Origin: Pseudohalioglobus sediminis
Lineage (GTDB): Bacteria; Pseudomonadota; Gammaproteobacteria; Pseudomonadales; Halieaceae
Direction of reading: 5' to 3'
Length of the DNA: 64,000 bases
Assembly: GCF_008370495.1 (NCBI RefSeq)
Contig: NZ_VTUX01000006.1
Location: 1 to 64,000 of the forward strand
The position numbers and the translations under genes are program-made. Numbering within the stretch: the stretch's first letter is position 1; each line of letters starts with the position of its first letter. The notes beneath the pieces are model-generated. The model saw nothing but the letters and a program-made list of their open reading frames with translations, had not been told where the DNA came from and did no database searches. This document shows positions 1 to 64,000 of the stretch, one piece after another.

Positions 1-72
1 CAGCGACGTAGTCATCCAGGGTGTCAGGCAGCAAACTGCCCTGTTCTCGAGACTCTCCATCCAGATGGCGCA
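1..72 (-). CDS. IS1182-type transposase, N-terminal fragment (runs off left edge)
   Basis: On the minus strand an ATG at 72-70 opens a frame that stays open to the window edge, giving 24 residues. It begins MRHLDGESREQ and continues LLPDTLDDYVA. This matches from memory the start of IS1182/ISNCY-type DDE transposases (pattern: basic/aromatic start, GE-R-Q, LLPE-LDDYV). An in-frame TGA lies 42 bases upstream of the ATG, so this is the only ATG start. No Shine-Dalgarno is present; a T-run and hairpin come directly before the ATG. Most of the gene and the element's ends lie outside the window. Only 24 residues support the call. Confidence 0.6.
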
Positions 73-76
73 TAAA

Positions 77-108
77 AAAATACCCGTATCTTGCGATACG
101 GGTATTTT
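77..108. terminator. Perfect 14-bp hairpin, likely bidirectional terminator
   Basis: Bases 77-90 pair perfectly with 95-108 around a TTGC loop. The stem core is ATACCCGTATC, flanked by A's on the left and T's on the right, so it has a U-tract when read in either direction. It sits 5 bases upstream of the transposase ATG. It could stop outside transcription from entering the insertion sequence, or end a neighbouring transcript. Confidence 0.65.
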
Positions 109-454
109 GTCAGACCCCGGAGGTGTTTTCACACAGTCTCCTCAGGGGCCCTTTTTCGTTATGGCACGGGTTTTCACCGCAGCACCCACTCGCCATAGCA
201 TGAACGGCATGGTCACTAGCACGCTTCCACTGCACCCTCTCGTGGCCTTCCCGATGCCAACTGTCGCGGTTCCCGCCAGTCTGCAAGCGACGTGCTCGCA
301 TGTCGCAACAATCAAGACACACCCGCCAGGCAAGATTTTTTGCGTACCAGCAGTAAAAACACGTGGAATTAGTATGTTTATTCTAATTTTCTGCCGTAGC
401 CTGTGTTCATCGGCGGAATATACCGCCATTTATTGAAAACCAAGGAGTGAAACA
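109..454. other. Gene-free stretch upstream of the first phasin
   Basis: No convincing coding frame is seen. A second imperfect hairpin pairs 115-123 with 140-148 (one mismatch) and is followed by CCCTTTTT at 149-156, so it may be a plus-strand terminator. The far end of the insertion sequence may also lie here, but no terminal inverted repeat or target duplication can be fixed from one end. A run aaggag at 443-448 is the ribosome-binding site of the phasin. Confidence 0.4.
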
Positions 455-973
455 ATGGCTGAGCAAATTAGCATTGATGAAGCTGTAAACACCGTCAAGA
501 AGACTACCCGCAAGGCGACTGCCAAGCGCAAAGCACCTGCCAAGAGCAAGGCTACTGCACGCAAGGCACCCGCCAAGCGTAAGCCCGCTGCCAAGCGCAA
601 GCCCGCTGCCAAAAAGGCAACCAAGAAGGCGACGCCTGATTTCGCAGCACGTGCCAAGGAAAACGGCCGCAATGCTTTCCTCGCCGGCCTGGGCTTCTAT
701 GGCAAGGCCTATGACCAGGTGCAAGAGCAGTTCAACAGCCTGCAGGACCAACTGGAAGAGCGCCGCAAGAAAGCGGAAAAAGCTTACAAGGAACTGGTCA
801 AGCGCGGTGAAAAAGTTGAGAAGCAGGCCAAGAAGCGTGTTGACGATATTGAACTGCCCAAGTTCGAACTCGACAGCCTGACTGACCGTAAGAAGCTGGA
901 CGAACAGCTGGACAAGGCCAAGGCGCGCTTTGAAGAGCTCAAGGAGTCCGTAGGCTTCAAGACCGCTGCCTAA
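455..973 (+). CDS. Phasin-like PHA granule protein with N-terminal Lys/Ala-rich tail
   Basis: A 172-residue protein. Residues about 15-60 are a repetitive KAPAK/KPAAK/KATAR tail like histone H1. A phasin-type helix follows with FLAGLGFYGKAYDQ at about 75-90, then a long charged coiled-coil region rich in K and E. Phasins coat polyhydroxyalkanoate granules; lysine-rich tails in PhaF-type phasins bind DNA and help segregate granules. Here the tail is at the N-terminus, whereas Pseudomonas PhaF carries it at the C-terminus. The aaggag site lies 7 bases before the ATG. A phasin-like gene and a phaD homologue follow, which supports a PHA role. Confidence 0.8.
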   Translation: MAEQISIDEAVNTVKKTTRKATAKRKAPAKSKATARKAPAKRKPAAKRKPAAKKATKKATPDFAARAKENGRNAFLAGLGFYGKAYDQVQEQFNSLQDQLEERRKKAEKAYKELVKRGEKVEKQAKKRVDDIELPKFELDSLTDRKKLDEQLDKAKARFEELKESVGFKTAA

Positions 974-1020
974 GCGGTACCCATCCAGGACCACTTATCC
1001 CTGTACGTCAGGGACTTTTC

Positions 1021-1047
1021 GGGGGCTACTGTGTAGTCCCCTTTTTT
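1021..1047 (+). terminator. Rho-independent terminator after the first phasin
   Basis: GGGGGCTAC (1021-1029) pairs with GTAGTCCCC (1033-1041) through one G-U pair and a TGT loop. T's run from 1042 to 1047. It is 48 bases past the phasin stop. Confidence 0.85.
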
Positions 1048-1319
1048 ATGGCCGGGTTACGCACTGAGCCGTGAAAACACTGTGGGGCCCACTCTACTCA
1101 AAGGGACTCGGAAGCATCTGCGAGTATCTGACTCACGTCTCAAACGCCAGCTCCTCCTTACCGCGGCTAACAATCGACATCTTCTTGTCAGTACGCCCGC
1201 GAGTCACTTCCAGGCAACGCAATCCGCGCCCAAATTCGTGCGCGACCCGTGCCGATTGTCATAGCCCCCTGCATTCTGCTTTAATCCAAGGCCCCCAGAC
1301 ACTGTTGCAGGTGTGCACC

Positions 1320-1796
1320 ATGAGCGACGAAAAGAGCAAAGTCACCGACAAAGCGAGCGAGATTGCCAAGAATATCTGGCTGGCCGGTGTTGGCGCATAC
1401 GGACGCGCTGTCGATGAGGCCCAGAGCAGCCTGAAAAAAGCCACTCCGCAGCCACCCAAGTTGTTTCGAGACCTGGTCAAGGCGGGAACAGCGCTCGAGG
1501 AAGAGGCCAGCGAGGCGCGCTCGGCGGCCATCAGCTCTGTTGAAGAGCGGATCTCGCAGGTACGGGAGAATTTCCACCAGCAACGTCCTGCGCGAATAGA
1601 GGACCTTGCCAGCCTGCATGACAAGATCGACAAACTGACACGCAAAGTCGACACCCTGACACGATTGGTCAAGGCCCAGGACGGTGCAGCGGGAGCCAAG
1701 GCAAAGAAACCGGCGGCGAAAGCCGGCGCAAGCACCAGGAAGGCCGCTGCGCGCAAAAAGACAAGCGCTGGCAGCACCCGCAAGAAAAAGACTTGA
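1320..1796 (+). CDS. phaF: PhaF-like phasin with C-terminal Lys/Ala-rich tail
   Basis: Starting at the ATG at 1320 (AGGTG about 6 bases upstream) gives 158 residues. The phasin signature IWLAGVGAYGRAVDEA is at about 19-34, followed by LFRDLVKAG, a helical middle, and a leucine-heptad stretch (LHDKIDKLTRKVDTLTRL) that matches the oligomerisation coil of Pseudomonas PhaF. The last 33 residues are a KKPAAK/RKAAARKK basic tail expected to bind DNA. The frame continues upstream of 1320, but that part lacks phasin features. phaD follows after 10 bases, so the two are probably co-transcribed. The symbol rests on family resemblance and context. Confidence 0.75.
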   Translation: MSDEKSKVTDKASEIAKNIWLAGVGAYGRAVDEAQSSLKKATPQPPKLFRDLVKAGTALEEEASEARSAAISSVEERISQVRENFHQQRPARIEDLASLHDKIDKLTRKVDTLTRLVKAQDGAAGAKAKKPAAKAGASTRKAAARKKTSAGSTRKKKT

Positions 1797-1806
1797 ATAG
1801 CCACCG

Positions 1807-2460
1807 ATGAAGACCCGGGACCGAATTCTCCACACCAGCCTGGAGCTATTCAACCTTGAAGGCGAGGAACAAACCACCACGGTCGATATCGCCAATGAAA
1901 TGGACATTAGCCCGGGCAATCTCTACTACCACTTCAAGGGCAAGGACCAGATCATCAATGAGCTGTTTCATCAATACGCTACCGCCCTCTCCGGCACACT
2001 GACCGCCCCGATCGAACGGCCACTGGGTGACGCCGGAAAAGTAGAAGACAATTGGTACTACCTGTATGTGGTGCTCGAGGAGATGTACCAGTACCGCTTT
2101 CTTTACCACAACCTGGACAATATCCTGCAGCGATACCCGGATATACGTAGACACTTCAAGCGCCTGATTCAGCTCAAGCGCGCCGCCCTGTTCGCCATCT
2201 GCCAGACCCTGATACAGCAATCGGTTATCGATACCGGCAAACAGCAACTGCTGGGGCTGGTAGACAACATGACCCTCAACCTGACGTTCTGGCTGAGCTA
2301 CGACCAGTTACTGCATGACGAGCGCCCACCGGCCCTCACCATACACCAGGGCGTGCTGCAGCTCCTGACCATGGTGGCGCCATACCTGGGTGACGAACAA
2401 CTCGCGTTTTATCATGACTGTGAACTGATCTACGCCGACATGCTGGAACAATCCACCTGA
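1807..2460 (+). CDS. phaD: TetR-family regulator, PhaD type
   Basis: A 217-residue TetR-family protein. The N-terminal helix-turn-helix contains MKTRDRIL, LELFN, IANEMDISPGNLYYHFKGK, which is close to Pseudomonas PhaD as remembered. PhaD activates the PHA cluster, including the phasin genes, probably sensing a PHA intermediate such as an acyl-CoA. The C-terminal ligand domain is helical, with aromatic-rich segments (YYLYVVLEEMYQYRFLYHNL). It lies 10 bases after the PhaF-like phasin on the same strand. Its last 31 bases overlap the convergent methyltransferase gene. Confidence 0.8.
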   Translation: MKTRDRILHTSLELFNLEGEEQTTTVDIANEMDISPGNLYYHFKGKDQIINELFHQYATALSGTLTAPIERPLGDAGKVEDNWYYLYVVLEEMYQYRFLYHNLDNILQRYPDIRRHFKRLIQLKRAALFAICQTLIQQSVIDTGKQQLLGLVDNMTLNLTFWLSYDQLLHDERPPALTIHQGVLQLLTMVAPYLGDEQLAFYHDCELIYADMLEQST

Positions 2461-3113
2461 CCATCGCCGGGCATCTTGCGCAGCAAAACCACATCAGCAC
2501 CGATTCGCTCCACAGTCGCATGCCGCTGCCGGCACCACCACGCCCAGGTCTGGTTGCTGAAAAAGCAGATGTGGGTAGGGTCGTTTTTATAGTGCCAGCT
2601 GGCAAAGGCGTCGGCATCGATCACATGTTTGGTCATGATGCCCAGATAACCCCCGGGCGCCAATAGCTGCCAAATCCTCGCCAACTCGCCACCCGGTCGC
2701 TGCAGGTGCTCCACGACTTCCGTCGCGGTCACAAAGTCATAATCGCGCTGCAAAACAGAGGCGTCGGGGTGGTAGAACACATCGTAGAGCTGCACTGTAC
2801 AACCCGCTTCAGTCAACATCGCCGCCAGCGCCGGGCCGGGCCCACAACCGAAATCCAGGCCGCTCGCCCCCGCGGGCAGACGCGCAAGCAGCGGCTCGGA
2901 CAAACGAGACAGGAAACGGCGGTAACCGGGGTCTGTCACACAGTTCTGGTGCAGGTCGTATTCAGCTTTTTCCTCCTCTGGCGAGAGATGATAGGCAGGC
3001 GGCACGTAAACCAGCGCACATACCGGACAGCGCCAATACTCCCGCCGCGCGTCCCGATGAAAAAGTGTCGCTCCGGCCGAGTCACAAAGTGGACAATGCA
3101 GCGCATCCGTCAT
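2430..3113 (-). CDS. Class I SAM-dependent methyltransferase with N-terminal zinc ribbon
   Basis: A 227-residue protein. CPLC (7-10) and CPVC (29-32) form a zinc-ribbon-like knuckle, then a Rossmann methyltransferase domain starts at about 80 with the SAM-binding motif LDFGCGPGPAL and an acidic post-motif (TATEVVEHL). This is the Methyltransf_23-type arrangement; the substrate is unknown. It ends by HICFFS and an aromatic WAWWC segment. It is convergent with phaD (31-base overlap) and divergent from the peroxiredoxin gene, so it is probably not part of the PHA operon. Confidence 0.75.
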   Translation of the reverse strand: MTDALHCPLCDSAGATLFHRDARREYWRCPVCALVYVPPAYHLSPEEEKAEYDLHQNCVTDPGYRRFLSRLSEPLLARLPAGASGLDFGCGPGPALAAMLTEAGCTVQLYDVFYHPDASVLQRDYDFVTATEVVEHLQRPGGELARIWQLLAPGGYLGIMTKHVIDADAFASWHYKNDPTHICFFSNQTWAWWCRQRHATVERIGADVVLLRKMPGDGQVDCSSMSA

Positions 3114-3114
3114 C

Positions 3115-3123
3115 TGCTATAGT
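3115..3123 (+). promoter_or_regulatory. Extended -10 promoter candidate for the peroxiredoxin gene
   Basis: TGC-TATAGT is a good extended -10 element, 33 bases before the peroxiredoxin ATG, in the short space between two divergent genes. No clear -35 box is seen, as is common for extended -10 promoters. Confidence 0.4.
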
Positions 3124-3156
3124 CCTTCTTCCGCTTCACACACATAGGAGTAGTCC

Positions 3157-3636
3157 ATGACCATCGCCGTAGGTGATTCCATCCCCGCAGCAACCCTGAA
3201 AACCATGGGCCCGGAAGGCCCAACTGACATCAGCACCAGTGACATCTTCTCTGGCAAGAAGGTACTGCTGTTCGCCGTTCCGGGAGCGTTTACACCCGGG
3301 TGCTCCATCACCCACATGCCTGGTTACGTCGTCAACGCCGACAAAATCAAGGCAGCAGGAGTCGACACCATCGCTTGCATGGCCGTCAACGATGCTTTTG
3401 TCATGGATGCCTGGGGCAAGGCCCAGAACGCCGAAGAAATTCTGATGCTCGCCGATGGCATGGCGGAATTCACCGCCGCGCTCGGCCTGGAACTGGATGG
3501 CAGTGCTTTCGGACTCGGCACGCGCAGCCAGCGCTTTGCATTGCTGGCTGAAGACGGGGTGGTCACTCATCTCAACGTGGAAAGCGGGCCGGGCGTCGAC
3601 GTCAGCTCTGCAGAAACCATGATGCAATTGCTATAG
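3157..3636 (+). CDS. Peroxiredoxin, Prx5 type
   Basis: A 159-residue thioredoxin-fold peroxidase. The peroxidatic cysteine is C49 in VPGAFTPGCS, the Prx5 signature, followed by HMPGY. It should reduce hydroperoxides using thioredoxin or glutathione/glutaredoxin in the cytoplasm; no glutaredoxin domain is fused. The length is normal for single-domain Prx5 proteins. An AGGAG site precedes the ATG by 7 bases. The next gene is convergent, ending 2 bases away. Confidence 0.9.
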   Translation: MTIAVGDSIPAATLKTMGPEGPTDISTSDIFSGKKVLLFAVPGAFTPGCSITHMPGYVVNADKIKAAGVDTIACMAVNDAFVMDAWGKAQNAEEILMLADGMAEFTAALGLELDGSAFGLGTRSQRFALLAEDGVVTHLNVESGPGVDVSSAETMMQLL

Positions 3637-3637
3637 C

Positions 3638-4174
3638 TCAGGCCGAAGGTAACGCCACTGTCACCGCGGGCGCCAGTCGCTCGCGGTCTGCATCCGTCGC
3701 TGCGGTCCCGGTTTCGTAATAGTGTTTCAGGCCCGCCGCGACCAGGACCAGGTTTTTGCGCAGCACCGGTGCGATCAGGGCGCCTGCGGCAAGGCGGCCG
3801 ATAGCGCCACCCGGCATCACCACCTTCATGGTGAGTTGCACGCGGGTTGAGTCGCTTTCTGCCTCACTTAGCGCATACTCGAACTCAGCCCGATGAAAGG
3901 GAGGCATGGGTTTGCTGCCCTTGTGTAGTTTGATGACAAACCCCTGCCCCGGATTCCATTCAAGCACCGTTTCCTCGAGATAGCGCTTGCCGGTATAAAC
4001 CCGCCGGTGTGCACCAACACCTTGTCGTTGTGCGGAAACAACTTGCGTATCCGTGAGTCGCGGCACGTAGTAATGTGCCACCGAGAAGTCCTGCAGTCGT
4101 TGCCAGGCCTGCTCTACGGGAACGGCTACGGTTACCGCCACAGCCTCCGCCAGAACCCGGGAATCAGTGGCCAT
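3638..4174 (-). CDS. SRPBCC (START-like) family protein
   Basis: A 178-residue protein from the ATG at 4174, chosen because GGGAG lies about 9 bases upstream; the frame extends to 4228 without a better signal. The pattern is that of polyketide cyclase/dehydrase SRPBCC proteins: an N-terminal strand with VAVPVEQAWQRLQDFS, a middle with strands and FVIKLHKGSKPMPP, and a C-terminal helix with LRKNLVLVAAGLKHYYE. These bind hydrophobic ligands; the ligand is unknown. The start overlaps the end of the PqiA-like gene by 11 bases, so the two are probably translated together. Confidence 0.7.
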   Translation of the reverse strand: MATDSRVLAEAVAVTVAVPVEQAWQRLQDFSVAHYYVPRLTDTQVVSAQRQGVGAHRRVYTGKRYLEETVLEWNPGQGFVIKLHKGSKPMPPFHRAEFEYALSEAESDSTRVQLTMKVVMPGGAIGRLAAGALIAPVLRKNLVLVAAGLKHYYETGTAATDADRERLAPAVTVALPSA

Positions 4175-4778
4175 CGACTTGCTCCCGCGCGAGGCTACCT
4201 GCGACGATAGAGAACAGGCAATAGGCAAGGAAAAACCAGAATCCCACTTCCAGTTGGGCGTTCATCGTCAACATGTCACCCATCTGGCCAGACGCACTGC
4301 CGGCCATATATGCGACCAGCAAGCCCATGACGAAGACATCAGCCATGGACCACTTACTCATCGCCGCATTCAGGGCTAACAGCGTGGCCCTCCAGCTTGC
4401 CTGCGGCAGCACCAGCGCGAACGCCTGCAACACCAGCTTGAAAACCGGGATTACCACGCTGAACAATACGATCAGCAGCGCTACTGCAAGATTGCCCGTG
4501 GCCGCCAATTCACTTACCGCACCCCAGATACTGCGGGTATTCCGATACGCTTCAATCTGCCCTTCTATCTGGTCGAAACCCAGGAAACTGGACAGCATAC
4601 CCAGCATCTGCTGAGCCTGCTGGTCTTCCCCGGCGAATACTTCGATACCCAGCGCGGCCACCCTGGACTTCTCCAGCGTGCCGCTCAGCGTCAGTACAGG
4701 CTGGGTGATACCCGGATACAGCAAGGCCAGTGACACGGCAATCAATGACAGAACCAGCAGGCGACGCGCAGGCGACAT
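4164..4778 (-). CDS. Paraquat-inducible protein A family membrane protein
   Basis: A 204-residue inner-membrane protein. The four hydrophobic segments lie at about 5-25, 95-115, 130-155 and 175-195. Features typical of the PqiA fold are the long external loop after TM1 and the AAMSKWSMADVFVMGLLVAYM stretch. PqiA-family proteins work with MCE-type lipid transport systems, but no MCE gene lies beside this one. It is about half the length of E. coli PqiA, so it has a single PqiA unit. AGGAGG precedes the ATG. Confidence 0.75.
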   Translation of the reverse strand: MSPARRLLVLSLIAVSLALLYPGITQPVLTLSGTLEKSRVAALGIEVFAGEDQQAQQMLGMLSSFLGFDQIEGQIEAYRNTRSIWGAVSELAATGNLAVALLIVLFSVVIPVFKLVLQAFALVLPQASWRATLLALNAAMSKWSMADVFVMGLLVAYMAGSASGQMGDMLTMNAQLEVGFWFFLAYCLFSIVAGSLAREQVDGH

Positions 4779-4825
4779 GAAACATCCTCCTCAGTGAGTG
4801 AGGTGCATAATACCCCATGACGCGC

Positions 4826-6196
4826 TCAGGTGAGACGCCAGTAGCAAACCACACTGATCACCAGGGCACCAAGCAGATTCAGTACCAGGCCTTCCCTGGC
4901 CATTTGCTTGATGGTGAACTCACCGCTGCTATACACCACCGTATTGGGCGCGGTGGCGACCGGCAGCATGAAGGCACAACTGGCACTCATTGCAGCGGGG
5001 ACCATGAGAATTTCCGGGGCGATACCGGCACCAAAGCCCGCCGCTGCCAGAACCGGCATCAACAAGGTCGTACTGGCCGTGTTGGAGGTGGTTTCGGTCA
5101 TGAAAGTTACCAGCAGGGCGATGATCAGTATCACGGCATACAGTGGCAAGTCGGCGAGCCCGATGAACAAGCCGCCCATCAGGTCGCTGAGCCCGGAACT
5201 GACAAAGCCCTTCGCCAGGCAAATTCCGCCCCCGAACAGCAGCAGGGCTCCCCAGGGAATGGTCACCGCCCGTTCCCAGGTCAGCAGGCGTCCGCCCTTG
5301 CCATTGGGCAGTAGAAACATCAGCACCACAGCCAGCAAGGCAACCGAGGCATCATTGGCCTGGGGCAGGTCCAACCAGGTCTTCCAGCCGCCAAAGGGCT
5401 CACTGCGTGTGATCCATGCCAGGGCAGTGATGGCAAACACCAGCAACACCCGCTTCTCTTCACTCCTCCAGGCCCCTACCGAGGGCAGCGACACTGTGAG
5501 TGGGCCACGCGCGTTGCGCGTGAGGATGAGCGCCATTAACGGCACCATCACCACCACCACCGGCACCGCCCAGCTCATCCACGTGGTAAAACTGATGCTA
5601 CGGCCAGTGGTCTCCTCAAACACCTGCATAAAAATGAGATTCGGTGGCGTGCCAATCGGTGTTCCCACTCCACCAACACTGGCAGCGTAGGCCACCCCCA
5701 GCAACAGCGGCATCGCCAGGCGCTGTCGATCGGGTGTCGCGTCCAGCACCGCCAGCACCACCGGCAGTAACATCAGCGTGGTCGCGGTATTGGATATCCA
5801 CATGCTCAATACAGCTGCCGCGGCCATAAAGCCAAGCACCAGTCGCTGGCCGGTCTGCGCACCGAAAAGGTTTACCATGCCGATGGCGATACGGCGGTGG
5901 GCACCGGAATGCTCCATCGCCTGGGACAGCAGAAAACCACCCAGAAGAAGCAATATGATGGGCGATCCGTAGGCTTCTCCCACCTGCGCCGGAGTGAGGA
6001 CGCCCATCAGCGGCAGGATAGCCAGTGGCAGGAGTGACGTTGCTGGAATAGGTATGGGCTCGGTCACCCACCACACGACACAGAGCACTGCCACAAAGGC
6101 GACAACGGCGATGTCCCGACTACTACCGGCACCCAACAGCAGGCCGGAGGCAATCGCTGCCAGCAAAAGCCCTGACCAGATAGCCAGATTCCGCAT
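4826..6196 (-). CDS. SLC13/DASS family anion:Na+ symporter
   Basis: A 456-residue protein with about eleven hydrophobic segments. It carries both family hairpin signatures: SNTATTLMLLPV in the first half and TSNTASTTLLMPV in the second, each with the SNT motif that binds sodium and carboxylate. Related proteins import dicarboxylates, citrate or sulfate; the substrate cannot be read from sequence. Typical N-terminal wording VVWWVTEPIPIPATSLLP is present. It is followed 48 bases later by the PqiA-like gene on the same strand. Confidence 0.88.
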   Translation of the reverse strand: MRNLAIWSGLLLAAIASGLLLGAGSSRDIAVVAFVAVLCVVWWVTEPIPIPATSLLPLAILPLMGVLTPAQVGEAYGSPIILLLLGGFLLSQAMEHSGAHRRIAIGMVNLFGAQTGQRLVLGFMAAAAVLSMWISNTATTLMLLPVVLAVLDATPDRQRLAMPLLLGVAYAASVGGVGTPIGTPPNLIFMQVFEETTGRSISFTTWMSWAVPVVVVMVPLMALILTRNARGPLTVSLPSVGAWRSEEKRVLLVFAITALAWITRSEPFGGWKTWLDLPQANDASVALLAVVLMFLLPNGKGGRLLTWERAVTIPWGALLLFGGGICLAKGFVSSGLSDLMGGLFIGLADLPLYAVILIIALLVTFMTETTSNTASTTLLMPVLAAAGFGAGIAPEILMVPAAMSASCAFMLPVATAPNTVVYSSGEFTIKQMAREGLVLNLLGALVISVVCYWRLT

Positions 6197-6398
6197 GTTT
6201 AACTGCCCCCAACTTGCGCACCGACGACGCCAGTCTGTTGTCTATTCGCCCTGCAGACGCCGGGCCGGCTTCCGATGAATTCATTGTTATGCGCATTCGC
6301 AGCTTGCGGCACCGCGCGCCCGGCAAATCCTGTCTGATGAGAGCCTCGCTGTAAAGTCCTCGCTGGCCACTCGATACAACAGCACTTACACTAACGCG

Positions 6399-7409
6399 AT
6401 GAACTCGCAACTGCCCACAACCCTGGTCGATACCTTTGCCCGCCGGGTCAATTACCTGCGGTTATCGGTAACAGACCGCTGTGATTTCCGCTGTGTCTAC
6501 TGCATGTCGGAAGACATGCAGTTCGCTCCCAAGGCCGAGATACTCTCCCTGGAGGAGCTGTACCAGATAGCCCAGGCCTTCACTGAACTGGGTGTGGGCA
6601 AGATCCGCCTGACCGGAGGCGAACCACTGATTCGCACCGACATCATGTCACTCATTGCGCGAATCGGCAGTCTGCCCCGCCTGAAACAGCTGGCACTGAC
6701 CACCAATGGCTCGCAGCTGGCGCGACTCGCACCGGCACTGCGCGCTGCCGGCGTGTCACGGGTGAATATCAGCCTGGATAGCCTGCAACCAAGGAAGTTC
6801 CGCCACCTGACCCGTCATGGCAACCTGGACCAGGTGCTTGCGGGTATCGATGCCGCGGTCGCGACCGGGTTCACTGGCGTTAAGATAAATGCCGTCATTC
6901 TCAATGGCCGCAACGCGGACGAAACCCGGGACCTGGTGCAATTCGTTGTCGATCGAGGCATCGACATCGCCTTTATTGAGGAGATGCCGCTGGGTCAGAT
7001 CGACGAACACGACCGCGCGATCACTTTTTGCAGCAACCAGGCCCTGCAGGAAACACTCTCGGGCCACTTCGATTTACAGGCCCTTGAAGGCCCCGCGGGC
7101 GATAGCGGTCCGGCACGATATTTTGCGGTCGCCGGCACCCGCAGTCGTGTAGGTTTCATTTCGCCGCACAGCGATAACTTCTGCCACTTGTGCAACCGGG
7201 TGAGGGTAACCGTGGAGGGGCGCTTGTTACTGTGCCTCGGCAACGAACACTCCGTCGACTTGCGTGCAGTGCTGCGTGCTCCCGACTACAGCCCGGAAAA
7301 GCTCAAGTGGGCGATTGTCGAAGCCATGGCCATCAAGCCGGAACGGCACAACTTCACCCCGGGAGAGCAGCCACAAATACTGCGTTTCATGAACGCGACA
7401 GGCGGCTAG
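6399..7409 (+). CDS. moaA: GTP 3',8-cyclase MoaA
   Basis: A 336-residue radical SAM enzyme for the first step of molybdenum cofactor synthesis: GTP to 3',8-cyclo-GTP. The SAM-cluster cysteines are C28, C32 and C35 (CDFRCVYC). The GGEP motif follows at about 74. The C-terminal cluster is seen as FCHLCNRVRV plus a third cysteine in LLLCLG. It lacks the usual GG C-terminus exactly at the end but finishes NATGG, so it is probably intact. No other moa/mog gene is nearby. Confidence 0.95.
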   Translation: MNSQLPTTLVDTFARRVNYLRLSVTDRCDFRCVYCMSEDMQFAPKAEILSLEELYQIAQAFTELGVGKIRLTGGEPLIRTDIMSLIARIGSLPRLKQLALTTNGSQLARLAPALRAAGVSRVNISLDSLQPRKFRHLTRHGNLDQVLAGIDAAVATGFTGVKINAVILNGRNADETRDLVQFVVDRGIDIAFIEEMPLGQIDEHDRAITFCSNQALQETLSGHFDLQALEGPAGDSGPARYFAVAGTRSRVGFISPHSDNFCHLCNRVRVTVEGRLLLCLGNEHSVDLRAVLRAPDYSPEKLKWAIVEAMAIKPERHNFTPGEQPQILRFMNATGG

Positions 7410-7434
7410 TGCGCTGGGTCGTCACTAACGTACA

Positions 7435-8406
7435 ATGTCTGCCCACCCTCAGGAACTGACGTTCGTGCATACCCAGGATTTCCCACAACTGACCTCAGTG
7501 CAGGTCATCAAGGACGGCTTCGAGTCCTTCGGCTATATCTGCTCAGACAAAATCGCAACCGCCGTCTACCTTGCCTTCAAGCTGCGCAAACCGGTGCTGG
7601 TAGAGGGGCCACCCGGGGTAGGCAAGACTGAACTGGCCAAGACCATGGCGCAACTGCTGGATACGCCACTGATTCGCCTGCAGTGCTATGAAGGCCTGGA
7701 TGAGGCCAAAGCCCTGTACGAATGGAAATATGGCAAGCAACTGCTCTATACGCAGGTGCTGAAGGAAAAACTGGGTGACCTGCTGCATGGTGCCCAGGGG
7801 CTGGCGGAATCTGTGCAGCGCCTGCACCAGTTTGGCGACATCTTTTACTCCGAGGAGTTTCTCGAGCCCAGGCCACTGCTCAAGGCAATGCAGCAGGAAC
7901 GCGGAGCCATCCTGTTGATTGACGAGGTCGACAAGTCTGACTACGAGTTCGAGTCACTACTGCTGGAAATCCTCTCTGACTACCAGGTGTCGATACCGGA
8001 AATCGGCACGATAAAGGCGCGTTCGGCACCGATGGTGTTTCTCACCAGCAACAACACACGCGAGATCTCCGACGCCCTGAAGCGCCGCTGCCTGCACCTG
8101 TATATACCGTTCCCGACGGTCGAGCTGGAAGAGCGGATTGTTCGCAGTCGTGTACCCGATGTGGACGAGAGACTGCGCCATCAACTGGTGGAGTTTGTGC
8201 ACTCACTGCGCCAACTGGACCTGAAGAAAGTGCCGGCCATTTCCGAGACCATCGACTGGGCCCGCAGCCTGCTGTTGCTGCACACTGACAAGCTGGACGA
8301 AGAACTGGTGCGCATGACGCTCAACGTGCTACTCAAGTTTGAAGACGACATCGAAGCCACCGACGGTGAGATCGTGCAGCTCGTGCGCCAGGCCACGGAA
8401 AGCTGA
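7435..8406 (+). CDS. MoxR-family AAA+ ATPase
   Basis: A 323-residue ATPase with Walker A GPPGVGKTE at about 60-68, Walker B LLIDEVDK, and sensor-1 TSNNTREI. MoxR proteins act as chaperones that insert metals or mature targets, usually with a VWA partner, which is the next gene (6-base gap). The ATG at 7435 has no clear ribosome-binding site, and a TACAAT box overlaps it. A GTG at 7465 sits 8 bases after AGGAAC and is an equally good start. Confidence 0.9.
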   Translation: MSAHPQELTFVHTQDFPQLTSVQVIKDGFESFGYICSDKIATAVYLAFKLRKPVLVEGPPGVGKTELAKTMAQLLDTPLIRLQCYEGLDEAKALYEWKYGKQLLYTQVLKEKLGDLLHGAQGLAESVQRLHQFGDIFYSEEFLEPRPLLKAMQQERGAILLIDEVDKSDYEFESLLLEILSDYQVSIPEIGTIKARSAPMVFLTSNNTREISDALKRRCLHLYIPFPTVELEERIVRSRVPDVDERLRHQLVEFVHSLRQLDLKKVPAISETIDWARSLLLLHTDKLDEELVRMTLNVLLKFEDDIEATDGEIVQLVRQATES

Positions 8407-8412
8407 CGCGCC

Positions 8413-9837
8413 ATGCCGGAGAGCCTGGTCAGCTTCATCCAGGTGTTACGCACCCGCGATGTGCGCATCTCGCCTGCCGAGACGCTTGACGCCACCAACG
8501 TGCTGGCGGTACTGGGATGGAGCGATCGCGCTCGCTTGCGCGATGGGCTGGGCATGGCCCTGGCAAAAACCCCGGAAGAAGAAGCCATCTTCAACCAGTG
8601 CTTCGACCAGTTTTTCGCCCGCCAGCTGGCTGACTTCAGCGACTCCAGCGAGAATGAACCTGCCATAGAGGAAGAGGACTCGAGTGCAGGAGATGACCCC
8701 ACCGGGGTAGACAGTGACAGCAGCCGCGCAGAACTCCCCTCCCCCCTTGAGCAAGCCGCAGCAGCTGACCCCGCCCTGCAGGCAGTCGTTGATTCCCCGC
8801 TGGTGCAGGCGCTGATGAACAACGACAGCAATACCCTCAGCCTGGCCATGAGCAAGGCCGGAGAGCGCGCCGGGCTGCAAAACATCCAGATGTTCACACA
8901 AAAGGGCCAGTTCACCCGCCGCATACTCGAGGCGATGGGCGAAGAACAGCTTCGCTCTGCGGTGATTGAACTGGAGAAAGCCAACAGCCCGGCACAAGCC
9001 CAACTACAGCGTTATCGCGACATACTGCGCCAACAGGTCCGCGACTATGTGGAAGCACAATACCTGCTGCACGCCGAGGGCAAAACCCGGCAGTTCATGG
9101 AAGAAGTGCTGAGCAAAACCCGGCTGAGCAACATCGAGCACAGCTACCTGCACCGCGTCCATGAACTGGTGCGCAAGATGGCGCGCAAGCTCGCCGCCCG
9201 ACACTCCAGGAAGCGGCGTGAATACCGCCGCGGTCACCTGGACATGCCCCGCACCATGCGCCGTGGCGTGGTTAACGACGGGCTTATGTTCGACGTGTAC
9301 TGGCGCAGGACACGCCGAGAGAAGCCGCAGATCCTGGCAATCTGTGATGTCAGCGGTTCGGTTGCCGCCTACGCCAAATTCCTGCTGTTGTTTCTCTACA
9401 GTCTTCAGGATGTCCTGCCGCGGGTGCGCAGCTTCGCCTTTTCCAGCCACCTCGGCGAGGTCAGCGACCTGTTCGAACAGCATCCAGTCGAGAAAGCCAT
9501 AGAACTGGTCAACTGGAAGTATGGTGGCGCCACAGATTACGGCACAGCCCTGGGCGACTTTGCTTCCCTGGCGCTCGATGACATCAACAGCAACACCACA
9601 GTGATCATTCTCGGTGATGCCCGCAACAACCGGGGCGACCCCAGGCTGGACATTCTCCAGAGCATTTACCAGCGCTCCAGGCAAGTCATCTGGCTCAACC
9701 CGGAATCACGAATTGCCTGGGGCACCGGCGACTCGGAAATGCTGCGCTACCAAAGTGCCTGTCATTTTGCTGCCGAATGCAATAATCTTAAGCAATTAGA
9801 ACGCATCATTGACCAGCTCCTAAAAAGTACTCGATAA
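8413..9837 (+). CDS. VWA domain-containing CoxE-like protein
   Basis: A 474-residue protein. The C-terminal half is a von Willebrand A domain with the MIDAS metal site DVSGS at D312. A basic segment (KLAARHSRKRREYRRG) precedes it. The N-terminal half has an acidic, low-complexity patch at about 80-110 (EEEDSSAGDD). CoxE-like proteins pair with MoxR ATPases in maturing metalloenzymes such as CO dehydrogenase; no such target lies nearby, so the client is unknown. It is coupled to the MoxR gene upstream and the zinc-ribbon gene one base downstream. Confidence 0.85.
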   Translation: MPESLVSFIQVLRTRDVRISPAETLDATNVLAVLGWSDRARLRDGLGMALAKTPEEEAIFNQCFDQFFARQLADFSDSSENEPAIEEEDSSAGDDPTGVDSDSSRAELPSPLEQAAAADPALQAVVDSPLVQALMNNDSNTLSLAMSKAGERAGLQNIQMFTQKGQFTRRILEAMGEEQLRSAVIELEKANSPAQAQLQRYRDILRQQVRDYVEAQYLLHAEGKTRQFMEEVLSKTRLSNIEHSYLHRVHELVRKMARKLAARHSRKRREYRRGHLDMPRTMRRGVVNDGLMFDVYWRRTRREKPQILAICDVSGSVAAYAKFLLLFLYSLQDVLPRVRSFAFSSHLGEVSDLFEQHPVEKAIELVNWKYGGATDYGTALGDFASLALDDINSNTTVIILGDARNNRGDPRLDILQSIYQRSRQVIWLNPESRIAWGTGDSEMLRYQSACHFAAECNNLKQLERIIDQLLKSTR

Positions 9838-9838
9838 C

Positions 9839-10042
9839 ATGGCTTATTTCTGCAAAGACTGCAGCTACCGCGGCAAGACCAGTGGTCAGGGGGGACAATG
9901 CCCGGCCTGTGGGTCTTTTAATATTGCTGCAGAACGCATCGCCACAGAGCAACCGGAGGGCCCTCCGCGCTGGCACAAGATAGCGCTGGTGACGTCCTGG
10001 TCGGTGTTGCTCGTAACCATTGTCTGGAAGCTTATCAACTGA
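9839..10042 (+). CDS. Small zinc-ribbon, tail-anchored membrane protein
   Basis: A 67-residue protein. CKDC at 5-8 and CPAC at 21-24 form a zinc ribbon. The C-terminal 20 residues (KIALVTSWSVLLVTIVW) form one membrane span ending KLIN, so the ribbon would face the cytoplasm on a tail anchor. The ATG is one base after the VWA stop, which suggests translational coupling and a role near the MoxR/VWA pair. I do not recognise a named family. Confidence 0.7.
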   Translation: MAYFCKDCSYRGKTSGQGGQCPACGSFNIAAERIATEQPEGPPRWHKIALVTSWSVLLVTIVWKLIN

Positions 10043-10092
10043 AACTGACCAAGGAACAGTTCCCTCTCCCCGTCTCACTGCAACCGCTGGTA

Positions 10093-11991
10093 TTGCAGGG
10101 CTTTACTGACCCTGCGACATCGTCGCAGAGCGGCCAGCCGATGCCGCGCGAGGAACTGTTCAACTACCTGCGCAACATTGAAGACTTCGACAAGGGTCCC
10201 CTTGAGGCCGTACTGGCGCAGACCGAAATCATCGGTGAGCCTGCCATGCCTTCCAGCGAAGATAGCGCCGCTCTGGCCTGGGTTGGCGCGGCATTCACGC
10301 ACTGGGAAACCAACTTCCCCCTGGAAGCGCCACTGGCAGCCTCATTGCGCCGCCTTAAACCCGTGTTGGGAATGATGGCCCTGGCTGACAATCAGTTTTA
10401 TACCGCGGGCATCCACCCCCTGCATGAAGCGCTGGACAACCTCTATGACGCCGCGGTTGGCTGGCAGGAATCGGCCGGGCGAGCCGGGGAGCCGGCAAAG
10501 AAGCTGATAGAACAGACCGTGGACGGCGCCATGGCCTGCCTGGAGGAGAATGGCGCCGGGCTCATGGCGCTGCTGCGGGAAACGGCCAAAGCGGCGCAAC
10601 GCCTGCAGACACGAACACGCCGGATGGCGCAGCGCACCGCTGACGCCGAACGCGGTCAATTGCGTGCCGCGCGCGCAAAAGAAGTCGCTGCCACGATGAT
10701 CAACTCACAACTGACGCGACATCCGATACCCGCCGACATTGGTGAATTTCTCACCGGCCCGTGGTTTGAAAGCGCCCAGCTGGTTTTACTGAAGTACGGC
10801 GACAACTCCTCCCAGTGGCAGGCGATGAGCGCCACTACCGGGGAACTGATGGATACACTGGCCCCCCGGGATGGCGAAAGAGGCGCCGATGATGTTGCTT
10901 CGCAGGTCATGCAGGAGGTCAGGCGCTGGCTGCTGAGCCTGCAGCATGACCAGGAACTGGCCGACGAGGTGCTCAGCACTATCGAGTACACGCACCTGCG
11001 TGTGGCCAAGGGTGTTGAGATCGAGCGCAACGCCACCAGCCTGATTGCGGTGCAAAACACCACCCCCGACAGCACCGAATCACTGCAGCTGGACGGCATA
11101 GAAACCGGGCAGTGGTTTCTGGTCAGTGCTCGCAAGGGCGGTATGCTACGCACCCAACTGGCCATGCTGCAGCAGAAAGAGCAGCGCCTGCTGTTCTGCA
11201 ATCACGCCGGTGCGAAAGTGCAAACCATGGATTTTGCCAGCTTTACCGAGCTGCTGCAGCAGGGCAAGGCTTCGCGTTTGGCAACCGGGGCCACCTTCAG
11301 CCGTTCACTGGCGGCGGTGGTCGGCGTCGACACGCGCGAGGCTTTGAGCCAGCTGACGGGCGAGCCAATGCCAAGTGCAGAGGCGATTAACGCGGTACCC
11401 GATTTCGAACCCCGGCCTGCAACCGCGCAACCCGAAACACCAGCACCAGTCACACCTGAACCCCCGCCGACAGCGCCCCGGCAGGCCGCGGCAGCGCCAA
11501 CGCAGAGCCCCGCAGGGCCGGCCTCCACCCCTGCCCCCGTGGCTCCCGAGACCGTCACCGAGACGCCGGTAGCCGCAACCAGACAACCGACACCCCCACC
11601 TGCGCAAAAGGTACCAACACAGGCTGAGACCCCGGTCTCCGACGATGCACCGGCACAGCAGGCACCGGAAAAGCTGCCACCGGTCACCGTGCCCAGCGAG
11701 CCCGCCCCGAAACCGGACTTGCCCGACTCGGGCATTCCTGAGCTACCAATGGGTACCTGGCTGGGGTTCCATGACCTCGACCCGCCGTTGCTGGCCAAAC
11801 TCGCCATGCACGACAAGGTGCGACGACTGCTTATATTCGTCAACCGCAAGGGCATCGAGCTGCGCCGGCTTTCCGAGGATGATTACCTGGACCTGCTACA
11901 ACAGGGACAGATCGACATCCTTGAGACCAAAACCAATTTCCGCGAACAAGTGGAACGCGCTCGCCAGCGTATGGCGCGACACCAGACCTGA
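10093..11991 (+). CDS. DUF1631 family protein
   Basis: A 632-residue protein from TTG 10093. Residues 1-430 are helical and alpha-rich with DUF1631 features (HPLHEALDNLYD, QRLQTRTRRMAQR, VAKGVEIERNATSL). Residues about 435-552 are a Pro/Ala/Thr linker. Residues 553-632 form a compact C-terminal region. DUF1631 proteins are of unknown function; some link to c-di-GMP and surface regulation, and a PilZ gene comes next. The start is unsure: the frame stays open upstream, AAGGAA (10051-10056) is too far from the TTG, and no ATG or GTG is suitable. It may be translated by coupling with the zinc-ribbon gene. Confidence 0.75.
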   Translation: MQGFTDPATSSQSGQPMPREELFNYLRNIEDFDKGPLEAVLAQTEIIGEPAMPSSEDSAALAWVGAAFTHWETNFPLEAPLAASLRRLKPVLGMMALADNQFYTAGIHPLHEALDNLYDAAVGWQESAGRAGEPAKKLIEQTVDGAMACLEENGAGLMALLRETAKAAQRLQTRTRRMAQRTADAERGQLRAARAKEVAATMINSQLTRHPIPADIGEFLTGPWFESAQLVLLKYGDNSSQWQAMSATTGELMDTLAPRDGERGADDVASQVMQEVRRWLLSLQHDQELADEVLSTIEYTHLRVAKGVEIERNATSLIAVQNTTPDSTESLQLDGIETGQWFLVSARKGGMLRTQLAMLQQKEQRLLFCNHAGAKVQTMDFASFTELLQQGKASRLATGATFSRSLAAVVGVDTREALSQLTGEPMPSAEAINAVPDFEPRPATAQPETPAPVTPEPPPTAPRQAAAAPTQSPAGPASTPAPVAPETVTETPVAATRQPTPPPAQKVPTQAETPVSDDAPAQQAPEKLPPVTVPSEPAPKPDLPDSGIPELPMGTWLGFHDLDPPLLAKLAMHDKVRRLLIFVNRKGIELRRLSEDDYLDLLQQGQIDILETKTNFREQVERARQRMARHQT

Positions 11992-12002
11992 GGGGATTAG
12001 CG

Positions 12003-12374
12003 GTGGATCTGGAAAGAAAGCACCTGCGCCTGCCTGTCGAGAGTCGGGTCTATATCGAACTGGAGGGAGCGACAGGCGAATATGCTGCCAACGGCGATGA
12101 GGGCATTGCCATTTGCAAAACCCTGGACGTATCAGCGCAGGGCTTGCGTGTGGCCCTGGACCACGAACTGGAAGAGCAGGCTTACCTGCAGGTTGGCGTG
12201 GAACCCCCTCACGGTGACCACCCGGCGGAGCCCTTTTTTCTCATCGCCCAGGTCCGCTGGTGCCGACCGGGCGACACACCTGATCACCCCTTTATCGCCG
12301 GTTTGGCATTAATGCCGGCAAGGGGTTCCGATATAGACCGCTGGATCGCCCTGATTTCAGACCTCGCGGACTGA
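12003..12374 (+). CDS. PilZ domain protein
   Basis: A 123-residue single-domain protein starting at GTG 12003, with GAGGGG just upstream. It has an N-terminal arginine-rich motif (RKHLRLPV) and the D-x-S-x-x-G motif as LDVSAQGL, the two elements that bind cyclic di-GMP in PilZ domains. It lies 11 bases after the DUF1631 gene and so probably shares its operon. It is convergent with pilU, but pilus control by this PilZ protein is only inferred from position. Confidence 0.82.
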   Translation: MDLERKHLRLPVESRVYIELEGATGEYAANGDEGIAICKTLDVSAQGLRVALDHELEEQAYLQVGVEPPHGDHPAEPFFLIAQVRWCRPGDTPDHPFIAGLALMPARGSDIDRWIALISDLAD

Positions 12375-12380
12375 ACGCAC

Positions 12381-13622
12381 TCAGAATATGCGGTCGTCCT
12401 CTTCCTCTTCCTCAACCAGTTCCAGGCTGAGGTCGCTACCCAGGCCGGTAGCCGGTGAGGGCGCAGGCGCTGCCGGCGCCTCAGGCGCCTGCTGAGCCGG
12501 CGCGGTCTTTCCCGGGGCGCTGATCGGGCCACGCGCAGGCGGTGAGCCGCCATGCTCCTTCGCAAACTTGATTTTAAGGCGCACATTGTTGGGAGAGTCC
12601 GCGTTGCGCAGGGCCTCTTCCTCGGAAATCTTGCCCGCCATAAACAGTTCAAACAGCGCCGTATCAAAGGTTTTCATGCCGCTGTTCTCAGACTTCTGCA
12701 TCACTTCCTTGATGCCATCGATCTCCCCGCGCAGAATCAAATCCGCTACCCGCGGAGTTCCCAGCAGTACTTCAATCGCCGCGCAGCGTTTGCCATCCAC
12801 CGTGGGAACCAGGCGCTGGGAAACAAACGCCTGCAGGTTGAGCGACAGGTCCATCAGCAGCTGCTGCTTGCGCTCTTCCGGGAAGAAGTTAATGATCCGG
12901 TCCAGTGCCTGGTTGGCGTTATTGGCATGCAGGGTGGAAATGCACAGGTGCCCGGTCTCAGCAAACGCGATGGCGTGCTCCATGGTCTCACGGTCGCGAA
13001 TTTCACCGATGAGTATCACATCGGGTGCCTGGCGCAGGGTGTTTTTCAGTGCGTTGTGCCAACTGCGAGTGTCCACCCCCACTTCGCGTTGGTTGACGAT
13101 AGACTTCTTGTGGGTATGCACGTATTCCACCGGGTCCTCGATGGTGACGATGTGGCCACTGCTGTTGGCGTTGCGGTAGTCGATCAATGCGGCGAGTGAC
13201 GTGGATTTACCCGAACCGGTGGCGCCGACAAACAATACCAGCCCGCGTTTACGCATCATTACTTCGGGGAGGATTTCCGGCAGACCGAGGTCCTGCCAGC
13301 GCGGAATGTCTGCCACGATGTTCCGGCAGACCATAGCCACTTCATTGCGTTGTATAAAAATGTTGACGCGGAAGCGACCATAACCCGGTATCGAGGTTGC
13401 CAGGTTCATCTCAAGTTCCTGCTCGAACTCGGCCTGCTGGGTCGGATCCATGATCTCGTAGGCGATGTCCTTGATTTCTCCAGGCTGCAGTATTTCGCTG
13501 TCGATAGGTCGCAGCGTACCGTCGAACTTGGCGCACGGAGGCGCCCCCGTGCTCAGGTAGAGATCCGAGCCGTTTTCAGTTGCCAGAAACTTGAGCCATT
13601 CAGTAATTCTCACGGTGGCCAC
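12381..13622 (-). CDS. pilU: Type IV pilus retraction ATPase PilU
   Basis: A 413-residue PilT/PilU ATPase. Walker A GATGSGKST is at 133-141, followed by IVTIEDPVEYVH, the Asp box QAPDVILIGEIRDRETM and the His box GHLCISTLHANNANQ. It is closer to Pseudomonas PilU than PilT from memory (the KRGLVLFVGATGSGKS and HKKSIVNQREVGVDT stretches). PilU assists PilT-driven pilus retraction. The C-terminus carries about 55 extra residues: an Ala/Pro-rich linker and an acidic end (LVEEEEEDD). pilT is not in the window. Confidence 0.9.
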   Translation of the reverse strand: MATVRITEWLKFLATENGSDLYLSTGAPPCAKFDGTLRPIDSEILQPGEIKDIAYEIMDPTQQAEFEQELEMNLATSIPGYGRFRVNIFIQRNEVAMVCRNIVADIPRWQDLGLPEILPEVMMRKRGLVLFVGATGSGKSTSLAALIDYRNANSSGHIVTIEDPVEYVHTHKKSIVNQREVGVDTRSWHNALKNTLRQAPDVILIGEIRDRETMEHAIAFAETGHLCISTLHANNANQALDRIINFFPEERKQQLLMDLSLNLQAFVSQRLVPTVDGKRCAAIEVLLGTPRVADLILRGEIDGIKEVMQKSENSGMKTFDTALFELFMAGKISEEEALRNADSPNNVRLKIKFAKEHGGSPPARGPISAPGKTAPAQQAPEAPAAPAPSPATGLGSDLSLELVEEEEEDDRIF

Positions 13623-13743
13623 CCCCCCAAACCGTTATTTTGACCCCGGCAACCGTCACCTGAAGGGCCGCCAACAGAAGGAGTTACTCTAGCAGTTTGT
13701 TTGCGGCACTCCTACAAGCAGCGGCCAAAAACGCGACAAAGGT

Positions 13744-13757
13744 CCCGGTCGACCGGG
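13744..13757. repeat. Perfect 14-bp palindrome downstream of lon
   Basis: CCCGGTCGACCGGG reads the same on both strands and starts 11 bases past the lon stop. As a hairpin it has a 5-bp stem and TCGA loop with no U-tract, so it would be a weak terminator. Confidence 0.45.
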
Positions 13758-13767
13758 CGAGCCCGCA

Positions 13768-16194
13768 TCAATGCAGCGACTTTTCGCGCCTGTGCTCATG
13801 GAATACATACTCGAACACCTCACGGTAGCTGCGGGCAAAGTGCACGTTGATACCCTCGCGCAGGTACTCTGGTAATTCCTCGAAATCGCGGCGGTTGGCG
13901 TGGGGGAGTATCAGCTCCATGATCTTGCTGCGCCGCGCCGCGATCACCTTCTCGCGAATGCCGCCCACGGGTAACACCTGCCCGGTCAGCGTAAGCTCAC
14001 CGGTCATCGCCAGCGGCCTTTTGATGCGCTCCTTACGCGCCAGTGACACCAGTGCTGTGGCGATGGTGATTCCCGCGCTGGGCCCATCCTTGGGCGTGGC
14101 GCCCTCGGGGACATGCAGGTGCACCATGCTCATATCAAAGAAATCGAGATCACAGCCGTAGTCCTTCAGGTGCGCTATGACGTAGCTGTAGGCGATCTCC
14201 GCAGACTCTTTCATCACGTCCCCCAGGCGGCCGGTCACCTTGAAGCCACGGTTGAGCGTGTGAATCAGCGACGATTCGATGGTCATGGTTGCCCCGCCCA
14301 TTGCCGTCCAGGCCAGCCCTGTGGCCACTCCGAGACCGCGTGCCGGCTTGTCTGCCATAAACGGCGGCTTGCCCAGCAGATCCTCTATATCCTTCTTGCC
14401 AACCCGCATCTTGTCTTCTCCCGCATCGATCATGCTGACGATGGATTTGCGCATGATGCGGGATATCTGCTTCTCGAGGCTGCGGACGCCCGCCTCGCGG
14501 CAGTAGGAGTCAATAACGTACTTGAGGCCGGCATCATTTATCTTCAACTGTTCAGGCCCCAGCCCATGCCGGGACAGCTGCCTGGGCCACAGGTGGTTAC
14601 GCGCGATTGACAGCTTTTCCTCCGCGACGTAACCGGACAGGCGAGTGACTTCCATGCGATCAAGCAACGGCGCGGGGATACTGTCCAGCTGATTGGCTGT
14701 GCAGATAAACAGCACCTTGGACAGGTCCACGCGCAGATCCAGGTAATGATCCAGGAACTCGGCATTCTGCTCCGGATCAAGCACTTCCAGCAGGGCCGAG
14801 GCGGGGTCACCCTGGTAAGAGGCGCCGATCTTGTCGATCTCGTCGAGCATGATGACCGGGTTGGCCACCTGCACCTCCTTGAGCGCCTGAACGAATTTTC
14901 CCGGCATGGCGCCGATGTAGGTCCGGCGATGCCCCTTGATCTCCGCCTCGTCCCGCATGCCGCCAAGACTGAAACGATAGAACTTCCTGCCCAGGGCATC
15001 GGCCACAGAGCGCCCGATACTGGTTTTGCCCACTCCCGGAGGACCCACCAGCAGTAATATCGAACCTGCAATCTCACCCTTGAAAGAACCGACAGCGAGA
15101 AACTCCAGGATACGGCTCTTTACGTCTTCCAGGCCTTCATGATGGTCGTCCAGTACTTGCCGGGCATGGCCCAGTTCGAGATTGTCCTCAGAATGCACTC
15201 CCCAGGGCAGTTCAGTTGCCCAGTCGAGGTAGTTCCGGGTGACACCATATTCCGGTGAGCCGGTTTCAAGCACGGCAAGCTTGCGCAGCTCATCCCTGAT
15301 ACGCTGCTCGACCGGTGCGGGCATCACCTTGTCAGCAATACGCTGCTCAAACATTTCCACATCGGAGGTACGATCATCCTTGGACAAGCCCAGTTCCTTC
15401 TGGATGACCTTCAGCTGCTCGCGCAGGAAAAATTCACGCTGCTGCTGGGACAGCTTTTCATTCACCTGGCTGGTAATGCGGCCCTGCAGTTCAGCCACCT
15501 CGCGCTCCTTGCGCAGCAGCAACAGCACCTTTTCCATCCGCGACAGCAACGGCAGCGTATCCAGTATCTCCTGCAATTGCTCGCCGGATGCGGTGGTCAA
15601 CGCGGCAGAGAAATCGGCCAGCAGGCTGGGCTGCGTCGGGCTGAAATTCGCCAGGTATTGCTTCAGTTCGGCGCTGTAGAGTGGATTGAGCGGGAGCAGC
15701 TCCTTGATTTCCTTGATAAGCGCCATGGCATAGGCTTTTACCTCGTCGGCTTCCGTATCGCCCTGGCTGCGTGGGTACTCTACCTGGGCCAGAAAGGGGG
15801 CGGTGTCACTCAACCAGCGGACGACCCGGAAACGACGCACCCCCTGGGCGAGAAAGTGCCCCTCCTGTGCCGACATTGGCGCCTTGTGCAGGCGCACCAC
15901 ACAGCCGGTTTCAGGAAACTGGCGCACGTCCAGCGCGCCGGAATCCGGCCGCGGCACATAGCTCAGCCCCAACAACCCATGGCCTGCGGCGCCGACACCC
16001 TGCAGGGTCTCGGCCCATTCCCGGGACTCAAGGGCCAGCGGCTGCACCTGGCCGGGGAAAAAAGGTCGATTGGGCACAGGCATGATATAAAGCGTATCTG
16101 GCAGCACATCATCGGCCACCGCGGGCGTGCCCGGTGCCGTCTCTGCATCCAGAATTTCAGCATCCGGGGAATCATCTCGATCATGTTGATCCAT
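13768..16194 (-). CDS. lon: ATP-dependent protease Lon
   Basis: An 808-residue LonA protease. It degrades misfolded and regulatory proteins in the cytoplasm. It has the N-terminal substrate domain (PVPNRPFFPGQ), AAA+ module with Walker A GPPGVGKTS (K390), and the protease domain with catalytic S706 in PKDGPSAG and K749 in REKVIAARR. The ATG at 16194 follows AAGGA by 6 bases. A short acidic N-terminal extension (EILDAET) precedes the core. A sigma-32 promoter lies upstream. It is divergent from the aminotransferase gene. Confidence 0.96.
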   Translation of the reverse strand: MDQHDRDDSPDAEILDAETAPGTPAVADDVLPDTLYIMPVPNRPFFPGQVQPLALESREWAETLQGVGAAGHGLLGLSYVPRPDSGALDVRQFPETGCVVRLHKAPMSAQEGHFLAQGVRRFRVVRWLSDTAPFLAQVEYPRSQGDTEADEVKAYAMALIKEIKELLPLNPLYSAELKQYLANFSPTQPSLLADFSAALTTASGEQLQEILDTLPLLSRMEKVLLLLRKEREVAELQGRITSQVNEKLSQQQREFFLREQLKVIQKELGLSKDDRTSDVEMFEQRIADKVMPAPVEQRIRDELRKLAVLETGSPEYGVTRNYLDWATELPWGVHSEDNLELGHARQVLDDHHEGLEDVKSRILEFLAVGSFKGEIAGSILLLVGPPGVGKTSIGRSVADALGRKFYRFSLGGMRDEAEIKGHRRTYIGAMPGKFVQALKEVQVANPVIMLDEIDKIGASYQGDPASALLEVLDPEQNAEFLDHYLDLRVDLSKVLFICTANQLDSIPAPLLDRMEVTRLSGYVAEEKLSIARNHLWPRQLSRHGLGPEQLKINDAGLKYVIDSYCREAGVRSLEKQISRIMRKSIVSMIDAGEDKMRVGKKDIEDLLGKPPFMADKPARGLGVATGLAWTAMGGATMTIESSLIHTLNRGFKVTGRLGDVMKESAEIAYSYVIAHLKDYGCDLDFFDMSMVHLHVPEGATPKDGPSAGITIATALVSLARKERIKRPLAMTGELTLTGQVLPVGGIREKVIAARRSKIMELILPHANRRDFEELPEYLREGINVHFARSYREVFEYVFHEHRREKSLH

Positions 16195-16226
16195 GCCATG
16201 TCCTTCTTATGCACACGTGATGCATC

Positions 16227-16256
16227 ATATATAGGGGTGTGGTGTCACATTTCAAG
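16227..16256 (-). promoter_or_regulatory. Sigma-32 heat-shock promoter of lon
   Basis: On the minus strand CTTGAA (16256-16251) is followed after 13 bases by CCCCTATATAT (16237-16227). The RpoH consensus is CTTGAA, 13-15 bases, CCCCATNT. The predicted start of transcription lies about 20-27 bases before the lon ATG. lon is a classic RpoH target, so motif, spacing and gene agree. Confidence 0.82.
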
Positions 16257-16342
16257 CGCGCGGAGGCAGAGGCCGCGTTGCTCCGGGATTTGCCCCGGCA
16301 GCACCGACTGATATACAAGCCGGATCAAGCAAGGAGACAGCA

Positions 16343-17632
16343 GTGAATATCGAAGAGCTTTCAATAGACGCACTGGCAACGCAATTGAAGGAACTGGAGG
16401 CCAGCTACAGTGAGCTGGCGGCGTGCAAGCTTGCACTGGACCTGACCCGGGGAAAGCCCGGGATGGACCAGGTTGCCCTGTCTGACTCACTGGACGGCAT
16501 CCTTGGCGGCAGCTATCGCGCAGAAGATGGCACCGACGTACGCAACTACGGTGGCCTGGACGGCCTGCCAGAGGCCAAGCGGCTGTTCGCACCGCTGCTC
16601 GGTGCAAGTCAGGACGAAATCCTGATCGGGGGCAACTCCAGCCTCACCCTGATGTATAACGTGATCGACTTTGCCCTGTCGGTCGGTCTGCGTGGTCCGG
16701 AATCGGCCTGGGGTAATTCGGACCAGGTCAAGTTCCTCTGCCCGGTACCGGGATATGACCGCCACTTTGCCATCTGCGAACATCTGGGCATCGAGATGCT
16801 CAGCGTACCGATGCTGGATACCGGGCCGGACATGGACGCAGTGGAGAAACTGGTGGCGGAGGATCCAACGATCAAGGGTATCTGGTGTGTGCCCCGGTTT
16901 TCCAATCCCACCGGCTGTGTATACAGCGACCAGACCGTTGCCCGCCTGGCGCGGCTGGGACAACAGGCGGGAGAGCACTTCCTGGTCATGTATGACAACG
17001 CCTACGCCGTGCACTCCCTTTACCCCGGGGCCACGGAGTTGCCGAGCATTCGCGATTACTGCCAGGAATACGGCACCCTGGACAGCGTATTCCAGTTTGG
17101 CTCCACCTCAAAGATCACCTTCGCCGGGGCCGGCGTTGCCTTCCTCGCCAGCAGCCCGGAAAACCTGGCGGCTTTCACACAGCACCTGGGCTACCAGAGC
17201 ATCGGCCCAGACAAGGTAAACCAGTTGCGCCACGTGAAGTTATTGCGTGACAGCGATGGGATCAGCGCCCACATGGAGCAACACGCGGCCTTGTTGCGAC
17301 CGCGCTTCGAGGCCGTACTGGCCACACTGGAACGGGAACTCGCAAACACAGGCATGGGTGAATGGCTCTCGCCGCAGGGTGGTTATTTCATCGCCTTTAC
17401 CACCCGCCAGGGGCTTGCCCGGGAAGTGGTAAGCCTGGCCAAGGCAATCGGCGTGGCGCTGACTCCCGCCGGCGCCACACACCCCTACGGTGTTGATCCC
17501 GATGACCAGACCATTCGCCTGGCGCCCAGTTATCCCTCGCTGGAGGATGTGCAGGCCACGGCAGACGCCTTCGTCCTGTGCGTAAAACTGGCCTCCATCA
17601 GGCAGGAACTTGGCAGGCGCGGAGCCGGATAG
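16343..17632 (+). CDS. Fold type I PLP aminotransferase (AspT-like, class Ic)
   Basis: A 429-residue protein starting at GTG 16343 behind AAGGAG. It matches the subgroup that includes Corynebacterium glutamicum aspartate aminotransferase AspT: LDLTRGKPGMDQ at the start, NYGGLDGLPEAK, VPGYDRHF, FSNPTGCVYS, and the PLP lysine K257 in GSTSKITFAG. It probably moves amino groups between aspartate and 2-oxoglutarate, but substrate cannot be fixed from sequence. It stands alone between the divergent lon and the glrK operon, with a GC-rich hairpin at 17631-17648 at its stop. Confidence 0.88.
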   Translation: MNIEELSIDALATQLKELEASYSELAACKLALDLTRGKPGMDQVALSDSLDGILGGSYRAEDGTDVRNYGGLDGLPEAKRLFAPLLGASQDEILIGGNSSLTLMYNVIDFALSVGLRGPESAWGNSDQVKFLCPVPGYDRHFAICEHLGIEMLSVPMLDTGPDMDAVEKLVAEDPTIKGIWCVPRFSNPTGCVYSDQTVARLARLGQQAGEHFLVMYDNAYAVHSLYPGATELPSIRDYCQEYGTLDSVFQFGSTSKITFAGAGVAFLASSPENLAAFTQHLGYQSIGPDKVNQLRHVKLLRDSDGISAHMEQHAALLRPRFEAVLATLERELANTGMGEWLSPQGGYFIAFTTRQGLAREVVSLAKAIGVALTPAGATHPYGVDPDDQTIRLAPSYPSLEDVQATADAFVLCVKLASIRQELGRRGAG

Positions 17633-17763
17633 CCCGGCTACGCCGGCTCGCTTGGCCACGGCGGCCCCAGTCGCGTCAATGGCGCTGCAATGACGTCTCC
17701 GTATCCAGGAAATGACTGCCGATATACAATCCCTGTTTGGCTGGCGGCGGGAAGTGCCCACTG

Positions 17764-19209
17764 ATGTACATCTGGCGACCGAGATCTGTACTGCAACTGG
17801 TAGTTGTCGGTTTCTTCGCCGCGCTGGCGCCGCTGTGTATCGCCATTCTCTTCACCATCGAGACGCTTGGAGAACTCAGCGACAAAAACCGCAATGTAGC
17901 CCGGCTGGTGGTAGATATCACCCGTCTTGGCGAAGAGGTTCAGCGGGACCTGCTGGAACTGGAACGGCGTGCCAGACAATACCTGGCACTGGGGGATCCC
18001 AACCTGGCTGAGCTGTTCGAGCGCGAACGCCAGTTCCTGATGGAAGACCTGCTCAAGCTACAGGCGCTGCAATCGAGAATGCTCACTGAAAGCCCTGATA
18101 TAGCCGGCCTGCTGACCCTGCTGGAGCGCCTGGACATGTCCGGCAGGGAAGTCCCGGGACAGGTCTTCGAATCGGGTGACATTGAAGATAACCGGGCACG
18201 CATGGAACAGTCATTCGAGCTGATCATGGAACGCAGGGTCGCCATCGACAAGTGGCTGGAGGCGTCGGTGGAAAATTTGCTGGATGCCAATTCGGCGGAC
18301 GCAGACGCCCTGCTGGATTACCTCATGGTGCAACTCTCAGTGCTCGCCGCAGCGACCCTGACCCTGTTGCTGTTCTTCAGTTACTGGATCAACAAACCAC
18401 TCAAGAAACTGGCCAGGGAAATCCAGCAACTTGGCACAGAGGGACTGGGCCAACCGATTGAAATAGTCGGGCCCGAAGAGTTACGGGAACTGGGCACCAA
18501 ACTGGAGTGGCTGCGGCAACGGCTGCACGAGTCCGAAGAGGAAAAACAAAAGTTCCTGCGCCATATCTCCCACGAGCTGAAAACGCCACTGGCCAGCCTG
18601 CGTGAAGGTACTGACCTGCTCGCCGAACACGTTACCGGGAAGCTATCGCAGCAGCAGCAGGAGATCGTGGAGATCGTACGCCTCAATGGCATTGAGCTAC
18701 AGCGGCTGATCGAAAACCTGGTAGATATCAACAGACTTCCGCAGCAGCAGACACAAATCGAGGATATCGACCTGCATGAACTGTGTAACGGCCTCGTTTC
18801 GCAGTATCGCATCAGTCTCGACAGCAAGAGCCTGCGCCTGGAAGTACGTGGGTCAACGAATCAGTGGCGGGCGGATCCCTATAAGCTGCGTATTGCGCTG
18901 GACAACCTGCTCTCCAACGCCGTGAACTACGCACCGGAAGGCGGGGTTATCAAATTGGTATGGAAGGAAAAAGCTGCTAGTCTGGTTGTTGATGTAGCCA
19001 ATTCAGGAGAGGCGATACCATCAGAGGATACCGAGCGCATATTCGAACCCTTCTTTCAAAGCGTGGCCAAGCGCAGCGGCCCAATCAAGGGCTCCGGCAT
19101 CGGCCTGAGCGTGGCGAGGGAATGCATGGAATCCCAGGGCGGAACGCTTGAACTGGTGGCCGACACCGACTTACCTGTATGTTTCAGACTGACATGCCCC
19201 AGAAACTAG
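17764..19209 (+). CDS. glrK: Sensor histidine kinase, GlrK/QseE type
   Basis: A 481-residue membrane kinase from ATG 17764 (GGAAG upstream); a TTG at 17737 is less likely. TM1 at about 9-32 and TM2 at about 187-209 enclose a helical periplasmic sensor. A HAMP linker follows (INKPLKKLAREI), then HisKA with phospho-acceptor H270 in HISHELKTPLASL, and an HATPase domain with N-box NLLSNAVNYA and GSGIGLSVAR. It is the first gene of a three-gene operon with a lipoprotein and a sigma-54 response regulator, the glrK-qseG-glrR order of enterobacteria. Confidence 0.87.
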   Translation: MYIWRPRSVLQLVVVGFFAALAPLCIAILFTIETLGELSDKNRNVARLVVDITRLGEEVQRDLLELERRARQYLALGDPNLAELFERERQFLMEDLLKLQALQSRMLTESPDIAGLLTLLERLDMSGREVPGQVFESGDIEDNRARMEQSFELIMERRVAIDKWLEASVENLLDANSADADALLDYLMVQLSVLAAATLTLLLFFSYWINKPLKKLAREIQQLGTEGLGQPIEIVGPEELRELGTKLEWLRQRLHESEEEKQKFLRHISHELKTPLASLREGTDLLAEHVTGKLSQQQQEIVEIVRLNGIELQRLIENLVDINRLPQQQTQIEDIDLHELCNGLVSQYRISLDSKSLRLEVRGSTNQWRADPYKLRIALDNLLSNAVNYAPEGGVIKLVWKEKAASLVVDVANSGEAIPSEDTERIFEPFFQSVAKRSGPIKGSGIGLSVARECMESQGGTLELVADTDLPVCFRLTCPRN

Positions 19210-19724
19210 CCCTTTGCCTGGTCCTGCTGACTTCAGTGACCGCATGCACGGTACAACCGGAAATCGTGGAAGCACCGCCCTGCCCCTGCCTTGAACCCTA
19301 TGCAGGGCTGCAGGAATGGCTGGCACTGTCGGCTGAAACGACAACTATGGAAACCAGCGAAATCGTCGCCGAGTTGGTAAAGCTTGGACGTCCGCAGGGT
19401 GCCACAGAAAAGTTTTATTTCGGCCTGCTCAACCAGCGGCTGAGCACAGCAGCAAACTGGCGCCAGGCCCGCAATGCATTCCGTGAAATCCGCAAGGACA
19501 CCGCATTGAACAACGAGCAACGCCGACTCGCCGGCATCCTCGAACAGCACAATATCAGCAAGCTGGACAACAACGCAGACCGCAAGGGCCTGCTCCGGAC
19601 CCAGGCCAGCCTGGAGGCTTCGCTGGCGGAGAAGTCGCAGGAGAACATTCAGCTGCTGGAGAAAATCCGCGCCATAACTGACGTCGAGGAATCGATGAGC
19701 ACGCGCATCGAGCAGGAGCAGTAA
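19194..19724 (+). CDS. QseG-like outer-membrane lipoprotein
   Basis: A 176-residue protein from ATG 19194, overlapping the kinase by 16 bases. It has a lipoprotein signal peptide ending at the lipobox VTAC. The rest is helical with a C-terminal coiled coil (EASLAEKSQENIQLLEKI). It sits where qseG (yfhG) lies between the kinase and the regulator in enterobacteria, where QseG contacts the sensor. Homology is supported mainly by order, size and lipobox. An ATG at 19179 would spoil the signal peptide. Confidence 0.7.
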   Translation: MPQKLALCLVLLTSVTACTVQPEIVEAPPCPCLEPYAGLQEWLALSAETTTMETSEIVAELVKLGRPQGATEKFYFGLLNQRLSTAANWRQARNAFREIRKDTALNNEQRRLAGILEQHNISKLDNNADRKGLLRTQASLEASLAEKSQENIQLLEKIRAITDVEESMSTRIEQEQ

Positions 19725-19726
19725 GC

Positions 19727-21073
19727 ATGCGCCGGGAGCTGCTGGTAGTCGACGACGACCCGGGCTTACTGAAACTCCTGTCCATCAGGCTCGAGGCCGA
19801 AGGCTACCTCGTACACACCGCGGAATCCGCGGAGAGCGCTCTGACCGTCCTGCGCAATGAACCCATCGAACTGATGCTAACGGACCTGCGCATGGAAGGT
19901 GCCAGCGGACTGGAGCTGTTCGAGCAGGCGCGACACTTTTTCCCGGGCTTACCCGTCATCATGATGTCGGCTCAGGGCACTATCCCGGAGGCCGTCTCGG
20001 CAACGCAAATGGGGGTTTTCGAATTCCTCATCAAGCCGGTAGACAAGTCTGTACTGCTGTCCACCATTGCAGCTGCGCTGCAACAATCCGCCGGTACGCA
20101 GGAAGAAATATTCGAAAGCTGGCGGGACAACATCGTCACGCGCAGTCCCACCATGGAACACATACTCAACCAGGTAAAGCAGGTCGCCAAAACTGACGTC
20201 AGTATTTTGATTACCGGAGCCAGCGGCACCGGCAAGGAGGTGCTCGCAGGCGCGATTCACGAAGCGGATTCTGATCGTAGTGGCCCGCTGGTGGCGATCA
20301 ACTGCGGCGCACTGCCTGAACAATTGCTCGAGTCCGAACTCTTTGGCCATGTAAAGGGCGCCTTCACCGGCGCTGTCGCTTCCCATATCGGCCTGTTTCG
20401 CGCGGCAGAGGGCGGCACCCTGTTTCTCGATGAAATTGGCGATATGCCGGTGGCACTGCAGGTCAAGCTGTTACGCGCCATTCAGGAGCGGCGTATTCGC
20501 CCTATCGGCAGCACACAGGCGGAACCGATAAACGTGCGCATCATTTCCGCCACCAACCGCGATCTCGAACAGGACATGCAGGACGGCCTGTTCCGCGAGG
20601 ACCTGTACTATCGCCTCAATGTGGTGAACTTCCATCTGCCATCACTGCAGGAGCGGGCGGAGGACATTCCGCTGCTGGCCAACCACTTCCTGCGACAGAC
20701 TGGAGGCTTTCAGATGGGTAACGTGACCAGTTTTGCCCCGGCGGCGATGGAAGTCATGGTGCACTTCAACTGGCCAGGCAATGTGCGCCAGCTGCAGAAC
20801 GTGGTGCAACGCACTTCCGCGCTTTCGACGACCCCGGTGATACCGGAAGCGTTGGTGCGTGACGCCCTGATGGTGGAAGACCAGTATTTGCCGTCACTCA
20901 CCCAGGCCAGGCAACAGTTCGAGCACGACTACCTGGTGAAGGTCCTGCGGATCACCAGCGGCTCCGTGGCCGATGCAGCCTTGCTGGCACAGCGAAATCG
21001 CACTGATTTCTATAAGCTCTTGAAACGACACCACATTGAACCCAAACGATTCAAAAACAATAACAAAGAATAG
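19727..21073 (+). CDS. glrR: Sigma-54-dependent response regulator GlrR
   Basis: A 448-residue NtrC-type regulator. The receiver domain has acidic residues D9-D11 and phospho-acceptor D53. The AAA+ domain at about 140-375 has Walker A GASGTGKE near 165 and the sigma-54 contact loop GAFTGA near 211. A Fis-type helix-turn-helix ends the protein ([20 protein letters not shown]). It would activate sigma-54 promoters on phosphorylation by the GlrK-like kinase. In E. coli GlrR controls glmY and rpoE; targets here are unknown. It starts 2 bases after the lipoprotein gene. Confidence 0.92.
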
Positions 21074-21314
21074 GACAAACTGATCCAGGCCGACCTGTCT
21101 AAATCAAGTTGTTCTCAAACCGGGACTCGCTCTTCCGACGACCATCAACCGCACACCATATCGACTTACTTGCAGAAAGATTGATCTGGATAAAAAAGAG
21201 CTCAAATTTCCTTGCCTCAGCTGCAGGTTTTTTCCTTCGTGTACCGATATTGTAGTAATTAAATATCTATCCGGATAACTGCAATAGTTGCAGCCAGCAC
21301 AGCAGGAGAAGCGA

Positions 21315-22379
21315 ATGAAAGCCAGGAAAGGCGATCTGTCGATTGAAGTATTCACCACTTGCCCGGCAACACTAACCGACAGCCACGGGGTTGAGCGGCC
21401 CGGCTTCTATAGAGAAGGTGGATCCTTCTACCGTGATAGAGTTATCGAGGCGACCCGATGGACCGAGAGCTGCGGTTTTGATGGCATGTTGGTTTACATC
21501 GATAACTCGCTGGTCAATAACTGGAGCGTTGCCCAGATTGTCATGGAGCACTCCGAGGGCCTGACTCCGCTGATCGCTACGCAGCCCGTCTATATGCATC
21601 CCTACTGGGTAGCGAAATCGATCGCGACCTTCGCGCATTTATATGGTCGCCGCATCGCGCTTAACATGCTGGCAGGCGCATTTCGTAACGACCTGATTGC
21701 GCTGGGTGATCCAACGCCACATGACCGTCGCTACGATCGAATGACTGAATTCACCCAGATACTGCAGCAACTTCTCGACGGCTCCGGAAAAAGCGTGACC
21801 TACGAAGGCGAGTTTTACCAGATCCAGAATCTCAAGGTACAGCCGTCCATCAACAAAGACATGGCGCCAGTGGTTCTGATGTCCGGGTCATCTGAGGCCG
21901 GCCTGGCTACCGCCAGGACGCTCGATGCAGTGGCCGTTCGCTACCCCGAGCCGGTCAGCTTTTACGAGGAGCAACCATTGGAAGAAGGCATAGACTACGG
22001 CATTCGCATGGGGATAGTTGCGCGCGACAGCAACGAAGAAGCCTGGGAACTGGCCGAGGGCAGGTTCCAGGAAGACAGGCGCGGGCAGGTAGCGCACCAG
22101 ATGGCGATGAAAGCTACCGACTCCAAGTGGCACAAGGACCTGACGGCCATTCGACAGGAAGAACTCACCGATGCATTCCCCTACTGGTTGACCCCTTTCC
22201 ACAACTACAAAACCTTCTGCCCCTACCTCGTGGGCGATTTTGATCGAATTTCCTCTATCGTTGCGCGCTACATAAACGTCGGCTTTCGCACCTTCATCAC
22301 GGACATTCCACTAACCCTGGAAGAACTGGAGTGTCAACAGAAGGTGCTGGAGATGGCGCTGGAGAAGGCGACGGCATAG
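21315..22379 (+). CDS. LLM-class flavin-dependent monooxygenase
   Basis: A 354-residue luciferase-like (SsuD-type) protein from ATG 21315, with AGGAGA 5 bases before; the frame opens at a TTG at 21288. Family features are the N-terminal VFTTCPAT strand, WTESCGFDGMLVY, LYGRRIALNMLAGAFRNDL, HDRRYDRMTEF and MSGSSEAGLATAR. These enzymes use reduced FMN and oxygen to oxidise sulfonates or natural-product intermediates; the substrate is unknown. It stands alone, with 241 bases before it and no flavin reductase nearby. Confidence 0.82.
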   Translation: MKARKGDLSIEVFTTCPATLTDSHGVERPGFYREGGSFYRDRVIEATRWTESCGFDGMLVYIDNSLVNNWSVAQIVMEHSEGLTPLIATQPVYMHPYWVAKSIATFAHLYGRRIALNMLAGAFRNDLIALGDPTPHDRRYDRMTEFTQILQQLLDGSGKSVTYEGEFYQIQNLKVQPSINKDMAPVVLMSGSSEAGLATARTLDAVAVRYPEPVSFYEEQPLEEGIDYGIRMGIVARDSNEEAWELAEGRFQEDRRGQVAHQMAMKATDSKWHKDLTAIRQEELTDAFPYWLTPFHNYKTFCPYLVGDFDRISSIVARYINVGFRTFITDIPLTLEELECQQKVLEMALEKATA

Positions 22380-22556
22380 ACGCTCAAAGACCTGGCATTG
22401 GCCAGGGTGAGAAACGTGTGCCAGCTATGAGGGAATTTGATTTTTACCAGCTACCTCGACCAACTCAACACAAGTTACGGTGGTCGGCAGTGTGAAGGAA
22501 CAACGCTCGTGGATAGCACCCGCTGTGCGGGTTCCATTTGGTGTCGGTAGAGTGCC

Positions 22557-22597
22557 GGGCGATGGGCGCGAAAATCACTGTTCAGGCGCCCTCGCCC
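22557..22597. other. Long GC-rich hairpin between the monooxygenase and sorting-signal gene
   Basis: GGGCGA (22557-22562) and GGGCGC (22564-22569) pair with GCGCCC (22586-22591) and TCGCCC (22592-22597), with a single bulged T63 and a 16-base loop. A smaller hairpin ACCCGC-TGT-GCGGGT lies at 22518-22532. Neither has a U-tract. They may end the two convergent transcripts with Rho help. Confidence 0.45.
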
Positions 22598-22613
22598 GCG
22601 ATGCTGACTGGGC

Positions 22614-23309
22614 CTAACCCCGGGAGTTCGTTGACCTGCGGAATTGCCAACCCGCGGATATCAACAGCCCCAAGGCAGTAAGCAAAAGACCATAAACTGG
22701 CATGGAGGGAATCGCCGTCGCTGCTGGCGCAGGTCCGGGCCCGGGTGGTGTTACGGGGTTTACAGGCACTGGATCGCTCCAACCGGCAACAGTAATGTTG
22801 CTCGCCACGTTTACCGCACTGGCGCGCGGAGCATTAATAGCCGGCGGAGGTGCAATGCCAGAACTGAAGTTACGATAGATCCAGTTTCCACCATTGATGA
22901 TCCAGCGAATGGCACTGCCACCCTGCGGATCGTTACTGGTAACCACCGGCGCGTCGAGTGTAAAGCTACCCCAGGCAGACGGCACGGCCGACAATGCGCC
23001 CGAGCCATCGGTCACAAAACTGCCTCCGCCAGCGTTGAGTTGGGGACTCCCGCTGAAAACGGTCTCGATGGCGCCGTTATTGAGCAGATAGGTGACCGAA
23101 ACGATGTCACTCTCCGTCCATGTTTGCGAGATCGCATCCGAGCTGCCGTTGTCCAGCACAATCGTGACTGTAACGGTTTGGCCCGCTATATAAGGAGGCT
23201 CTATAGGAGCGCCGAGCGTGTCCGTCCACGTTACAGAAAACGGTTCCGCCAACGCGGTGGTGGAAAACAAAAAGAAAAAGGCCGAAATGGCCAGGCGCTT
23301 GATAAACAT
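22614..23309 (-). CDS. Secreted protein with IPTL-CTERM-like sorting tail
   Basis: A 231-residue protein from ATG 23309, chosen because GGGG lies 8 bases before it and a clean signal peptide follows (MFIKRLAISAFFFLFSTTALA). The mature part is a beta-rich, Gly/Ser/Asn/Pro-rich domain, with a Pro linker near 190-205. The C-terminus reads AIPSMPVYG, a hydrophobic span, then QFRR. This resembles IPTL-CTERM tails (IPTLSEWG, membrane span, RR), which exosortase H handles. IPSM for IPTL and VYG for EWG make the match imperfect. No function is known. Confidence 0.65.
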   Translation of the reverse strand: MFIKRLAISAFFFLFSTTALAEPFSVTWTDTLGAPIEPPYIAGQTVTVTIVLDNGSSDAISQTWTESDIVSVTYLLNNGAIETVFSGSPQLNAGGGSFVTDGSGALSAVPSAWGSFTLDAPVVTSNDPQGGSAIRWIINGGNWIYRNFSSGIAPPPAINAPRASAVNVASNITVAGWSDPVPVNPVTPPGPGPAPAATAIPSMPVYGLLLTALGLLISAGWQFRRSTNSRG

Positions 23310-23495
23310 CCCCTTTACCCCTTTTTTAAGGTCTTTTGAATACAACAGCCTCTGGCGCGCCCCGCACCTTCTTTACGGCTGGGCAAACTTTACCATTCCA
23401 AACCCTAAATACCAATGGCAATAGTACGGAAAAGAACCGCCCTACTGCGCCGGGCGGCGCGGTGGCGGCGGTCACTCTGGCTCCAACTATTCCGG

Positions 23496-25187
23496 TTACA
23501 CCTCCTTATGAAGGACAAAATCGCCGATAACAAGGGCATCCAGGCCGGTAGAATAAAAGCAGCGGACAGCTTGCACCGGCGACTCTACAATCGGCTCGCC
23601 CATGACATTAAAACTGGTGTTGAGCACTACAGGGACCCCTGAAAGCTTACCGAACTCAGCGATCATGCGATGATAGCGCGGGCTTATCTCGGCACGCACA
23701 GTATGCAAACGCGCAGAACCATCAACGTGGGTGATCGCTGGCAGGCACGCCCTCTTATCCGGAAGAACGTCACAGACTTTCAACATAAATGGCGCTTCAA
23801 CATCTATGTCGAAATACTCTTTATAAGCCTCCACGGTGCAGGAAGGGGCGAAAGGTCTGTAGGCCTCGCGGTGCTTGACCTCGGCATTAATTTTGTCCTT
23901 CATTTCGGGCAACGTGGGGTCGGCGAGGATACTCCTGCTGCCGAGAGCTCTGGGGCCGATTTCCATGCGCCCCTGAAACCAGCCGATAATCTTACCTTGC
24001 TTCAACAGGGCAGCTGCGGCTGCGCAAGGGTCGTCGACGCGCTCGTAACGTAATTTGCTTTCCTTCAAGACTTTCTCTATCTCGGCATTGGAATACTCGG
24101 TACCGAGATAGGGGTTGTCATGGTGGAATCGTTTCGCGGACTTCAATACTGCATTGTGAACGTAATAGGCAGCTCCTATGGACGTACCGTTGTCACCAGC
24201 AGCGGGCATTACATAGATGTCTTTGAATCGGGTTTCGCGAAGAATTCGACCATTCATGACGCTGTTCAGTGAAACCCCTCCAGCTATCACGAGGTGCTCT
24301 GCAGAGGATCTTTCTTCAAGAATCCGGCACATCTCAAGCGCCCTCTCCTCCAACACCTTCTGGGCCGCTGCAGCAACGTCTTCATGGTGCTGCTCAATCG
24401 CACCGCCTTCCTTCCTGCTCTCGCCGAAAGCCTCCAGGTATTTTGAAGAGAACCTGTTATGCCCCCAGTTCTGATAGTCGAACCAGGAAAGGTCCACCGA
24501 TACCCGCCCATCGTCCTCTACTCGAACAGTCTTATCCATGACATGGAAAAAGCGTTCAGGATCTCCAAAAGGTGAGAGGCCCATGGTCTTGCCTTCATCG
24601 TAGTTGGGCTTGAAGCCACAAAACTGCGTTGCCGTCTCATAAAAAGAGCCTAAAGAGTTGGGAAACTCGCTCTCGCTGAAACAGTCAAAGCTGCTGCCGT
24701 CGGTTTCACCGAGCCAGGTGGTAGACCACTCACCGGACCCATCCATAGACAGCAACGCCGCACGGTCGTAGGGTGATACGAAAAAAGACCCCATTATGTG
24801 GGCCTGGTGATGGTCGACTTTGTGGACCGCGGGGCCGGCACCCTTGCGCCAGTTTTTCGAATACCAGGACCTGAACTGTTTCTGTTTTTTCAGACCCCTG
24901 ATAAGCTCGTGATTAATAAATGGAAGCGCTTTATTGGCCAGTTTCAAGGCATAGATAGCTTTCTTAAACCAGTCTTTGCCGGGATTAATCGAAACAGCAA
25001 CATGATCTATGTCTTCGTACGACAGCCCCGCTATTTCGAGGCAACGTTGTATCGCGACTTCGGGGAACTCTGTCGTATGTTTCTGTCTCGTGAAACGTTC
25101 TTCCTCCAGCGCAACGACAAGCTCTCCATCGACAAGCACACACGCTGAGGAATCATGGAAAAAGTAGTTAATTCCGAGAATGTTCAA
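23496..25187 (-). CDS. Carbamoyltransferase, NodU/CmcH/TobZ family
   Basis: A 563-residue protein. The N-terminal Kae1-like domain carries HDSSACVLVDG and the metal-binding VDHHQAHIMGSFF stretch, with ASKHA phosphate motifs LSMDGSGEWST and VIAGGVSLNSVMN. The C-terminal YrdC-like domain from about 380 contains WFQGRMEIGPRALGSRSI and KHREAYRPFAPS. The family transfers a carbamoyl group from carbamoyl phosphate via carbamoyl-AMP to a sugar or antibiotic hydroxyl. In this island it likely carbamoylates a polysaccharide or precursor. It overlaps the upstream acyltransferase gene by four bases (ATGA). Confidence 0.92.
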   Translation of the reverse strand: MNILGINYFFHDSSACVLVDGELVVALEEERFTRQKHTTEFPEVAIQRCLEIAGLSYEDIDHVAVSINPGKDWFKKAIYALKLANKALPFINHELIRGLKKQKQFRSWYSKNWRKGAGPAVHKVDHHQAHIMGSFFVSPYDRAALLSMDGSGEWSTTWLGETDGSSFDCFSESEFPNSLGSFYETATQFCGFKPNYDEGKTMGLSPFGDPERFFHVMDKTVRVEDDGRVSVDLSWFDYQNWGHNRFSSKYLEAFGESRKEGGAIEQHHEDVAAAAQKVLEERALEMCRILEERSSAEHLVIAGGVSLNSVMNGRILRETRFKDIYVMPAAGDNGTSIGAAYYVHNAVLKSAKRFHHDNPYLGTEYSNAEIEKVLKESKLRYERVDDPCAAAAALLKQGKIIGWFQGRMEIGPRALGSRSILADPTLPEMKDKINAEVKHREAYRPFAPSCTVEAYKEYFDIDVEAPFMLKVCDVLPDKRACLPAITHVDGSARLHTVRAEISPRYHRMIAEFGKLSGVPVVLNTSFNVMGEPIVESPVQAVRCFYSTGLDALVIGDFVLHKEV

Positions 25188-26314
25188 TCACAAACCCCTT
25201 TTGCGGGCGAAATCCATCGATCTCGAATACTCGCCAGCTTATCCTTTGCATAGAAATAGATGAAACTCAGGTTAGCCAAGAGTGTGGGCCCGAAACATAC
25301 CGCTTCGTAAACCGCTGCAGACTCGAAGTGCCATCTGTCAGCCCAGTAAGGGGCTGTGGTGAGGTTTATCTCCGTGACTTCCGGATCGTCGACCATCAAC
25401 TCGATGAAGCGCTGTAGCAAAACACTACCTGGCCCGTATTTCTTGTATTCTTCCGAGTACCCTACTTTGAGGATGTGCCAAGTGCCACCCACTCGAATGG
25501 CAAGCATACCGGCAACAGCCTTCTCACCGAAGTGGAGCAGGAAAACGCGTGAACGGATATCCTCTCCGCAGTTCACGAACAGCGCGCCGAAGAACTTCTG
25601 CGCCAATTCATCTGCAGCGAGGCTGGTACAACTCCCGTCATGGCCTTTCCAGCCGGACGACTCGATATTCATGAACTCCCGATAGAATTCTTCGCGCTGA
25701 CCACTGAGCTCGCTTGAGGACAGCGCTATTTCGCCTACCTCTCTTTCCGCCTTGCGGGCCAGACGAGTGCAGTTCTTCCACATTTTTCGGGAAATATGCT
25801 GTAAGTCAGCCCTCTCCCCGCAGGGGATATAATCACACTCGGAAATTTTACGAACCAACGAAGACGTGTCTTGCAGCTCAGCAAAAAGCGTAGACTGCTC
25901 AGAGAATTTCCTTAGCTTGCAGTAGTCCCAGCTAAAACCCGATTGAGACGCTACATGCTTGAGGACGAAATCGAGGATACCCGACCTGGCATATGCGCGA
26001 TCCACCAGGATGTCATTCAAGTAAATGTTCGAATCTGTAGGCAGCTGAAGCCAGCGCAAGCTGAAGAAGCCTACGCCACGAGAGCACCGCTCCAATGGAA
26101 CAACGGCAATCAGCTTGCCACTGTCGTAAACGCAGTAATACGCCACACGCCCCGGCAGCAAATCCGAGGAGACGGCCTTTGACCATGAAAATTCATGCAC
26201 ATAACTCCGGTTCATCACCTGCGGCAAAAAGCCAAGCCACTGTCCCCGAAGCGAATCGAGATCGGTACTCTCTGTTACCTCGCACACCTCATAGTTGGCC
26301 GAGCTGAAGTGCAT
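25184..26314 (-). CDS. FemAB/BioF2-like GNAT-fold acyltransferase
   Basis: A 376-residue protein from ATG 26314; a TTG at 26329 with GGGG 8 bases upstream is an alternative. It shows the twin-GNAT pattern of the PF13480 group: a weak N-terminal half and a C-terminal core with EKAVAGMLAIRVGGTWH, LKVGYSEEYKKYGPGSVLLQ and VTEINLTTAPYWADRWHFES. Such proteins acylate sugars in exopolysaccharide loci (BcsL/PelX-like roles are described for relatives). It is translationally coupled to the carbamoyltransferase, so both may modify the same sugar. Confidence 0.75.
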   Translation of the reverse strand: MHFSSANYEVCEVTESTDLDSLRGQWLGFLPQVMNRSYVHEFSWSKAVSSDLLPGRVAYYCVYDSGKLIAVVPLERCSRGVGFFSLRWLQLPTDSNIYLNDILVDRAYARSGILDFVLKHVASQSGFSWDYCKLRKFSEQSTLFAELQDTSSLVRKISECDYIPCGERADLQHISRKMWKNCTRLARKAEREVGEIALSSSELSGQREEFYREFMNIESSGWKGHDGSCTSLAADELAQKFFGALFVNCGEDIRSRVFLLHFGEKAVAGMLAIRVGGTWHILKVGYSEEYKKYGPGSVLLQRFIELMVDDPEVTEINLTTAPYWADRWHFESAAVYEAVCFGPTLLANLSFIYFYAKDKLASIRDRWISPAKGVCD

Positions 26315-27039
26315 TTCAATGCTAGTCAATCTAAGTACCCCATTTGGGAACCGGCCCCTGTGCTGATCGTTTATTGACCACCCGGCACACCCCTATTTCC
26401 TTCAACCCCAAACTCACTCGGCGCCTGGTAAGCCTTTGGCATTGAGCGCCAAAATAACCACCTCTTGCAACACCGAATCTTAACATTTCCCCTAATTTTG
26501 TGTTGTGACTCTATTCACAGAGTTAACCCGGGAGAGAACGCTATTTTGATCATAAAAACGTCGCTTTTTGTCGTTATTTTGCTCCATAAGCGATCGAGTG
26601 AACAACTGGGCAACATTGTCTGCAAGCCATGCCTGCCAGCCATACAGGATTTTTTAACTGCATATTCAAAGGGTTACAGCACAAAGAGAGAATAACCACG
26701 CATCTGGCAGCCGATCATGGCGCTTGAAAACTCTGTCTCGTCGTATTTCGCTACGCGATTCAGAAAACCCGGCAAAGCCAGGCCGATTGAGCTCACTTTC
26801 CGCCTGCCCCCCAGCGCTCTGCTCATCCCCCGACTACCATAAGTCTGGCCGCAGAACCTGAGCCCAGAAGCAAAAATCCAAATGTCGGAAGGCCCTTGAT
26901 ACTGTTATCGCCGATCAGCCATATCCGAATCTAAAGATGCTATACTGTCACGGGCACAACATCTTGGTTTCCCTCCCAAACGCCGCACCCTAGGTTACTG
27001 CGCGCATGGCTGAATCCCCACTGAGATGAATGGGGTAAA
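26315..27039. other. Large gene-free spacer between divergent acyltransferase genes
   Basis: About 725 bases with no credible coding frame. It must hold promoters for both divergent transcripts. On the plus strand an extended -10, TGC-TATACT (26938-26946), lies 94 bases before the next gene, with no clear -35. The rest is AT-rich and contains no obvious repeat, terminator or RNA gene. Confidence 0.45.
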
Positions 27040-28338
27040 ATGAAAGTACTAAAATTTGACACAATCACGGACGATGTCATTCTCCTTGCGCAGAAGTTCC
27101 CGCGCTCTGTAACGCCATCTTGGCAAGAACTGGCCGCCCTCCAACAGGTTGACAGTAAGCCCCTGAGGATAATTGCAATCGTCGAAGACAATGATTGCCG
27201 GGCACTTTCATGCTGTTTCATTGAAGAGAGGCAAATCGCCGGTATGCGGATAGCCTCCTACAGCGCTTATGGTTACGATTTTTTCGATTACAACTGCTTG
27301 TTTTCGGAACCCTCTTTCATAAGCGTTTTACTCGAAGAAATCAGGAAAGATGCCAAAGCTGCTGGTGCGGATCATATACGCCTAAAGAACATCATCCTGG
27401 ACATCACCGAAGGGGTTAAACGCGGTGTCGTCCACACACACCAGACATGCATCTACGACAGCAGCCTGGAAGAAACCGGATACCAACCGCTACTTCGCAA
27501 GAAAAGCCTGAAACGTCACGTTAATAAATGTAAGAGAAGCTTCTCATACAGCTGTGAGCACTTCACAGGTGAAGAAATACCTCTGGCTGAGGTAGAGCAA
27601 ATGGGAGCTCTACATATCGAAACCAGGCAATTCCACAACACACCCAGCGCATTTACCAAAAGTTCCACCGTAGATCGGTACATGTCACACCTGGGTAACA
27701 GAATCCTTACGAAAATCAGTGTGGATGATGAACCCCTCGCTTACCACTACGGCATTAGATTCAACGACACCATGATCTGGCATACGCCAGTTGTAAACAT
27801 CAAGTATTACAATTACTCCCCCCTGGAGGTGTTGCTCTTCGAGATGATCGCATACTGCGAAAAGGCGGAGATTCCTGTTATTGACCTTGGTATAGGCGAC
27901 GAAGTGTACAAACTTCGTTTCTCTAATTCCCGACGCGAGGTGCACGATCTGGTTCTCAAATTGTCACCGAAAGGCCATCTGATCAACATTCTGAAGTCTG
28001 CAGATGCCCGCCTCGGCATGCGGAGTCGAATACAGCGTTTTGCCCCGCAGTCTGGCAGCTCAAAACAGAAAACGCACGCGGGTGTGCTCACCAGCAATAA
28101 CGACGACAGCGCAGCACCAGCAGCGGCTACAGGGCACAAAGACACACCTCTTGTCGTGGCCAGGGATTTTGAGGAGTTTGTTGACTACTGCAGGCAAAAT
28201 GGACTCGGCATCACTCATCAGGACTATGATAATTTGAGATCAGGTATGGTCTTTTGTAAGAACGAACCCCAGGTGGAATATGGCAATGGCCACGCCTGGA
28301 AACACGTCGATGACGAGAAGACGAGCCAGCCAACGTAA
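27040..28338 (+). CDS. FemAB/GNAT-fold acyltransferase with C-terminal extension
   Basis: A 432-residue protein; GGGG lies 5 bases before the ATG. It belongs to the same PF13480-like group as the gene at 25184: SLKRHVNKCKRSF, DEPLAYHYGIRFNDTMIWH, YYNYSPLEVLLFEMI and PVIDLGIGDEVYKLRFSN are typical. Residues about 345-432 form an extra tail: an Ala/Ser-rich linker, then a short domain with ARDFEEFVDYCRQNG. I do not recognise that tail. Sugar acylation in the island is inferred. Confidence 0.72.
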   Translation: MKVLKFDTITDDVILLAQKFPRSVTPSWQELAALQQVDSKPLRIIAIVEDNDCRALSCCFIEERQIAGMRIASYSAYGYDFFDYNCLFSEPSFISVLLEEIRKDAKAAGADHIRLKNIILDITEGVKRGVVHTHQTCIYDSSLEETGYQPLLRKKSLKRHVNKCKRSFSYSCEHFTGEEIPLAEVEQMGALHIETRQFHNTPSAFTKSSTVDRYMSHLGNRILTKISVDDEPLAYHYGIRFNDTMIWHTPVVNIKYYNYSPLEVLLFEMIAYCEKAEIPVIDLGIGDEVYKLRFSNSRREVHDLVLKLSPKGHLINILKSADARLGMRSRIQRFAPQSGSSKQKTHAGVLTSNNDDSAAPAAATGHKDTPLVVARDFEEFVDYCRQNGLGITHQDYDNLRSGMVFCKNEPQVEYGNGHAWKHVDDEKTSQPT

Positions 28339-28633
28339 GTAAACGCGCTGCAAGAAAACAGCTTGCCCTGAGTTTTCGCCCTGTTGAAACTGGCTGCAAT
28401 TGCGGAGCACGCAAGCGCAGTGAATTATCTTCAGGGAAGTCAGAAGTTCCGTGCTCAAAAGTGCTACCTACGTCCCAGCATTGAATCATTTCGATTGCCA
28501 ATACTGTGCGTCCTGTGTATATCTGTTTGCCCTACATCCCGTGCATTCCGCGCACTGGTCTCAAATGCTAATCAAGGCAGCAAGGCACCAGTCATCGCGG
28601 CGCATTTCGCAAACTGCTGAGTTCGTTTGGTAA

Positions 28634-29584
28634 ATGAAGGCAAAGACAATAGACGTAAGTATTCTGATCGTAAGCTGGAACACGATAGAGTTGGTTGATA
28701 GCTGCCTAAGTTCAATTGAAGAACAGATTGGAACCGACCTTGCGGTCGAAACTATCTTGGTAGACAACGCTTCCGCGGACGGCACATCAGCACTGGTAAA
28801 AGAAAATTACCCTGACGTATTACTCATTGAGAATACAGAGAATGTCGGCTTTGCGAATGCGGTTAATCAAGCTGCCCGCGAAGCCAGCGGTAGATATTTC
28901 TTTTTGCTGAACAGCGACGCAAAACTTCTTGATCGAAAACTTCCTGAACTGGTGTCTCTCATGGATGCCGACGATTCAATAGGTGTTGCATCAGGCGCTC
29001 TAGAAGGTAGAAATCACCGTAGGCACATGCCATGCCGTGCTTTCCCGAGCCTGATCGACCTCGTACTCAGCTACACCGTCGATTGTGTTTATCAATTCCA
29101 GCGCGGAAAGCCGAGAAGTGGCCAACGGCGCGAAGTTGCCGAATATGAGAATGGCACAAAATGGTGCGAAACCGATTGGATACCCGGATGCTACATGTTG
29201 GTCCGGCGCGATTTAATGGATGCAGACGGGCTGCTTGATCATCGGATATTCATGTACTACGAGGATACGCTCCTGTGCCACAAAGCGTGGGACAGGGGGT
29301 ACCGTGTCGTTTCGGTAGACACCGCTTGCGTCTACCATCACTCCGGAGCCAGCGCTCGACAGATTTCAACAACGACCACCTGTCATAGCTACAAGAGTAG
29401 CCGAATTTACGTTGAGTCACTAAACGGGCCACGCACTCTCTGGTGGTACGAGCGTTATAATCGTGGTGTCTGGCGACTGTTTATTTCAGTCTTCTTCATT
29501 CTGGAAAATGTAGGCCTCCGGGAAAAAGCTCAAGAGAAGCGCGCCCTGTTTTCTGCCCTGCTTAATATTCCCCGGCTAACCTAG
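28634..29584 (+). CDS. GT2-family glycosyltransferase
   Basis: A 316-residue GT-A enzyme of the rhamnosyltransferase-like GT2 group. The N-terminal VSILIVSWNT and ETILVDNASADGT motifs bind the nucleotide sugar, LLNSDAKLL stands in place of the DXD motif, and PGCYMLVRRD with FMYYEDTLLCHKA gives the catalytic acidic residues. It would add one sugar to the lipid-linked repeat unit on the inner face of the membrane. The ATG has no strong ribosome-binding site. 295 bases separate it from the acyltransferase gene. Confidence 0.88.
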   Translation: MKAKTIDVSILIVSWNTIELVDSCLSSIEEQIGTDLAVETILVDNASADGTSALVKENYPDVLLIENTENVGFANAVNQAAREASGRYFFLLNSDAKLLDRKLPELVSLMDADDSIGVASGALEGRNHRRHMPCRAFPSLIDLVLSYTVDCVYQFQRGKPRSGQRREVAEYENGTKWCETDWIPGCYMLVRRDLMDADGLLDHRIFMYYEDTLLCHKAWDRGYRVVSVDTACVYHHSGASARQISTTTTCHSYKSSRIYVESLNGPRTLWWYERYNRGVWRLFISVFFILENVGLREKAQEKRALFSALLNIPRLT

Positions 29585-29767
29585 CCCCCTTACCCAGTCT
29601 TTCGAATGATCGACTGAAAACAACCCAGGACCGTACATTTCCATGAAATGCCGTTGGAGACGAAAAAATCTTCGGTGCTGAGGAGAGCATGCACGCTTGA
29701 ACAGGGATCGGCGGCTATTTCACCAACGTTTTATGGCTATGGCTGCTGGAACCTGCACTGGCGGCAA

Positions 29768-30817
29768 CTACGCCAGGTTTAGATAGATAGACTTGAGTTT
29801 AGGCACAATCACTTCCGGGCAGTAACGCTCCTGATAGCACCGCAATGCAGCCTGTCCCAGGTGATTTCTGGACTCCACGTCACGAAAGAGTGACAGGATC
29901 GCCTGTGCCAGGCCATCAATATCGCCAGGCTCGACCAGCAGACCATTCGCTCCAGATTCAATCACCTCAGGAATGCCTCCCACAGGTGTCGCAATCAGCG
30001 GAAGCGCAGACGACATCGCCTCCAGGATGGACATGGGCAGGCCCTCGTTATATGAGGGGAGCAGAAATACATCTGCTTTTGAATAGTAGTCCGCTTTGTC
30101 TTCAATGCCGATCCAGCCTTCAACCGAAAAGAAATCTGCCAGACCCGCGGCAGCTATTTCCTCGTTCACTTTCTCGATTTCACCATCCCCGCAAAGATAG
30201 AAAACGCTGTCCGGTATTTGCTGCGCAATTCTTCCCACGGCACTTATCAGATCATAAACGCCCTTTCTCTCCCCCAGCTTACCCATGAACAGTACGGCAA
30301 ATTGGCTGGAGTCACTCTTGGCAGCGTCTATTGGTATTTGCGGAACGAAATTGTTAACTACCTCAATTTCCGCATTGTCGGCAATGGACAAAACATATGC
30401 TTTCCAGCTCTCCGAGAGCACAATAACTACATCAGCGCGATGAAACGTCGATTTCACCATCTCCTTCGTTACAGTGGATGCACTGGAATAGAAGACTTTG
30501 AACTCCGAACCGTGTAAATGCAGTATTACCTTGCACCCAAATACCTTACCGATCAGTGTAAGCAGCCATTTACGGAAAAAACTACCGTAGCTTGCAACAT
30601 GTATGTGCAATATTGGTTTCCGGGGAAGAAGCCGCAATAACTGGAAAATTGACCGGGCAAATATCATTAATCTGCTGAACACGGACCCGATATCGTGTGT
30701 CGCTATCCAGTGGTGGTCGTAGTCCTCGTACAGCCCAACGGAAATATAGTTTTCGACGACAGTCCTGATACCACCCGGACCTTTCGTTGAAAGCGTTATT
30801 ATCGTAGTTCGATCCAT
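29768..30817 (-). CDS. GT4-family glycosyltransferase
   Basis: A 349-residue GT-B enzyme from ATG 30817 (AAGGGG upstream); the frame extends to a TTG at 30841. It has the N-terminal STKGPGGIRTVVEN loop, LHLHGSEFK, the nucleotide-binding core VLFMGKLGERKGVYDL, and the E-x7-E motif region SYNEGLPMSILEAMSSALPLIATPVGG. It would transfer an unknown sugar with retention. It is convergent with the GT2 gene. Confidence 0.9.
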   Translation of the reverse strand: MDRTTIITLSTKGPGGIRTVVENYISVGLYEDYDHHWIATHDIGSVFSRLMIFARSIFQLLRLLPRKPILHIHVASYGSFFRKWLLTLIGKVFGCKVILHLHGSEFKVFYSSASTVTKEMVKSTFHRADVVIVLSESWKAYVLSIADNAEIEVVNNFVPQIPIDAAKSDSSQFAVLFMGKLGERKGVYDLISAVGRIAQQIPDSVFYLCGDGEIEKVNEEIAAAGLADFFSVEGWIGIEDKADYYSKADVFLLPSYNEGLPMSILEAMSSALPLIATPVGGIPEVIESGANGLLVEPGDIDGLAQAILSLFRDVESRNHLGQAALRCYQERYCPEVIVPKLKSIYLNLA

Positions 30818-31144
30818 AGACCCCTTCTCGCGTGTAAGCAATTCTGCCAGCCGCTCGCATGATGATGATCATGCACAGGCGTATTCGCCGGAAGCTTGCA
30901 TGATAACTGCGTAGGTCTTGAACATGAATCGGAAAGGACACCAAATTTTACTTGAGAGCCGGTATCAACCCGCCGCGACCTCTTGTCGTAATGGAAACAT
31001 GCGACGGATACGTGAGCGATTCCGTCCCAAAAAACCACTCCTGGCTACGACTTCAGCTCGCTGCTGAGGCCATAGGCCGATAACAGCCAACTCAACAAGC
31101 CCATATCCGCACAAGCGGGAGTGAAATATTCGCATCAGTTATCG

Positions 31145-31175
31145 AAAAAAAACGCCCGGGACAGTTGCCCGGGCG
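31145..31175 (-). terminator. Rho-independent terminator of the three-domain lyase gene
   Basis: CGCCCGGG (31153-31160) pairs with CCCGGGCG (31168-31175) around a 7-base loop. Read on the minus strand it is followed by eight T's (A's at 31145-31150 and beyond on plus). It lies about 120 bases past the lyase stop. Confidence 0.85.
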
Positions 31176-31256
31176 ATCTCACACATTCAAATGGCTATGT
31201 TCACATAACAACTAGCTATCAGTTCCTGCCGCCATCATCTCTTCTGCCTGTAAATA

Positions 31257-31276
31257 CAGCCCCCTCTTTGGGGCTG
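31257..31276 (-). terminator. Second hairpin 3' of the lyase gene
   Basis: CAGCCCC (31257-31263) pairs with GGGGCTG (31270-31276) around a 6-base loop, 22 bases past the stop. The minus-strand tail (TATTTA) is only modestly T-rich, so it may be a stabilising 3' hairpin before the stronger terminator. Confidence 0.45.
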
Positions 31277-31297
31277 CTATTTCTTCGGGAGAAGTCC

Positions 31298-33772
31298 TTA
31301 AAGCGCCACATCCTCATATCTGGCATCGGGGCCCGACGCGATACGCAGCGCGTCATGATAAACGGTCTTGGCTGAGTCACTAGGGTAGTCTTTCAACAAG
31401 CCAAGCAACAGGTAAGGACCTTCAGCATCCTTCTCGATGTTACGGCCGACCCGACGAGCAACGAGCGTTCCGTCTTTCCACACCTCCAGGATGCCTGAAG
31501 GAGTACTGGAAGGCCGATAATGGATAACAAAGTCTGTCCATCGACCTACGCTTTCATAAACGCTACTCAGTACCCAGCTTTTTTCGTCACTTCCCCAACG
31601 ACTGCGGATTTCCCAGTCACCGGATCCGCTGCGTATTTCAAAAGCTGCAGAACTTCTTTCGCCAGGATCTGGAGTCCTGAGAATCTCAGCCAGAATTTCG
31701 CGCTTCCCGGGTACATCCCAGTCATTTGGCAGATAAACACTAAAACCGATCCAGTAGTCTCGGTCAAAGACCATCTGTCTGTTTTGCTTTCCGACGATTT
31801 TCGCCTGGGTCCGCTTCTTATTATTGCTACTCTTGCTCACGGTAGACTTCATGGCGAAGTCACCGTCACGGCTGAGTTGGGTCGTCACTGTCGGACAGTT
31901 TCCGTGACAGTTCAAGAGGAGCTCACCCGTCTCAAATCCAACATTGTGATCCAGGCCGATTGAATCAACCTCCTCCGTAACCTGGTCCCCAGTACCTGTA
32001 TCGGCGCACGAAGCAACGCGTTGCGTCGCCTGTCCTTGCATCATGACATCTTCAAAAGTCGCCCCAGCGCCTGATGCGATACGCAAAGAATCATGATACA
32101 CAGACTTGACTGGAGCTTTATAAGCATCTTTCAGCAGTCCGAGTGCGAGGAAGGGGCCATTCGCGTCTTTCTGCGTATTCGGGCCGTTGCGCCGCGCAAC
32201 CAATACCCCATCCTTCCATACTTCGAGAACGCCCGAGGAAGTGAAGGAGGGCTTATAGTGAATCACAAAATCTGTCCACCGGCCCACGTCCTCAAAAACA
32301 CTTCCCAGCACCCAGTCTTTTCTTCCGCCCTCCCAAAGGTTGCGGATCCTCCATTCTCCGGTCCCTGTGTGAATCTCAAAGGCTGCGGAGTGGCTTTCTC
32401 CTGCATCGGGGGTTCGGCGCAGCTCAGCGAGAATTTCGCGTTTTCCAGGTACTTGCCAGTCCTCTGGCAGATAGACGCTGAATCCTATCCAGTAATCACG
32501 ATCAAATTGCATCAGGCGATTGTTCTGGCCTTTGATAATCGCCTGAGTGCGCTTCTTATTCTTGCTGGTGTTACTGACCGTGGACTTCATGGAGTATCCA
32601 CCACTCTGGCTGAAGTGGCTCGTTACCGTAGGGCTGTTGCCATGACCTTGTAGAGTAAAGTCGCCCGAATCAAAATTATGTTCCTGATCGAGTTCAGGTG
32701 ACACTTCCCATGTAAACGCATCCTCGGAAACAGTTGAATCACAGGTGAGATATTCGTCACCGCCTGCTGGCTCCTCGTCGGCACCAGAGGGCTCCTCAGG
32801 GCTGCCGGTTTGGGAACCGGTAGAGTCTCCCGTGTTGCTCACAATGGTCTCTGTGGGCTCCTCGACGATGATTGCCGGTTCCTCGGAACTGCCGCTAGCG
32901 CTGCCTGAGGGCGCAACATCGCTGTACCTTGCAGTTGGACCCGAAGCCACGCGCAATGCATCGTGATAGACGAACTTACGAGGATTGCCATCAGTTTGCG
33001 TGTACAGGCTTGTATAGAGCCCCATTGTGAAATAAGGGCCACGCTCATCGTCGTATGCGTTAGGCCCGTAGCGCCTTGCTACAAGATCGCCATTTTTCCA
33101 AACCCGCAGAACGCCAGAATCCGTGTAAGAGGGCTTGTAGTGGATTACAAAATCTGTCCACTTACCTGTGTCCTCGTAGACGCTGTTGAGTGGCCAATTG
33201 ACCTGTTGCTGACCGGTATTCCACCGACTGGTAATTTTCCATTCACCACTTCCTGTATATATGGCGAAGGGAGGCTGTTGCTGAGGCTCGCCTGGATCCA
33301 CGGTAGCGTGAATCTGGGCCAGGATTTCAAATTTGTCGTAGTGCTTCCAGCCTTCCGGGATATACACACTGAAACCGATCCAGTAATCCCTGTTCCATTC
33401 CATCCATCTGTTCGTGGACGTCTTGAAAATACCCTCGGTGCGCTTGAGGTTTTGACTCGATTCGCTGAGGAAGGACCGCATGGAATATTTTCCGCTGCGG
33501 GCAGGAATCTCATCGGTGATTATAGGGCAGTTGCCATGACACCCGAGGCCGAGATCGCCCGATTCAAAGTCATGAACTCGATCAACGGCGGCCGAGGCGA
33601 GCGAAGGTGTCACGGACATCGCAGCGAAAAGTGCAGCGATACCCAGGAATTTGGACACCCCCTGCCAGTCGGCGCGGGTGACTTGTCGCCATGACAATTT
33701 GTCTACCAAGCATCCCTGCTTTTCACCATCGCTCTGCGATTCGTCAATCCGGTTGTTCGAGAGAAAATCCAT
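31298..33772 (-). CDS. Secreted three-domain polysaccharide lyase-like protein
   Basis: An 824-residue secreted protein. A 41-residue polar n-region precedes the hydrophobic signal FLGIAALFAAMSV, with cleavage near ASA at 60-62. Three related jelly-roll domains follow at about 66-288, 365-578 and 610-824, each with DYWIGFSVY, a SG/TG-x-W strand, W-TDFVIHY-PS and VYHD-LR-ASG. They resemble the Polysacc_lyase (PF14099; heparin lyase I/glucuronan lyase-like) family, though binding without catalysis is possible. An acidic Ser/Thr/Pro linker at 290-345 joins the first two. Domains 1 and 3 have CHGNC; domain 2 has GHGNS. AGGGG precedes the ATG. The natural substrate may be the island's own polysaccharide. 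Confidence 0.75.
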   Translation of the reverse strand: MDFLSNNRIDESQSDGEKQGCLVDKLSWRQVTRADWQGVSKFLGIAALFAAMSVTPSLASAAVDRVHDFESGDLGLGCHGNCPIITDEIPARSGKYSMRSFLSESSQNLKRTEGIFKTSTNRWMEWNRDYWIGFSVYIPEGWKHYDKFEILAQIHATVDPGEPQQQPPFAIYTGSGEWKITSRWNTGQQQVNWPLNSVYEDTGKWTDFVIHYKPSYTDSGVLRVWKNGDLVARRYGPNAYDDERGPYFTMGLYTSLYTQTDGNPRKFVYHDALRVASGPTARYSDVAPSGSASGSSEEPAIIVEEPTETIVSNTGDSTGSQTGSPEEPSGADEEPAGGDEYLTCDSTVSEDAFTWEVSPELDQEHNFDSGDFTLQGHGNSPTVTSHFSQSGGYSMKSTVSNTSKNKKRTQAIIKGQNNRLMQFDRDYWIGFSVYLPEDWQVPGKREILAELRRTPDAGESHSAAFEIHTGTGEWRIRNLWEGGRKDWVLGSVFEDVGRWTDFVIHYKPSFTSSGVLEVWKDGVLVARRNGPNTQKDANGPFLALGLLKDAYKAPVKSVYHDSLRIASGAGATFEDVMMQGQATQRVASCADTGTGDQVTEEVDSIGLDHNVGFETGELLLNCHGNCPTVTTQLSRDGDFAMKSTVSKSSNNKKRTQAKIVGKQNRQMVFDRDYWIGFSVYLPNDWDVPGKREILAEILRTPDPGERSSAAFEIRSGSGDWEIRSRWGSDEKSWVLSSVYESVGRWTDFVIHYRPSSTPSGILEVWKDGTLVARRVGRNIEKDAEGPYLLLGLLKDYPSDSAKTVYHDALRIASGPDARYEDVAL
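31301..33577 (-). repeat. Three tandem lyase-like domain copies within one gene
   Basis: The copies encode residues 66-288 (about 32909-33577), 365-578 (32039-32680) and 610-824 (31301-31945). Copy 1 is of the subtype with FEILAQIHAT and QQQPPFAIYTGSG. Copies 2 and 3 share KREILAE, RTPD-GE and SAAFEI and are closer to each other. Confidence 0.8.
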
Positions 33773-34383
33773 GGTCTTTTGCCCCTAAATTTGCGGTGGA
33801 GACATCCAGCGATTCATTCACACGTCTCGACCAGCGATAAAACCTGCTCCCATACAGGCCAATCCGAAGCGCATTGTTGGCGCCGCCAGTAATTACCTAT
33901 GATGATGGTAATGAGCTTGAAACATGCCTAAAAGGTATTTCTTGAGAAAACTGAAGATTTGTTGGCAAGGAAAAGATACCCGGGCTTGAGTTGAGACTCA
34001 GTTCACAAAATTGGGGCAGCAGCGCAGGGATGCGCACGGGAACCTTCGGATAAATCAGGGTGCCCGAAGCGGGTCGAAGCAACAGAGATGAGCGGAAGAT
34101 ATCGTCCTGAACAAGGACTCTCAAAGCCAAGCATTGATGAGCGTGGACAAAAGCACGCCTTGATCAACTCGAGCAGCGTCGATTTCAGCAGTGCATACCG
34201 AAACACATGAAAGTGGCTTGTGGACCGGAACATGCAATCCCGCAAGACTCGACCTTTGACGGTCGATATTCGAACCCGGAAGTACGGCGCAGCACGCCGT
34301 ATGCTCACTTAATCAGAGTGCAAAAAAACCGCCGCTGGTATACCAACGACGGTTTCGTGATGATGTCATCTATCCATCAAGCA
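33773..34383. other. Gene-free spacer between the two lyase genes
   Basis: About 610 bases without a credible gene. It contains the terminator of the upstream lyase gene at 34322-34355 and must hold the promoter of the three-domain gene. A minus-strand AGGGGC site about 10 bases before the ATG at 33772 is the ribosome-binding site. Confidence 0.5.
34322..34355 (-). terminator. Terminator of the two-domain lyase gene
   Basis: AAACCGCCGCTGGTA (26-40 of this block) pairs with TACCAACGACGGTTT (34341-34355) with two mismatches. On the minus strand seven T's follow. It lies about 30 bases past the stop of the two-domain gene. Confidence 0.75.
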
Positions 34384-36027
34384 CTAGGGCGCGACGTCTG
34401 AGTATCTCGCTGAAGAGCCGGACGCAATACGCAGAGAATCATGATAGACAGTCTGCGAAGACGGGCTGGTGTAATCCTTCAACAGACCAAGAGCCAGGTA
34501 GGGACCCTTAGCATCTCTTTCTATATTAGGCCCCGTGCGCCGGGCCACTAATGTGCCGTTTTTCCATACTTCCAGGATACCAGTGGACTTGTATGAGGGC
34601 CGGTAGTGAATGACAAAGTCCGTCCAACGTCCAACACTTTCATAAACGCTGTTCAGGGACCATTTCCTGTCACCGCTTCCCCAGTTGTTTCTCAGCGTCC
34701 AGTCACCATCACCAGTGAGTATTTCAAACGCGGAGGAAGATCTTTCTCCAGCGTCGGGCGTCCTGCGGATCTCCGCCACAATCTCCCTCTTACGAGGCAC
34801 TTGCCAGCCGCTGGGAAGGTAGACACTGAAACCCATCCAGTAGTCCCGGTCAAATACCATCTCCCGGGCGCTTTTGTTACTGACAACAGCTTGCGTGCGC
34901 TTTTTGTTGTTACTAGAAGTACTGACCGTAGATTTCATGGATTTGCTACCGCTGCGGCTGAACTGGCTGCTCAGCGTCGGGCAATTACCATGACAAGCCA
35001 TTTGTAGTCCGCTGCCGTCAAATAGGTTAACCAGGTCGAGGCCATCGCGGTCGGTAGATGTATCCCCATTGTCGTTGGAACTGTCTCCTGATTCCGGTGC
35101 TTCTGGCGGGGTCACAATAGAACCTGAGCCGCTGCCCGGTGTACCGGGAGGCGCCACGTCCTGATACCGTGCGCTGGAACCGGAAGCCACGCGCAGAGCA
35201 TCGTGGTACACGACCTTGGCTGGTCTTCCGTCCGTTGCCGCAAACAGGCCCGTGTAGAGACCGAGCGTAAAGTAAGGTCCTGCATTGTCTTTGTAGGCGT
35301 TCGCCCCATTTCGCTGTGCAACAAGCGCGCCATTTTTCCACACCCTGAGTACGCCACTGGAGGTGTAAGAGGGTTTGTAGTGAATTACAAAATCAGTCCA
35401 GCGACCCACATCTTCATAGACGCTGTTGAGCGACCACTCTTTTTTGCTGCCACCGGTGCCCCATCGGTTGGTGAGCTTCCAGTCCCCGCTACCCGTGTAA
35501 ATCGCAAAAGGTGGCTGTTGCTGGCTCTCTCCTGGATCTTTCGTGGCATGAATCTGGGCGACGATTTCGAACTTGTTATAGTGCTTCCAATTGGCTGGCA
35601 TGTAGACGCTGAAGCCGATCCAGTAGTCTTTGTTCCACGTCATTCGCCTGCCAGTGGGGTTTTTAAAAATCCCCTCGGTGCGCTTTATATTGGAACTGCT
35701 TTCGCTCAGCGAAGAACGCATCGAGTATTTGCCCGTTCGAGCTGGAATGTTGTTTGTAACCGTCGGGCAGTTGCCATGGCACCAAAGGCTATCAAGCTTA
35801 CCGGACTCAAAGTCATGCACCTGCTCCATGGCCGCATTGGCCACTGCTGGATGCACTGCAACCGTTACCAGGGTGGCCGCGATGCCAATGTATTTTGTGA
35901 AACCAGACCACCTCGAGGTCCCGGCACGCTCAAAACTACATTTTTCTCGACCGCGCGAAGCGGAAACGCCCTGCTGCTGACCGCTTTGCTCACAGTGTGA
36001 ATTAGTCCTAATCATGTTGAATAACAT
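34384..36027 (-). CDS. Secreted two-domain polysaccharide lyase-like protein
   Basis: A 547-residue paralogue of the three-domain gene next to it. A polar n-region of about 43 residues precedes the signal core YIGIAATLVTVAVHPAVANA. Domain 1 (about 70-293) matches domain 1 of the neighbour; domain 2 (about 330-547) matches its domains 2 and 3. Both have CHGNC. A Gly/Ser/Pro/Asp linker at 295-328 separates them. Conserved DYWIGFSVY, GRWTDFVIHY-PSY and VYHD-LR-ASGSSARY are clear. AGAGG lies 5 bases before the ATG. The pair arose by gene duplication and domain gain or loss. Confidence 0.75.
   Translation of the reverse strand: MLFNMIRTNSHCEQSGQQQGVSASRGREKCSFERAGTSRWSGFTKYIGIAATLVTVAVHPAVANAAMEQVHDFESGKLDSLWCHGNCPTVTNNIPARTGKYSMRSSLSESSSNIKRTEGIFKNPTGRRMTWNKDYWIGFSVYMPANWKHYNKFEIVAQIHATKDPGESQQQPPFAIYTGSGDWKLTNRWGTGGSKKEWSLNSVYEDVGRWTDFVIHYKPSYTSSGVLRVWKNGALVAQRNGANAYKDNAGPYFTLGLYTGLFAATDGRPAKVVYHDALRVASGSSARYQDVAPPGTPGSGSGSIVTPPEAPESGDSSNDNGDTSTDRDGLDLVNLFDGSGLQMACHGNCPTLSSQFSRSGSKSMKSTVSTSSNNKKRTQAVVSNKSAREMVFDRDYWMGFSVYLPSGWQVPRKREIVAEIRRTPDAGERSSSAFEILTGDGDWTLRNNWGSGDRKWSLNSVYESVGRWTDFVIHYRPSYKSTGILEVWKNGTLVARRTGPNIERDAKGPYLALGLLKDYTSPSSQTVYHDSLRIASGSSARYSDVAP
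34387..35820 (-). repeat. Two lyase-like domain copies within one gene
   Basis: Copy 1 encodes residues 70-293 (about 35149-35820) and copy 2 residues 330-547 (34387-35040). They belong to the same two subtypes as the copies in the neighbouring gene, giving five copies in under 5 kb. Confidence 0.8.
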
Positions 36028-36558
36028 CTTTACCTCTTAATGAATATTCCGAGCATGCCCCTGCTTGACGCCGGCTTTGGAAAGGCATGGCATTGGGCCA
36101 TGGCGACGCCCTTGTACAAGGCTCGCAGATTTCCTATTCAGTGATGGCGCTACTACTCATTCGCGAAATGGCATTCCCCAAGCTCACGACGCTTTTTCAA
36201 TGCCATCCGCGTTGGGCATGCAGACAGGCCTTCTCCATGCCATAAACAGGCCAATCTGTAATTTTTATAGGTATATCAATGTGTTAAAAATTCACGTTTT
36301 CTGGTTTTCGCTACCAACGCGGGGCTTTACTCAAACCGGGGAAGAAGTGGGGAGGGATTTGTCGATATTTGGCGACAGAGTATCTCAGCTTCAGGAAATT
36401 TTCTTATTTTTCAGATAGTTATGTTGTTGCCATTTGGCGACAAGTGCTGTCGCCGCGGATTTTGAGGGTGCTTCAACCCTTATACAAATTGGACCGCACT
36501 GGTTCCATCAGCAGCGTAATGCCGCCCGGGTTAAAGCGCTTGGCTGCCAATACTGACC
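36028..36558. other. Gene-free spacer upstream of the two-domain lyase gene
   Basis: About 530 AT-rich bases with no convincing coding frame. It should hold the promoter of the lyase gene. No terminator with a U-tract is seen for the gene ending at 36559. Confidence 0.4.
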
Positions 36559-37419
36559 TCAGTCTGAAAGCTCCTCGATCAGGTGATACGTCTCTTCTAT
36601 GTGGCTGTGGCTCGACGCGCCGAAAAGTATCGACTCGACACCTTTCAACCCACATACATACTCCATTGCTTCCCGGGGTCTCAGTGCGCCGGCAGCGAGG
36701 GCCTGCATAGCTATTCCGCGTACCTCACCATCCAGCAGTGCTTTCTCGTTGGCCTCAATTCCGCCGGTCATGCGGAAGCCAATTTTATTCAATGATGCAC
36801 AGATGATTGGTTTTTCGATTCCCAGACGATGCAGCCGTTCGGCTGCCAGTGGCAGATTCATCGTAATAAAACCCGGTTTCGCGCCATACTTGCTCGCTAC
36901 ATAGTCAGCGTAATGCAGAAAAAACTCGTCCATTCCCAGTCCCATCAGGAGGTCAGTAACAACATTTTGCAGGAATATGACCTCCGTGTTCGTTCCCTGG
37001 AACATTGCCATCTCCGCGTCCACCAGCATCTGCATGATCTTGAACGCATCGCGTTGAACTACCGCAGCACCACCCTTGATGAAACCTTCCATCACGTTCC
37101 CGCCGGTGAACCTGTTCAGGGCTCCGGTGATCCCTAGCTCTGTCACCGCATTCGCATATTTATGGGCATATGGCATACAGGGGTAGATTTTCCAGTCCGC
37201 GTACTTTGCGGGATTGGACCTGAAGTGGTCACAGATTTCCCCGATACGGGAGTAGGTTGTGCACATGAAGGTGCGAATTCCTACTTCATGTGCAGCGTCG
37301 AGCACCTTGAGTATTTCCCCAGTATCTTTGAAACGCTGTTCTTTCTTACGGGAGTTCTCTTGTGACAGGTGATCAACGCCAAAGAACTGGTTATCCCCAA
37401 ATATCACTCTATCCATCAT
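36559..37419 (-). CDS. Uncharacterised TIM-barrel-like (aldo/keto reductase-like) protein
   Basis: A 286-residue protein starting with two methionines (37419 or 37416). It opens with VIFGDNQFFGVDHLSQE and ends with GVESILFGASSHSHIEET, a pattern like the last strand and helix of aldo/keto reductase barrels. EVGIRTFMCTTYSRIGEIC and MNLPLAAERLHRLGIEKPII fit alternating strands and helices. The usual catalytic tetrad of aldo/keto reductases is not obvious. The next gene upstream, a Gfo/Idh/MocA oxidoreductase on the same strand, suggests joint sugar modification. Confidence 0.5.
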   Translation of the reverse strand: MMDRVIFGDNQFFGVDHLSQENSRKKEQRFKDTGEILKVLDAAHEVGIRTFMCTTYSRIGEICDHFRSNPAKYADWKIYPCMPYAHKYANAVTELGITGALNRFTGGNVMEGFIKGGAAVVQRDAFKIMQMLVDAEMAMFQGTNTEVIFLQNVVTDLLMGLGMDEFFLHYADYVASKYGAKPGFITMNLPLAAERLHRLGIEKPIICASLNKIGFRMTGGIEANEKALLDGEVRGIAMQALAAGALRPREAMEYVCGLKGVESILFGASSHSHIEETYHLIEELSD

Positions 37420-37455
37420 GTTCGCCTCGGCTGAGTCTGTTGATGCCGGTCCTGT

Positions 37456-38577
37456 TCAGGACGTGTAGTGGGCGTCGGACCCAGGATTAATGAGCAGCTT
37501 TAGTCTGGTCCAAAAACCGAGAGAGCTGAGATTTACCGGCTTCTTCGATTGCGAGATACCCGAATAGTCCCGTTCATTATCTGTAATCAATAGCTCTATG
37601 ACGCGATCCGTTTCCCCGGAATACTGAATAGAGTTCACTGAGTCAGTGCTTCCTGCTGACACTCTTGCAATAAAATCGTCGACCTGTGCTGAGTATTCTT
37701 CTCCTCGGAGATAATAGTCGACAGGAGCCGTGTGGTCCGTCAGATAACTAACCTTCCATCCATGTTCACCATCTCCGCCACCTGCCTTGTTCAGGTACAG
37801 CTTCAACTCCTGCGCGTCCGCCTCGATCCTTCCCTTTGTCCCGGATATCTTGATACTCGTGACCATCTTGCGAAAGCTTTCCTCACTCCAGCTCACGGTC
37901 ATCTGGCCACCAATACCGTCTTCGGTTATCAGGGTTGAATAAACCGCATCTTCGACATCCCGTGAGAAAACATGCTCAAGGCGTGTACCGCGCACTTCCC
38001 TGATTTCGCCAACCAGAAACTGAACAAGGTTGATCACGTGAGAAGCATAATCATACAGACATCCGCCTCCCTCTCCCCTGTTGGAACGCCAGGTAGCCTC
38101 CTTTGCTTCAACAACGACCGGGCCATAAGCCTCCGCAGAAAAGTGATAGATATTGCCCAACGTGCCTTCATCTATCAGGCGTTTGACCTCTCTGAACGTG
38201 CCAAGAAAACGATTGTGATAGCCTAACTGCACCAACAGTTTTCCTTCTTCAGCGATCCCGCGCAGCGTGGTTGTATCTTCGTAATTCAGGCAACAAGGCT
38301 TTTCCAGAAAAACGTGTACCCCCTGCTCCAAACAAAACCGCGCCAGCTGGAAGTGTAATTTGGTAGGTGTTGCCACGAAGACACAGTCAGGCTGTGTCTT
38401 TTCAATCATTTCCTTGTAGTCATCGTACATCGGTACAGAGGAGTACTTACCCATACCCCATCTCAGGAGCTTCGATGTGTCTGCGACGCCGACAAGTTCA
38501 ACGCCAGGATGCGCATTCAGAATGGCACAATGGGATATTCCCATTTTACCTAACCCAATCAATGCCGCTCTTACCAT
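37456..38577 (-). CDS. Gfo/Idh/MocA family sugar oxidoreductase
   Basis: A 373-residue NAD(P)-dependent enzyme from ATG 38577 (AGGGAG upstream; the frame opens at a TTG 27 bases earlier). The Rossmann motif is AALIGLGKMG and the family EKP motif is in VFLEKPCCLN. The C-terminal domain has EGGGCLYDYASHVINLVQF, giving the His/Asp region of the active site. Relatives oxidise or epimerise nucleotide sugars in polysaccharide loci. The substrate here is unknown. Confidence 0.9.
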   Translation of the reverse strand: MVRAALIGLGKMGISHCAILNAHPGVELVGVADTSKLLRWGMGKYSSVPMYDDYKEMIEKTQPDCVFVATPTKLHFQLARFCLEQGVHVFLEKPCCLNYEDTTTLRGIAEEGKLLVQLGYHNRFLGTFREVKRLIDEGTLGNIYHFSAEAYGPVVVEAKEATWRSNRGEGGGCLYDYASHVINLVQFLVGEIREVRGTRLEHVFSRDVEDAVYSTLITEDGIGGQMTVSWSEESFRKMVTSIKISGTKGRIEADAQELKLYLNKAGGGDGEHGWKVSYLTDHTAPVDYYLRGEEYSAQVDDFIARVSAGSTDSVNSIQYSGETDRVIELLITDNERDYSGISQSKKPVNLSSLGFWTRLKLLINPGSDAHYTS

Positions 38578-38727
38578 AATTTGCTCCCTATCGATTCCAC
38601 GCAATCATGCATCAAACAAAAATGCTTGACGCTGGCATGAAACCTGATTTCGGTCATATCGTTCCAAGACGCTTACAATTGCCGAAAGACCTTCGCAAAA
38701 TTACAGCGCATAACCGATACAAATCTT

Positions 38728-39990
38728 CTAGCCTCCCGGTATATCCGGCAGACCGCTTTTCTCTCTGCGCTGTTCGTAAGCTACTCTGATCAGTATTGCA
38801 GCGCACAAACTAATCAGAAAAATTCGCGGCTGCAGCATAAACTGATTCAGCGTTATCGCAGAAATAACGATGAAGCTGAAGTAACCCAAAACAAACAGAA
38901 CAAGCACTCTATGCCTTGGATTGGCAGAGCGGCTTGTCCGCATAATCCCGTTTATAAAAAAGTAATAAAGCGCAACCAACCAGAGAGCGCCAAGTATGCC
39001 GAAACTCTTCAGCCACCTTGTATAGCCAAGATCAGCTTTTGCCGCTACGTCCTGCAATTCGATCTCTTGCAGAGTCTTATACTTGGCTTCTTCATCCAGT
39101 CTAAGGGCCCCTACGCCATCGCCAAACCACACGTTCTTCTTAAAGTGCTCGATATCGGTCGACATAAAGTCCAACCTGGAACCCCAGGTGCCACTTGACT
39201 CGGATATGCTCTCAACACTGGACACGAACACAGATTCCAGGAGATTCTCTTCCATCGCATTTTCAACAAGAAGATACCCCGCGATGGAGAAGAAACCGGT
39301 AATAAAAAGTATCTTGTACTGACGCCTGAACAGAAGAAGCCCCATAATGACGATGGTCAACGAAAGAAGACGTCCGCGTGACTGCCTGAAAATGTGAGCA
39401 GCATACAAAACAACGGTCTTAAGACTTGAGATGCCTTTCTCTCGCGGTTCTTCCGACCATTTACTGAACTGCCACAGCGTCGACAACGTCAACAGATCCA
39501 TACCTGGGATGTAAGCCCGTACGATACCGGAGCGGATACCCTGACCCTCAGCCCAATCGTGGTGAAATACCACTGGGTTGATGTAATTGATTACAGACAA
39601 ACCGATAAGAATAAACGCAACCCACGTGAGAAGGTCCAGAAATTGGTGCAATTTCCTTGAGTCATCGAGGAGATACAGAATCACCAGGAAAGCAATGTAA
39701 CACCAATAAGTTCTGGTGATGATGAGGCCGTCAATCAGAGGCTGTTGATAATTTATAGATGCCAGTGCTGCCTGTATGGCTATAAGAAAAAAAATACCGA
39801 TCACTATCAGGACATAGGGCGTCATGTAGATGGACCAGTCTTTTGTTCGGATAAAGGCAATGCCGACACCCAACAAAAGCCACATGATGGCCATATCGGA
39901 AAATTTCACACCAGCGAGGGTCTCGGAGGGAGACAGAGTGTAAAAACCCGAAGGGAGGGCGAACAATACTATCAGGTACAGGTATCTCAA
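38728..39990 (-). CDS. Wzy-like O-antigen/EPS polymerase
   Basis: A 420-residue membrane protein with 10-12 hydrophobic segments and a large loop between about 225 and 335 containing WGSRLDFM and WFGDGVGALR, as in O-antigen ligase/polymerase (Wzy_C-like) proteins. It would polymerise lipid-linked repeats in the periplasm. The start is TTG 39990: an in-frame stop lies five codons upstream and there is no ATG or GTG, while GGA sits 8 bases before. Sequence conservation in this family is low, so function is inferred from topology and context. Confidence 0.72.
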   Translation of the reverse strand: MRYLYLIVLFALPSGFYTLSPSETLAGVKFSDMAIMWLLLGVGIAFIRTKDWSIYMTPYVLIVIGIFFLIAIQAALASINYQQPLIDGLIITRTYWCYIAFLVILYLLDDSRKLHQFLDLLTWVAFILIGLSVINYINPVVFHHDWAEGQGIRSGIVRAYIPGMDLLTLSTLWQFSKWSEEPREKGISSLKTVVLYAAHIFRQSRGRLLSLTIVIMGLLLFRRQYKILFITGFFSIAGYLLVENAMEENLLESVFVSSVESISESSGTWGSRLDFMSTDIEHFKKNVWFGDGVGALRLDEEAKYKTLQEIELQDVAAKADLGYTRWLKSFGILGALWLVALYYFFINGIMRTSRSANPRHRVLVLFVLGYFSFIVISAITLNQFMLQPRIFLISLCAAILIRVAYEQRREKSGLPDIPGG

Positions 39991-40153
39991 AATCGATTCC
40001 GATCAAATGTCAAAGTACACAGGTCCAAACTCCGCGGCATGGGCACTTTTCCACCGTAAATTCTCGGACACCAGATTCAAAAAAGCCTGAACGCAATTTC
40101 GCATTCAACCGGGTTCCGGGGGGAGTTTCCATAAAACTCGCTCATAAACCAGA

Positions 40154-40651
40154 CTATGCCTCCACAATGAAACTGCGAATTCTGCGAATGAAGTCTTCTG
40201 GAGCAAATTTCTCGGCGCGCTTGAACTGGGCTTGCTTGGCGTATTCCAAAGCGTTGCTTATAGCTTGCCCAATCTCGCTTTCGTCCCAGGCTACAAAAAT
40301 ACCTTCCTTGCCCTCAAACTTCTTCGCAGTCGCACATTGATGGTCGGTTGTCGCCTCTCTTAACTCCGCGCGTCTCGGCATTATCACAAGTGGCTTGCCA
40401 ATCGTCATCGCACTAATGATTGACCCCATGCCTGCGTGGGCAATCATTAATACTGATGCCTCAGCAAGTTGTGAGTACTTGGTTGGATCAACGAAATCGT
40501 GATGTTCGCTGTGCAAAGGCACATAATCCTGCTCCGAAAGCTTACCGACCTGAGCCACAATGTCGAGCTCTGAATTCTCACGGCCCCATTCATCTACTGC
40601 CTTTACAAGCCTTGAGAATGGCAACTCGCTTCCCACAGACAGAAAAATCAT
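40154..40651 (-). CDS. Alg13-like glycosyltransferase subunit
   Basis: A 165-residue GT28 C-terminal-type protein from ATG 40651, which overlaps the previous stop as ATGA. Features are IFLSVGSELPFSRLVKAVDEW, AHAGMGSIISAMTIGKPLVIMPR and DHQ for UDP-sugar binding, as in EpsF/PssE/CpsG-like proteins. It works with the membrane-anchoring Alg14-like partner encoded just before it. Confidence 0.85.
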   Translation of the reverse strand: MIFLSVGSELPFSRLVKAVDEWGRENSELDIVAQVGKLSEQDYVPLHSEHHDFVDPTKYSQLAEASVLMIAHAGMGSIISAMTIGKPLVIMPRRAELREATTDHQCATAKKFEGKEGIFVAWDESEIGQAISNALEYAKQAQFKRAEKFAPEDFIRRIRSFIVEA

Positions 40652-41166
40652 ATCACCGCCCCCCAATACTCCGGGCGTCTATCGTCCGGCTTGTATCGCT
40701 GGCCGTCACCTTCCGCAACTTCAGGCCATTGCGTCAGACAAACGTCGGCATGCTTGAGAATCTGCTGGCCTGAAAAAGACAGTTGTTCCGCATTTGCGAT
40801 GCTGTCAATCCAGAGTGTTTTGGCCGAGAACAGTTTTCCGATTCTCAGCGCAAAGAAACCCAATGAAGACCCTGTAGAGATCACGACATCAGGCCTTTCC
40901 CTGACGATCACCCTGAGCACGTCAAAGACAACTCTTATCTGCGCGAGCTTGTTCCACCTGTTAGCGATAACCGTGCGATAGAAGCGCGGCGTAGGTAGCG
41001 AACGCTCAGTCGCATAGGTCAGAACTTCTTCCCTGCACCCCGGCTCCGTCGTCATGTATGCAACATCGCAACCGTCAAAAGCTGGCCTGAATCGCATCAA
41101 CTGCACCCAGTGTCCACCGCTGGAACTGACGGCGAGAACCCTTTTCTTGTGTAAATCGCTTCCCAT
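40648..41166 (-). CDS. Alg14-like glycosyltransferase subunit
   Basis: A 172-residue protein with VLAVSSSGGHWVQLM near the start and PDVVISTGSSLGFFALRIGK and LWIDSIANAEQLSFSG, typical of Alg14/PssD/CpsF-like acceptor-binding subunits. The C-terminus WPEVAEGD is common in the family. With the Alg13-like partner (four-base overlap) it forms a two-part GT-B glycosyltransferase, splitting what MurG carries as one chain. Confidence 0.87.
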   Translation of the reverse strand: MGSDLHKKRVLAVSSSGGHWVQLMRFRPAFDGCDVAYMTTEPGCREEVLTYATERSLPTPRFYRTVIANRWNKLAQIRVVFDVLRVIVRERPDVVISTGSSLGFFALRIGKLFSAKTLWIDSIANAEQLSFSGQQILKHADVCLTQWPEVAEGDGQRYKPDDRRPEYWGAVI

Positions 41167-41310
41167 TTATACGATCAGCCTGTTCTGATTCAGCAGAGAA
41201 CCACCCGCCACTAGAGTGCTTTCATCCTTGTCTTGCACGTTAATTCCGTATCCAGATTGATATGCCATAGTGTTAATCCAAACGTGGATAAGCCCGTGAA
41301 TGACTTCGAA

Positions 41311-42666
41311 TCAGGCACGTACAATTCTATCCCTATGCTCACTGACATCCTTGGTAGCATTACGCGTATCGACAACGATCTTGCAGGAGTCAACGAGGCG
41401 ACTGAAGTCGATAACATCGTGGTCAGTACAAATCAGCGCAGCATCAAAGCCACCCGCAGCAAGGTCGCCATCGCCAATCGATTGCATGCCCATCAGTTCC
41501 GGATATTCGCGGGTCTTAGGAATGACACTGACGTAAGGATCGTAGTACGCCACATCTGCACCAGCCTCTTTCAGCTTTCTAAGAATTAAAAGTGCCGGGC
41601 TCTCTCTTGTGTCATCAATATTCTTTTTGTATGCCACACCCACCAGGAGTATTTTTGACCGTCTCAATCCCTTGGCTAGATTCATGTCCAGGGCCTCTCG
41701 CAGACGCATCACGACATAATCGGGCATTGAGTTATTTATTTCACCGGCCAATTCGATAAAGCGTGTCGCCACGCCATACTCTCGCGCTTTCCAGGTGAGA
41801 TAGAAGGGATCTATTGGAATACAGTGCCCACCAAGCCCTGGACCGGGATAGAATGGCATAAACCCGAAAGGCTTGGTTTTTGCCGCCTCAATGACCTCCC
41901 AGATATTGATCCCCATTTTCTCGAATGTCACTTTCAGTTCGTTGACCAGAGAGATATTGACCGCCCTGAAGATATTTTCCGTGAGTTTGACAGCCTCGGC
42001 TGTTGCCAGGGAACTCACTGGAACCACTTCGCCAACAACCAACTCGTAGAACATGCAGCCAAGGCGCAACGCATCGCTTGTTTCGCCTCCCACAATTTTT
42101 GGCGTAGTCGAGGTACTATACTGCGTATTACCGGGGTCTTCCCGCTCAGGAGAATAAACGAGGAAGACATCTTCCCCGGTCTTTAGGCCCGTAGCTTCAA
42201 TTACAGGTCTGATTACTTCATCGGTTGTACCCGGATAAGTCGTCGATTCGAGTGAGACAATCTGGCCCTTCTTCAGATATTTGGCAGCCAGGGTCACCGT
42301 GTTTTCAACGTAGGACAGATCTGGCTCACGATATTTATTCAATGGTGTAGGAACACATATGACAATGACATCAACATCAGCAATCACTTCTGGGGAGGAT
42401 GTAGCTTTAAGACTACCTTGTTCAACAGCCTTGGCCACCGCTTCCGATGCAACGGTCTTCAGATACGACCTACCCTGATTTATCTGCCTGGGTTTCTCCT
42501 CATCGATGTCAAAGCCAATGACCGATAATCCCTTTTCACAGAAAGCGATCGCCAGTGGCAGACCAACATAGCCAAGACCCATTATTCCAATTACAACCTT
42601 CCTGTCCGAGATTTTCTTGGCAAGTTCGTTGGCGATAGGAGAGCTTAACGCTCCTGAGTCACTCAT
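41311..42666 (-). CDS. UDP-sugar 6-dehydrogenase (WbpA/WecC-like)
   Basis: A 451-residue enzyme. The NAD-binding site is IGIMGLGYVGLPLA, the central domain has the lysine and AVKLTENIFRAVNISLVNEL, and the catalytic cysteine is in GGHCIPIDP. It makes a UDP-uronic acid. The sequence is closer to UDP-N-acetylglucosamine dehydrogenases of the WbpA type than to UDP-glucose dehydrogenases, from memory, so UDP-GlcNAcA is likely. AAGGAA precedes the ATG. It supplies a charged sugar for the polysaccharide. Confidence 0.9.
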   Translation of the reverse strand: MSDSGALSSPIANELAKKISDRKVVIGIMGLGYVGLPLAIAFCEKGLSVIGFDIDEEKPRQINQGRSYLKTVASEAVAKAVEQGSLKATSSPEVIADVDVIVICVPTPLNKYREPDLSYVENTVTLAAKYLKKGQIVSLESTTYPGTTDEVIRPVIEATGLKTGEDVFLVYSPEREDPGNTQYSTSTTPKIVGGETSDALRLGCMFYELVVGEVVPVSSLATAEAVKLTENIFRAVNISLVNELKVTFEKMGINIWEVIEAAKTKPFGFMPFYPGPGLGGHCIPIDPFYLTWKAREYGVATRFIELAGEINNSMPDYVVMRLREALDMNLAKGLRRSKILLVGVAYKKNIDDTRESPALLILRKLKEAGADVAYYDPYVSVIPKTREYPELMGMQSIGDGDLAAGGFDAALICTDHDVIDFSRLVDSCKIVVDTRNATKDVSEHRDRIVRA

Positions 42667-43094
42667 GCTGATTTCCTTAACTTGGCCTGTTACAGGCGAT
42701 GGAAAGTTAGACGTCCTGAAAAGCTACGATATACTCGCGATTTACTCTGTGCTCGATGCACCAGAGAGTCTAACCTGCACGGATAATTGTCGCTGCTTTT
42801 TTATCGTTTAACTAGAAGCACATCACAGATTTCCGGCATTACGTGAACGTTTTGCCCCCTTGCGAGACTGCCGGGTTGCCCGTGAATCGGGGCTGTCACA
42901 GAAGGGCTTCTTGGACTAATCTAGCTATTTTCGGACTATCCGTATGGCACATAATCTTCATCACCCGGCCTTACCCTGGTAGAAGATCTCCGCACAACAG
43001 CAAGCAGAAGTGCCGCTACCAGGTGTATGTAGCGGGCAATAGATTCAGGCAATTTGCCGGAAACAACTAAGCCAGTCGACCCACTAGCCGATGA
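42667..43094. other. Gene-free spacer
   Basis: No gene is seen in these 428 bases. A hairpin pairs TGCCGCTAC (43011-43019) with GTAGCGGGCA (43029-43038, one bulge) without a U-tract. Confidence 0.35.
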
Positions 43095-43979
43095 CTAGGA
43101 GATGTTGAACCATTTTCCCAGATCTAAGCCAGTCATCTGTTGTAAAGAGTCCATGTCTTTTCTATATCCGCGAAGCAGTCTTTCCCTCAGGTCGTCAGGC
43201 ACTTTCAGGTCGCTTCCGGGTTTTTCATTCAAGGCCAGAATTCTCGCCCTCAGACCCAGTCGAAAGCGCTCATTTGGCAGAATCAGCCTTATCAGTTCTT
43301 TATGCCAGCCATCGCGTTTGATCAATCGAAGTAATCCAGCGCTTCTGGGTACCGCGGCCTGATGGAACTTCTCCACTGTTGAGTCGGGTTCGACAGTGGG
43401 ATCGAGACCGAGAAAGTCGTAACACTTCCTGATTTCACTCACCGGGTCTTCTGCCAGGTCTTCCGAGAGCAAAAACAGCATGTTTGAGCGATCCACAAAT
43501 GGCGTAAAGCGCTCCAGTTGCCTGGCATAAAATCCTCGATCAGCGTAGCTGTAGTGCATCCTGTTAACATCATCAAGCGCAATCCTTGCTGACTCTGCAG
43601 CAAGTGCATCCTCGAAAGATAGCTCCTCAAGTCCTCGACGGTAGGTCATCAAGTAGTGCGAGAATGCGCGATCCACCGGATTTCGAAACACAAAAATCAG
43701 CTTGATATTTGCCAGATCCAGATTCGCCCTCATCCTGTCCAGGCATTGAAAGAAATACATGTAGTCGGGATCAACCTCGCCGACAGCAGCCTCCCCATTC
43801 CAGTCACCAAAAAAATGCTCTTCGTAATAGCCGATGCCACGTGAGAATATCTCGTCTCGCAGGAAAAATTTTGTCTCTTTCTGCTCGGGAAGATACACCT
43901 CGGGATGTGCTCGAAGGTATTCGTGCAACGACGTAGTGCCACTCTTTTGAGCGCCGACAACTAGAAAATTCGGAAGCAA
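43095..43979 (-). CDS. Sulfotransferase (PAPS-dependent)
   Basis: A 294-residue sulfotransferase of the heparan-sulfate N/O-sulfotransferase-like group. The 5'-phosphate loop is VVGAQKSGTTSLHEYL, the 3'-phosphate part is IFVFRNPVDRAFSHY, and YARQLERF is typical. It would move sulfate from PAPS to a polysaccharide hydroxyl or amine. The start is TTG 43979, the only usable start after an in-frame stop 45 bases upstream. This is the first of four sulfotransferase genes here. Confidence 0.9.
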   Translation of the reverse strand: MLPNFLVVGAQKSGTTSLHEYLRAHPEVYLPEQKETKFFLRDEIFSRGIGYYEEHFFGDWNGEAAVGEVDPDYMYFFQCLDRMRANLDLANIKLIFVFRNPVDRAFSHYLMTYRRGLEELSFEDALAAESARIALDDVNRMHYSYADRGFYARQLERFTPFVDRSNMLFLLSEDLAEDPVSEIRKCYDFLGLDPTVEPDSTVEKFHQAAVPRSAGLLRLIKRDGWHKELIRLILPNERFRLGLRARILALNEKPGSDLKVPDDLRERLLRGYRKDMDSLQQMTGLDLGKWFNIS

Positions 43980-44411
43980 GACAGGAGACCAATTGTGAAC
44001 CGATTCAAATACCGCTTCAGTTTAGATGAATCCTGATGCGTGCTGTAGCAAAATATCTGCATGAATCACACTGATTAGCAAAAAATGCGAAGGTGAACAC
44101 ATTTTCTCCCTACCGCAAGCCGCATACGCTAGCCTGCCCTGACATACTAAATATGATCCTGAGTTACTTTCCGAAAAGTCTGTGTAGTGGTTCCATATGC
44201 TGGAAGTCCGCCAACACCCAGGAGCTGCCTGCTGGCAGGATAGACACTAATAATTGGCAACTGCCAGGCAATTAGAAGATACTTTGATAGCTTTAGCGCC
44301 AACTTCACTATTCGAAAGTCTATAATGGGAGTCGGCGCAGGTAGAGTGCAAACAAACGTTTTGCTACTGATATACAAGTTTCTACCTGAATGAAGCAATA
44401 AGGGGGATTGT
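43980..44411. other. Gene-free spacer between divergent sulfotransferase genes
   Basis: No gene is seen. It must hold promoters for both neighbours. A TATAAT at 44321-44326 lies 86 bases before the plus-strand gene; no convincing -35 sits 17 bases upstream of it. Confidence 0.35.
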
Positions 44412-45311
44412 GTGAAAATAGCTTTTCATATCGGCTACCACAAGACGGCCACGACATGGCTTCAGAAAGAGTACCTGCCAAGGCATCACCAGATCGGCGC
44501 CATATACAGGACAAGTCATCCACAGCAGAACCCGCTGATAAACTACCTTATCTCGACGCCCGAGCAAAAGTTTGACGCCGGCCACTGCAGGGCTTTGCTT
44601 GATGAGCAGATTTCGCTGGTATCAGCAGGCGGGCAACAACATGTTGCTGTCGTCTCGGCTGAACGACTGTCCGGATTTCCCCTGTCTGGTGGCTTCGACA
44701 GTGTATACATTGCGGGCAGGATCCAGAAAGTCGCGCCCGAGGCCAGGATTTTTATGGTTGTCAGGGAACAGGCAGACATGATCACGTCAGTCTACAAGCA
44801 AATGGTCCTGGAAGGATATCCAGGTTCTTTGGAACAGATGCTTAACAGCAAGAACTGGAAAATGGCTGGCTTCAATCGAGCTTTTTACGAGTACGATGCA
44901 ATGATCAAGGAGTACCAGAAGCGCTTTGGTCCAGAGAAAGTGCTGGCGCTGCCGTACGAGATGATGCGTTATACACCGGAAGACTTTATAAATCGCTTGT
45001 GTCGCTTTCTCGATATAGACTTCGTGCCGGCTCCGGAAGCGAAAAAAGTGGTGAACAAGGCGCTCCCCTCGCGCAGCATCAAATTTCTTAGCCACCTGAA
45101 TAAGTATCGGAAAACTGAGATCAATCCATACCCTTCGATAAGAATACCCAATAGGATGATTGATGCACTTGTCGACACCCACGTTTCAATGACCAGCAGG
45201 GACATTGAATTGCTCTCAGCCCAAGCGCGGCGTGAGTTACATGAATACTATCGACCTTCCAATGATCGCCTCAAAGACCTCATCGGCATAGATTTCCACG
45301 CCTTCAAGTGA
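44412..45311 (+). CDS. Sulfotransferase-like protein
   Basis: A 299-residue protein starting at GTG 44412 behind AAGGGGG. The N-terminal loop HIGYHKTATTWLQKEYL and the IFMVVREQADMITSVYKQ stretch match PAPS-binding elements. The C-terminal half is helical with EKVLALPYEMMRYTPEDFINRLC. It differs clearly from the other three sulfotransferases and probably acts at another position. Confidence 0.8.
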   Translation: MKIAFHIGYHKTATTWLQKEYLPRHHQIGAIYRTSHPQQNPLINYLISTPEQKFDAGHCRALLDEQISLVSAGGQQHVAVVSAERLSGFPLSGGFDSVYIAGRIQKVAPEARIFMVVREQADMITSVYKQMVLEGYPGSLEQMLNSKNWKMAGFNRAFYEYDAMIKEYQKRFGPEKVLALPYEMMRYTPEDFINRLCRFLDIDFVPAPEAKKVVNKALPSRSIKFLSHLNKYRKTEINPYPSIRIPNRMIDALVDTHVSMTSRDIELLSAQARRELHEYYRPSNDRLKDLIGIDFHAFK

Positions 45312-45581
45312 TTCAGAAATTCTCGCTTCGATTTTTGTAAAAAACGAATACCGATGTCTCGCCGCAACACTGAATTACTTGGGAGATAACCTGTGCGTAT
45401 ATCCAACTGGAAAAATCTGACAAAACCAACGCTACTGCGCTTCATCCTCCATTCACCGGGCCCAATCTTTAACAGCTGGAAAAGGAACACCATTGAGATA
45501 TTCAACTGGAAAGCGTCACTCAACGGACCTGTGAAAAAAGGATTGCACCGTGCGATTTTGTCTATGCAACGCTCGACGGAA

Positions 45582-46490
45582 CTAAACCTGGTCTTTCTCC
45601 TCTTCGTTCGTGCTTTCAGCGCACTGTTTCCGATAACTCTCGTCTAACTGCTCACGAAGACCCTCACAAAGGTTCTCTATGTCGGATGCAATTTCCGGAC
45701 GCTTTCGTTTGCCAAGCGACTTGCTGTGGACGTTTTCTACCATTTTCCCTGTGAAGTGACATCCCACGTATTCAGTGATGCTCTTCATTTCTATGGAAGG
45801 GTTGCTCACGAAAGCTTCGTACTGGAACAATCTGACGCGACTATTCTGGTCAAGGCCCAGGTTGTAAAAGAGACGATTCCGTATGTACCACATAAGCGCA
45901 GCGCCGTCGTTGACTGATAGCCTCTCGATGTTCATCGTCTTCAGTAATTGGCTATCTTCCGCGCTAAGACTCTCCAACTGCCATGCGATACTGCCATTGC
46001 TCACGTAATTGCTAAAAACATCCAGTGGATGGCGACCAAAGCGCTCGACTGCCGAGTTGACGCGATCAGCATAGTCCCGATAAGCCCACAACGATTTGGC
46101 CTCCGGCCAATGCTCAAGCAACTCGTTCGCTCGGTGCCCATCCTTAAGTGGCTTAAAGATGAGAAAATTGTACGGGTTATCCTCGATTACCTTCTCGACC
46201 GTCTTTATGTCCAGAAGTGAGTATGACTCAAACGCCCTGGGGTCCGACTCGCCCAGGTTCATAATCTCAGGACTTCGCCCGAAACACTCTCCAAGCATGG
46301 TCGTACCGCTTCGCTGTGCTCCGAATATGAACACTGGCATGGTATTACCGGCACCACCGCCTCGCACCCTCCACCACAGTTTATGTGCCAGATCGTATGA
46401 GCGGTCTCGCAGCTTTAGAAAGTTCTTCCTGTTGATTTTATCCAGAGTGCTCACTCGCTCACCATCTAACTGAAAATGTGAAGAGAACAT
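45582..46490 (-). CDS. Sulfotransferase
   Basis: A 302-residue protein. After about 45 N-terminal residues comes FIFGAQRSGTTMLGECF, the PAPS 5'-phosphate loop, and later SLWAYRDYADRVNSAVERF as the 3'-phosphate region and VRLFQYEAFVSNPSIEM. AAGAAGAGCGG precedes the ATG. It is convergent with the sulfotransferase gene at 44412. The N-terminal 45 residues are basic and aromatic. Confidence 0.85.
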   Translation of the reverse strand: MFSSHFQLDGERVSTLDKINRKNFLKLRDRSYDLAHKLWWRVRGGGAGNTMPVFIFGAQRSGTTMLGECFGRSPEIMNLGESDPRAFESYSLLDIKTVEKVIEDNPYNFLIFKPLKDGHRANELLEHWPEAKSLWAYRDYADRVNSAVERFGRHPLDVFSNYVSNGSIAWQLESLSAEDSQLLKTMNIERLSVNDGAALMWYIRNRLFYNLGLDQNSRVRLFQYEAFVSNPSIEMKSITEYVGCHFTGKMVENVHSKSLGKRKRPEIASDIENLCEGLREQLDESYRKQCAESTNEEEKDQV

Positions 46491-46871
46491 ACCGCTCTTC
46501 TTGCCATGATATAGTCATGCAATATTGCCTCTCGGGAACCCTAGCATACTCTCCACTGTAGAAGCGGATAACGTGAACGTCACAACCGGCTAAAGGCCTC
46601 GACTTATTCCTCTATTGTCCTGCAAGGTTCTCAGTATGTCCCGGGCGAAGTAGCTAAATTGCCAACCGCTTCGCAATTCTTGTGCGCCGGAGTGGCATTC
46701 GACAGCTTCATTATTCTATAGTTGTGACTAGTGGGGTTTCAGGCCTACCTCCACACCGGTTGGTGCGTATTCCAGAGAAACTGTTAACTGGGTTAATCAT
46801 GGAAACGGCGTACATATTTCGTGCAGCCTGCACCAAAACTGACCTGTATGTTAGGCCAAGAATTAAGAATC
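46491..46871. other. Gene-free spacer
   Basis: About 380 bases between divergent genes. No coding frame, repeat or hairpin of note is seen. Promoters for both neighbours should lie here. Confidence 0.35.
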
Positions 46872-47852
46872 ATGAAATCACTAGTTCTCCAGTGCATCTA
46901 CTTTGCAGCTTTCTATGCGGGGATACTGGATTTATTCTACAGACGCAGAAAGACTCCTATTGTGATCACTTATCACAATATTATCCCCGATGATCTTTTT
47001 GACAAGAACGCCCAATTCATAGGGGGCGACCACAGAGTCTCTGAATTTGACGCGCATTTGTCCATTGTCAGCTCCAAGGTCAGTATCGGCAATCGTTGCA
47101 TTCCCGGAGAAGTATTGATCACCTTCGATGATGGCTACAAAAATAACAAACTTGTAGCCTGCCCTATTCTCAAAAAACACGGCGCATCTGCAACGTTTTT
47201 CATACCAGCGTGTTATTTCGAGTCAAGCGACATACTTTGGGTAGACACGATGCTGATGTGGCTATCGTACGTGCCCGACGGTGACTATGACATTCTGGAG
47301 CACAATTTCGCACTATCTAACAAGGCGAGCCGGAGCCAGGCATGGGAAGCGATATGGGAACGCTTGCTACAGGACTTTTCTTTGAAACAGCGCGTTCTCC
47401 TTGAAATGGAAGAACGCTATCCAGTCAACGCACTGGAAATTGACGATGAGTATCTTCGATTGCGTTTCAGCGCGCTGAACGAAGATGACCTATATGCCAT
47501 GATAGCTGAGGGCAACCAACTAGCCTGTCACTCTTACAATCATGACATCCTGTCCCGGTTGCCCCCTGCAGATTTGCAGTCCAACTTTGAAAAGTGCGAG
47601 CCGTACAGGGCCAAGTATAACGTTAACTGGTTCAGCTACCCTTTCGGGCGCGACGACGAAGTTTCAAGCCAAGTTGTCGAACTGTGCAAGACTCATGAGT
47701 ACTCGAAAGCTTTTATGAACATTAATCGCCCCAGCGACGATGTGCATAAGATACCCAGAATCAACATGCCCAATTCAACCAACAGGTATCTCATACATGC
47801 CAAGCTAAGCGGCTTCGAGGGTGCATTGAAAAGCGCTTTAAGGCTGGGTTAG
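46872..47852 (+). CDS. Polysaccharide deacetylase (NodB/CE4 family)
   Basis: A 326-residue protein from ATG 46872. The hydrophobic N-terminus (SLVLQCIYFAAFYAGILDLF) may anchor it to the membrane. NodB motifs follow: VITYHNI, LITFDDGYKNNK with the metal-binding DD, CHSYNHDILS with the HxxxH-like metal site, and WFSYPFGRDDEV. It would remove N- or O-acetyl groups, exposing amines that the sulfotransferases could then N-sulfate. Upstream in-frame ATGs at 46821 and 46848 are less plausible. Confidence 0.85.
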   Translation: MKSLVLQCIYFAAFYAGILDLFYRRRKTPIVITYHNIIPDDLFDKNAQFIGGDHRVSEFDAHLSIVSSKVSIGNRCIPGEVLITFDDGYKNNKLVACPILKKHGASATFFIPACYFESSDILWVDTMLMWLSYVPDGDYDILEHNFALSNKASRSQAWEAIWERLLQDFSLKQRVLLEMEERYPVNALEIDDEYLRLRFSALNEDDLYAMIAEGNQLACHSYNHDILSRLPPADLQSNFEKCEPYRAKYNVNWFSYPFGRDDEVSSQVVELCKTHEYSKAFMNINRPSDDVHKIPRINMPNSTNRYLIHAKLSGFEGALKSALRLG

Positions 47853-47887
47853 CAAAACAGACAGTCACCAGGCGCCAAAGCTTCCTC

Positions 47888-48991
47888 TCAAGTTGTCGTG
47901 GTCTCCATCAGTTTCAAATACTCTTCGGCAACGAGATCTGCGTTCCTTGCTATGGTGAATTCTTTCGCTCGATCTCTACCAGCTGACGACATACGTTCCA
48001 TGAGGTCGGGGTCATCCAGCAGTCTGATGACTTCTTTCGCCGCGCCAGAAGTGTCTAAACCCTTTACCAATACACCTTCGACGCCGTTTCTAATCAGCTC
48101 ACTTACAGCCGAACGCTCATCCATCGCTACCACAGGCACTCCTGCAGCTAATGATTCAGCCACTACGAGCCCGAAACCTTCATACCGGGAAGTAAACAGA
48201 CAAAGATTCAGTGAACCGATAATTTCGCGCGCATCTTTTCTGTATCCAAGGAAATGCACTGACTCTTCAAGTCCATAGCTTTCGACCAAAACCTGCATCT
48301 CTTCCTTGGCAGGTCCCTCTCCAACAACGATGAAAGCCACCTCGGGCCTCTCTGCATGAACCAGCCTTGCTGTCTCGATGAACAGATCAATTCCCTTGTC
48401 CGACGTCAGCCTGCCAACAAAACCGACCTTCTGCCCGACAGGCAAGTCAGACACAACTGTGCCGGCACGACATGCTTCAACGATATGGTCGTAATCTACC
48501 CCGTTGTGGATGACCTTGATCCTGCTGTGGATGGATGCATTTTCCGCGCACATCATATCCGCCATGTACTGCGAGATCGCGATGAACCGATCGATGTTCG
48601 AGCTAAGGTACTTATAGAAAAGCAAAGCCCCCCGATCTCGATTCAAGAGCCTGCCACCGTGTTCGGTGAACAAGACCGGCCCAGACTGAAACTTCAGCGC
48701 CAGCGCAAGTATAGCGTTGTTTGCATGGGTGTGAATTACATCGTAGTCATGCGCTTTCAATAGTTTCAGGATGCGCATCAGCGCCGAGGCATCAAGGCCA
48801 TTGCTCATCCCGACATAGTCGACACCTTTGCATAGCCCCGAAACCTCTTCCGACAGGGCTCCCGGTGTGCTGAGCACGATAACCCTGCTGGAAAATCTTT
48901 CTTTGTGAAAAGAAAGGAGATCAACAAGGTACCGTTGTATGCCCCCCTGCCCAAGGTCCCAGCAAATATGCAACACCTTCATCTCATTCAT
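47888..48991 (-). CDS. GT4-family glycosyltransferase
   Basis: A 367-residue GT-B enzyme. It has WDLGQGGIQRYLVDLL at the acceptor end, TEHGGR, the donor-binding core VGFVGRLTSDKGIDLFIE, VVGEGPAKEEM and the ExxxxxxxE region SRYEGFGLVVAESLAAGVPVVA. Candidate starts are ATG 48991, ATG 48982 and GTG 48997; none has a strong ribosome-binding site. It is convergent with the deacetylase gene. Confidence 0.9.
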   Translation of the reverse strand: MNEMKVLHICWDLGQGGIQRYLVDLLSFHKERFSSRVIVLSTPGALSEEVSGLCKGVDYVGMSNGLDASALMRILKLLKAHDYDVIHTHANNAILALALKFQSGPVLFTEHGGRLLNRDRGALLFYKYLSSNIDRFIAISQYMADMMCAENASIHSRIKVIHNGVDYDHIVEACRAGTVVSDLPVGQKVGFVGRLTSDKGIDLFIETARLVHAERPEVAFIVVGEGPAKEEMQVLVESYGLEESVHFLGYRKDAREIIGSLNLCLFTSRYEGFGLVVAESLAAGVPVVAMDERSAVSELIRNGVEGVLVKGLDTSGAAKEVIRLLDDPDLMERMSSAGRDRAKEFTIARNADLVAEEYLKLMETTTT

Positions 48992-49038
48992 CGCCACTCA
49001 AAAGGAAACAACTTGTCCGTAAACACCAGTCATCTGCA

Positions 49039-49965
49039 CTACTTCCTTGTTCGCCATGGCGCCAGGTCAACACCGAACTCAGCTTCGAGCCTCTGGTTGG
49101 CTTCGAAAAATCGAGGGGCAAGTTTTTCCACTTCAGTTCGCTCTGACTGGACTTTACTCGCTGCAGCTTGAGTCACGTTCACTTTACGGTAAAGCCAACT
49201 CAACGGACGCCTTAGCGCGGTGTTTGCGATATAGGGGCTGATTCGGCCTTTCAGGCGGTGCATGCCCTGCAGCTTCACGTTAGTGGACGCGTTCTTGACT
49301 TCAAACTCGTAGTCCCGATAGAACAGCGGGTCTATCCCCAGGTAGTCCGCTACCTGTTTCATGAAGCCCCGCTGATCACGTCTGAAATCTTCAAACAGGA
49401 ACACCCGAATGTTGTCCTCTCCGACAGCCTCCCGCCACTTCAGAAGAAAATCAACATAGCAACTCTGTTGTATCGCGTTAGAAAGGATATACCTGTCAGC
49501 AAATGGGCTATCTTTCGTGCCCATAAGTGCGAGAAAGTCACTGAACGAGATATCCTTATCAAGTATCGCCAGGTTGTTCTGAGCGAAGCGGTAGAGCGAG
49601 TAAACACGCTCCTCGGGACGCCTCAAAACGAAGAACACTTTTGGCCTTGTCGGCCACTCTGGAATGCTATGCAGAGGTGTCTCCTGGTAGAGGTAGTCGG
49701 GGGTAGCCTCCAGTTTGAGTCCATCGGCTGCATTCTGACAGTGAGAAAAAAAGTGCTCGTATCCTTGCCAACCCTGCAAGTGAACATTTCTATCAGGACG
49801 AAATACCGGATAGCCTTTATCAATTAAATAGTAAGTCTCTTTAACCGAAGAACTGCAGATCTCCGGGTGATCTTTGAGATGATCAAACACCGATGTAGTC
49901 CCACACTTCGGTGCACCGGCAAGTATTACCTGAGGTAAGTATCGATGCTCATTAGTGCTATTCAT
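49039..49965 (-). CDS. Sulfotransferase
   Basis: A 308-residue PAPS-dependent enzyme from ATG 49965; the frame extends to a TTG at 50016. The 5'-phosphate loop is ILAGAPKCGTTSVFDHL, then VFFVLRRPEERVYSLYRFAQ and IRVFLFEDFRRDQRG. It resembles sulfotransferases that modify polysaccharides. It is the fourth in the island and shares a strand with the flippase and glycosyltransferase genes. Confidence 0.88.
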   Translation of the reverse strand: MNSTNEHRYLPQVILAGAPKCGTTSVFDHLKDHPEICSSSVKETYYLIDKGYPVFRPDRNVHLQGWQGYEHFFSHCQNAADGLKLEATPDYLYQETPLHSIPEWPTRPKVFFVLRRPEERVYSLYRFAQNNLAILDKDISFSDFLALMGTKDSPFADRYILSNAIQQSCYVDFLLKWREAVGEDNIRVFLFEDFRRDQRGFMKQVADYLGIDPLFYRDYEFEVKNASTNVKLQGMHRLKGRISPYIANTALRRPLSWLYRKVNVTQAAASKVQSERTEVEKLAPRFFEANQRLEAEFGVDLAPWRTRK

Positions 49966-50038
49966 GATTACATCAATCCCGTTATGTCTCGTTACACTCA
50001 AGCCTGGATCGCACAAAATATGCGAACCACCTTTACCT

Positions 50039-51511
50039 TCAAGGCGTTGAGCCGCGTTGGTCAGGGCGTATCAGGGCCCTGACTTCCAGATAGGCCTGCT
50101 TTACCGTCGCATAACCAAAAATCATCACAAAGAAAGCATAAGCCAGGAAAAAAAGGAAACATTGCAATGCCAAATTGGCGAGTAAACTACCGGAATAGAT
50201 ATTCATATAGGTAGGCAGAAACTCAACAGACAACCAGCTTAGAACCAGGGCCACCGCTATACCCAAATACTGCCGAAGAATTACGGCGATGGGATAATCC
50301 AGAATATCAGCTATGTAATAGAACAACATGACACTGAATACCACGGAACCGGCGGCCCAACCAGCAGTGAACGCCTGCAAGCCATAGCTCGCCAGCAGTC
50401 CGCCAAGAAGGATACTCACAACCACCTGGACAGCGGTGGCCCGCAACAGGCTCCCGGGGTGGCCTTTTGCCTTTAGCAGTGGCTGAGCGAAAAAAGTCGA
50501 TGTTCTTGCCATGCCACCAACCGCGATAATTTGGCAAATTACACCAGCGTCACGCCACTTCTCACCAAACACAATGGCCGTAATGTCTTCACCATAAAAA
50601 ACAAAGAGGGCCATCACGGGAAAGCCAAAGAGCGCGATGACTCTGGCTACCGCTGCACTGCTTTCTACCAGGCGTTCAGTATTCGATTGTAAACGAGAGA
50701 AAGCAGACATTGTCACCTTGAGGATAACCACTCTGGTGATACCCAGAATCACCTCAACAAAGCGACGACCAACCACATAGACCCCCAAGGCACCGACACC
50801 GAAGAATTGGCCAATCAACAATCGGTCAATATTACTGCCAGCAAATTGCAATAAATTGATACCAACGATACGTGAGGCATATGTCCATATTTCCCCGAAC
50901 GCATGAAGAGAAAATCTGAGTTTTGGAAACCAACGTGTAACCCACCACAAGGTTATCCACTCTGCAAAGCGCTCGACCAGTTGTTGCGCCACCAGGCTCC
51001 AGACACCGTAACCATTGAGCGCCATCGTGATACCCACGACAGCACCGCTGCTTGTTGATATCCAACCGCGAATTGCCAGGCTTCGAAAAGACAGCCTGCG
51101 CATCAACAAGCCCTGCTGCACCCTGGAAAGTGAGAGCGGTATGATCCCTATAGCCAGACAATAGATAATGGGTTGCAGTTCAGGCTCACCACTCCAACTC
51201 GCAGCCAGGGGTGCAATGACAATAGAAAGTAAGATTGCAATAACACCGAGAATCACCGTTGCCCAATAGGCAGTATCTTTGTGCAGATCGGTCAAATCCT
51301 CGCGCTGGATAATCGCATCGGTAATCCCCATTCTTACAACGAGTTGTAAAAAGGCGATATATACGGAAGCGAGCGCAACCAATCCAAAGTCTTCCCGGCT
51401 CAATGCCCTGGCTAAAATCAGAAAAGTGGCAAACTGAACCACTCTGACACCGGCAGTTTCCGCCGTTGCCCAGATGACACCGGAAAGGACTTTTTTCCTT
51501 ATGCTCGGCAT
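50039..51511 (-). CDS. Wzx-type polysaccharide flippase (PST family)
   Basis: A 490-residue membrane protein with about 12-14 hydrophobic spans. The N-terminus KKVLSGVIWATAETAGVRVVQFATFLILARALSREDFG (here read in pieces) is the start of the WzxC/MurJ-like PST group. It would flip the lipid-linked repeat across the inner membrane before polymerisation. It lies beside the WecA-like initiating enzyme on the same strand. Confidence 0.88.
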   Translation of the reverse strand: MPSIRKKVLSGVIWATAETAGVRVVQFATFLILARALSREDFGLVALASVYIAFLQLVVRMGITDAIIQREDLTDLHKDTAYWATVILGVIAILLSIVIAPLAASWSGEPELQPIIYCLAIGIIPLSLSRVQQGLLMRRLSFRSLAIRGWISTSSGAVVGITMALNGYGVWSLVAQQLVERFAEWITLWWVTRWFPKLRFSLHAFGEIWTYASRIVGINLLQFAGSNIDRLLIGQFFGVGALGVYVVGRRFVEVILGITRVVILKVTMSAFSRLQSNTERLVESSAAVARVIALFGFPVMALFVFYGEDITAIVFGEKWRDAGVICQIIAVGGMARTSTFFAQPLLKAKGHPGSLLRATAVQVVVSILLGGLLASYGLQAFTAGWAAGSVVFSVMLFYYIADILDYPIAVILRQYLGIAVALVLSWLSVEFLPTYMNIYSGSLLANLALQCFLFFLAYAFFVMIFGYATVKQAYLEVRALIRPDQRGSTP

Positions 51512-51632
51512 TGAACAGACACAGAAATATGAATTTTCAGAGAAGATGCACCCGGGAATTGCAGTCGACAGTGCCGCCTGGTGCTTCCGGTCACTTTGTA
51601 CAGCGTGGACGTCTGCGACCAGCCGCAGAACG

Positions 51633-53261
51633 TCACAAATTAACTCCCGTCAGTAAAAGCGCGCATATAGATATAAAAATAAGCCTGTTTACCGCTTTTT
51701 CGCCCCGCGCGAGCACGTACTCACTGGTGTACAACAACACACATATCCGGAACGGCGCACTGATTACTTCTGATCCATCCCCAAATTCAACCACTAGAAG
51801 CGGTGTAAGTGCCACGATAAACAACGCAACCAAGAGGTCTTCTGTAGTCAGCCCGAAATACTTCTTCCGCGTAATTCTTATGGAAAGTAGTAGCAAGACC
51901 GTCATACCAACGAACAAAGCGTTGATAAGGAAGTCAAGTCGGCCATCGTCAACCGATATTGTCATACCCCAAACTATGAATATGGTCGTGGTATAGGAGG
52001 CTATGCGGCCAATAAGTTGCCGCAAGTTATTCGGCAGGATTAATACCGCTGCCAGCAAGATCGCCGCCCAGACAATAGCCACGTATATGATATTCGGGGA
52101 AAACGCTGTAGACGTGAGCGCGCCGAATGCGAAAAACAACGCAAGGAGCACGGTGAAGAAAACACCAGTATAAGGATGCAAGACACCCAGACGTCGAAAA
52201 ATTGCGACGCGTTTGTCTCGATCATCGGAAGAATCAAGCGGCCTTATCTTCCATTCACTCACGTTAGCGATATATATCGTACCAAGTGTCAAGACAGCAA
52301 AGGCCATGAAAGCGATCAAAACAAAAACATCACTCTCGTCACGTAAAAGATACGCACCAACGAGCAATATAGCCTGCAGCACATAGATGATAGCGACGAC
52401 CTCGTACTGGCTAAAACCCAGCTTGGCTACCTGGTGATGCAGATGTTCCTTGTCCGGACCGGCCAGCGGCAATTTCTTGTTGATGCGAACAGGTACGACC
52501 TGAAGAATATCCATTACCGGCAGCCCAAGTATCAGCAGCGGCATTAGACTTGTCATGGCACTGGTATCGCTCTGGCTAAGCGTGATAGCTAACCATGCGA
52601 CCGTAAAGCCGAGGAACTGACTACCGGCATCTCCCATAAATATCCGCGCCGGGTGGGTATTAAATCGCAAGAAACCCAATACAGCAGCCGAGACCGCCAC
52701 CGCGATGACCGCGACTGTCGTATGACCAGTTTGCAAGGCCAGAACAAAAATCAACGCAAGCGCCATCAAGGTTGTGCCTGCTGCCAGGCCGTCCATGCCA
52801 TCTGAGAAATTCACACCATTGATTACCCCCAGGACGAAAATGAAAGTAATGACATGAATAAGCCATGCGGGGACATCACTAAAAATGGGGAAGTCAGTCA
52901 CTACCATTCCGCCCGCCATGGCGATAACTACGCCAAGCGCTTGCCCGCCGATTTTCTGTATCGGACTCAGCTCCACCAGGTCATCAAGCAAGCCAAACCC
53001 TGCAATGACCATAGCAGCCAGGACATAACTGAAGATCGGCTCATCGGCCGGAAGCACGATAAGAACCGAGAGGGCGGCAGACAGGATGATTCCGAGGCCG
53101 CCACTGCGCGGAATAACGTTGCTGTGTATCTTGCGGGCATCGCCGGTTGGGTCATCAACCAGCCCCCAACGGGCTGAATTACGTATCAGAAAGGGGATGA
53201 ATACGAGAGATGAAAGTAGCGCAACGAGGAAACTATACGGATAGAGGTACTGGGCATCCAT
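51633..53261 (-). CDS. WecA/MraY-family phosphoglycosyl transferase with C-terminal extension
   Basis: A 542-residue polytopic protein. The first 340 residues are WecA-like: GLLDDLVEL, VNFSDGMDGLAAGT, and FMGDAGSQFLGF are the catalytic and metal-binding loops, followed by HLHHQ in the cytoplasmic loop. It would transfer a sugar-1-phosphate to undecaprenyl phosphate to start the repeat unit. The remaining 200 residues add about six more hydrophobic spans, with a cytoplasmic stretch RPLDSSDDRDKRVAIFRR between, beyond the usual WecA size. It lies three bases from the ATPase gene. Confidence 0.9.
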   Translation of the reverse strand: MDAQYLYPYSFLVALLSSLVFIPFLIRNSARWGLVDDPTGDARKIHSNVIPRSGGLGIILSAALSVLIVLPADEPIFSYVLAAMVIAGFGLLDDLVELSPIQKIGGQALGVVIAMAGGMVVTDFPIFSDVPAWLIHVITFIFVLGVINGVNFSDGMDGLAAGTTLMALALIFVLALQTGHTTVAVIAVAVSAAVLGFLRFNTHPARIFMGDAGSQFLGFTVAWLAITLSQSDTSAMTSLMPLLILGLPVMDILQVVPVRINKKLPLAGPDKEHLHHQVAKLGFSQYEVVAIIYVLQAILLVGAYLLRDESDVFVLIAFMAFAVLTLGTIYIANVSEWKIRPLDSSDDRDKRVAIFRRLGVLHPYTGVFFTVLLALFFAFGALTSTAFSPNIIYVAIVWAAILLAAVLILPNNLRQLIGRIASYTTTIFIVWGMTISVDDGRLDFLINALFVGMTVLLLLSIRITRKKYFGLTTEDLLVALFIVALTPLLVVEFGDGSEVISAPFRICVLLYTSEYVLARGEKAVNRLIFISICALLLTGVNL

Positions 53262-53264
53262 GCC

Positions 53265-54170
53265 TCACCCAACCATATCCAACAGATCTACAGACTTCTG
53301 TATTTTGACTTCTTCGCGCACGGTTTCTCGCGCGGGGTCGGTACCTATTCCGGGGCGATGTATACCGCCGATCTGTTTGGCCTGAACAACGTTAAGTACG
53401 ATGTCGAGATTAACCGTCTTCTTACCGAGTCCAAAAGCAACAACCAGTGCGCCATCACAGAGCGTATTGATTATGCGTGGAATACCCCCGCTGTAATAAT
53501 AGATCGCCATAAGTGAAGTCGCATCGAACAGATCGGGAGGTCCGCCCACCGCTTCAATACGGTAGTTGACATAACTCATACTTTCTAAAAGGTTAAGCGG
53601 CTCGAGGCGATATTCCGCCGATACCCTTTGTGCCAACTGCGACATGGAGGGATCGTAAAACTTGTCCAGTAATTCAGGCTGTCCTACCAGAATCACCTGT
53701 AGCAACTGGTTTTTATCCGCGTTGATATTGGTGAGAAGGCGCAGCGACTCCAGGTCAGACTTCGACATATTCTGCGCCTCGTCTACAATCACCAACGTGC
53801 GCTTGCCCTCGGCAGACTGCTCGATAAGAAAGTCCTGCAGCGTTTGCAGAAGCATTCCTTCGTCACTGGTGTCGACAGGTATTCTGAACGCATTAATAAT
53901 CCATTTGAGCAATGAACCGTAAGCGTCGTGCGGGGTGCTGATAAGCCCCAGCGTGATTTCTTCGTAGTCCGTGCGGCTGAGCAAGTGGCGAATGAGCGTT
54001 GTCTTGCCCGCCCCTACTTCACCGGTGATTACTGTAATTCCCACCTGCTCCAGCAGGCCGAACTCCAGCATGTTGTAAGCCTTCAGGTGGACACTGGAAA
54101 AGAAGATCGATTCCGCGTCAGGTATGAGAGAGAACGGCTTTTCGCTAAGCCCAAAAAAACTTGTATACAT
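53265..54170 (-). CDS. XrtA-system-type ATPase (ExeA family)
   Basis: A 301-residue AAA ATPase. It starts with the family opener MYTSFFGLSEKPFSLIPD, then Walker A TGEVGAGKTTL, Walker B LVIVDEAQNMS and sensor TNINADKNQLLQVILVGQPELL. It belongs to the ExeA group found in exosortase-A (PEP-CTERM) polysaccharide loci (TIGR03015-like). Its role in EPS export is not established. It lacks the C-terminal peptidoglycan-binding part of ExeA proper. Confidence 0.88.
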   Translation of the reverse strand: MYTSFFGLSEKPFSLIPDAESIFFSSVHLKAYNMLEFGLLEQVGITVITGEVGAGKTTLIRHLLSRTDYEEITLGLISTPHDAYGSLLKWIINAFRIPVDTSDEGMLLQTLQDFLIEQSAEGKRTLVIVDEAQNMSKSDLESLRLLTNINADKNQLLQVILVGQPELLDKFYDPSMSQLAQRVSAEYRLEPLNLLESMSYVNYRIEAVGGPPDLFDATSLMAIYYYSGGIPRIINTLCDGALVVAFGLGKKTVNLDIVLNVVQAKQIGGIHRPGIGTDPARETVREEVKIQKSVDLLDMVG

Positions 54171-54188
54171 CGAGTGGCACCAACCCCG

Positions 54189-55070
54189 CTAGCGCGCCTT
54201 GTTGAGCACAGTACCCAACAATTCTGTGTTCTTCAGTAGTTGCATACAGCGCTCAATCTCATCCGGATTGGTGCCGCCGTCTTCCACCACCAGTAGGCAA
54301 GCGTCCGTATTAGGCACGAAAACCATGGCGTCGTCGTTTCTCAGTAGCGGCGGCAAATCAAACACAACTATGCGGTCCCTGTATCGACCGACCACGTCTG
54401 CAAGAAAAGACATCATCTCTGGCGACGTGAGTAACTCTGAAGCATGATGCCCCTGCGGAAGACCCGGCACAACAACAAGCCGGGGATAACCAGGGTTTAT
54501 CAGTATATTTTCCAAAGGTTCCCCGTGCTGCAGATGGTCAACAATCCCTTTATCAACCTCTATACCCAGAGTTTTACAGACGCTAGGTTCGCGCAGGTCC
54601 AGATCGACGAGCATGACCGTCTGGTTCACCTCTTGCGAAATGCTTATTGCAAGATTTATGGCCGTCAGCGTCTTTCCAACATCTTCCCTGGGACCAGTTA
54701 CGGCGAGCGTGCTCCAACCGTTCAGGTTCATGCTGCTCAGTACCTGGCTTCTGAGCTGACGGTAGGCCTCCACCCGGGGATCATCCCTGTCACCGGCAAT
54801 TATGCGGTTTTCATTTAACAGCTCCTGCGGAGGCTCCACACATCGAGTTTTCTGGTACTCAATATTCTTGGGAGCGGCTTTTCTTCTCCTGGCTCCCCTC
54901 GTGCGTGCGTTCTGTGTGGAAGTGCGGGAGCTGTGCAACGGCCGCCTATCTGACGCAACATCAGAAGAAGCTTCATCATTTCCCCGCTTCTCTCCGGGAC
55001 TCCGCGTCTTGCCGATAGCTCCCTCACGCTGTTCGCGCGCCTTTTCGATTGCTTCTTGTAGATAATCCAT
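54189..55070 (-). CDS. CpsD/CapB-like tyrosine-kinase-family ATPase, XrtA type
   Basis: A 293-residue protein. The first 80 residues are polar and basic (linker with RGARRRKAAPK). The kinase-like P-loop domain has Walker A GPREDVGKT and Walker A' VMLVDLDLREPS, plus VVFDLPPLL. It resembles the tyrosine autokinase of exosortase loci (TIGR03018-like) that partners the chain-length regulator encoded upstream. The C-terminus ends LLGTVLNKAR and lacks the tyrosine cluster of classical BY-kinases. Confidence 0.85.
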   Translation of the reverse strand: MDYLQEAIEKAREQREGAIGKTRSPGEKRGNDEASSDVASDRRPLHSSRTSTQNARTRGARRRKAAPKNIEYQKTRCVEPPQELLNENRIIAGDRDDPRVEAYRQLRSQVLSSMNLNGWSTLAVTGPREDVGKTLTAINLAISISQEVNQTVMLVDLDLREPSVCKTLGIEVDKGIVDHLQHGEPLENILINPGYPRLVVVPGLPQGHHASELLTSPEMMSFLADVVGRYRDRIVVFDLPPLLRNDDAMVFVPNTDACLLVVEDGGTNPDEIERCMQLLKNTELLGTVLNKAR

Positions 55071-55114
55071 TGGCCTATTTCCCAGCGCTCAAATTCATTT
55101 GCCCGGCGTTACAA

Positions 55115-56824
55115 TCATTGTATAAAAGAGTATGTCGTAAAGGACACAACCAACACCGTTGCAGCCAAAGCCACAATCGCAATAGTCCAGGTACGCCGAC
55201 GATTCATAATATCGATATCATTTTCGATATAGGGGATAGCCACCAACGGTGCCTCTCCCATTTCCAAAGTGAGCTGACGAACGCCATGGATGGCGCTATC
55301 TGTCACTTCTCGCAACACAACGAGCCCGCCACCCAATCCTATTGCCACGATCATTCCAAGAAAGATGATAGCCGGTCGATTCGGGCTCACGGGATCCTGC
55401 GGCAGGGCAGGAGGTTCGATTACGGCGAAATGCTCCCCTTTTTGCTCCTGTTCGAGATTCATCGCCACAATCGCTTCGCGCTGCTTGGTCTTGATGTCCC
55501 GGTACTCTTCGGTAGCATTATCGTAGTCACGCAGCAAAGCCTGATACTTCTTTTCCACTTCAGGCGCGCTGTTGATCTTGTATTCGTACTCATCAATCAC
55601 TCTCTGCAATTCCTGCTGGCGACCGACTAATGTCCTCAACTCCGATTCCACGGAAAACAGCTCTCCTTGCAAGAGTATATATGCGGGGTTGTCAGCGACT
55701 GCACCATCAGAACTGATGTTCGCGTCGCCAGCTAATCTAATACTCTCTTCCAGCTGCTCAATCACCCGACGCGTGCTCACAACCTCCTGGTGGCTGTCAT
55801 TGTATCGGGTCTCCAGATCAGCCAGGCGCTGCTGTTGCTCCCGCAACTGTCGACGCAACTCATCCGCGTCAGCACCAATTCCCAGCTCACTCTGCAGCGT
55901 CTCGATTTCGCGCTTTAATCGGATTAAGTCAGGGTGGTTATCTCGATACAGAGCGACCTTACGTCGATATTCAGCCTGAAGAGCCTTAAAACGATCTACA
56001 TCGCTCATGACCACATCCCCTGTCGAGGTATACACCGGGGCTGATGGACTGATCTGGGACATTCTGGACGCCAACTCAAACTTGCGTTTTTCCAGCTCGC
56101 TAGAGCGAAGCTGCAGCGCAACCATGTCACGTCTGGCATTTTCGAGATTAACCAGATTACGATTGTAGAGCTCGGGAAGATTACCCTCGTTAGCAGACTT
56201 GAAATCTGCCAGCAGCTGTTCCAATTCCAGGAGTTCGGCATTCATTCTTCCCGCTTCCGACTCAAGGAAGTCTGCCGTGCTGGCGGCCTGTTCAGTTCGC
56301 TCTCTGGCATTTTCATTGAGGAACAGTGTCACCAACTCATCGGTGACGGCCTGGGCCATCTCCGGTCGCGGACTTTTGAAAGCAAGAGTGAAAGCTATCG
56401 TAGCCTGAGTCGGACGGCCGCTTCTCGGGTCAATTACTTCAGCACTCACCAGGTCAAGCTGTACATTCTGCCTGAATTTCGCAACCAGCCTGCTGTCGGG
56501 CGCCTCATCTCCTTCCACGTACTGGTACAACTGAAATTTCTGGATAATCTTCGCTATATTCTCAGAGGTCAGCACTCTCTGACTTGTAACCTGCACACGT
56601 TGCGCTGCATAACTGGTAATCGTTGAGCGTACGAAGTCTCTCGGCACTTCTTGCTCCTGGATCAGGATCGTCGCCTGAGACTGGTAGGACGCTGGCAGAC
56701 CGAAAGCAATAACGAGCGCAAGTGGGATAATAATGATAGCCGGCACCAGCAGCCAAAACTTGCGACGCTTCACTACGTCTAAATATTCTGAAACAGGCCT
56801 GATTTGCAGTTGTTCGTCAGCCAT
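55115..56824 (-). CDS. GNVR/Wzz-family polysaccharide chain-length regulator, XrtA type
   Basis: A 569-residue inner-membrane protein. A Wzz-type N-terminus has TM1 at about 20-45 (FWLLVPAIIIIPLALVIAF). A long periplasmic coiled coil with repeated heptads runs from about 150 to 430. The GNVR-like region has PVSPNRPAIIFLGM before TM2 at about 475-500. Another short hydrophobic span ends the protein. It sets chain length with the tyrosine-kinase partner. AAGGG precedes the ATG. Confidence 0.9.
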   Translation of the reverse strand: MADEQLQIRPVSEYLDVVKRRKFWLLVPAIIIIPLALVIAFGLPASYQSQATILIQEQEVPRDFVRSTITSYAAQRVQVTSQRVLTSENIAKIIQKFQLYQYVEGDEAPDSRLVAKFRQNVQLDLVSAEVIDPRSGRPTQATIAFTLAFKSPRPEMAQAVTDELVTLFLNENARERTEQAASTADFLESEAGRMNAELLELEQLLADFKSANEGNLPELYNRNLVNLENARRDMVALQLRSSELEKRKFELASRMSQISPSAPVYTSTGDVVMSDVDRFKALQAEYRRKVALYRDNHPDLIRLKREIETLQSELGIGADADELRRQLREQQQRLADLETRYNDSHQEVVSTRRVIEQLEESIRLAGDANISSDGAVADNPAYILLQGELFSVESELRTLVGRQQELQRVIDEYEYKINSAPEVEKKYQALLRDYDNATEEYRDIKTKQREAIVAMNLEQEQKGEHFAVIEPPALPQDPVSPNRPAIIFLGMIVAIGLGGGLVVLREVTDSAIHGVRQLTLEMGEAPLVAIPYIENDIDIMNRRRTWTIAIVALAATVLVVSFTTYSFIQ

Positions 56825-56842
56825 ATACTTGAAAACCCTTGT

Positions 56843-58033
56843 TCAACGTGACCAAACGCTTTTCGTCGGTCGAAAAATTACGCTCAAAAGTATGGAGTTC
56901 GAGTCGGCGCTATCCTCTGCACGCTCCTGGTCCTGCCAGGCATACTGATAACTGCCGGCCACATACCAAGACTCGGAGAATCGATAATCCAGTCCAAAAC
57001 GCACACGAGCATAGTCCCGATCGAGATCGAAACTGTCATCGACGGCACCGCGTTGACCGGCATCAAACTCCACCTCGAAGTTGCTCCGCTCAGTCATCTG
57101 ATACGTATAGTCCAGGCCCACTGCGTGATTTTCGACTACCGTGCCGCTGCCGCTAGGGCGCGGAGCACTTTCGATTGTCGCTCTCACTCGCTGGCGTTCT
57201 CCTCGATAAGTCAGCGAGCCGCTTAACAGCAGCATATTAGACTCATCATCAGCCGGAGGGTCGAGCAAATCACTGGAATACTCGGTGTCGATGTTAGCCC
57301 AACCAATAAGCAGAGAAGTGGAAAAACTTTCGGATAAAGTGGAGTCAAACCCGAACCTGGCGCCGATGGTTTCTGTGTCTACCTCAGTATCGAAACCGGA
57401 ATTCGCATCGTTTTCAAAAGTACTGCCGTAGGCCTGCAGCGTCACCTGAGTGCGCGCACTCCACTGATGCAGCCAGCCTGCGTAACCTGACAAGTACTGA
57501 TAGTCCTGCAATACTGATGTGTCGTAATCCACGTCGTCGAAGTCCAGGCCACCGATTATTCCGTTGTTCTCGGTGAACATGTGGTTACCGGAACCTCCGA
57601 TGCTGGCTGTTTCACGTCGCCTGGCTTCCAGACCGGTGACCCCCGTATCAAGGAATTCACTGGTACGGGTACTGTCGCGCCGATATCTTGCATAGCCATC
57701 AACGTCACCACGTTCAAACTGATATGACGCATCTCCTCGCAATTCCTGGTCGTCACTGTCCCAAGCGTCTTCATCGTACCGTGAAAACAACATTTCGCCC
57801 GAGAGCGAAGCGTCCAAACGCTCGCTCCGCGTCCCGAGTGTGACCGGGATTGACAACCACCCGCCGGATATCTCCAGCTCATCTTCCGGGACCAAGCGCA
57901 CGTTGTCGTTATACTCGTACCCACCCTCTACCTCGTATTCAAACGAGTACTCATTGGCCTGTACGACGCTACCAAGCAATAGCACAGAAGAAAGCACCAG
58001 GGTCGGTGCTGCGAATTGACGTCTGTTTGGCAT
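56843..58033 (-). CDS. Outer-membrane beta-barrel protein of the EPS export locus
   Basis: A 396-residue protein from ATG 58033, behind GGAG; the frame opens 24 bases upstream. A signal peptide with core LVLSSVLLLGSVVQA ends at VQA-NEYS. The mature part is alternating strands with many aromatic, Asp and Glu residues (SFEYEVEGGYEYNDN, LGLDYTYQMTERSNFEVEFDAG). This fits the barrel-type protein (TIGR03016-like) of exosortase-A loci, which may form the outer-membrane channel or anchor. It ends KSVWSR rather than the usual aromatic residue. Confidence 0.8.
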   Translation of the reverse strand: MPNRRQFAAPTLVLSSVLLLGSVVQANEYSFEYEVEGGYEYNDNVRLVPEDELEISGGWLSIPVTLGTRSERLDASLSGEMLFSRYDEDAWDSDDQELRGDASYQFERGDVDGYARYRRDSTRTSEFLDTGVTGLEARRRETASIGGSGNHMFTENNGIIGGLDFDDVDYDTSVLQDYQYLSGYAGWLHQWSARTQVTLQAYGSTFENDANSGFDTEVDTETIGARFGFDSTLSESFSTSLLIGWANIDTEYSSDLLDPPADDESNMLLLSGSLTYRGERQRVRATIESAPRPSGSGTVVENHAVGLDYTYQMTERSNFEVEFDAGQRGAVDDSFDLDRDYARVRFGLDYRFSESWYVAGSYQYAWQDQERAEDSADSNSILLSVIFRPTKSVWSR

Positions 58034-58053
58034 GCTTCGGTCTCCTGGGATAA

Positions 58054-58617
58054 TCACGGCACAACAACCACGTCTTTACTCTGCAAGACGATATTGGATT
58101 CGAGAGCCTCGCCAGCCTTGACTCTGGCGTAGCGGAAAGGAATTGCGACTTGCTGACCATCTGGCTGTCTCCGCAATATACGGATATCGTTCTCTGCGGC
58201 GAATGCGTTAAGCCCTCCAGCCAGCGCCAGGGCCTGCATAACGTCAGTATCACTCGTGACAATGTATTCACCCGGTCGCTCAACTTTACCGATGACATAG
58301 ATTTTATTGCCATTGACGTTGACCAAAGAAACCACTACCCGAGGCTTGTCCTTCATATACTTGCCCAGGGCCTTGGATATCTTGTCAGCGACAACTGAAG
58401 GGGTGGTATTGGTGGTATCGACCTCGCCGGCCATTGGCAGGCTGACGATGCCGTCTGGGCGCACCAATACCTCTCGACTGAGGCTCTCTTCATTCCAGAC
58501 ATCTATACGCAGCAGGTCACCCGGATTAACCGTGTAGGAATCTGAGATGGAGATCGAAGAATACAACGATAGCCCTAGAGCTATCAGGATTAATCGGCTG
58601 ATTTGACTAAATGACAT
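58054..58617 (-). CDS. Wza-like polysaccharide export protein, XrtA type
   Basis: A 187-residue protein from ATG 58617; a GTG 6 bases earlier is an alternative, with GGGG suiting both. A signal peptide with core LILIALGLSLYSSI is followed by the export domain YTVNPGDLLRIDVWNEESLSRE and VRPDGIVSLPMAGEV, then a SLBB-like region (IYVIGKVERPGEYIV, DVMQALALAGG). It would form the periplasmic/outer-membrane export conduit. There is no lipobox cysteine, and indeed no cysteine in the mature part, unlike classical Wza. It is first of the export operon. Confidence 0.88.
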   Translation of the reverse strand: MSFSQISRLILIALGLSLYSSISISDSYTVNPGDLLRIDVWNEESLSREVLVRPDGIVSLPMAGEVDTTNTTPSVVADKISKALGKYMKDKPRVVVSLVNVNGNKIYVIGKVERPGEYIVTSDTDVMQALALAGGLNAFAAENDIRILRRQPDGQQVAIPFRYARVKAGEALESNIVLQSKDVVVVP

Positions 58618-58893
58618 TGGCACTGCCCCTTTCTGCCGCGGCCAGGATTACGAATAGTTATTCATGGCCTACGCTATTTTAACCGTAAGAAATATACAAC
58701 AACATGAACCCATCTTTCGTAAATAATGGACGCATTCGTGGACGAGTTCACATTTGCTAGCTGCAACTACTGACATCGCCCCAGGGCTATCGCGCGAGAC
58801 TCATGCCCAAAGCGCACGACCCATAAGCAAAGATAGATGCCTTTCCGGCTGAATGCCTGCCTGGATGGGAGAATAAATGACCAGGATCAAAGA

Positions 58894-59283
58894 TCAGTGA
58901 GGGTGAACATGTGGACGACGACGCGCCACAACGCTGAATCCCAACACCGCGGAAAGGAGCAACCAAACCAGGCCGTCTCCCGACTCCGCACGCATTGTAT
59001 TATCGCGCAATTCAGCTGCTCCAGCTGCACCAACACCAGCCCCGGTCAAGGGAAGTATCTCGTATGATTGGGAGAAGACGGGTGCCTCGCTGCCGACAGT
59101 AACCACGGAAGCAGGCATGGCCACAGAATCCTGTAACAACGCGGCCAGTTGCAACTCGTCGGCCTGGTGGCTCCCATTCTGTGGGTGTAAAAGAGAAGCA
59201 TTAGCAACACTATTGACGCCGCCAAGCCACACACACAGCACCACGAGTGGATACGCTTTGATGAATTTTGTAAAAACCGACAT
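58894..59283 (-). CDS. Small secreted protein with C-terminal membrane span and RRR tail
   Basis: A 129-residue protein. An N-terminal signal (PLVVLCVWLGGVNSVANA) leads into a polar mature part. The C-terminus is ESGDGLVWLLLSAVLG, FSVVARRR, then PHVHPH: a short motif, a single span and an arginine cluster. This layout fits exosortase or rhombosortase sorting signals, but the motif is neither PEP nor IPTL. It lies beside the XrtA-type export operon on the same strand, 271 bases upstream. I do not recognise the family. Confidence 0.55.
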   Translation of the reverse strand: MSVFTKFIKAYPLVVLCVWLGGVNSVANASLLHPQNGSHQADELQLAALLQDSVAMPASVVTVGSEAPVFSQSYEILPLTGAGVGAAGAAELRDNTMRAESGDGLVWLLLSAVLGFSVVARRRPHVHPH

Positions 59284-59818
59284 AAAAAACTGTTCCGTCT
59301 CTTTCCAGAGACCGTTGCATGAACCGTGAGGAGAAACCCTCTTCCTACCTCAATTTATATAGCACAAGTGATGAATTCTGCATGGAATTACCTACTCTGA
59401 TTCCAGACGGCTCCCGGTTTCGTGAGCCAGTTCACACTTTTTACAGCCGATATACTTTAGCCCCAATTTGTTACAGGTTTATTGCAACAGGCTCCTTTCA
59501 AACCTGGCTGCCTGAACCACCGATGCCAATCTTATTTGTGCACCACCGAAAATCCTCCAGCAAGTTTCACACCAGACCAACTCCTGCCCACGACACAAGC
59601 ACACGCCCACGGCTCCCCGCTCATGTAAGCAAAAAAATATGCTTATTTTCCAAGAAGTTAGAAAACCCTGTCCGACTCACTCGCCTTCGGACCAGTCAAA
59701 TGAGATGAGATGTACTGACATTGCGTATTGCTAATCCAGCTTTCGCTCTGCAATAGCAAGTGGACTCTGCACAAAAACAGTGCACCGGAGATTCACTTCA
59801 GCACCGCGTAGCGCCAGG
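59284..59818. other. Gene-free spacer with a hairpin in the small gene's leader
   Basis: No credible gene is seen in about 535 AT-rich bases. On the minus strand a perfect 6-bp hairpin AGAGAC (59307-59312) with GTCTCT (59297-59302) and loop TTCC is followed by GGAACAG and TTTTTT (59284-59289) directly before the ATG at 59283. It resembles a weak terminator or attenuator that overlaps the ribosome-binding site. TATATA-like sequence near 59355 may be a -10. Confidence 0.4.
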
Positions 59819-60163
59819 CTATTCCTCACCGCCATGATGGCTTCCCGGCGCACCCGAGAGCGGAAAACTCGCCACATTCCCGGAACCCGCAGGCACCTCG
59901 GAAATTCGTGCGCTGCCTTCCTTGTCCACCTCGTCTATGCGGATAATGGCCTGCATGGGTATGTAGGAGCGGGTGACACCGTTGAACTCGTTTTTCAGCT
60001 TTTCTTCGCTGGGATCCACCACGATCTGGGAGCGCTCACCGAAAATGAACTCTTCGACCTCGATAAAGCCCCACATATCACTCTGGTAGATGGCGCGGGC
60101 GAACACTTCGAACACCTGCCCACCATTCTGGAAAATCACCTTGTAAACGGGTTGTGCTGGCAT
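59819..60163 (-). CDS. DUF1820 family protein
   Basis: A 114-residue cytoplasmic protein. It begins PVYKVIFQNGGQVFEVFARAI and continues YQSDMWGFIEVEEFIFGERSQIVVDPSEEKLKNEF and SYIPMQAIIRIDEV (in pieces), the DUF1820 pattern of gammaproteobacteria. The C-terminus is flexible (HHGGEE). Function is unknown. It is divergent from miaB; next to miaB it is a common placement in the group from memory. Confidence 0.85.
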   Translation of the reverse strand: MPAQPVYKVIFQNGGQVFEVFARAIYQSDMWGFIEVEEFIFGERSQIVVDPSEEKLKNEFNGVTRSYIPMQAIIRIDEVDKEGSARISEVPAGSGNVASFPLSGAPGSHHGGEE

Positions 60164-60299
60164 GATTCCCTCGTGTAGCGGTCTGTGGAAACTCCCTTGA
60201 ACGACCGCCCGCTTTCAAGGGGCGGCAATATTACCACCATTGCACGGAAATACCAGTGCGAAAGCCGCGCCAGCTCTAGGTTTCACCGACCTGACTGGG

Positions 60300-60305
60300 T
60301 ATAAT
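60300..60305 (+). promoter_or_regulatory. -10 box candidate for the miaB operon
   Basis: A perfect TATAAT lies 63 bases before the miaB GTG. A -35 at 17 bases upstream is weak (TAGGTT). A hairpin CCGCCC (60205-60210) with GGGCGG (60220-60225) is upstream without a U-tract. Confidence 0.45.
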
Positions 60306-60367
60306 CCGCACCCCTTTCAATACCCGCCGCACAGCCCGGCCCGATGCGCCGTGCTGCCAGAGGAACT

Positions 60368-61711
60368 GTGAGTAAAAAACTCTACATCAAGACCCACGGC
60401 TGCCAGATGAACGAGTACGATTCGGCACGCATGCGGGACCTGCTCCAGGAAAGCCATGACCTGGTACCTACAGAGGACCCGGAAGAAGCCGATGTACTCC
60501 TGCTAAACACCTGTTCTATAAGGGAAAAAGCCCAGGAAAAGGTGTTTCACCAGCTGGGCAGGTGGAAGCGCCTGAAGCAGCTGAATCCCGACCTTATAAT
60601 CGGTGTCGGCGGCTGCGTGGCCAGCCAGGAAGGCGAAGAGATCGGCAAGCGGGCACCCTACGTGGACCTGGTGTTCGGCCCCCAGACCCTGCACCGGCTG
60701 CCGGAGATGATGGCCCAGCGCGATGCCCAAACCGGCCCGGGTGGCACCCTGGTGGTTGATGTCAGCTTCCCTGAGATCGAGAAATTTGATCGCCTGCCAG
60801 AACCACGGGTTGAGGGCCCCACCGCATTTGTCTCCATCATGGAGGGCTGTTCCAAGTACTGCACCTTCTGCGTGGTCCCCTACACCCGTGGCGAGGAAGT
60901 CTCGCGCCCGCTCGACGATGTGATCGCCGAAGTTGCCCACCTCGCGGCAGGCGGCGTCAAGGAAGTGAACCTGCTCGGCCAGAACGTCAACGCCTATCGC
61001 GGGGAGAGTCACGACGGCGAGATCGTCGATTTTGCCGAGCTACTGCACTACGTGGCCCGCGTTCCCGGTATCAGGCGCATCCGCTACACCACCTCGCACC
61101 CGGTGGAATTCTCCGACGCCCTGATAGAGGCCTACGCAGAAATCCCGCAGTTGGTGGACCACCTGCACCTGCCGGTGCAGAGTGGCTCCGACAAGATACT
61201 GGCGGCCATGAAGCGCGGGCACACAGCCCTGGAATACAAGTCCAAGATACGTCGTCTGCGCAAGATTCGCCCCGATATCAGTATCTCTTCGGATTTCATT
61301 ATTGGCTTCCCAGGCGAGACGGAGAAAGACTTCGCCGACACCATGAAGCTCATAGAAGACATCGGTTTCGACGTGTCCTTCAGTTTTGTCTACAGCGCCA
61401 GACCCGGCACACCTGCGGCAGAACTGCCCGACGCGACCCCGGAAGAGACCAAGAAGCAGCGCTTGCAGATACTCCAGGGCCGCATCAACCAGCAGGCCCA
61501 GGCTATCAGCCGGCGCATGGTCGGGAGCACACAGGAAATACTCGTTACCGGCGTTTCGAAAAAAGATCCCGGGCAATTACAGGGCCGCACCGAGAACAAC
61601 CGCGCCGTCAACTTCGCCTGTTCGGACCACAGCCTGATCGGACAGTTTGTCGAGGTAGAGATCGCCGAGGCCCTGCCCAACTCGCTGCGCGGGCAGCTAC
61701 GCGCCCATTGA
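60368..61711 (+). CDS. miaB: tRNA-2-methylthio-N6-dimethylallyladenosine synthase MiaB
   Basis: A 447-residue methylthiotransferase starting at GTG 60368 (AGAGGA upstream; GTG is chosen because the product then starts [18 protein letters not shown] like E. coli MiaB). The N-terminal cluster cysteines are in the THGCQMN, LNTCSIR and GGCVAS motifs. The radical SAM motif is [19 protein letters not shown]-terminal TRAM domain ends the protein. It adds the 2-methylthio group to i6A37 of tRNAs. It leads the miaB-phoH-ybeY-corC operon. Confidence 0.97.
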
Positions 61712-61774
61712 CGGCCGTCAAATCCCGTATATCCTTGAAATGAATCCAACTGCCCAAGCGGGCCCAAAAGCCAA

Positions 61775-62809
61775 TTGAATAGCGAAGAACCTCCAGCGTC
61801 GCCGCTACAACCGACGACCAACGACACAATCCTGCTCGAACCCAATGACGCGCGTCATCTGGCCATGCTGTGCGGCCAGCTGGATGGCCACCTGCGCCAG
61901 ATCGAAGAGCGCCTGGGAATCCACATCCGCAACCGGGGCAACCAGTTCCAGCTGAGTGGGCCCGCGGTCAACGTGGCGGCCGCCAAAGAGCTGCTGATCC
62001 ACCTCTATGCCGAGGTCTGCCAGGGTGTGGGGCTGAGTCCCGAATCATTGCATCTGCAACTGCAGCAGGCCGGGCTGGAGCAATTGGCCGAAGTTCGCGC
62101 CGGCGATGCGGCTGTTGAAGCCATCCAGGTCATCCGTACCAAGCGCGCATCGATCAAGCCCCGGGGCAAGAACCAGCAGGGCTACGTGCGGGCCATCAGC
62201 TATAACGACATCAACTTCGGCATCGGTCCGGCCGGCACCGGCAAGACCTACCTGGCCGTGGCCTGCGCTGTCGAGGCACTGCTGCAGGAACGCGTGCGGC
62301 GCATTCTGCTGGTACGCCCGGCAGTGGAAGCGGGCGAGAAACTGGGCTTCCTGCCCGGCGACCTGAGCCAGAAAATCGATCCCTACCTGCGCCCGCTCTA
62401 CGACGCGTTGTATGAGATGCTCGGATTTGAGACGGTCAACAAGTACATTGAGCGCAACATTATCGAGGTGGCACCGCTGGCCTTTATGCGGGGTCGAACC
62501 TTGAACAATGCCTTTATCATCCTCGATGAAGCGCAGAACACCACGCGGGAACAGATGAAAATGTTTCTCACCCGCATCGGCTTTGGCTCTACCGCGGTGA
62601 TTACGGGTGATGCCACCCAGATTGACCTGCCCCGCGGTGCACAGTCCGGCCTCACTCATGCAGGCAATATCCTGCACGATGTGGAAGGCATCGGCTTTAC
62701 CTATTTCGCCAACAAGGACGTGGTGCGCCATCCCCTGGTGCAGCGTATCGTGACCGCCTATGACGCGCACGAGGACCGGGCCACCCCCCTGGACAAAAGC
62801 AAGCCGTGA
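61775..62809 (+). CDS. PhoH family protein (PhoH-like ATPase/RNA helicase-like)
   Basis: A 344-residue protein from TTG 61775. The N-terminal KH-like region is followed by the P-loop ATPase with GPAGTGKTYLA and the Walker B-like FIILDEAQNTTREQM and TGDATQIDLPRG motifs. This is the YbeZ type, which works with the endoribonuclease YbeY. It precedes ybeY with a four-base overlap (GTGA). The only start is a TTG with a weak site; no in-frame ATG or GTG was found nearby. Confidence 0.9.
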   Translation: MNSEEPPASPLQPTTNDTILLEPNDARHLAMLCGQLDGHLRQIEERLGIHIRNRGNQFQLSGPAVNVAAAKELLIHLYAEVCQGVGLSPESLHLQLQQAGLEQLAEVRAGDAAVEAIQVIRTKRASIKPRGKNQQGYVRAISYNDINFGIGPAGTGKTYLAVACAVEALLQERVRRILLVRPAVEAGEKLGFLPGDLSQKIDPYLRPLYDALYEMLGFETVNKYIERNIIEVAPLAFMRGRTLNNAFIILDEAQNTTREQMKMFLTRIGFGSTAVITGDATQIDLPRGAQSGLTHAGNILHDVEGIGFTYFANKDVVRHPLVQRIVTAYDAHEDRATPLDKSKP

Positions 62810-63309
62810 CCCTGCAACTGGACATTCAGCGCGCCAGCAGTGAAACCACCCCGGATGATGAGCAGCTACTGAACTGGATTGGTGCGGCACTCTCGGCGTG
62901 CCACCAGGCAGCGCCTGCTGAGGGCGGGGACGCTGGTCCCGAAATCAGCCTGCGGCTGGTAGACAGGACCGAGATGAGCGCGCTGAACCAGCAGTACCGC
63001 GGCAAGCAGGGCCCCACCAACGTGCTCAGTTTCCCCGTCGATTTTCCGGCAGATCTTCACATACCGTTACTGGGCGACATCATCATTTGCGCGCCGGTAG
63101 TCCGCGATGAGGCCAGGGCACAGGGCAAACCACTGCATGCGCACTGGGCGCACATGGCGATTCACGGCACGCTCCACCTGCTGGGCTATGACCACATTGA
63201 GGCTGAGGAGGCGAAGGCGATGGAAGCCCTGGAGACTGAAATCCTGGGCACGCTGGGTATTCCCTGTCCCTACCTCGATGCACACAACAAGGAGCATGCA
63301 CGGGCATGA
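62806..63309 (+). CDS. ybeY: Endoribonuclease YbeY
   Basis: A 167-residue protein starting at GTG 62806, overlapping the PhoH stop. The family motif HGTLHLLGYDH supplies the three metal-binding histidines, and NVLSFPVD and GDIIIC are typical. YbeY takes part in 16S rRNA 3'-end processing and ribosome quality control. It is coupled to corC by an ATGA overlap at 63306. Confidence 0.96.
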   Translation: MTLQLDIQRASSETTPDDEQLLNWIGAALSACHQAAPAEGGDAGPEISLRLVDRTEMSALNQQYRGKQGPTNVLSFPVDFPADLHIPLLGDIIICAPVVRDEARAQGKPLHAHWAHMAIHGTLHLLGYDHIEAEEAKAMEALETEILGTLGIPCPYLDAHNKEHARA

Positions 63310-64000
63310 ACGACGACGCCACCGGCAACGACAACGACGAGCGATCCTGGCTGGAAAAGCTCGGCCAGTTGTTTTCCAGCGAGCCGCACAATCGCCGCGA
63401 CCTGCTGGACATCCTCGAAGTAGCCGCGGAGAACGAGGTTATTGATGAGGATGCCCGCAGCATCATGGAAGGCGCCATGCAGGTCGCTGACATGCAGGCC
63501 CGCGATATCATGATCCCGCGGGCGCAGATGGTGGTGATCAAGGCGGAGTGTTCGCTCGAGGAAATATTGCCGCAGATCACCCGCTCGGCGCACTCCCGTT
63601 ACCCCGTGGTCGGAGAGAATCCGGACGATATCCTGGGCATCCTCCTGGCCAAGGACCTGCTGCCGCAAATCCTGCACACCGACCACAGTGATTTCAAGAT
63701 CGAATCCCTGCTGCGCCCCACGGTGGTAGTGCCGGAAAGCAAGCGCCTCAACGTGCTGCTGCGCGAATTCAGGGAGAACCGCAACCACATGGCCATCGTT
63801 ATCGACGAATACGGTGGCGTGGCTGGCCTGGTGACAATTGAGGACGTGCTGGAAGAAATCGTCGGTGAGATCGAGGACGAGACAGACGCAGAAGCAGACC
63901 GTTTTATTCGCCGCATCTCAGACCAGGACTTCTTCATCAAGGCACTCACCCCGATCGACGAGTTCAACGAGTATTTCAGCACTGAATTCTCCGACGAGGA
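63306..64000 (+). CDS. corC: CorC/HlyC-family CBS-domain protein, partial
   Basis: The frame is open from ATG 63306 to the window's end, giving 231 residues. After an acidic N-terminus (DDATGNDNDE) come EDEARSIM-like and VADMQARDIMIPRAQM, then two CBS domains with ILGILLAKDLL and HMAIVIDEYGGVAGLVTIEDVLEEIVGEI, followed by the start of the CorC_HlyC transporter-associated domain. This fits CorC/YbeX, which lies with phoH and ybeY in gammaproteobacteria, with lnt expected next. Only the 3' end is missing. Confidence 0.92.
   Translation, partial: MNDDATGNDNDERSWLEKLGQLFSSEPHNRRDLLDILEVAAENEVIDEDARSIMEGAMQVADMQARDIMIPRAQMVVIKAECSLEEILPQITRSAHSRYPVVGENPDDILGILLAKDLLPQILHTDHSDFKIESLLRPTVVVPESKRLNVLLREFRENRNHMAIVIDEYGGVAGLVTIEDVLEEIVGEIEDETDAEADRFIRRISDQDFFIKALTPIDEFNEYFSTEFSDE

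Follow-up and report, generated by a model that had tools for sequence, protein, structure and literature searches.

A Pseudohalioglobus sediminis genomic island that probably encodes a sulfated, uronic-acid-bearing Wzx/Wzy-dependent polysaccharide

Described systems closest to the locus

Proven sulfated polysaccharides are few outside cyanobacteria. Synechan, the sulfated exopolysaccharide of Synechocystis PCC 6803, is specified by a Wzx/Wzy-type cluster (xss, on pSYSM) in which sulfotransferase genes lie among glycosyltransferase genes and which includes a two-component system; its authors stated in 2021 that they were aware of no sulfotransferases in other bacterial exopolysaccharide clusters (PMC8205485). 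A similar organization, down to a two-component system in the inserted block, was found within a 64,000-nucleotide window of the P. sediminis genome (contig NZ_VTUX01000006.1, positions 1 to 64,000; Table 1). MiaB matches that of Marinobacter at 76% and that of Teredinibacter at 75%, in keeping with a placement in Pseudomonadales. The two clusters differ in that synechan has two sulfotransferases and the island four, in that synechan synthesis is initiated by a sugar transferase instead of a WecA-type enzyme, and in the cyanobacterial host. The NodB deacetylase, lyases and HexNAc dehydrogenase of the island are not annotated in the part of the synechan region considered here. Cobetia marina KMM 1449, a gammaproteobacterium, has a native sulfated capsule together with sulfotransferase and PAPS genes, but it uses an ABC-transporter route and its Rha2S/Man6PGro repeat has no uronic acid (PMC11766843). 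The putative sulfated glycosaminoglycan-like cluster of Pontiella sulfatireligans (Verrucomicrobiota) is also a candidate locus with a sulfotransferase and many glycosyltransferases; it holds one sulfotransferase and its product is chemically N-sulfated (PMC7356697), whereas the island, whose product is predicted from its genes, includes export machinery and lyases.

Table 1. Features of the inserted block, with positions in the window
Feature	Position	Strand	Evidence
Sensor kinase and sigma-54 response regulator, GlrK/GlrR type	17737..21073	+	Pfam; NCBIfam GlrR 623 bits
Secreted protein, C-terminal hydrophobic anchor, Arg-rich end	22614..23345	-	translation
NodU-type carbamoyltransferase (predicted sugar O-carbamoylation)	23496..25187	-	PF02543/PF16861
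FemAB/GNAT-like acyltransferase 1	25184..26329	-	PF13480 E=4e-18
FemAB/GNAT-like acyltransferase 2	27040..28338	+	PF13480 E=7e-15
GT2 glycosyltransferase, non-processive by size	28634..29584	+	PF00535
GT4 glycosyltransferase a	29768..30841	-	PF00534/PF13692
Polysaccharide-lyase protein A, secreted	31298..33772	-	three PF14099 domains; hydrophobic signal-like segment
Polysaccharide-lyase protein B, secreted	34384..36027	-	two PF14099 domains
Protein adjoining the Gfo/Idh gene, no family	36559..37419	-	translation
Gfo/Idh/MocA oxidoreductase, possibly sugar-nucleotide 3-dehydrogenase	37456..38604	-	PF01408/PF22725
Wzy-type polymerase (probable)	38728..39990	-	PF04932 29.6 bits (cut-off 31.7)
PssE/PssD two-part glycosyltransferase, WelK-like (glucuronosyl/galactosyl type)	40154..41166	-	NCBIfam
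Nucleotide-sugar 6-dehydrogenase, UDP-HexNAc class	41311..42666	-	TIGR03026 434 bits
ST1, HS 3-OST-like, catalytic-Glu motif KETKFF	43095..43979	-	PF00685, PF13469
ST2	44412..45311	+	PF00685, PF13469
ST3	45582..46490	-	PF00685; PF13469 48 bits
NodB-fold polysaccharide deacetylase	46821..47852	+	PF01522 E=2e-15; TFDDG and HSYNH metal-site motifs
GT4 glycosyltransferase b	47888..48997	-	PF00534/PF13439
ST4, NDST-like, KETYYL	49039..50016	-	PF00685
Wzx flippase	50039..51511	-	PF13440
WecA-type initiating HexNAc-1-phosphate transferase	51633..53261	-	PF00953, TIGR02380
Export module: ATPase, tyrosine autokinase, Wzz, outer-membrane protein, Wza (XrtA-associated families)	53265..58623	-	
Small secreted protein, C-terminal hydrophobic segment, Arg-rich tail	58894..59283	-	translation

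Extent and export route of the island

The block is a true island. By comparison with genus mates the insertion spans about 17.7 to 59.7 kb, the GC content drops from about 0.59 to 0.50, and in four genus mates the block is missing between the flanking genes. The preliminary description had placed the locus at 22614-59283, which agrees with the low-GC polysaccharide part (about 22.6 to 58.6 kb), but the insertion is wider. Profile searches found every gene named there in its place. In a fifth genus mate (G294) the same site carries the same export module, 49-77% identical to that of the island, around a different middle; together with the absence from the other four, this is the pattern of a capsule-type locus. 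We consider it probable that the island is an exchangeable locus, complete in itself, for a Wzx/Wzy-dependent exopolysaccharide or capsule that is sulfated and bears uronic acid.

The assembly set (Wzx, Wzy, PCP and OPX proteins) is complete. In agreement with the export route first proposed, Wzx, WecA, Wzz, the tyrosine kinase and Wza are clear; Wzy, slightly under its Pfam cut-off, is probable, and homologues at 30-32% occur in two comparable exopolysaccharide loci. The ATPase, tyrosine kinase, Wzz, outer-membrane protein and Wza match models of the XrtA/PEP-CTERM-associated export module, but score under the model cut-offs. Membership in that system was rejected because a search for the exosortase (TIGR02602) across the genome found no match.

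The GlrK/GlrR-type pair belongs to the inserted block; in genus mates it is missing from the interval that f14 and hyp2 enclose. Since a sigma-54 promoter scan gave no excess (43 matches, 41.8 expected), control of the exopolysaccharide genes by the neighboring response regulator is not supported; a PEP-CTERM regulator identity was also discarded, as the protein scores as GlrR. No family match was obtained for the protein at 22614 in Pfam and NCBIfam searches or for the small protein at 58894 in family searches. The protein next to the Gfo/Idh gene had no significant match in Pfam, NCBIfam and PDB searches, and its structure model is too poor for use (pLDDT 44).

Sulfotransferases and the predicted product

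The four proposed sulfotransferases are genuine family members. All pass the PF00685 cut-off, and ST1, ST2 and ST3 that of PF13469 as well. The PAPS 5′-loop is kept in each (GAQKSGTT in ST1, GYHKTATT in ST2, GAQRSGTT in ST3 and GAPKCGTT in ST4), as is the 3′-phosphate motif RxxxD/ExxxS. ST1 and its relatives begin at the P-loop, which gives them a cytoplasmic look; because no signal peptide was seen in the island sulfotransferases, they probably act in the cytoplasm. A search for PAPS synthesis, advised in the preliminary description, located an APS kinase outside the island, along with CysQ for PAP removal. Both enzymes also serve ordinary sulfate assimilation.

PF00685 places number 18 in the genome, and the 14 outside the island make it likely that other products are sulfated too. 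They also fit an alternative in which the island makes an acidic but unsulfated exopolysaccharide and its four sulfotransferases, here by chance, have lipids, small molecules or proteins as their substrates. The position of ST2 and NodB on the strand opposite to their neighbors, which lends no support to coregulation, and the occurrence of ST1-like genes in many contexts point in the same direction. However, under random placement the chance of four places within any 7 kb is about 7e-5 (about 1e-5 for four in 36.7 kb), ST4 lies just 22 bp from wzx, ST1 is a distant homologue of XssA from the synechan cluster (E=6e-16), and in a genome unrelated to this one orthologues of ST1 and ST2 have lyase genes and wzy as neighbors. 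We regard an unsulfated product as improbable.

The locus in that genome (G374) belongs to another family and is independent of the island. Besides orthologues of ST1 (53%) and ST2 (41%), it encodes another two sulfotransferases, homologues of Wzy and Wzz, and PF14099 lyases. A Leisingera exopolysaccharide plasmid codes for a sulfotransferase 32% identical to ST4, adjoining a GT4, carbamoyltransferases, one of them 38% identical to that of the island, and exopolysaccharide export genes. Another island gene family was present within 10 kb in 38 of the 78 ST1-like loci, a count made without a background control. The view that few bacteria have native sulfated polymers is fair for proven polymers, but relatives of ST1 are widespread.

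Taken together, the gene families, the intact motifs, the island status, the G374 locus and the PAPS supply make a sulfated Wzx/Wzy heteropolysaccharide the likely product; the uronic-acid-containing exopolysaccharide initially proposed is well supported by gene content, the independent locus and PAPS supply. We infer the individual reactions, the polymer and the sulfate positions as follows. WecA would place HexNAc-1-phosphate onto undecaprenyl phosphate, and the GT2, the two GT4s and the PssD/PssE pair would lengthen the chain, giving a repeat with at most about five sugars. The acidic sugar would come from the dehydrogenase and would most likely be an amino-uronic acid (UDP-HexNAcA), an alternative source being UDP-GlcA from a Ugd encoded elsewhere in the genome. 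The sulfotransferases, probably in the cytoplasm, would transfer sulfate from PAPS to the lipid-linked repeat, which would also be carbamoylated, acylated and N-deacetylated. The unit would then be flipped by Wzx and polymerized by Wzy, with length set by Wzz and the tyrosine kinase and export by Wza, and the two secreted lyase proteins would trim or free the maker's own polymer.

Within a compact stretch of gammaproteobacterial DNA the island brings together a deacetylase, lyases of its own and four sulfotransferases, and along with G374, an independent locus that shares its core, it offers concrete genes to test. Bacterial sulfotransferases that act on carbohydrates, and a lyase to match them, could be obtained from it for the synthesis or analysis of sulfated polymers.

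Backbone chemistry and secreted lyases

The UDP-sugar 6-dehydrogenase named in the preliminary description is present, but its class is UDP-HexNAc rather than UDP-glucose: the active-site loop reads GGHC, not the GGSC of UDP-glucose dehydrogenases, and the PDB ranking gives the same grouping. A Ugd with the E. coli-type loop is encoded elsewhere, on C23. The NodB deacetylase (by profile and metal-site motifs), the NodU-type carbamoyltransferase and both FemAB-fold proteins were recognized as proposed. The PssE, PssD and WelK matches score under the equivalog cut-offs, and the Gfo/Idh/MocA protein scores 101 bits with the UDP-GlcNAc 3-dehydrogenase model, under its cut-off.

Sulfotransferase substrates are not legible from sequence, and family models of these enzymes are skewed toward glycosaminoglycan enzymes (PMC11625862). 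Among characterized solved structures the nearest to ST1 is HS 3-O-sulfotransferase 3 (E=3e-18) and the nearest to ST4 is NDST (E=2e-6); the search of solved structures returned no relative of ST3. These likenesses, the NodB deacetylase within the island, the Ugd that could supply GlcA and the resemblance of PssD/PssE to the WelK glucuronosyltransferase would fit a heparan-type polymer in which uronic acid alternates with hexosamine and which is N-deacetylated and N-/O-sulfated. Against it stand the model bias, the dehydrogenase class and the kinship of the lyases, which match glucuronan and alginate lyases. Bacterial glycosaminoglycans are made by a processive GlcA/HexNAc synthase with an ABC or synthase route. 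No such synthase was found in the island, where the glycosyltransferases are the GT2, the two GT4s and PssD/E, served by Wzx/Wzy. With four to five transfer steps, the repeat should be larger than the heparan-type disaccharide. NodB and the NDST-nearest ST4 may represent an N-deacetylase and N-sulfotransferase pairing, but an insensitive scan saw the NodB motif in just 1 of the 78 ST1-like loci. We hold the heparan-type polymer to be decidedly improbable, and a glycosaminoglycan-like backbone is weakly supported by these comparisons. A bolder proposal, which we offer as highly speculative, is that the animal N-deacetylase/N-sulfotransferase has a bacterial counterpart divided between two genes, NodB and ST4, which would produce N-sulfated glucosamine on a uronic-acid-bearing lipid-linked repeat to which ST1 would add O-sulfate and which would have its own lyases. 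If so, this would be a natural N- and O-sulfated polymer made via Wzx/Wzy and degraded by dedicated lyases.

The lyase-like proteins are two PF14099 proteins with signal-like segments. Because the model of the lyase domain is of moderate quality (pLDDT 61, pTM 0.68), residue positions were taken from the alignment. One domain of lyase A keeps the conserved residues, which are replaced in the other two; in lyase B, domain 1 keeps RTE/QIH/Y and domain 2 has RTQ/EIR/L. Searched against the PDB as a single sequence, lyase B had no match; in a profile search the glucuronan lyase 2zzj (PL20) was the only significant PDB relative. Foldseek with the domain 1 model ranked 2zzj first, followed by PL7. 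Heparinase I (PL13), considered as the closest fold or sequence, was rejected. By sequence and model the proteins resemble PL20 glucuronan and PL7 alginate lyases, with which they share the jelly-roll fold and, in domain 1, the conserved Gln and Tyr, but here the domains are repeated in tandem and the later copies have other residues at these places. Since the closest solved relative is an endo-glucuronan lyase and a third PF14099 copy is found on a different contig, apart from exopolysaccharide genes, the pair may instead be foraging enzymes for foreign polyuronates (algal glucuronan, alginate), outside biosynthesis. We think this unlikely, although it deserves consideration: both genes are within the island, PF14099 genes also occur in the G374 locus, and a search of seven genus mates gave no lyase B homologue. 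A scan of viral contigs detected one distant lyase homologue.

Sulfation and its link to the exopolysaccharide

The main ORFs of the window were scanned with the Pfam and NCBIfam models, which bore out the gene list of the preliminary description. Each of the four island sulfotransferases (ST1 to ST4) passed a curated cut-off and keeps the PAPS 5'-loop and the RxxxD/ExxxS 3'-phosphate motif, the elements that define the class (PMC11625862, a recent review). ST1 and ST4 carry the motifs KETKFF and KETYYL, respectively. KETKFF aligns with the E.HFF stretch of the heparan sulfate (HS) 3-OST, the site of the catalytic glutamate in heparan sulfate sulfotransferases. Of 18 PF00685 places in the whole genome four lie in the island; random placement gives a chance of ~7e-5 for four in any 7 kb, although functionally related genes cluster anyway. 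A further 14 sulfotransferase places are on other contigs, several of them within reading frames longer than 500 aa, and 11 sulfatases were found outside the island; this gene content marks the genome as sulfation-rich.

Features of the island and related places (window positions unless a contig or locus is named)
Feature	Position	Strand
Monooxygenase	21288-22379	
Secreted protein	22614-23345	
Lyase A	31298-33772	-
Lyase B	34384-36027	-
Protein without family	36559-37419	
Gfo/Idh	37456-38604	-
Dehydrogenase	41311-42666	-
ST1	43095	-
ST2	44412	+
ST3	45582	-
NodB deacetylase	46821	+
ST4	49039	-
Secreted protein	58894-59283	
Third PF14099 protein	C16:573771-574988 (L058:17081-18649)	
Monooxygenase paralogue	C16:442828	

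In G374, an independent comparison genome from a different family of this class, one 40-kb stretch includes orthologues of ST1 (53%) and ST2 (41%), two further sulfotransferases, Wzy (30%), Wzz, a tyrosine kinase, WecA (31%) and PF14099 lyases. A Leisingera plasmid carries an ST4 relative (32%) that adjoins a second sulfotransferase, carbamoyltransferases, GT4 genes and genes for EPS export. ST1 is distantly related (24%, E=6e-16) to XssA of the cluster for synechan, a genetically proven sulfated EPS (PMC8205485). A search for PAPS synthesis genes elsewhere in the genome, proposed in the preliminary description, found an APS kinase; this enzyme and the PAP phosphatase CysQ, also encoded, serve sulfate assimilation as well. 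The island product is likely to be a sulfated EPS, as had been proposed. A second island gene family lies within 10 kb in 38 of 78 ST1-like loci drawn from 84,980 species genomes, a count without background control. Leisingera is a roseobacter, and the decoration set on its EPS plasmid, two carbamoyltransferases and two sulfotransferases, resembles that of the island.

Sulfated polymers have been demonstrated or structurally solved for the Cobetia capsule (PMC11766843) and synechan (PMC8205485), and a candidate cluster accompanies the N-sulfated GAG-like EPS of Pontiella (PMC7356697). The island differs from all three in sulfotransferase number and in its NodB, and its own HexNAc-type dehydrogenase and dedicated tandem lyases set it apart.

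Assembly and nature of the backbone

Judged from protein families at every enzymatic step, WecA would prime with HexNAc-1-P and GT2, the GT4s and PssD/E would extend the chain, with acidic sugars supplied by the dehydrogenase and possibly also by the Gfo/Idh protein. Cytoplasmic sulfotransferases, the carbamoyltransferase and acyltransferases would decorate the unit before Wzx flips it and Wzy polymerises it; Wzz and the kinase would set the length, and export would proceed through Wza. The protein adjoining the Gfo/Idh gene has no family and no solved relative. The two secreted proteins have a C-terminal hydrophobic segment and an Arg-rich tail resembling sorting signals; no exosortase model matched anywhere in the genome.

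A heparan-type polymer had been proposed. The nearest solved structures to the dehydrogenase are of the UDP-ManNAc/other UDP-HexNAc type (4r16, 231 bits; Cap5O, 227; 3g79, 176), whereas UDP-glucose-type structures score lower (CalS8, 152 bits; 3vtf, 125). Its active-site loop, GPGLGGHCIPIDP, has the GGHC seen in the HexNAc enzymes rather than the GGSC of 3vtf and CalS8. This makes an amino-uronic acid the probable acidic sugar, although contig C23 encodes a separate E. coli-type Ugd with FGYGGYCLPKD. For the lyase domains, both the profile search (E=2e-5) and the predicted fold (TM 0.71) gave glucuronan lyase 2zzj as the match, followed in the fold comparison by PL7 alginate lyases, and heparinase I is absent among the 50 fold matches listed. 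From the glycosyltransferases and the Wzx/Wzy set, a lipid-linked repeat unit with at most about five sugars is expected, whereas known bacterial GAGs are made by processive synthases and exported by an ABC or synthase route. Dehydrogenase type, lyase matches and predicted repeat point away from a GAG, and a heparan-type backbone is unlikely. On the other side, among characterised proteins of solved structure ST1 is closest to HS 3-O-sulfotransferases (E=3e-18) and ST4 to NDST (E=2e-6), so that N-sulfation together with NodB may still take place. An insensitive motif test detected a NodB motif in just one of the 78 ST1-like loci.

Tandem lyases

PF14099 domains occur in tandem, three in lyase A and two in lyase B, and in each protein a hydrophobic, signal-like stretch precedes the first of them. 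Both first domains keep RTE, QIH and the Tyr of GLY, and their Gln and Tyr align with glucuronan lyase in the profile alignment. Since the later domains carry RTQ, EIR/ELR/EIL and GLL instead, they are probably non-catalytic, substrate-binding copies. We infer that the lyases trim or release the maker's own polymer; possibly, they are foraging enzymes for algal polyuronates. A homologue of lyase B was found in none of the other seven genus genomes, and a search of 140 family genomes gave only two, both weak. On contig C16, a GNAT protein and an acyl-CoA ligase are the neighbours of a third secreted PF14099 protein, which has two of these domains and is 60% identical to lyase B; no EPS genes lie beside it among the scanned ORFs of that locus. 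A distant PF14099-like lyase (27%) on a 72-kb viral contig is possibly a phage depolymerase.

Insertion site in the genus

GC drops from ~0.59 to 0.47-0.53 across 22-60 kb of the window. In three genus mates (G242, G159 and G135) hyp2 and miaB directly follow f14, an aspartate aminotransferase gene, and in another (G222) hyp2 follows Lon. A further one, G294, has at the same site the export module of the island (identities: WecA 55%, ATPase 77%, tyrosine kinase 63%, Wzz 51%, outer-membrane protein 49%, Wza 70%) with a different middle that holds a Sulfotransfer_4 protein and a beta-helix protein. A shared export module with a differing middle is how capsule/EPS exchange loci are usually built. 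The inserted block also includes a luciferase-like (alkanesulfonate-type) monooxygenase, which gives weak matches only in genus mates and has a 55% paralogue on C16.
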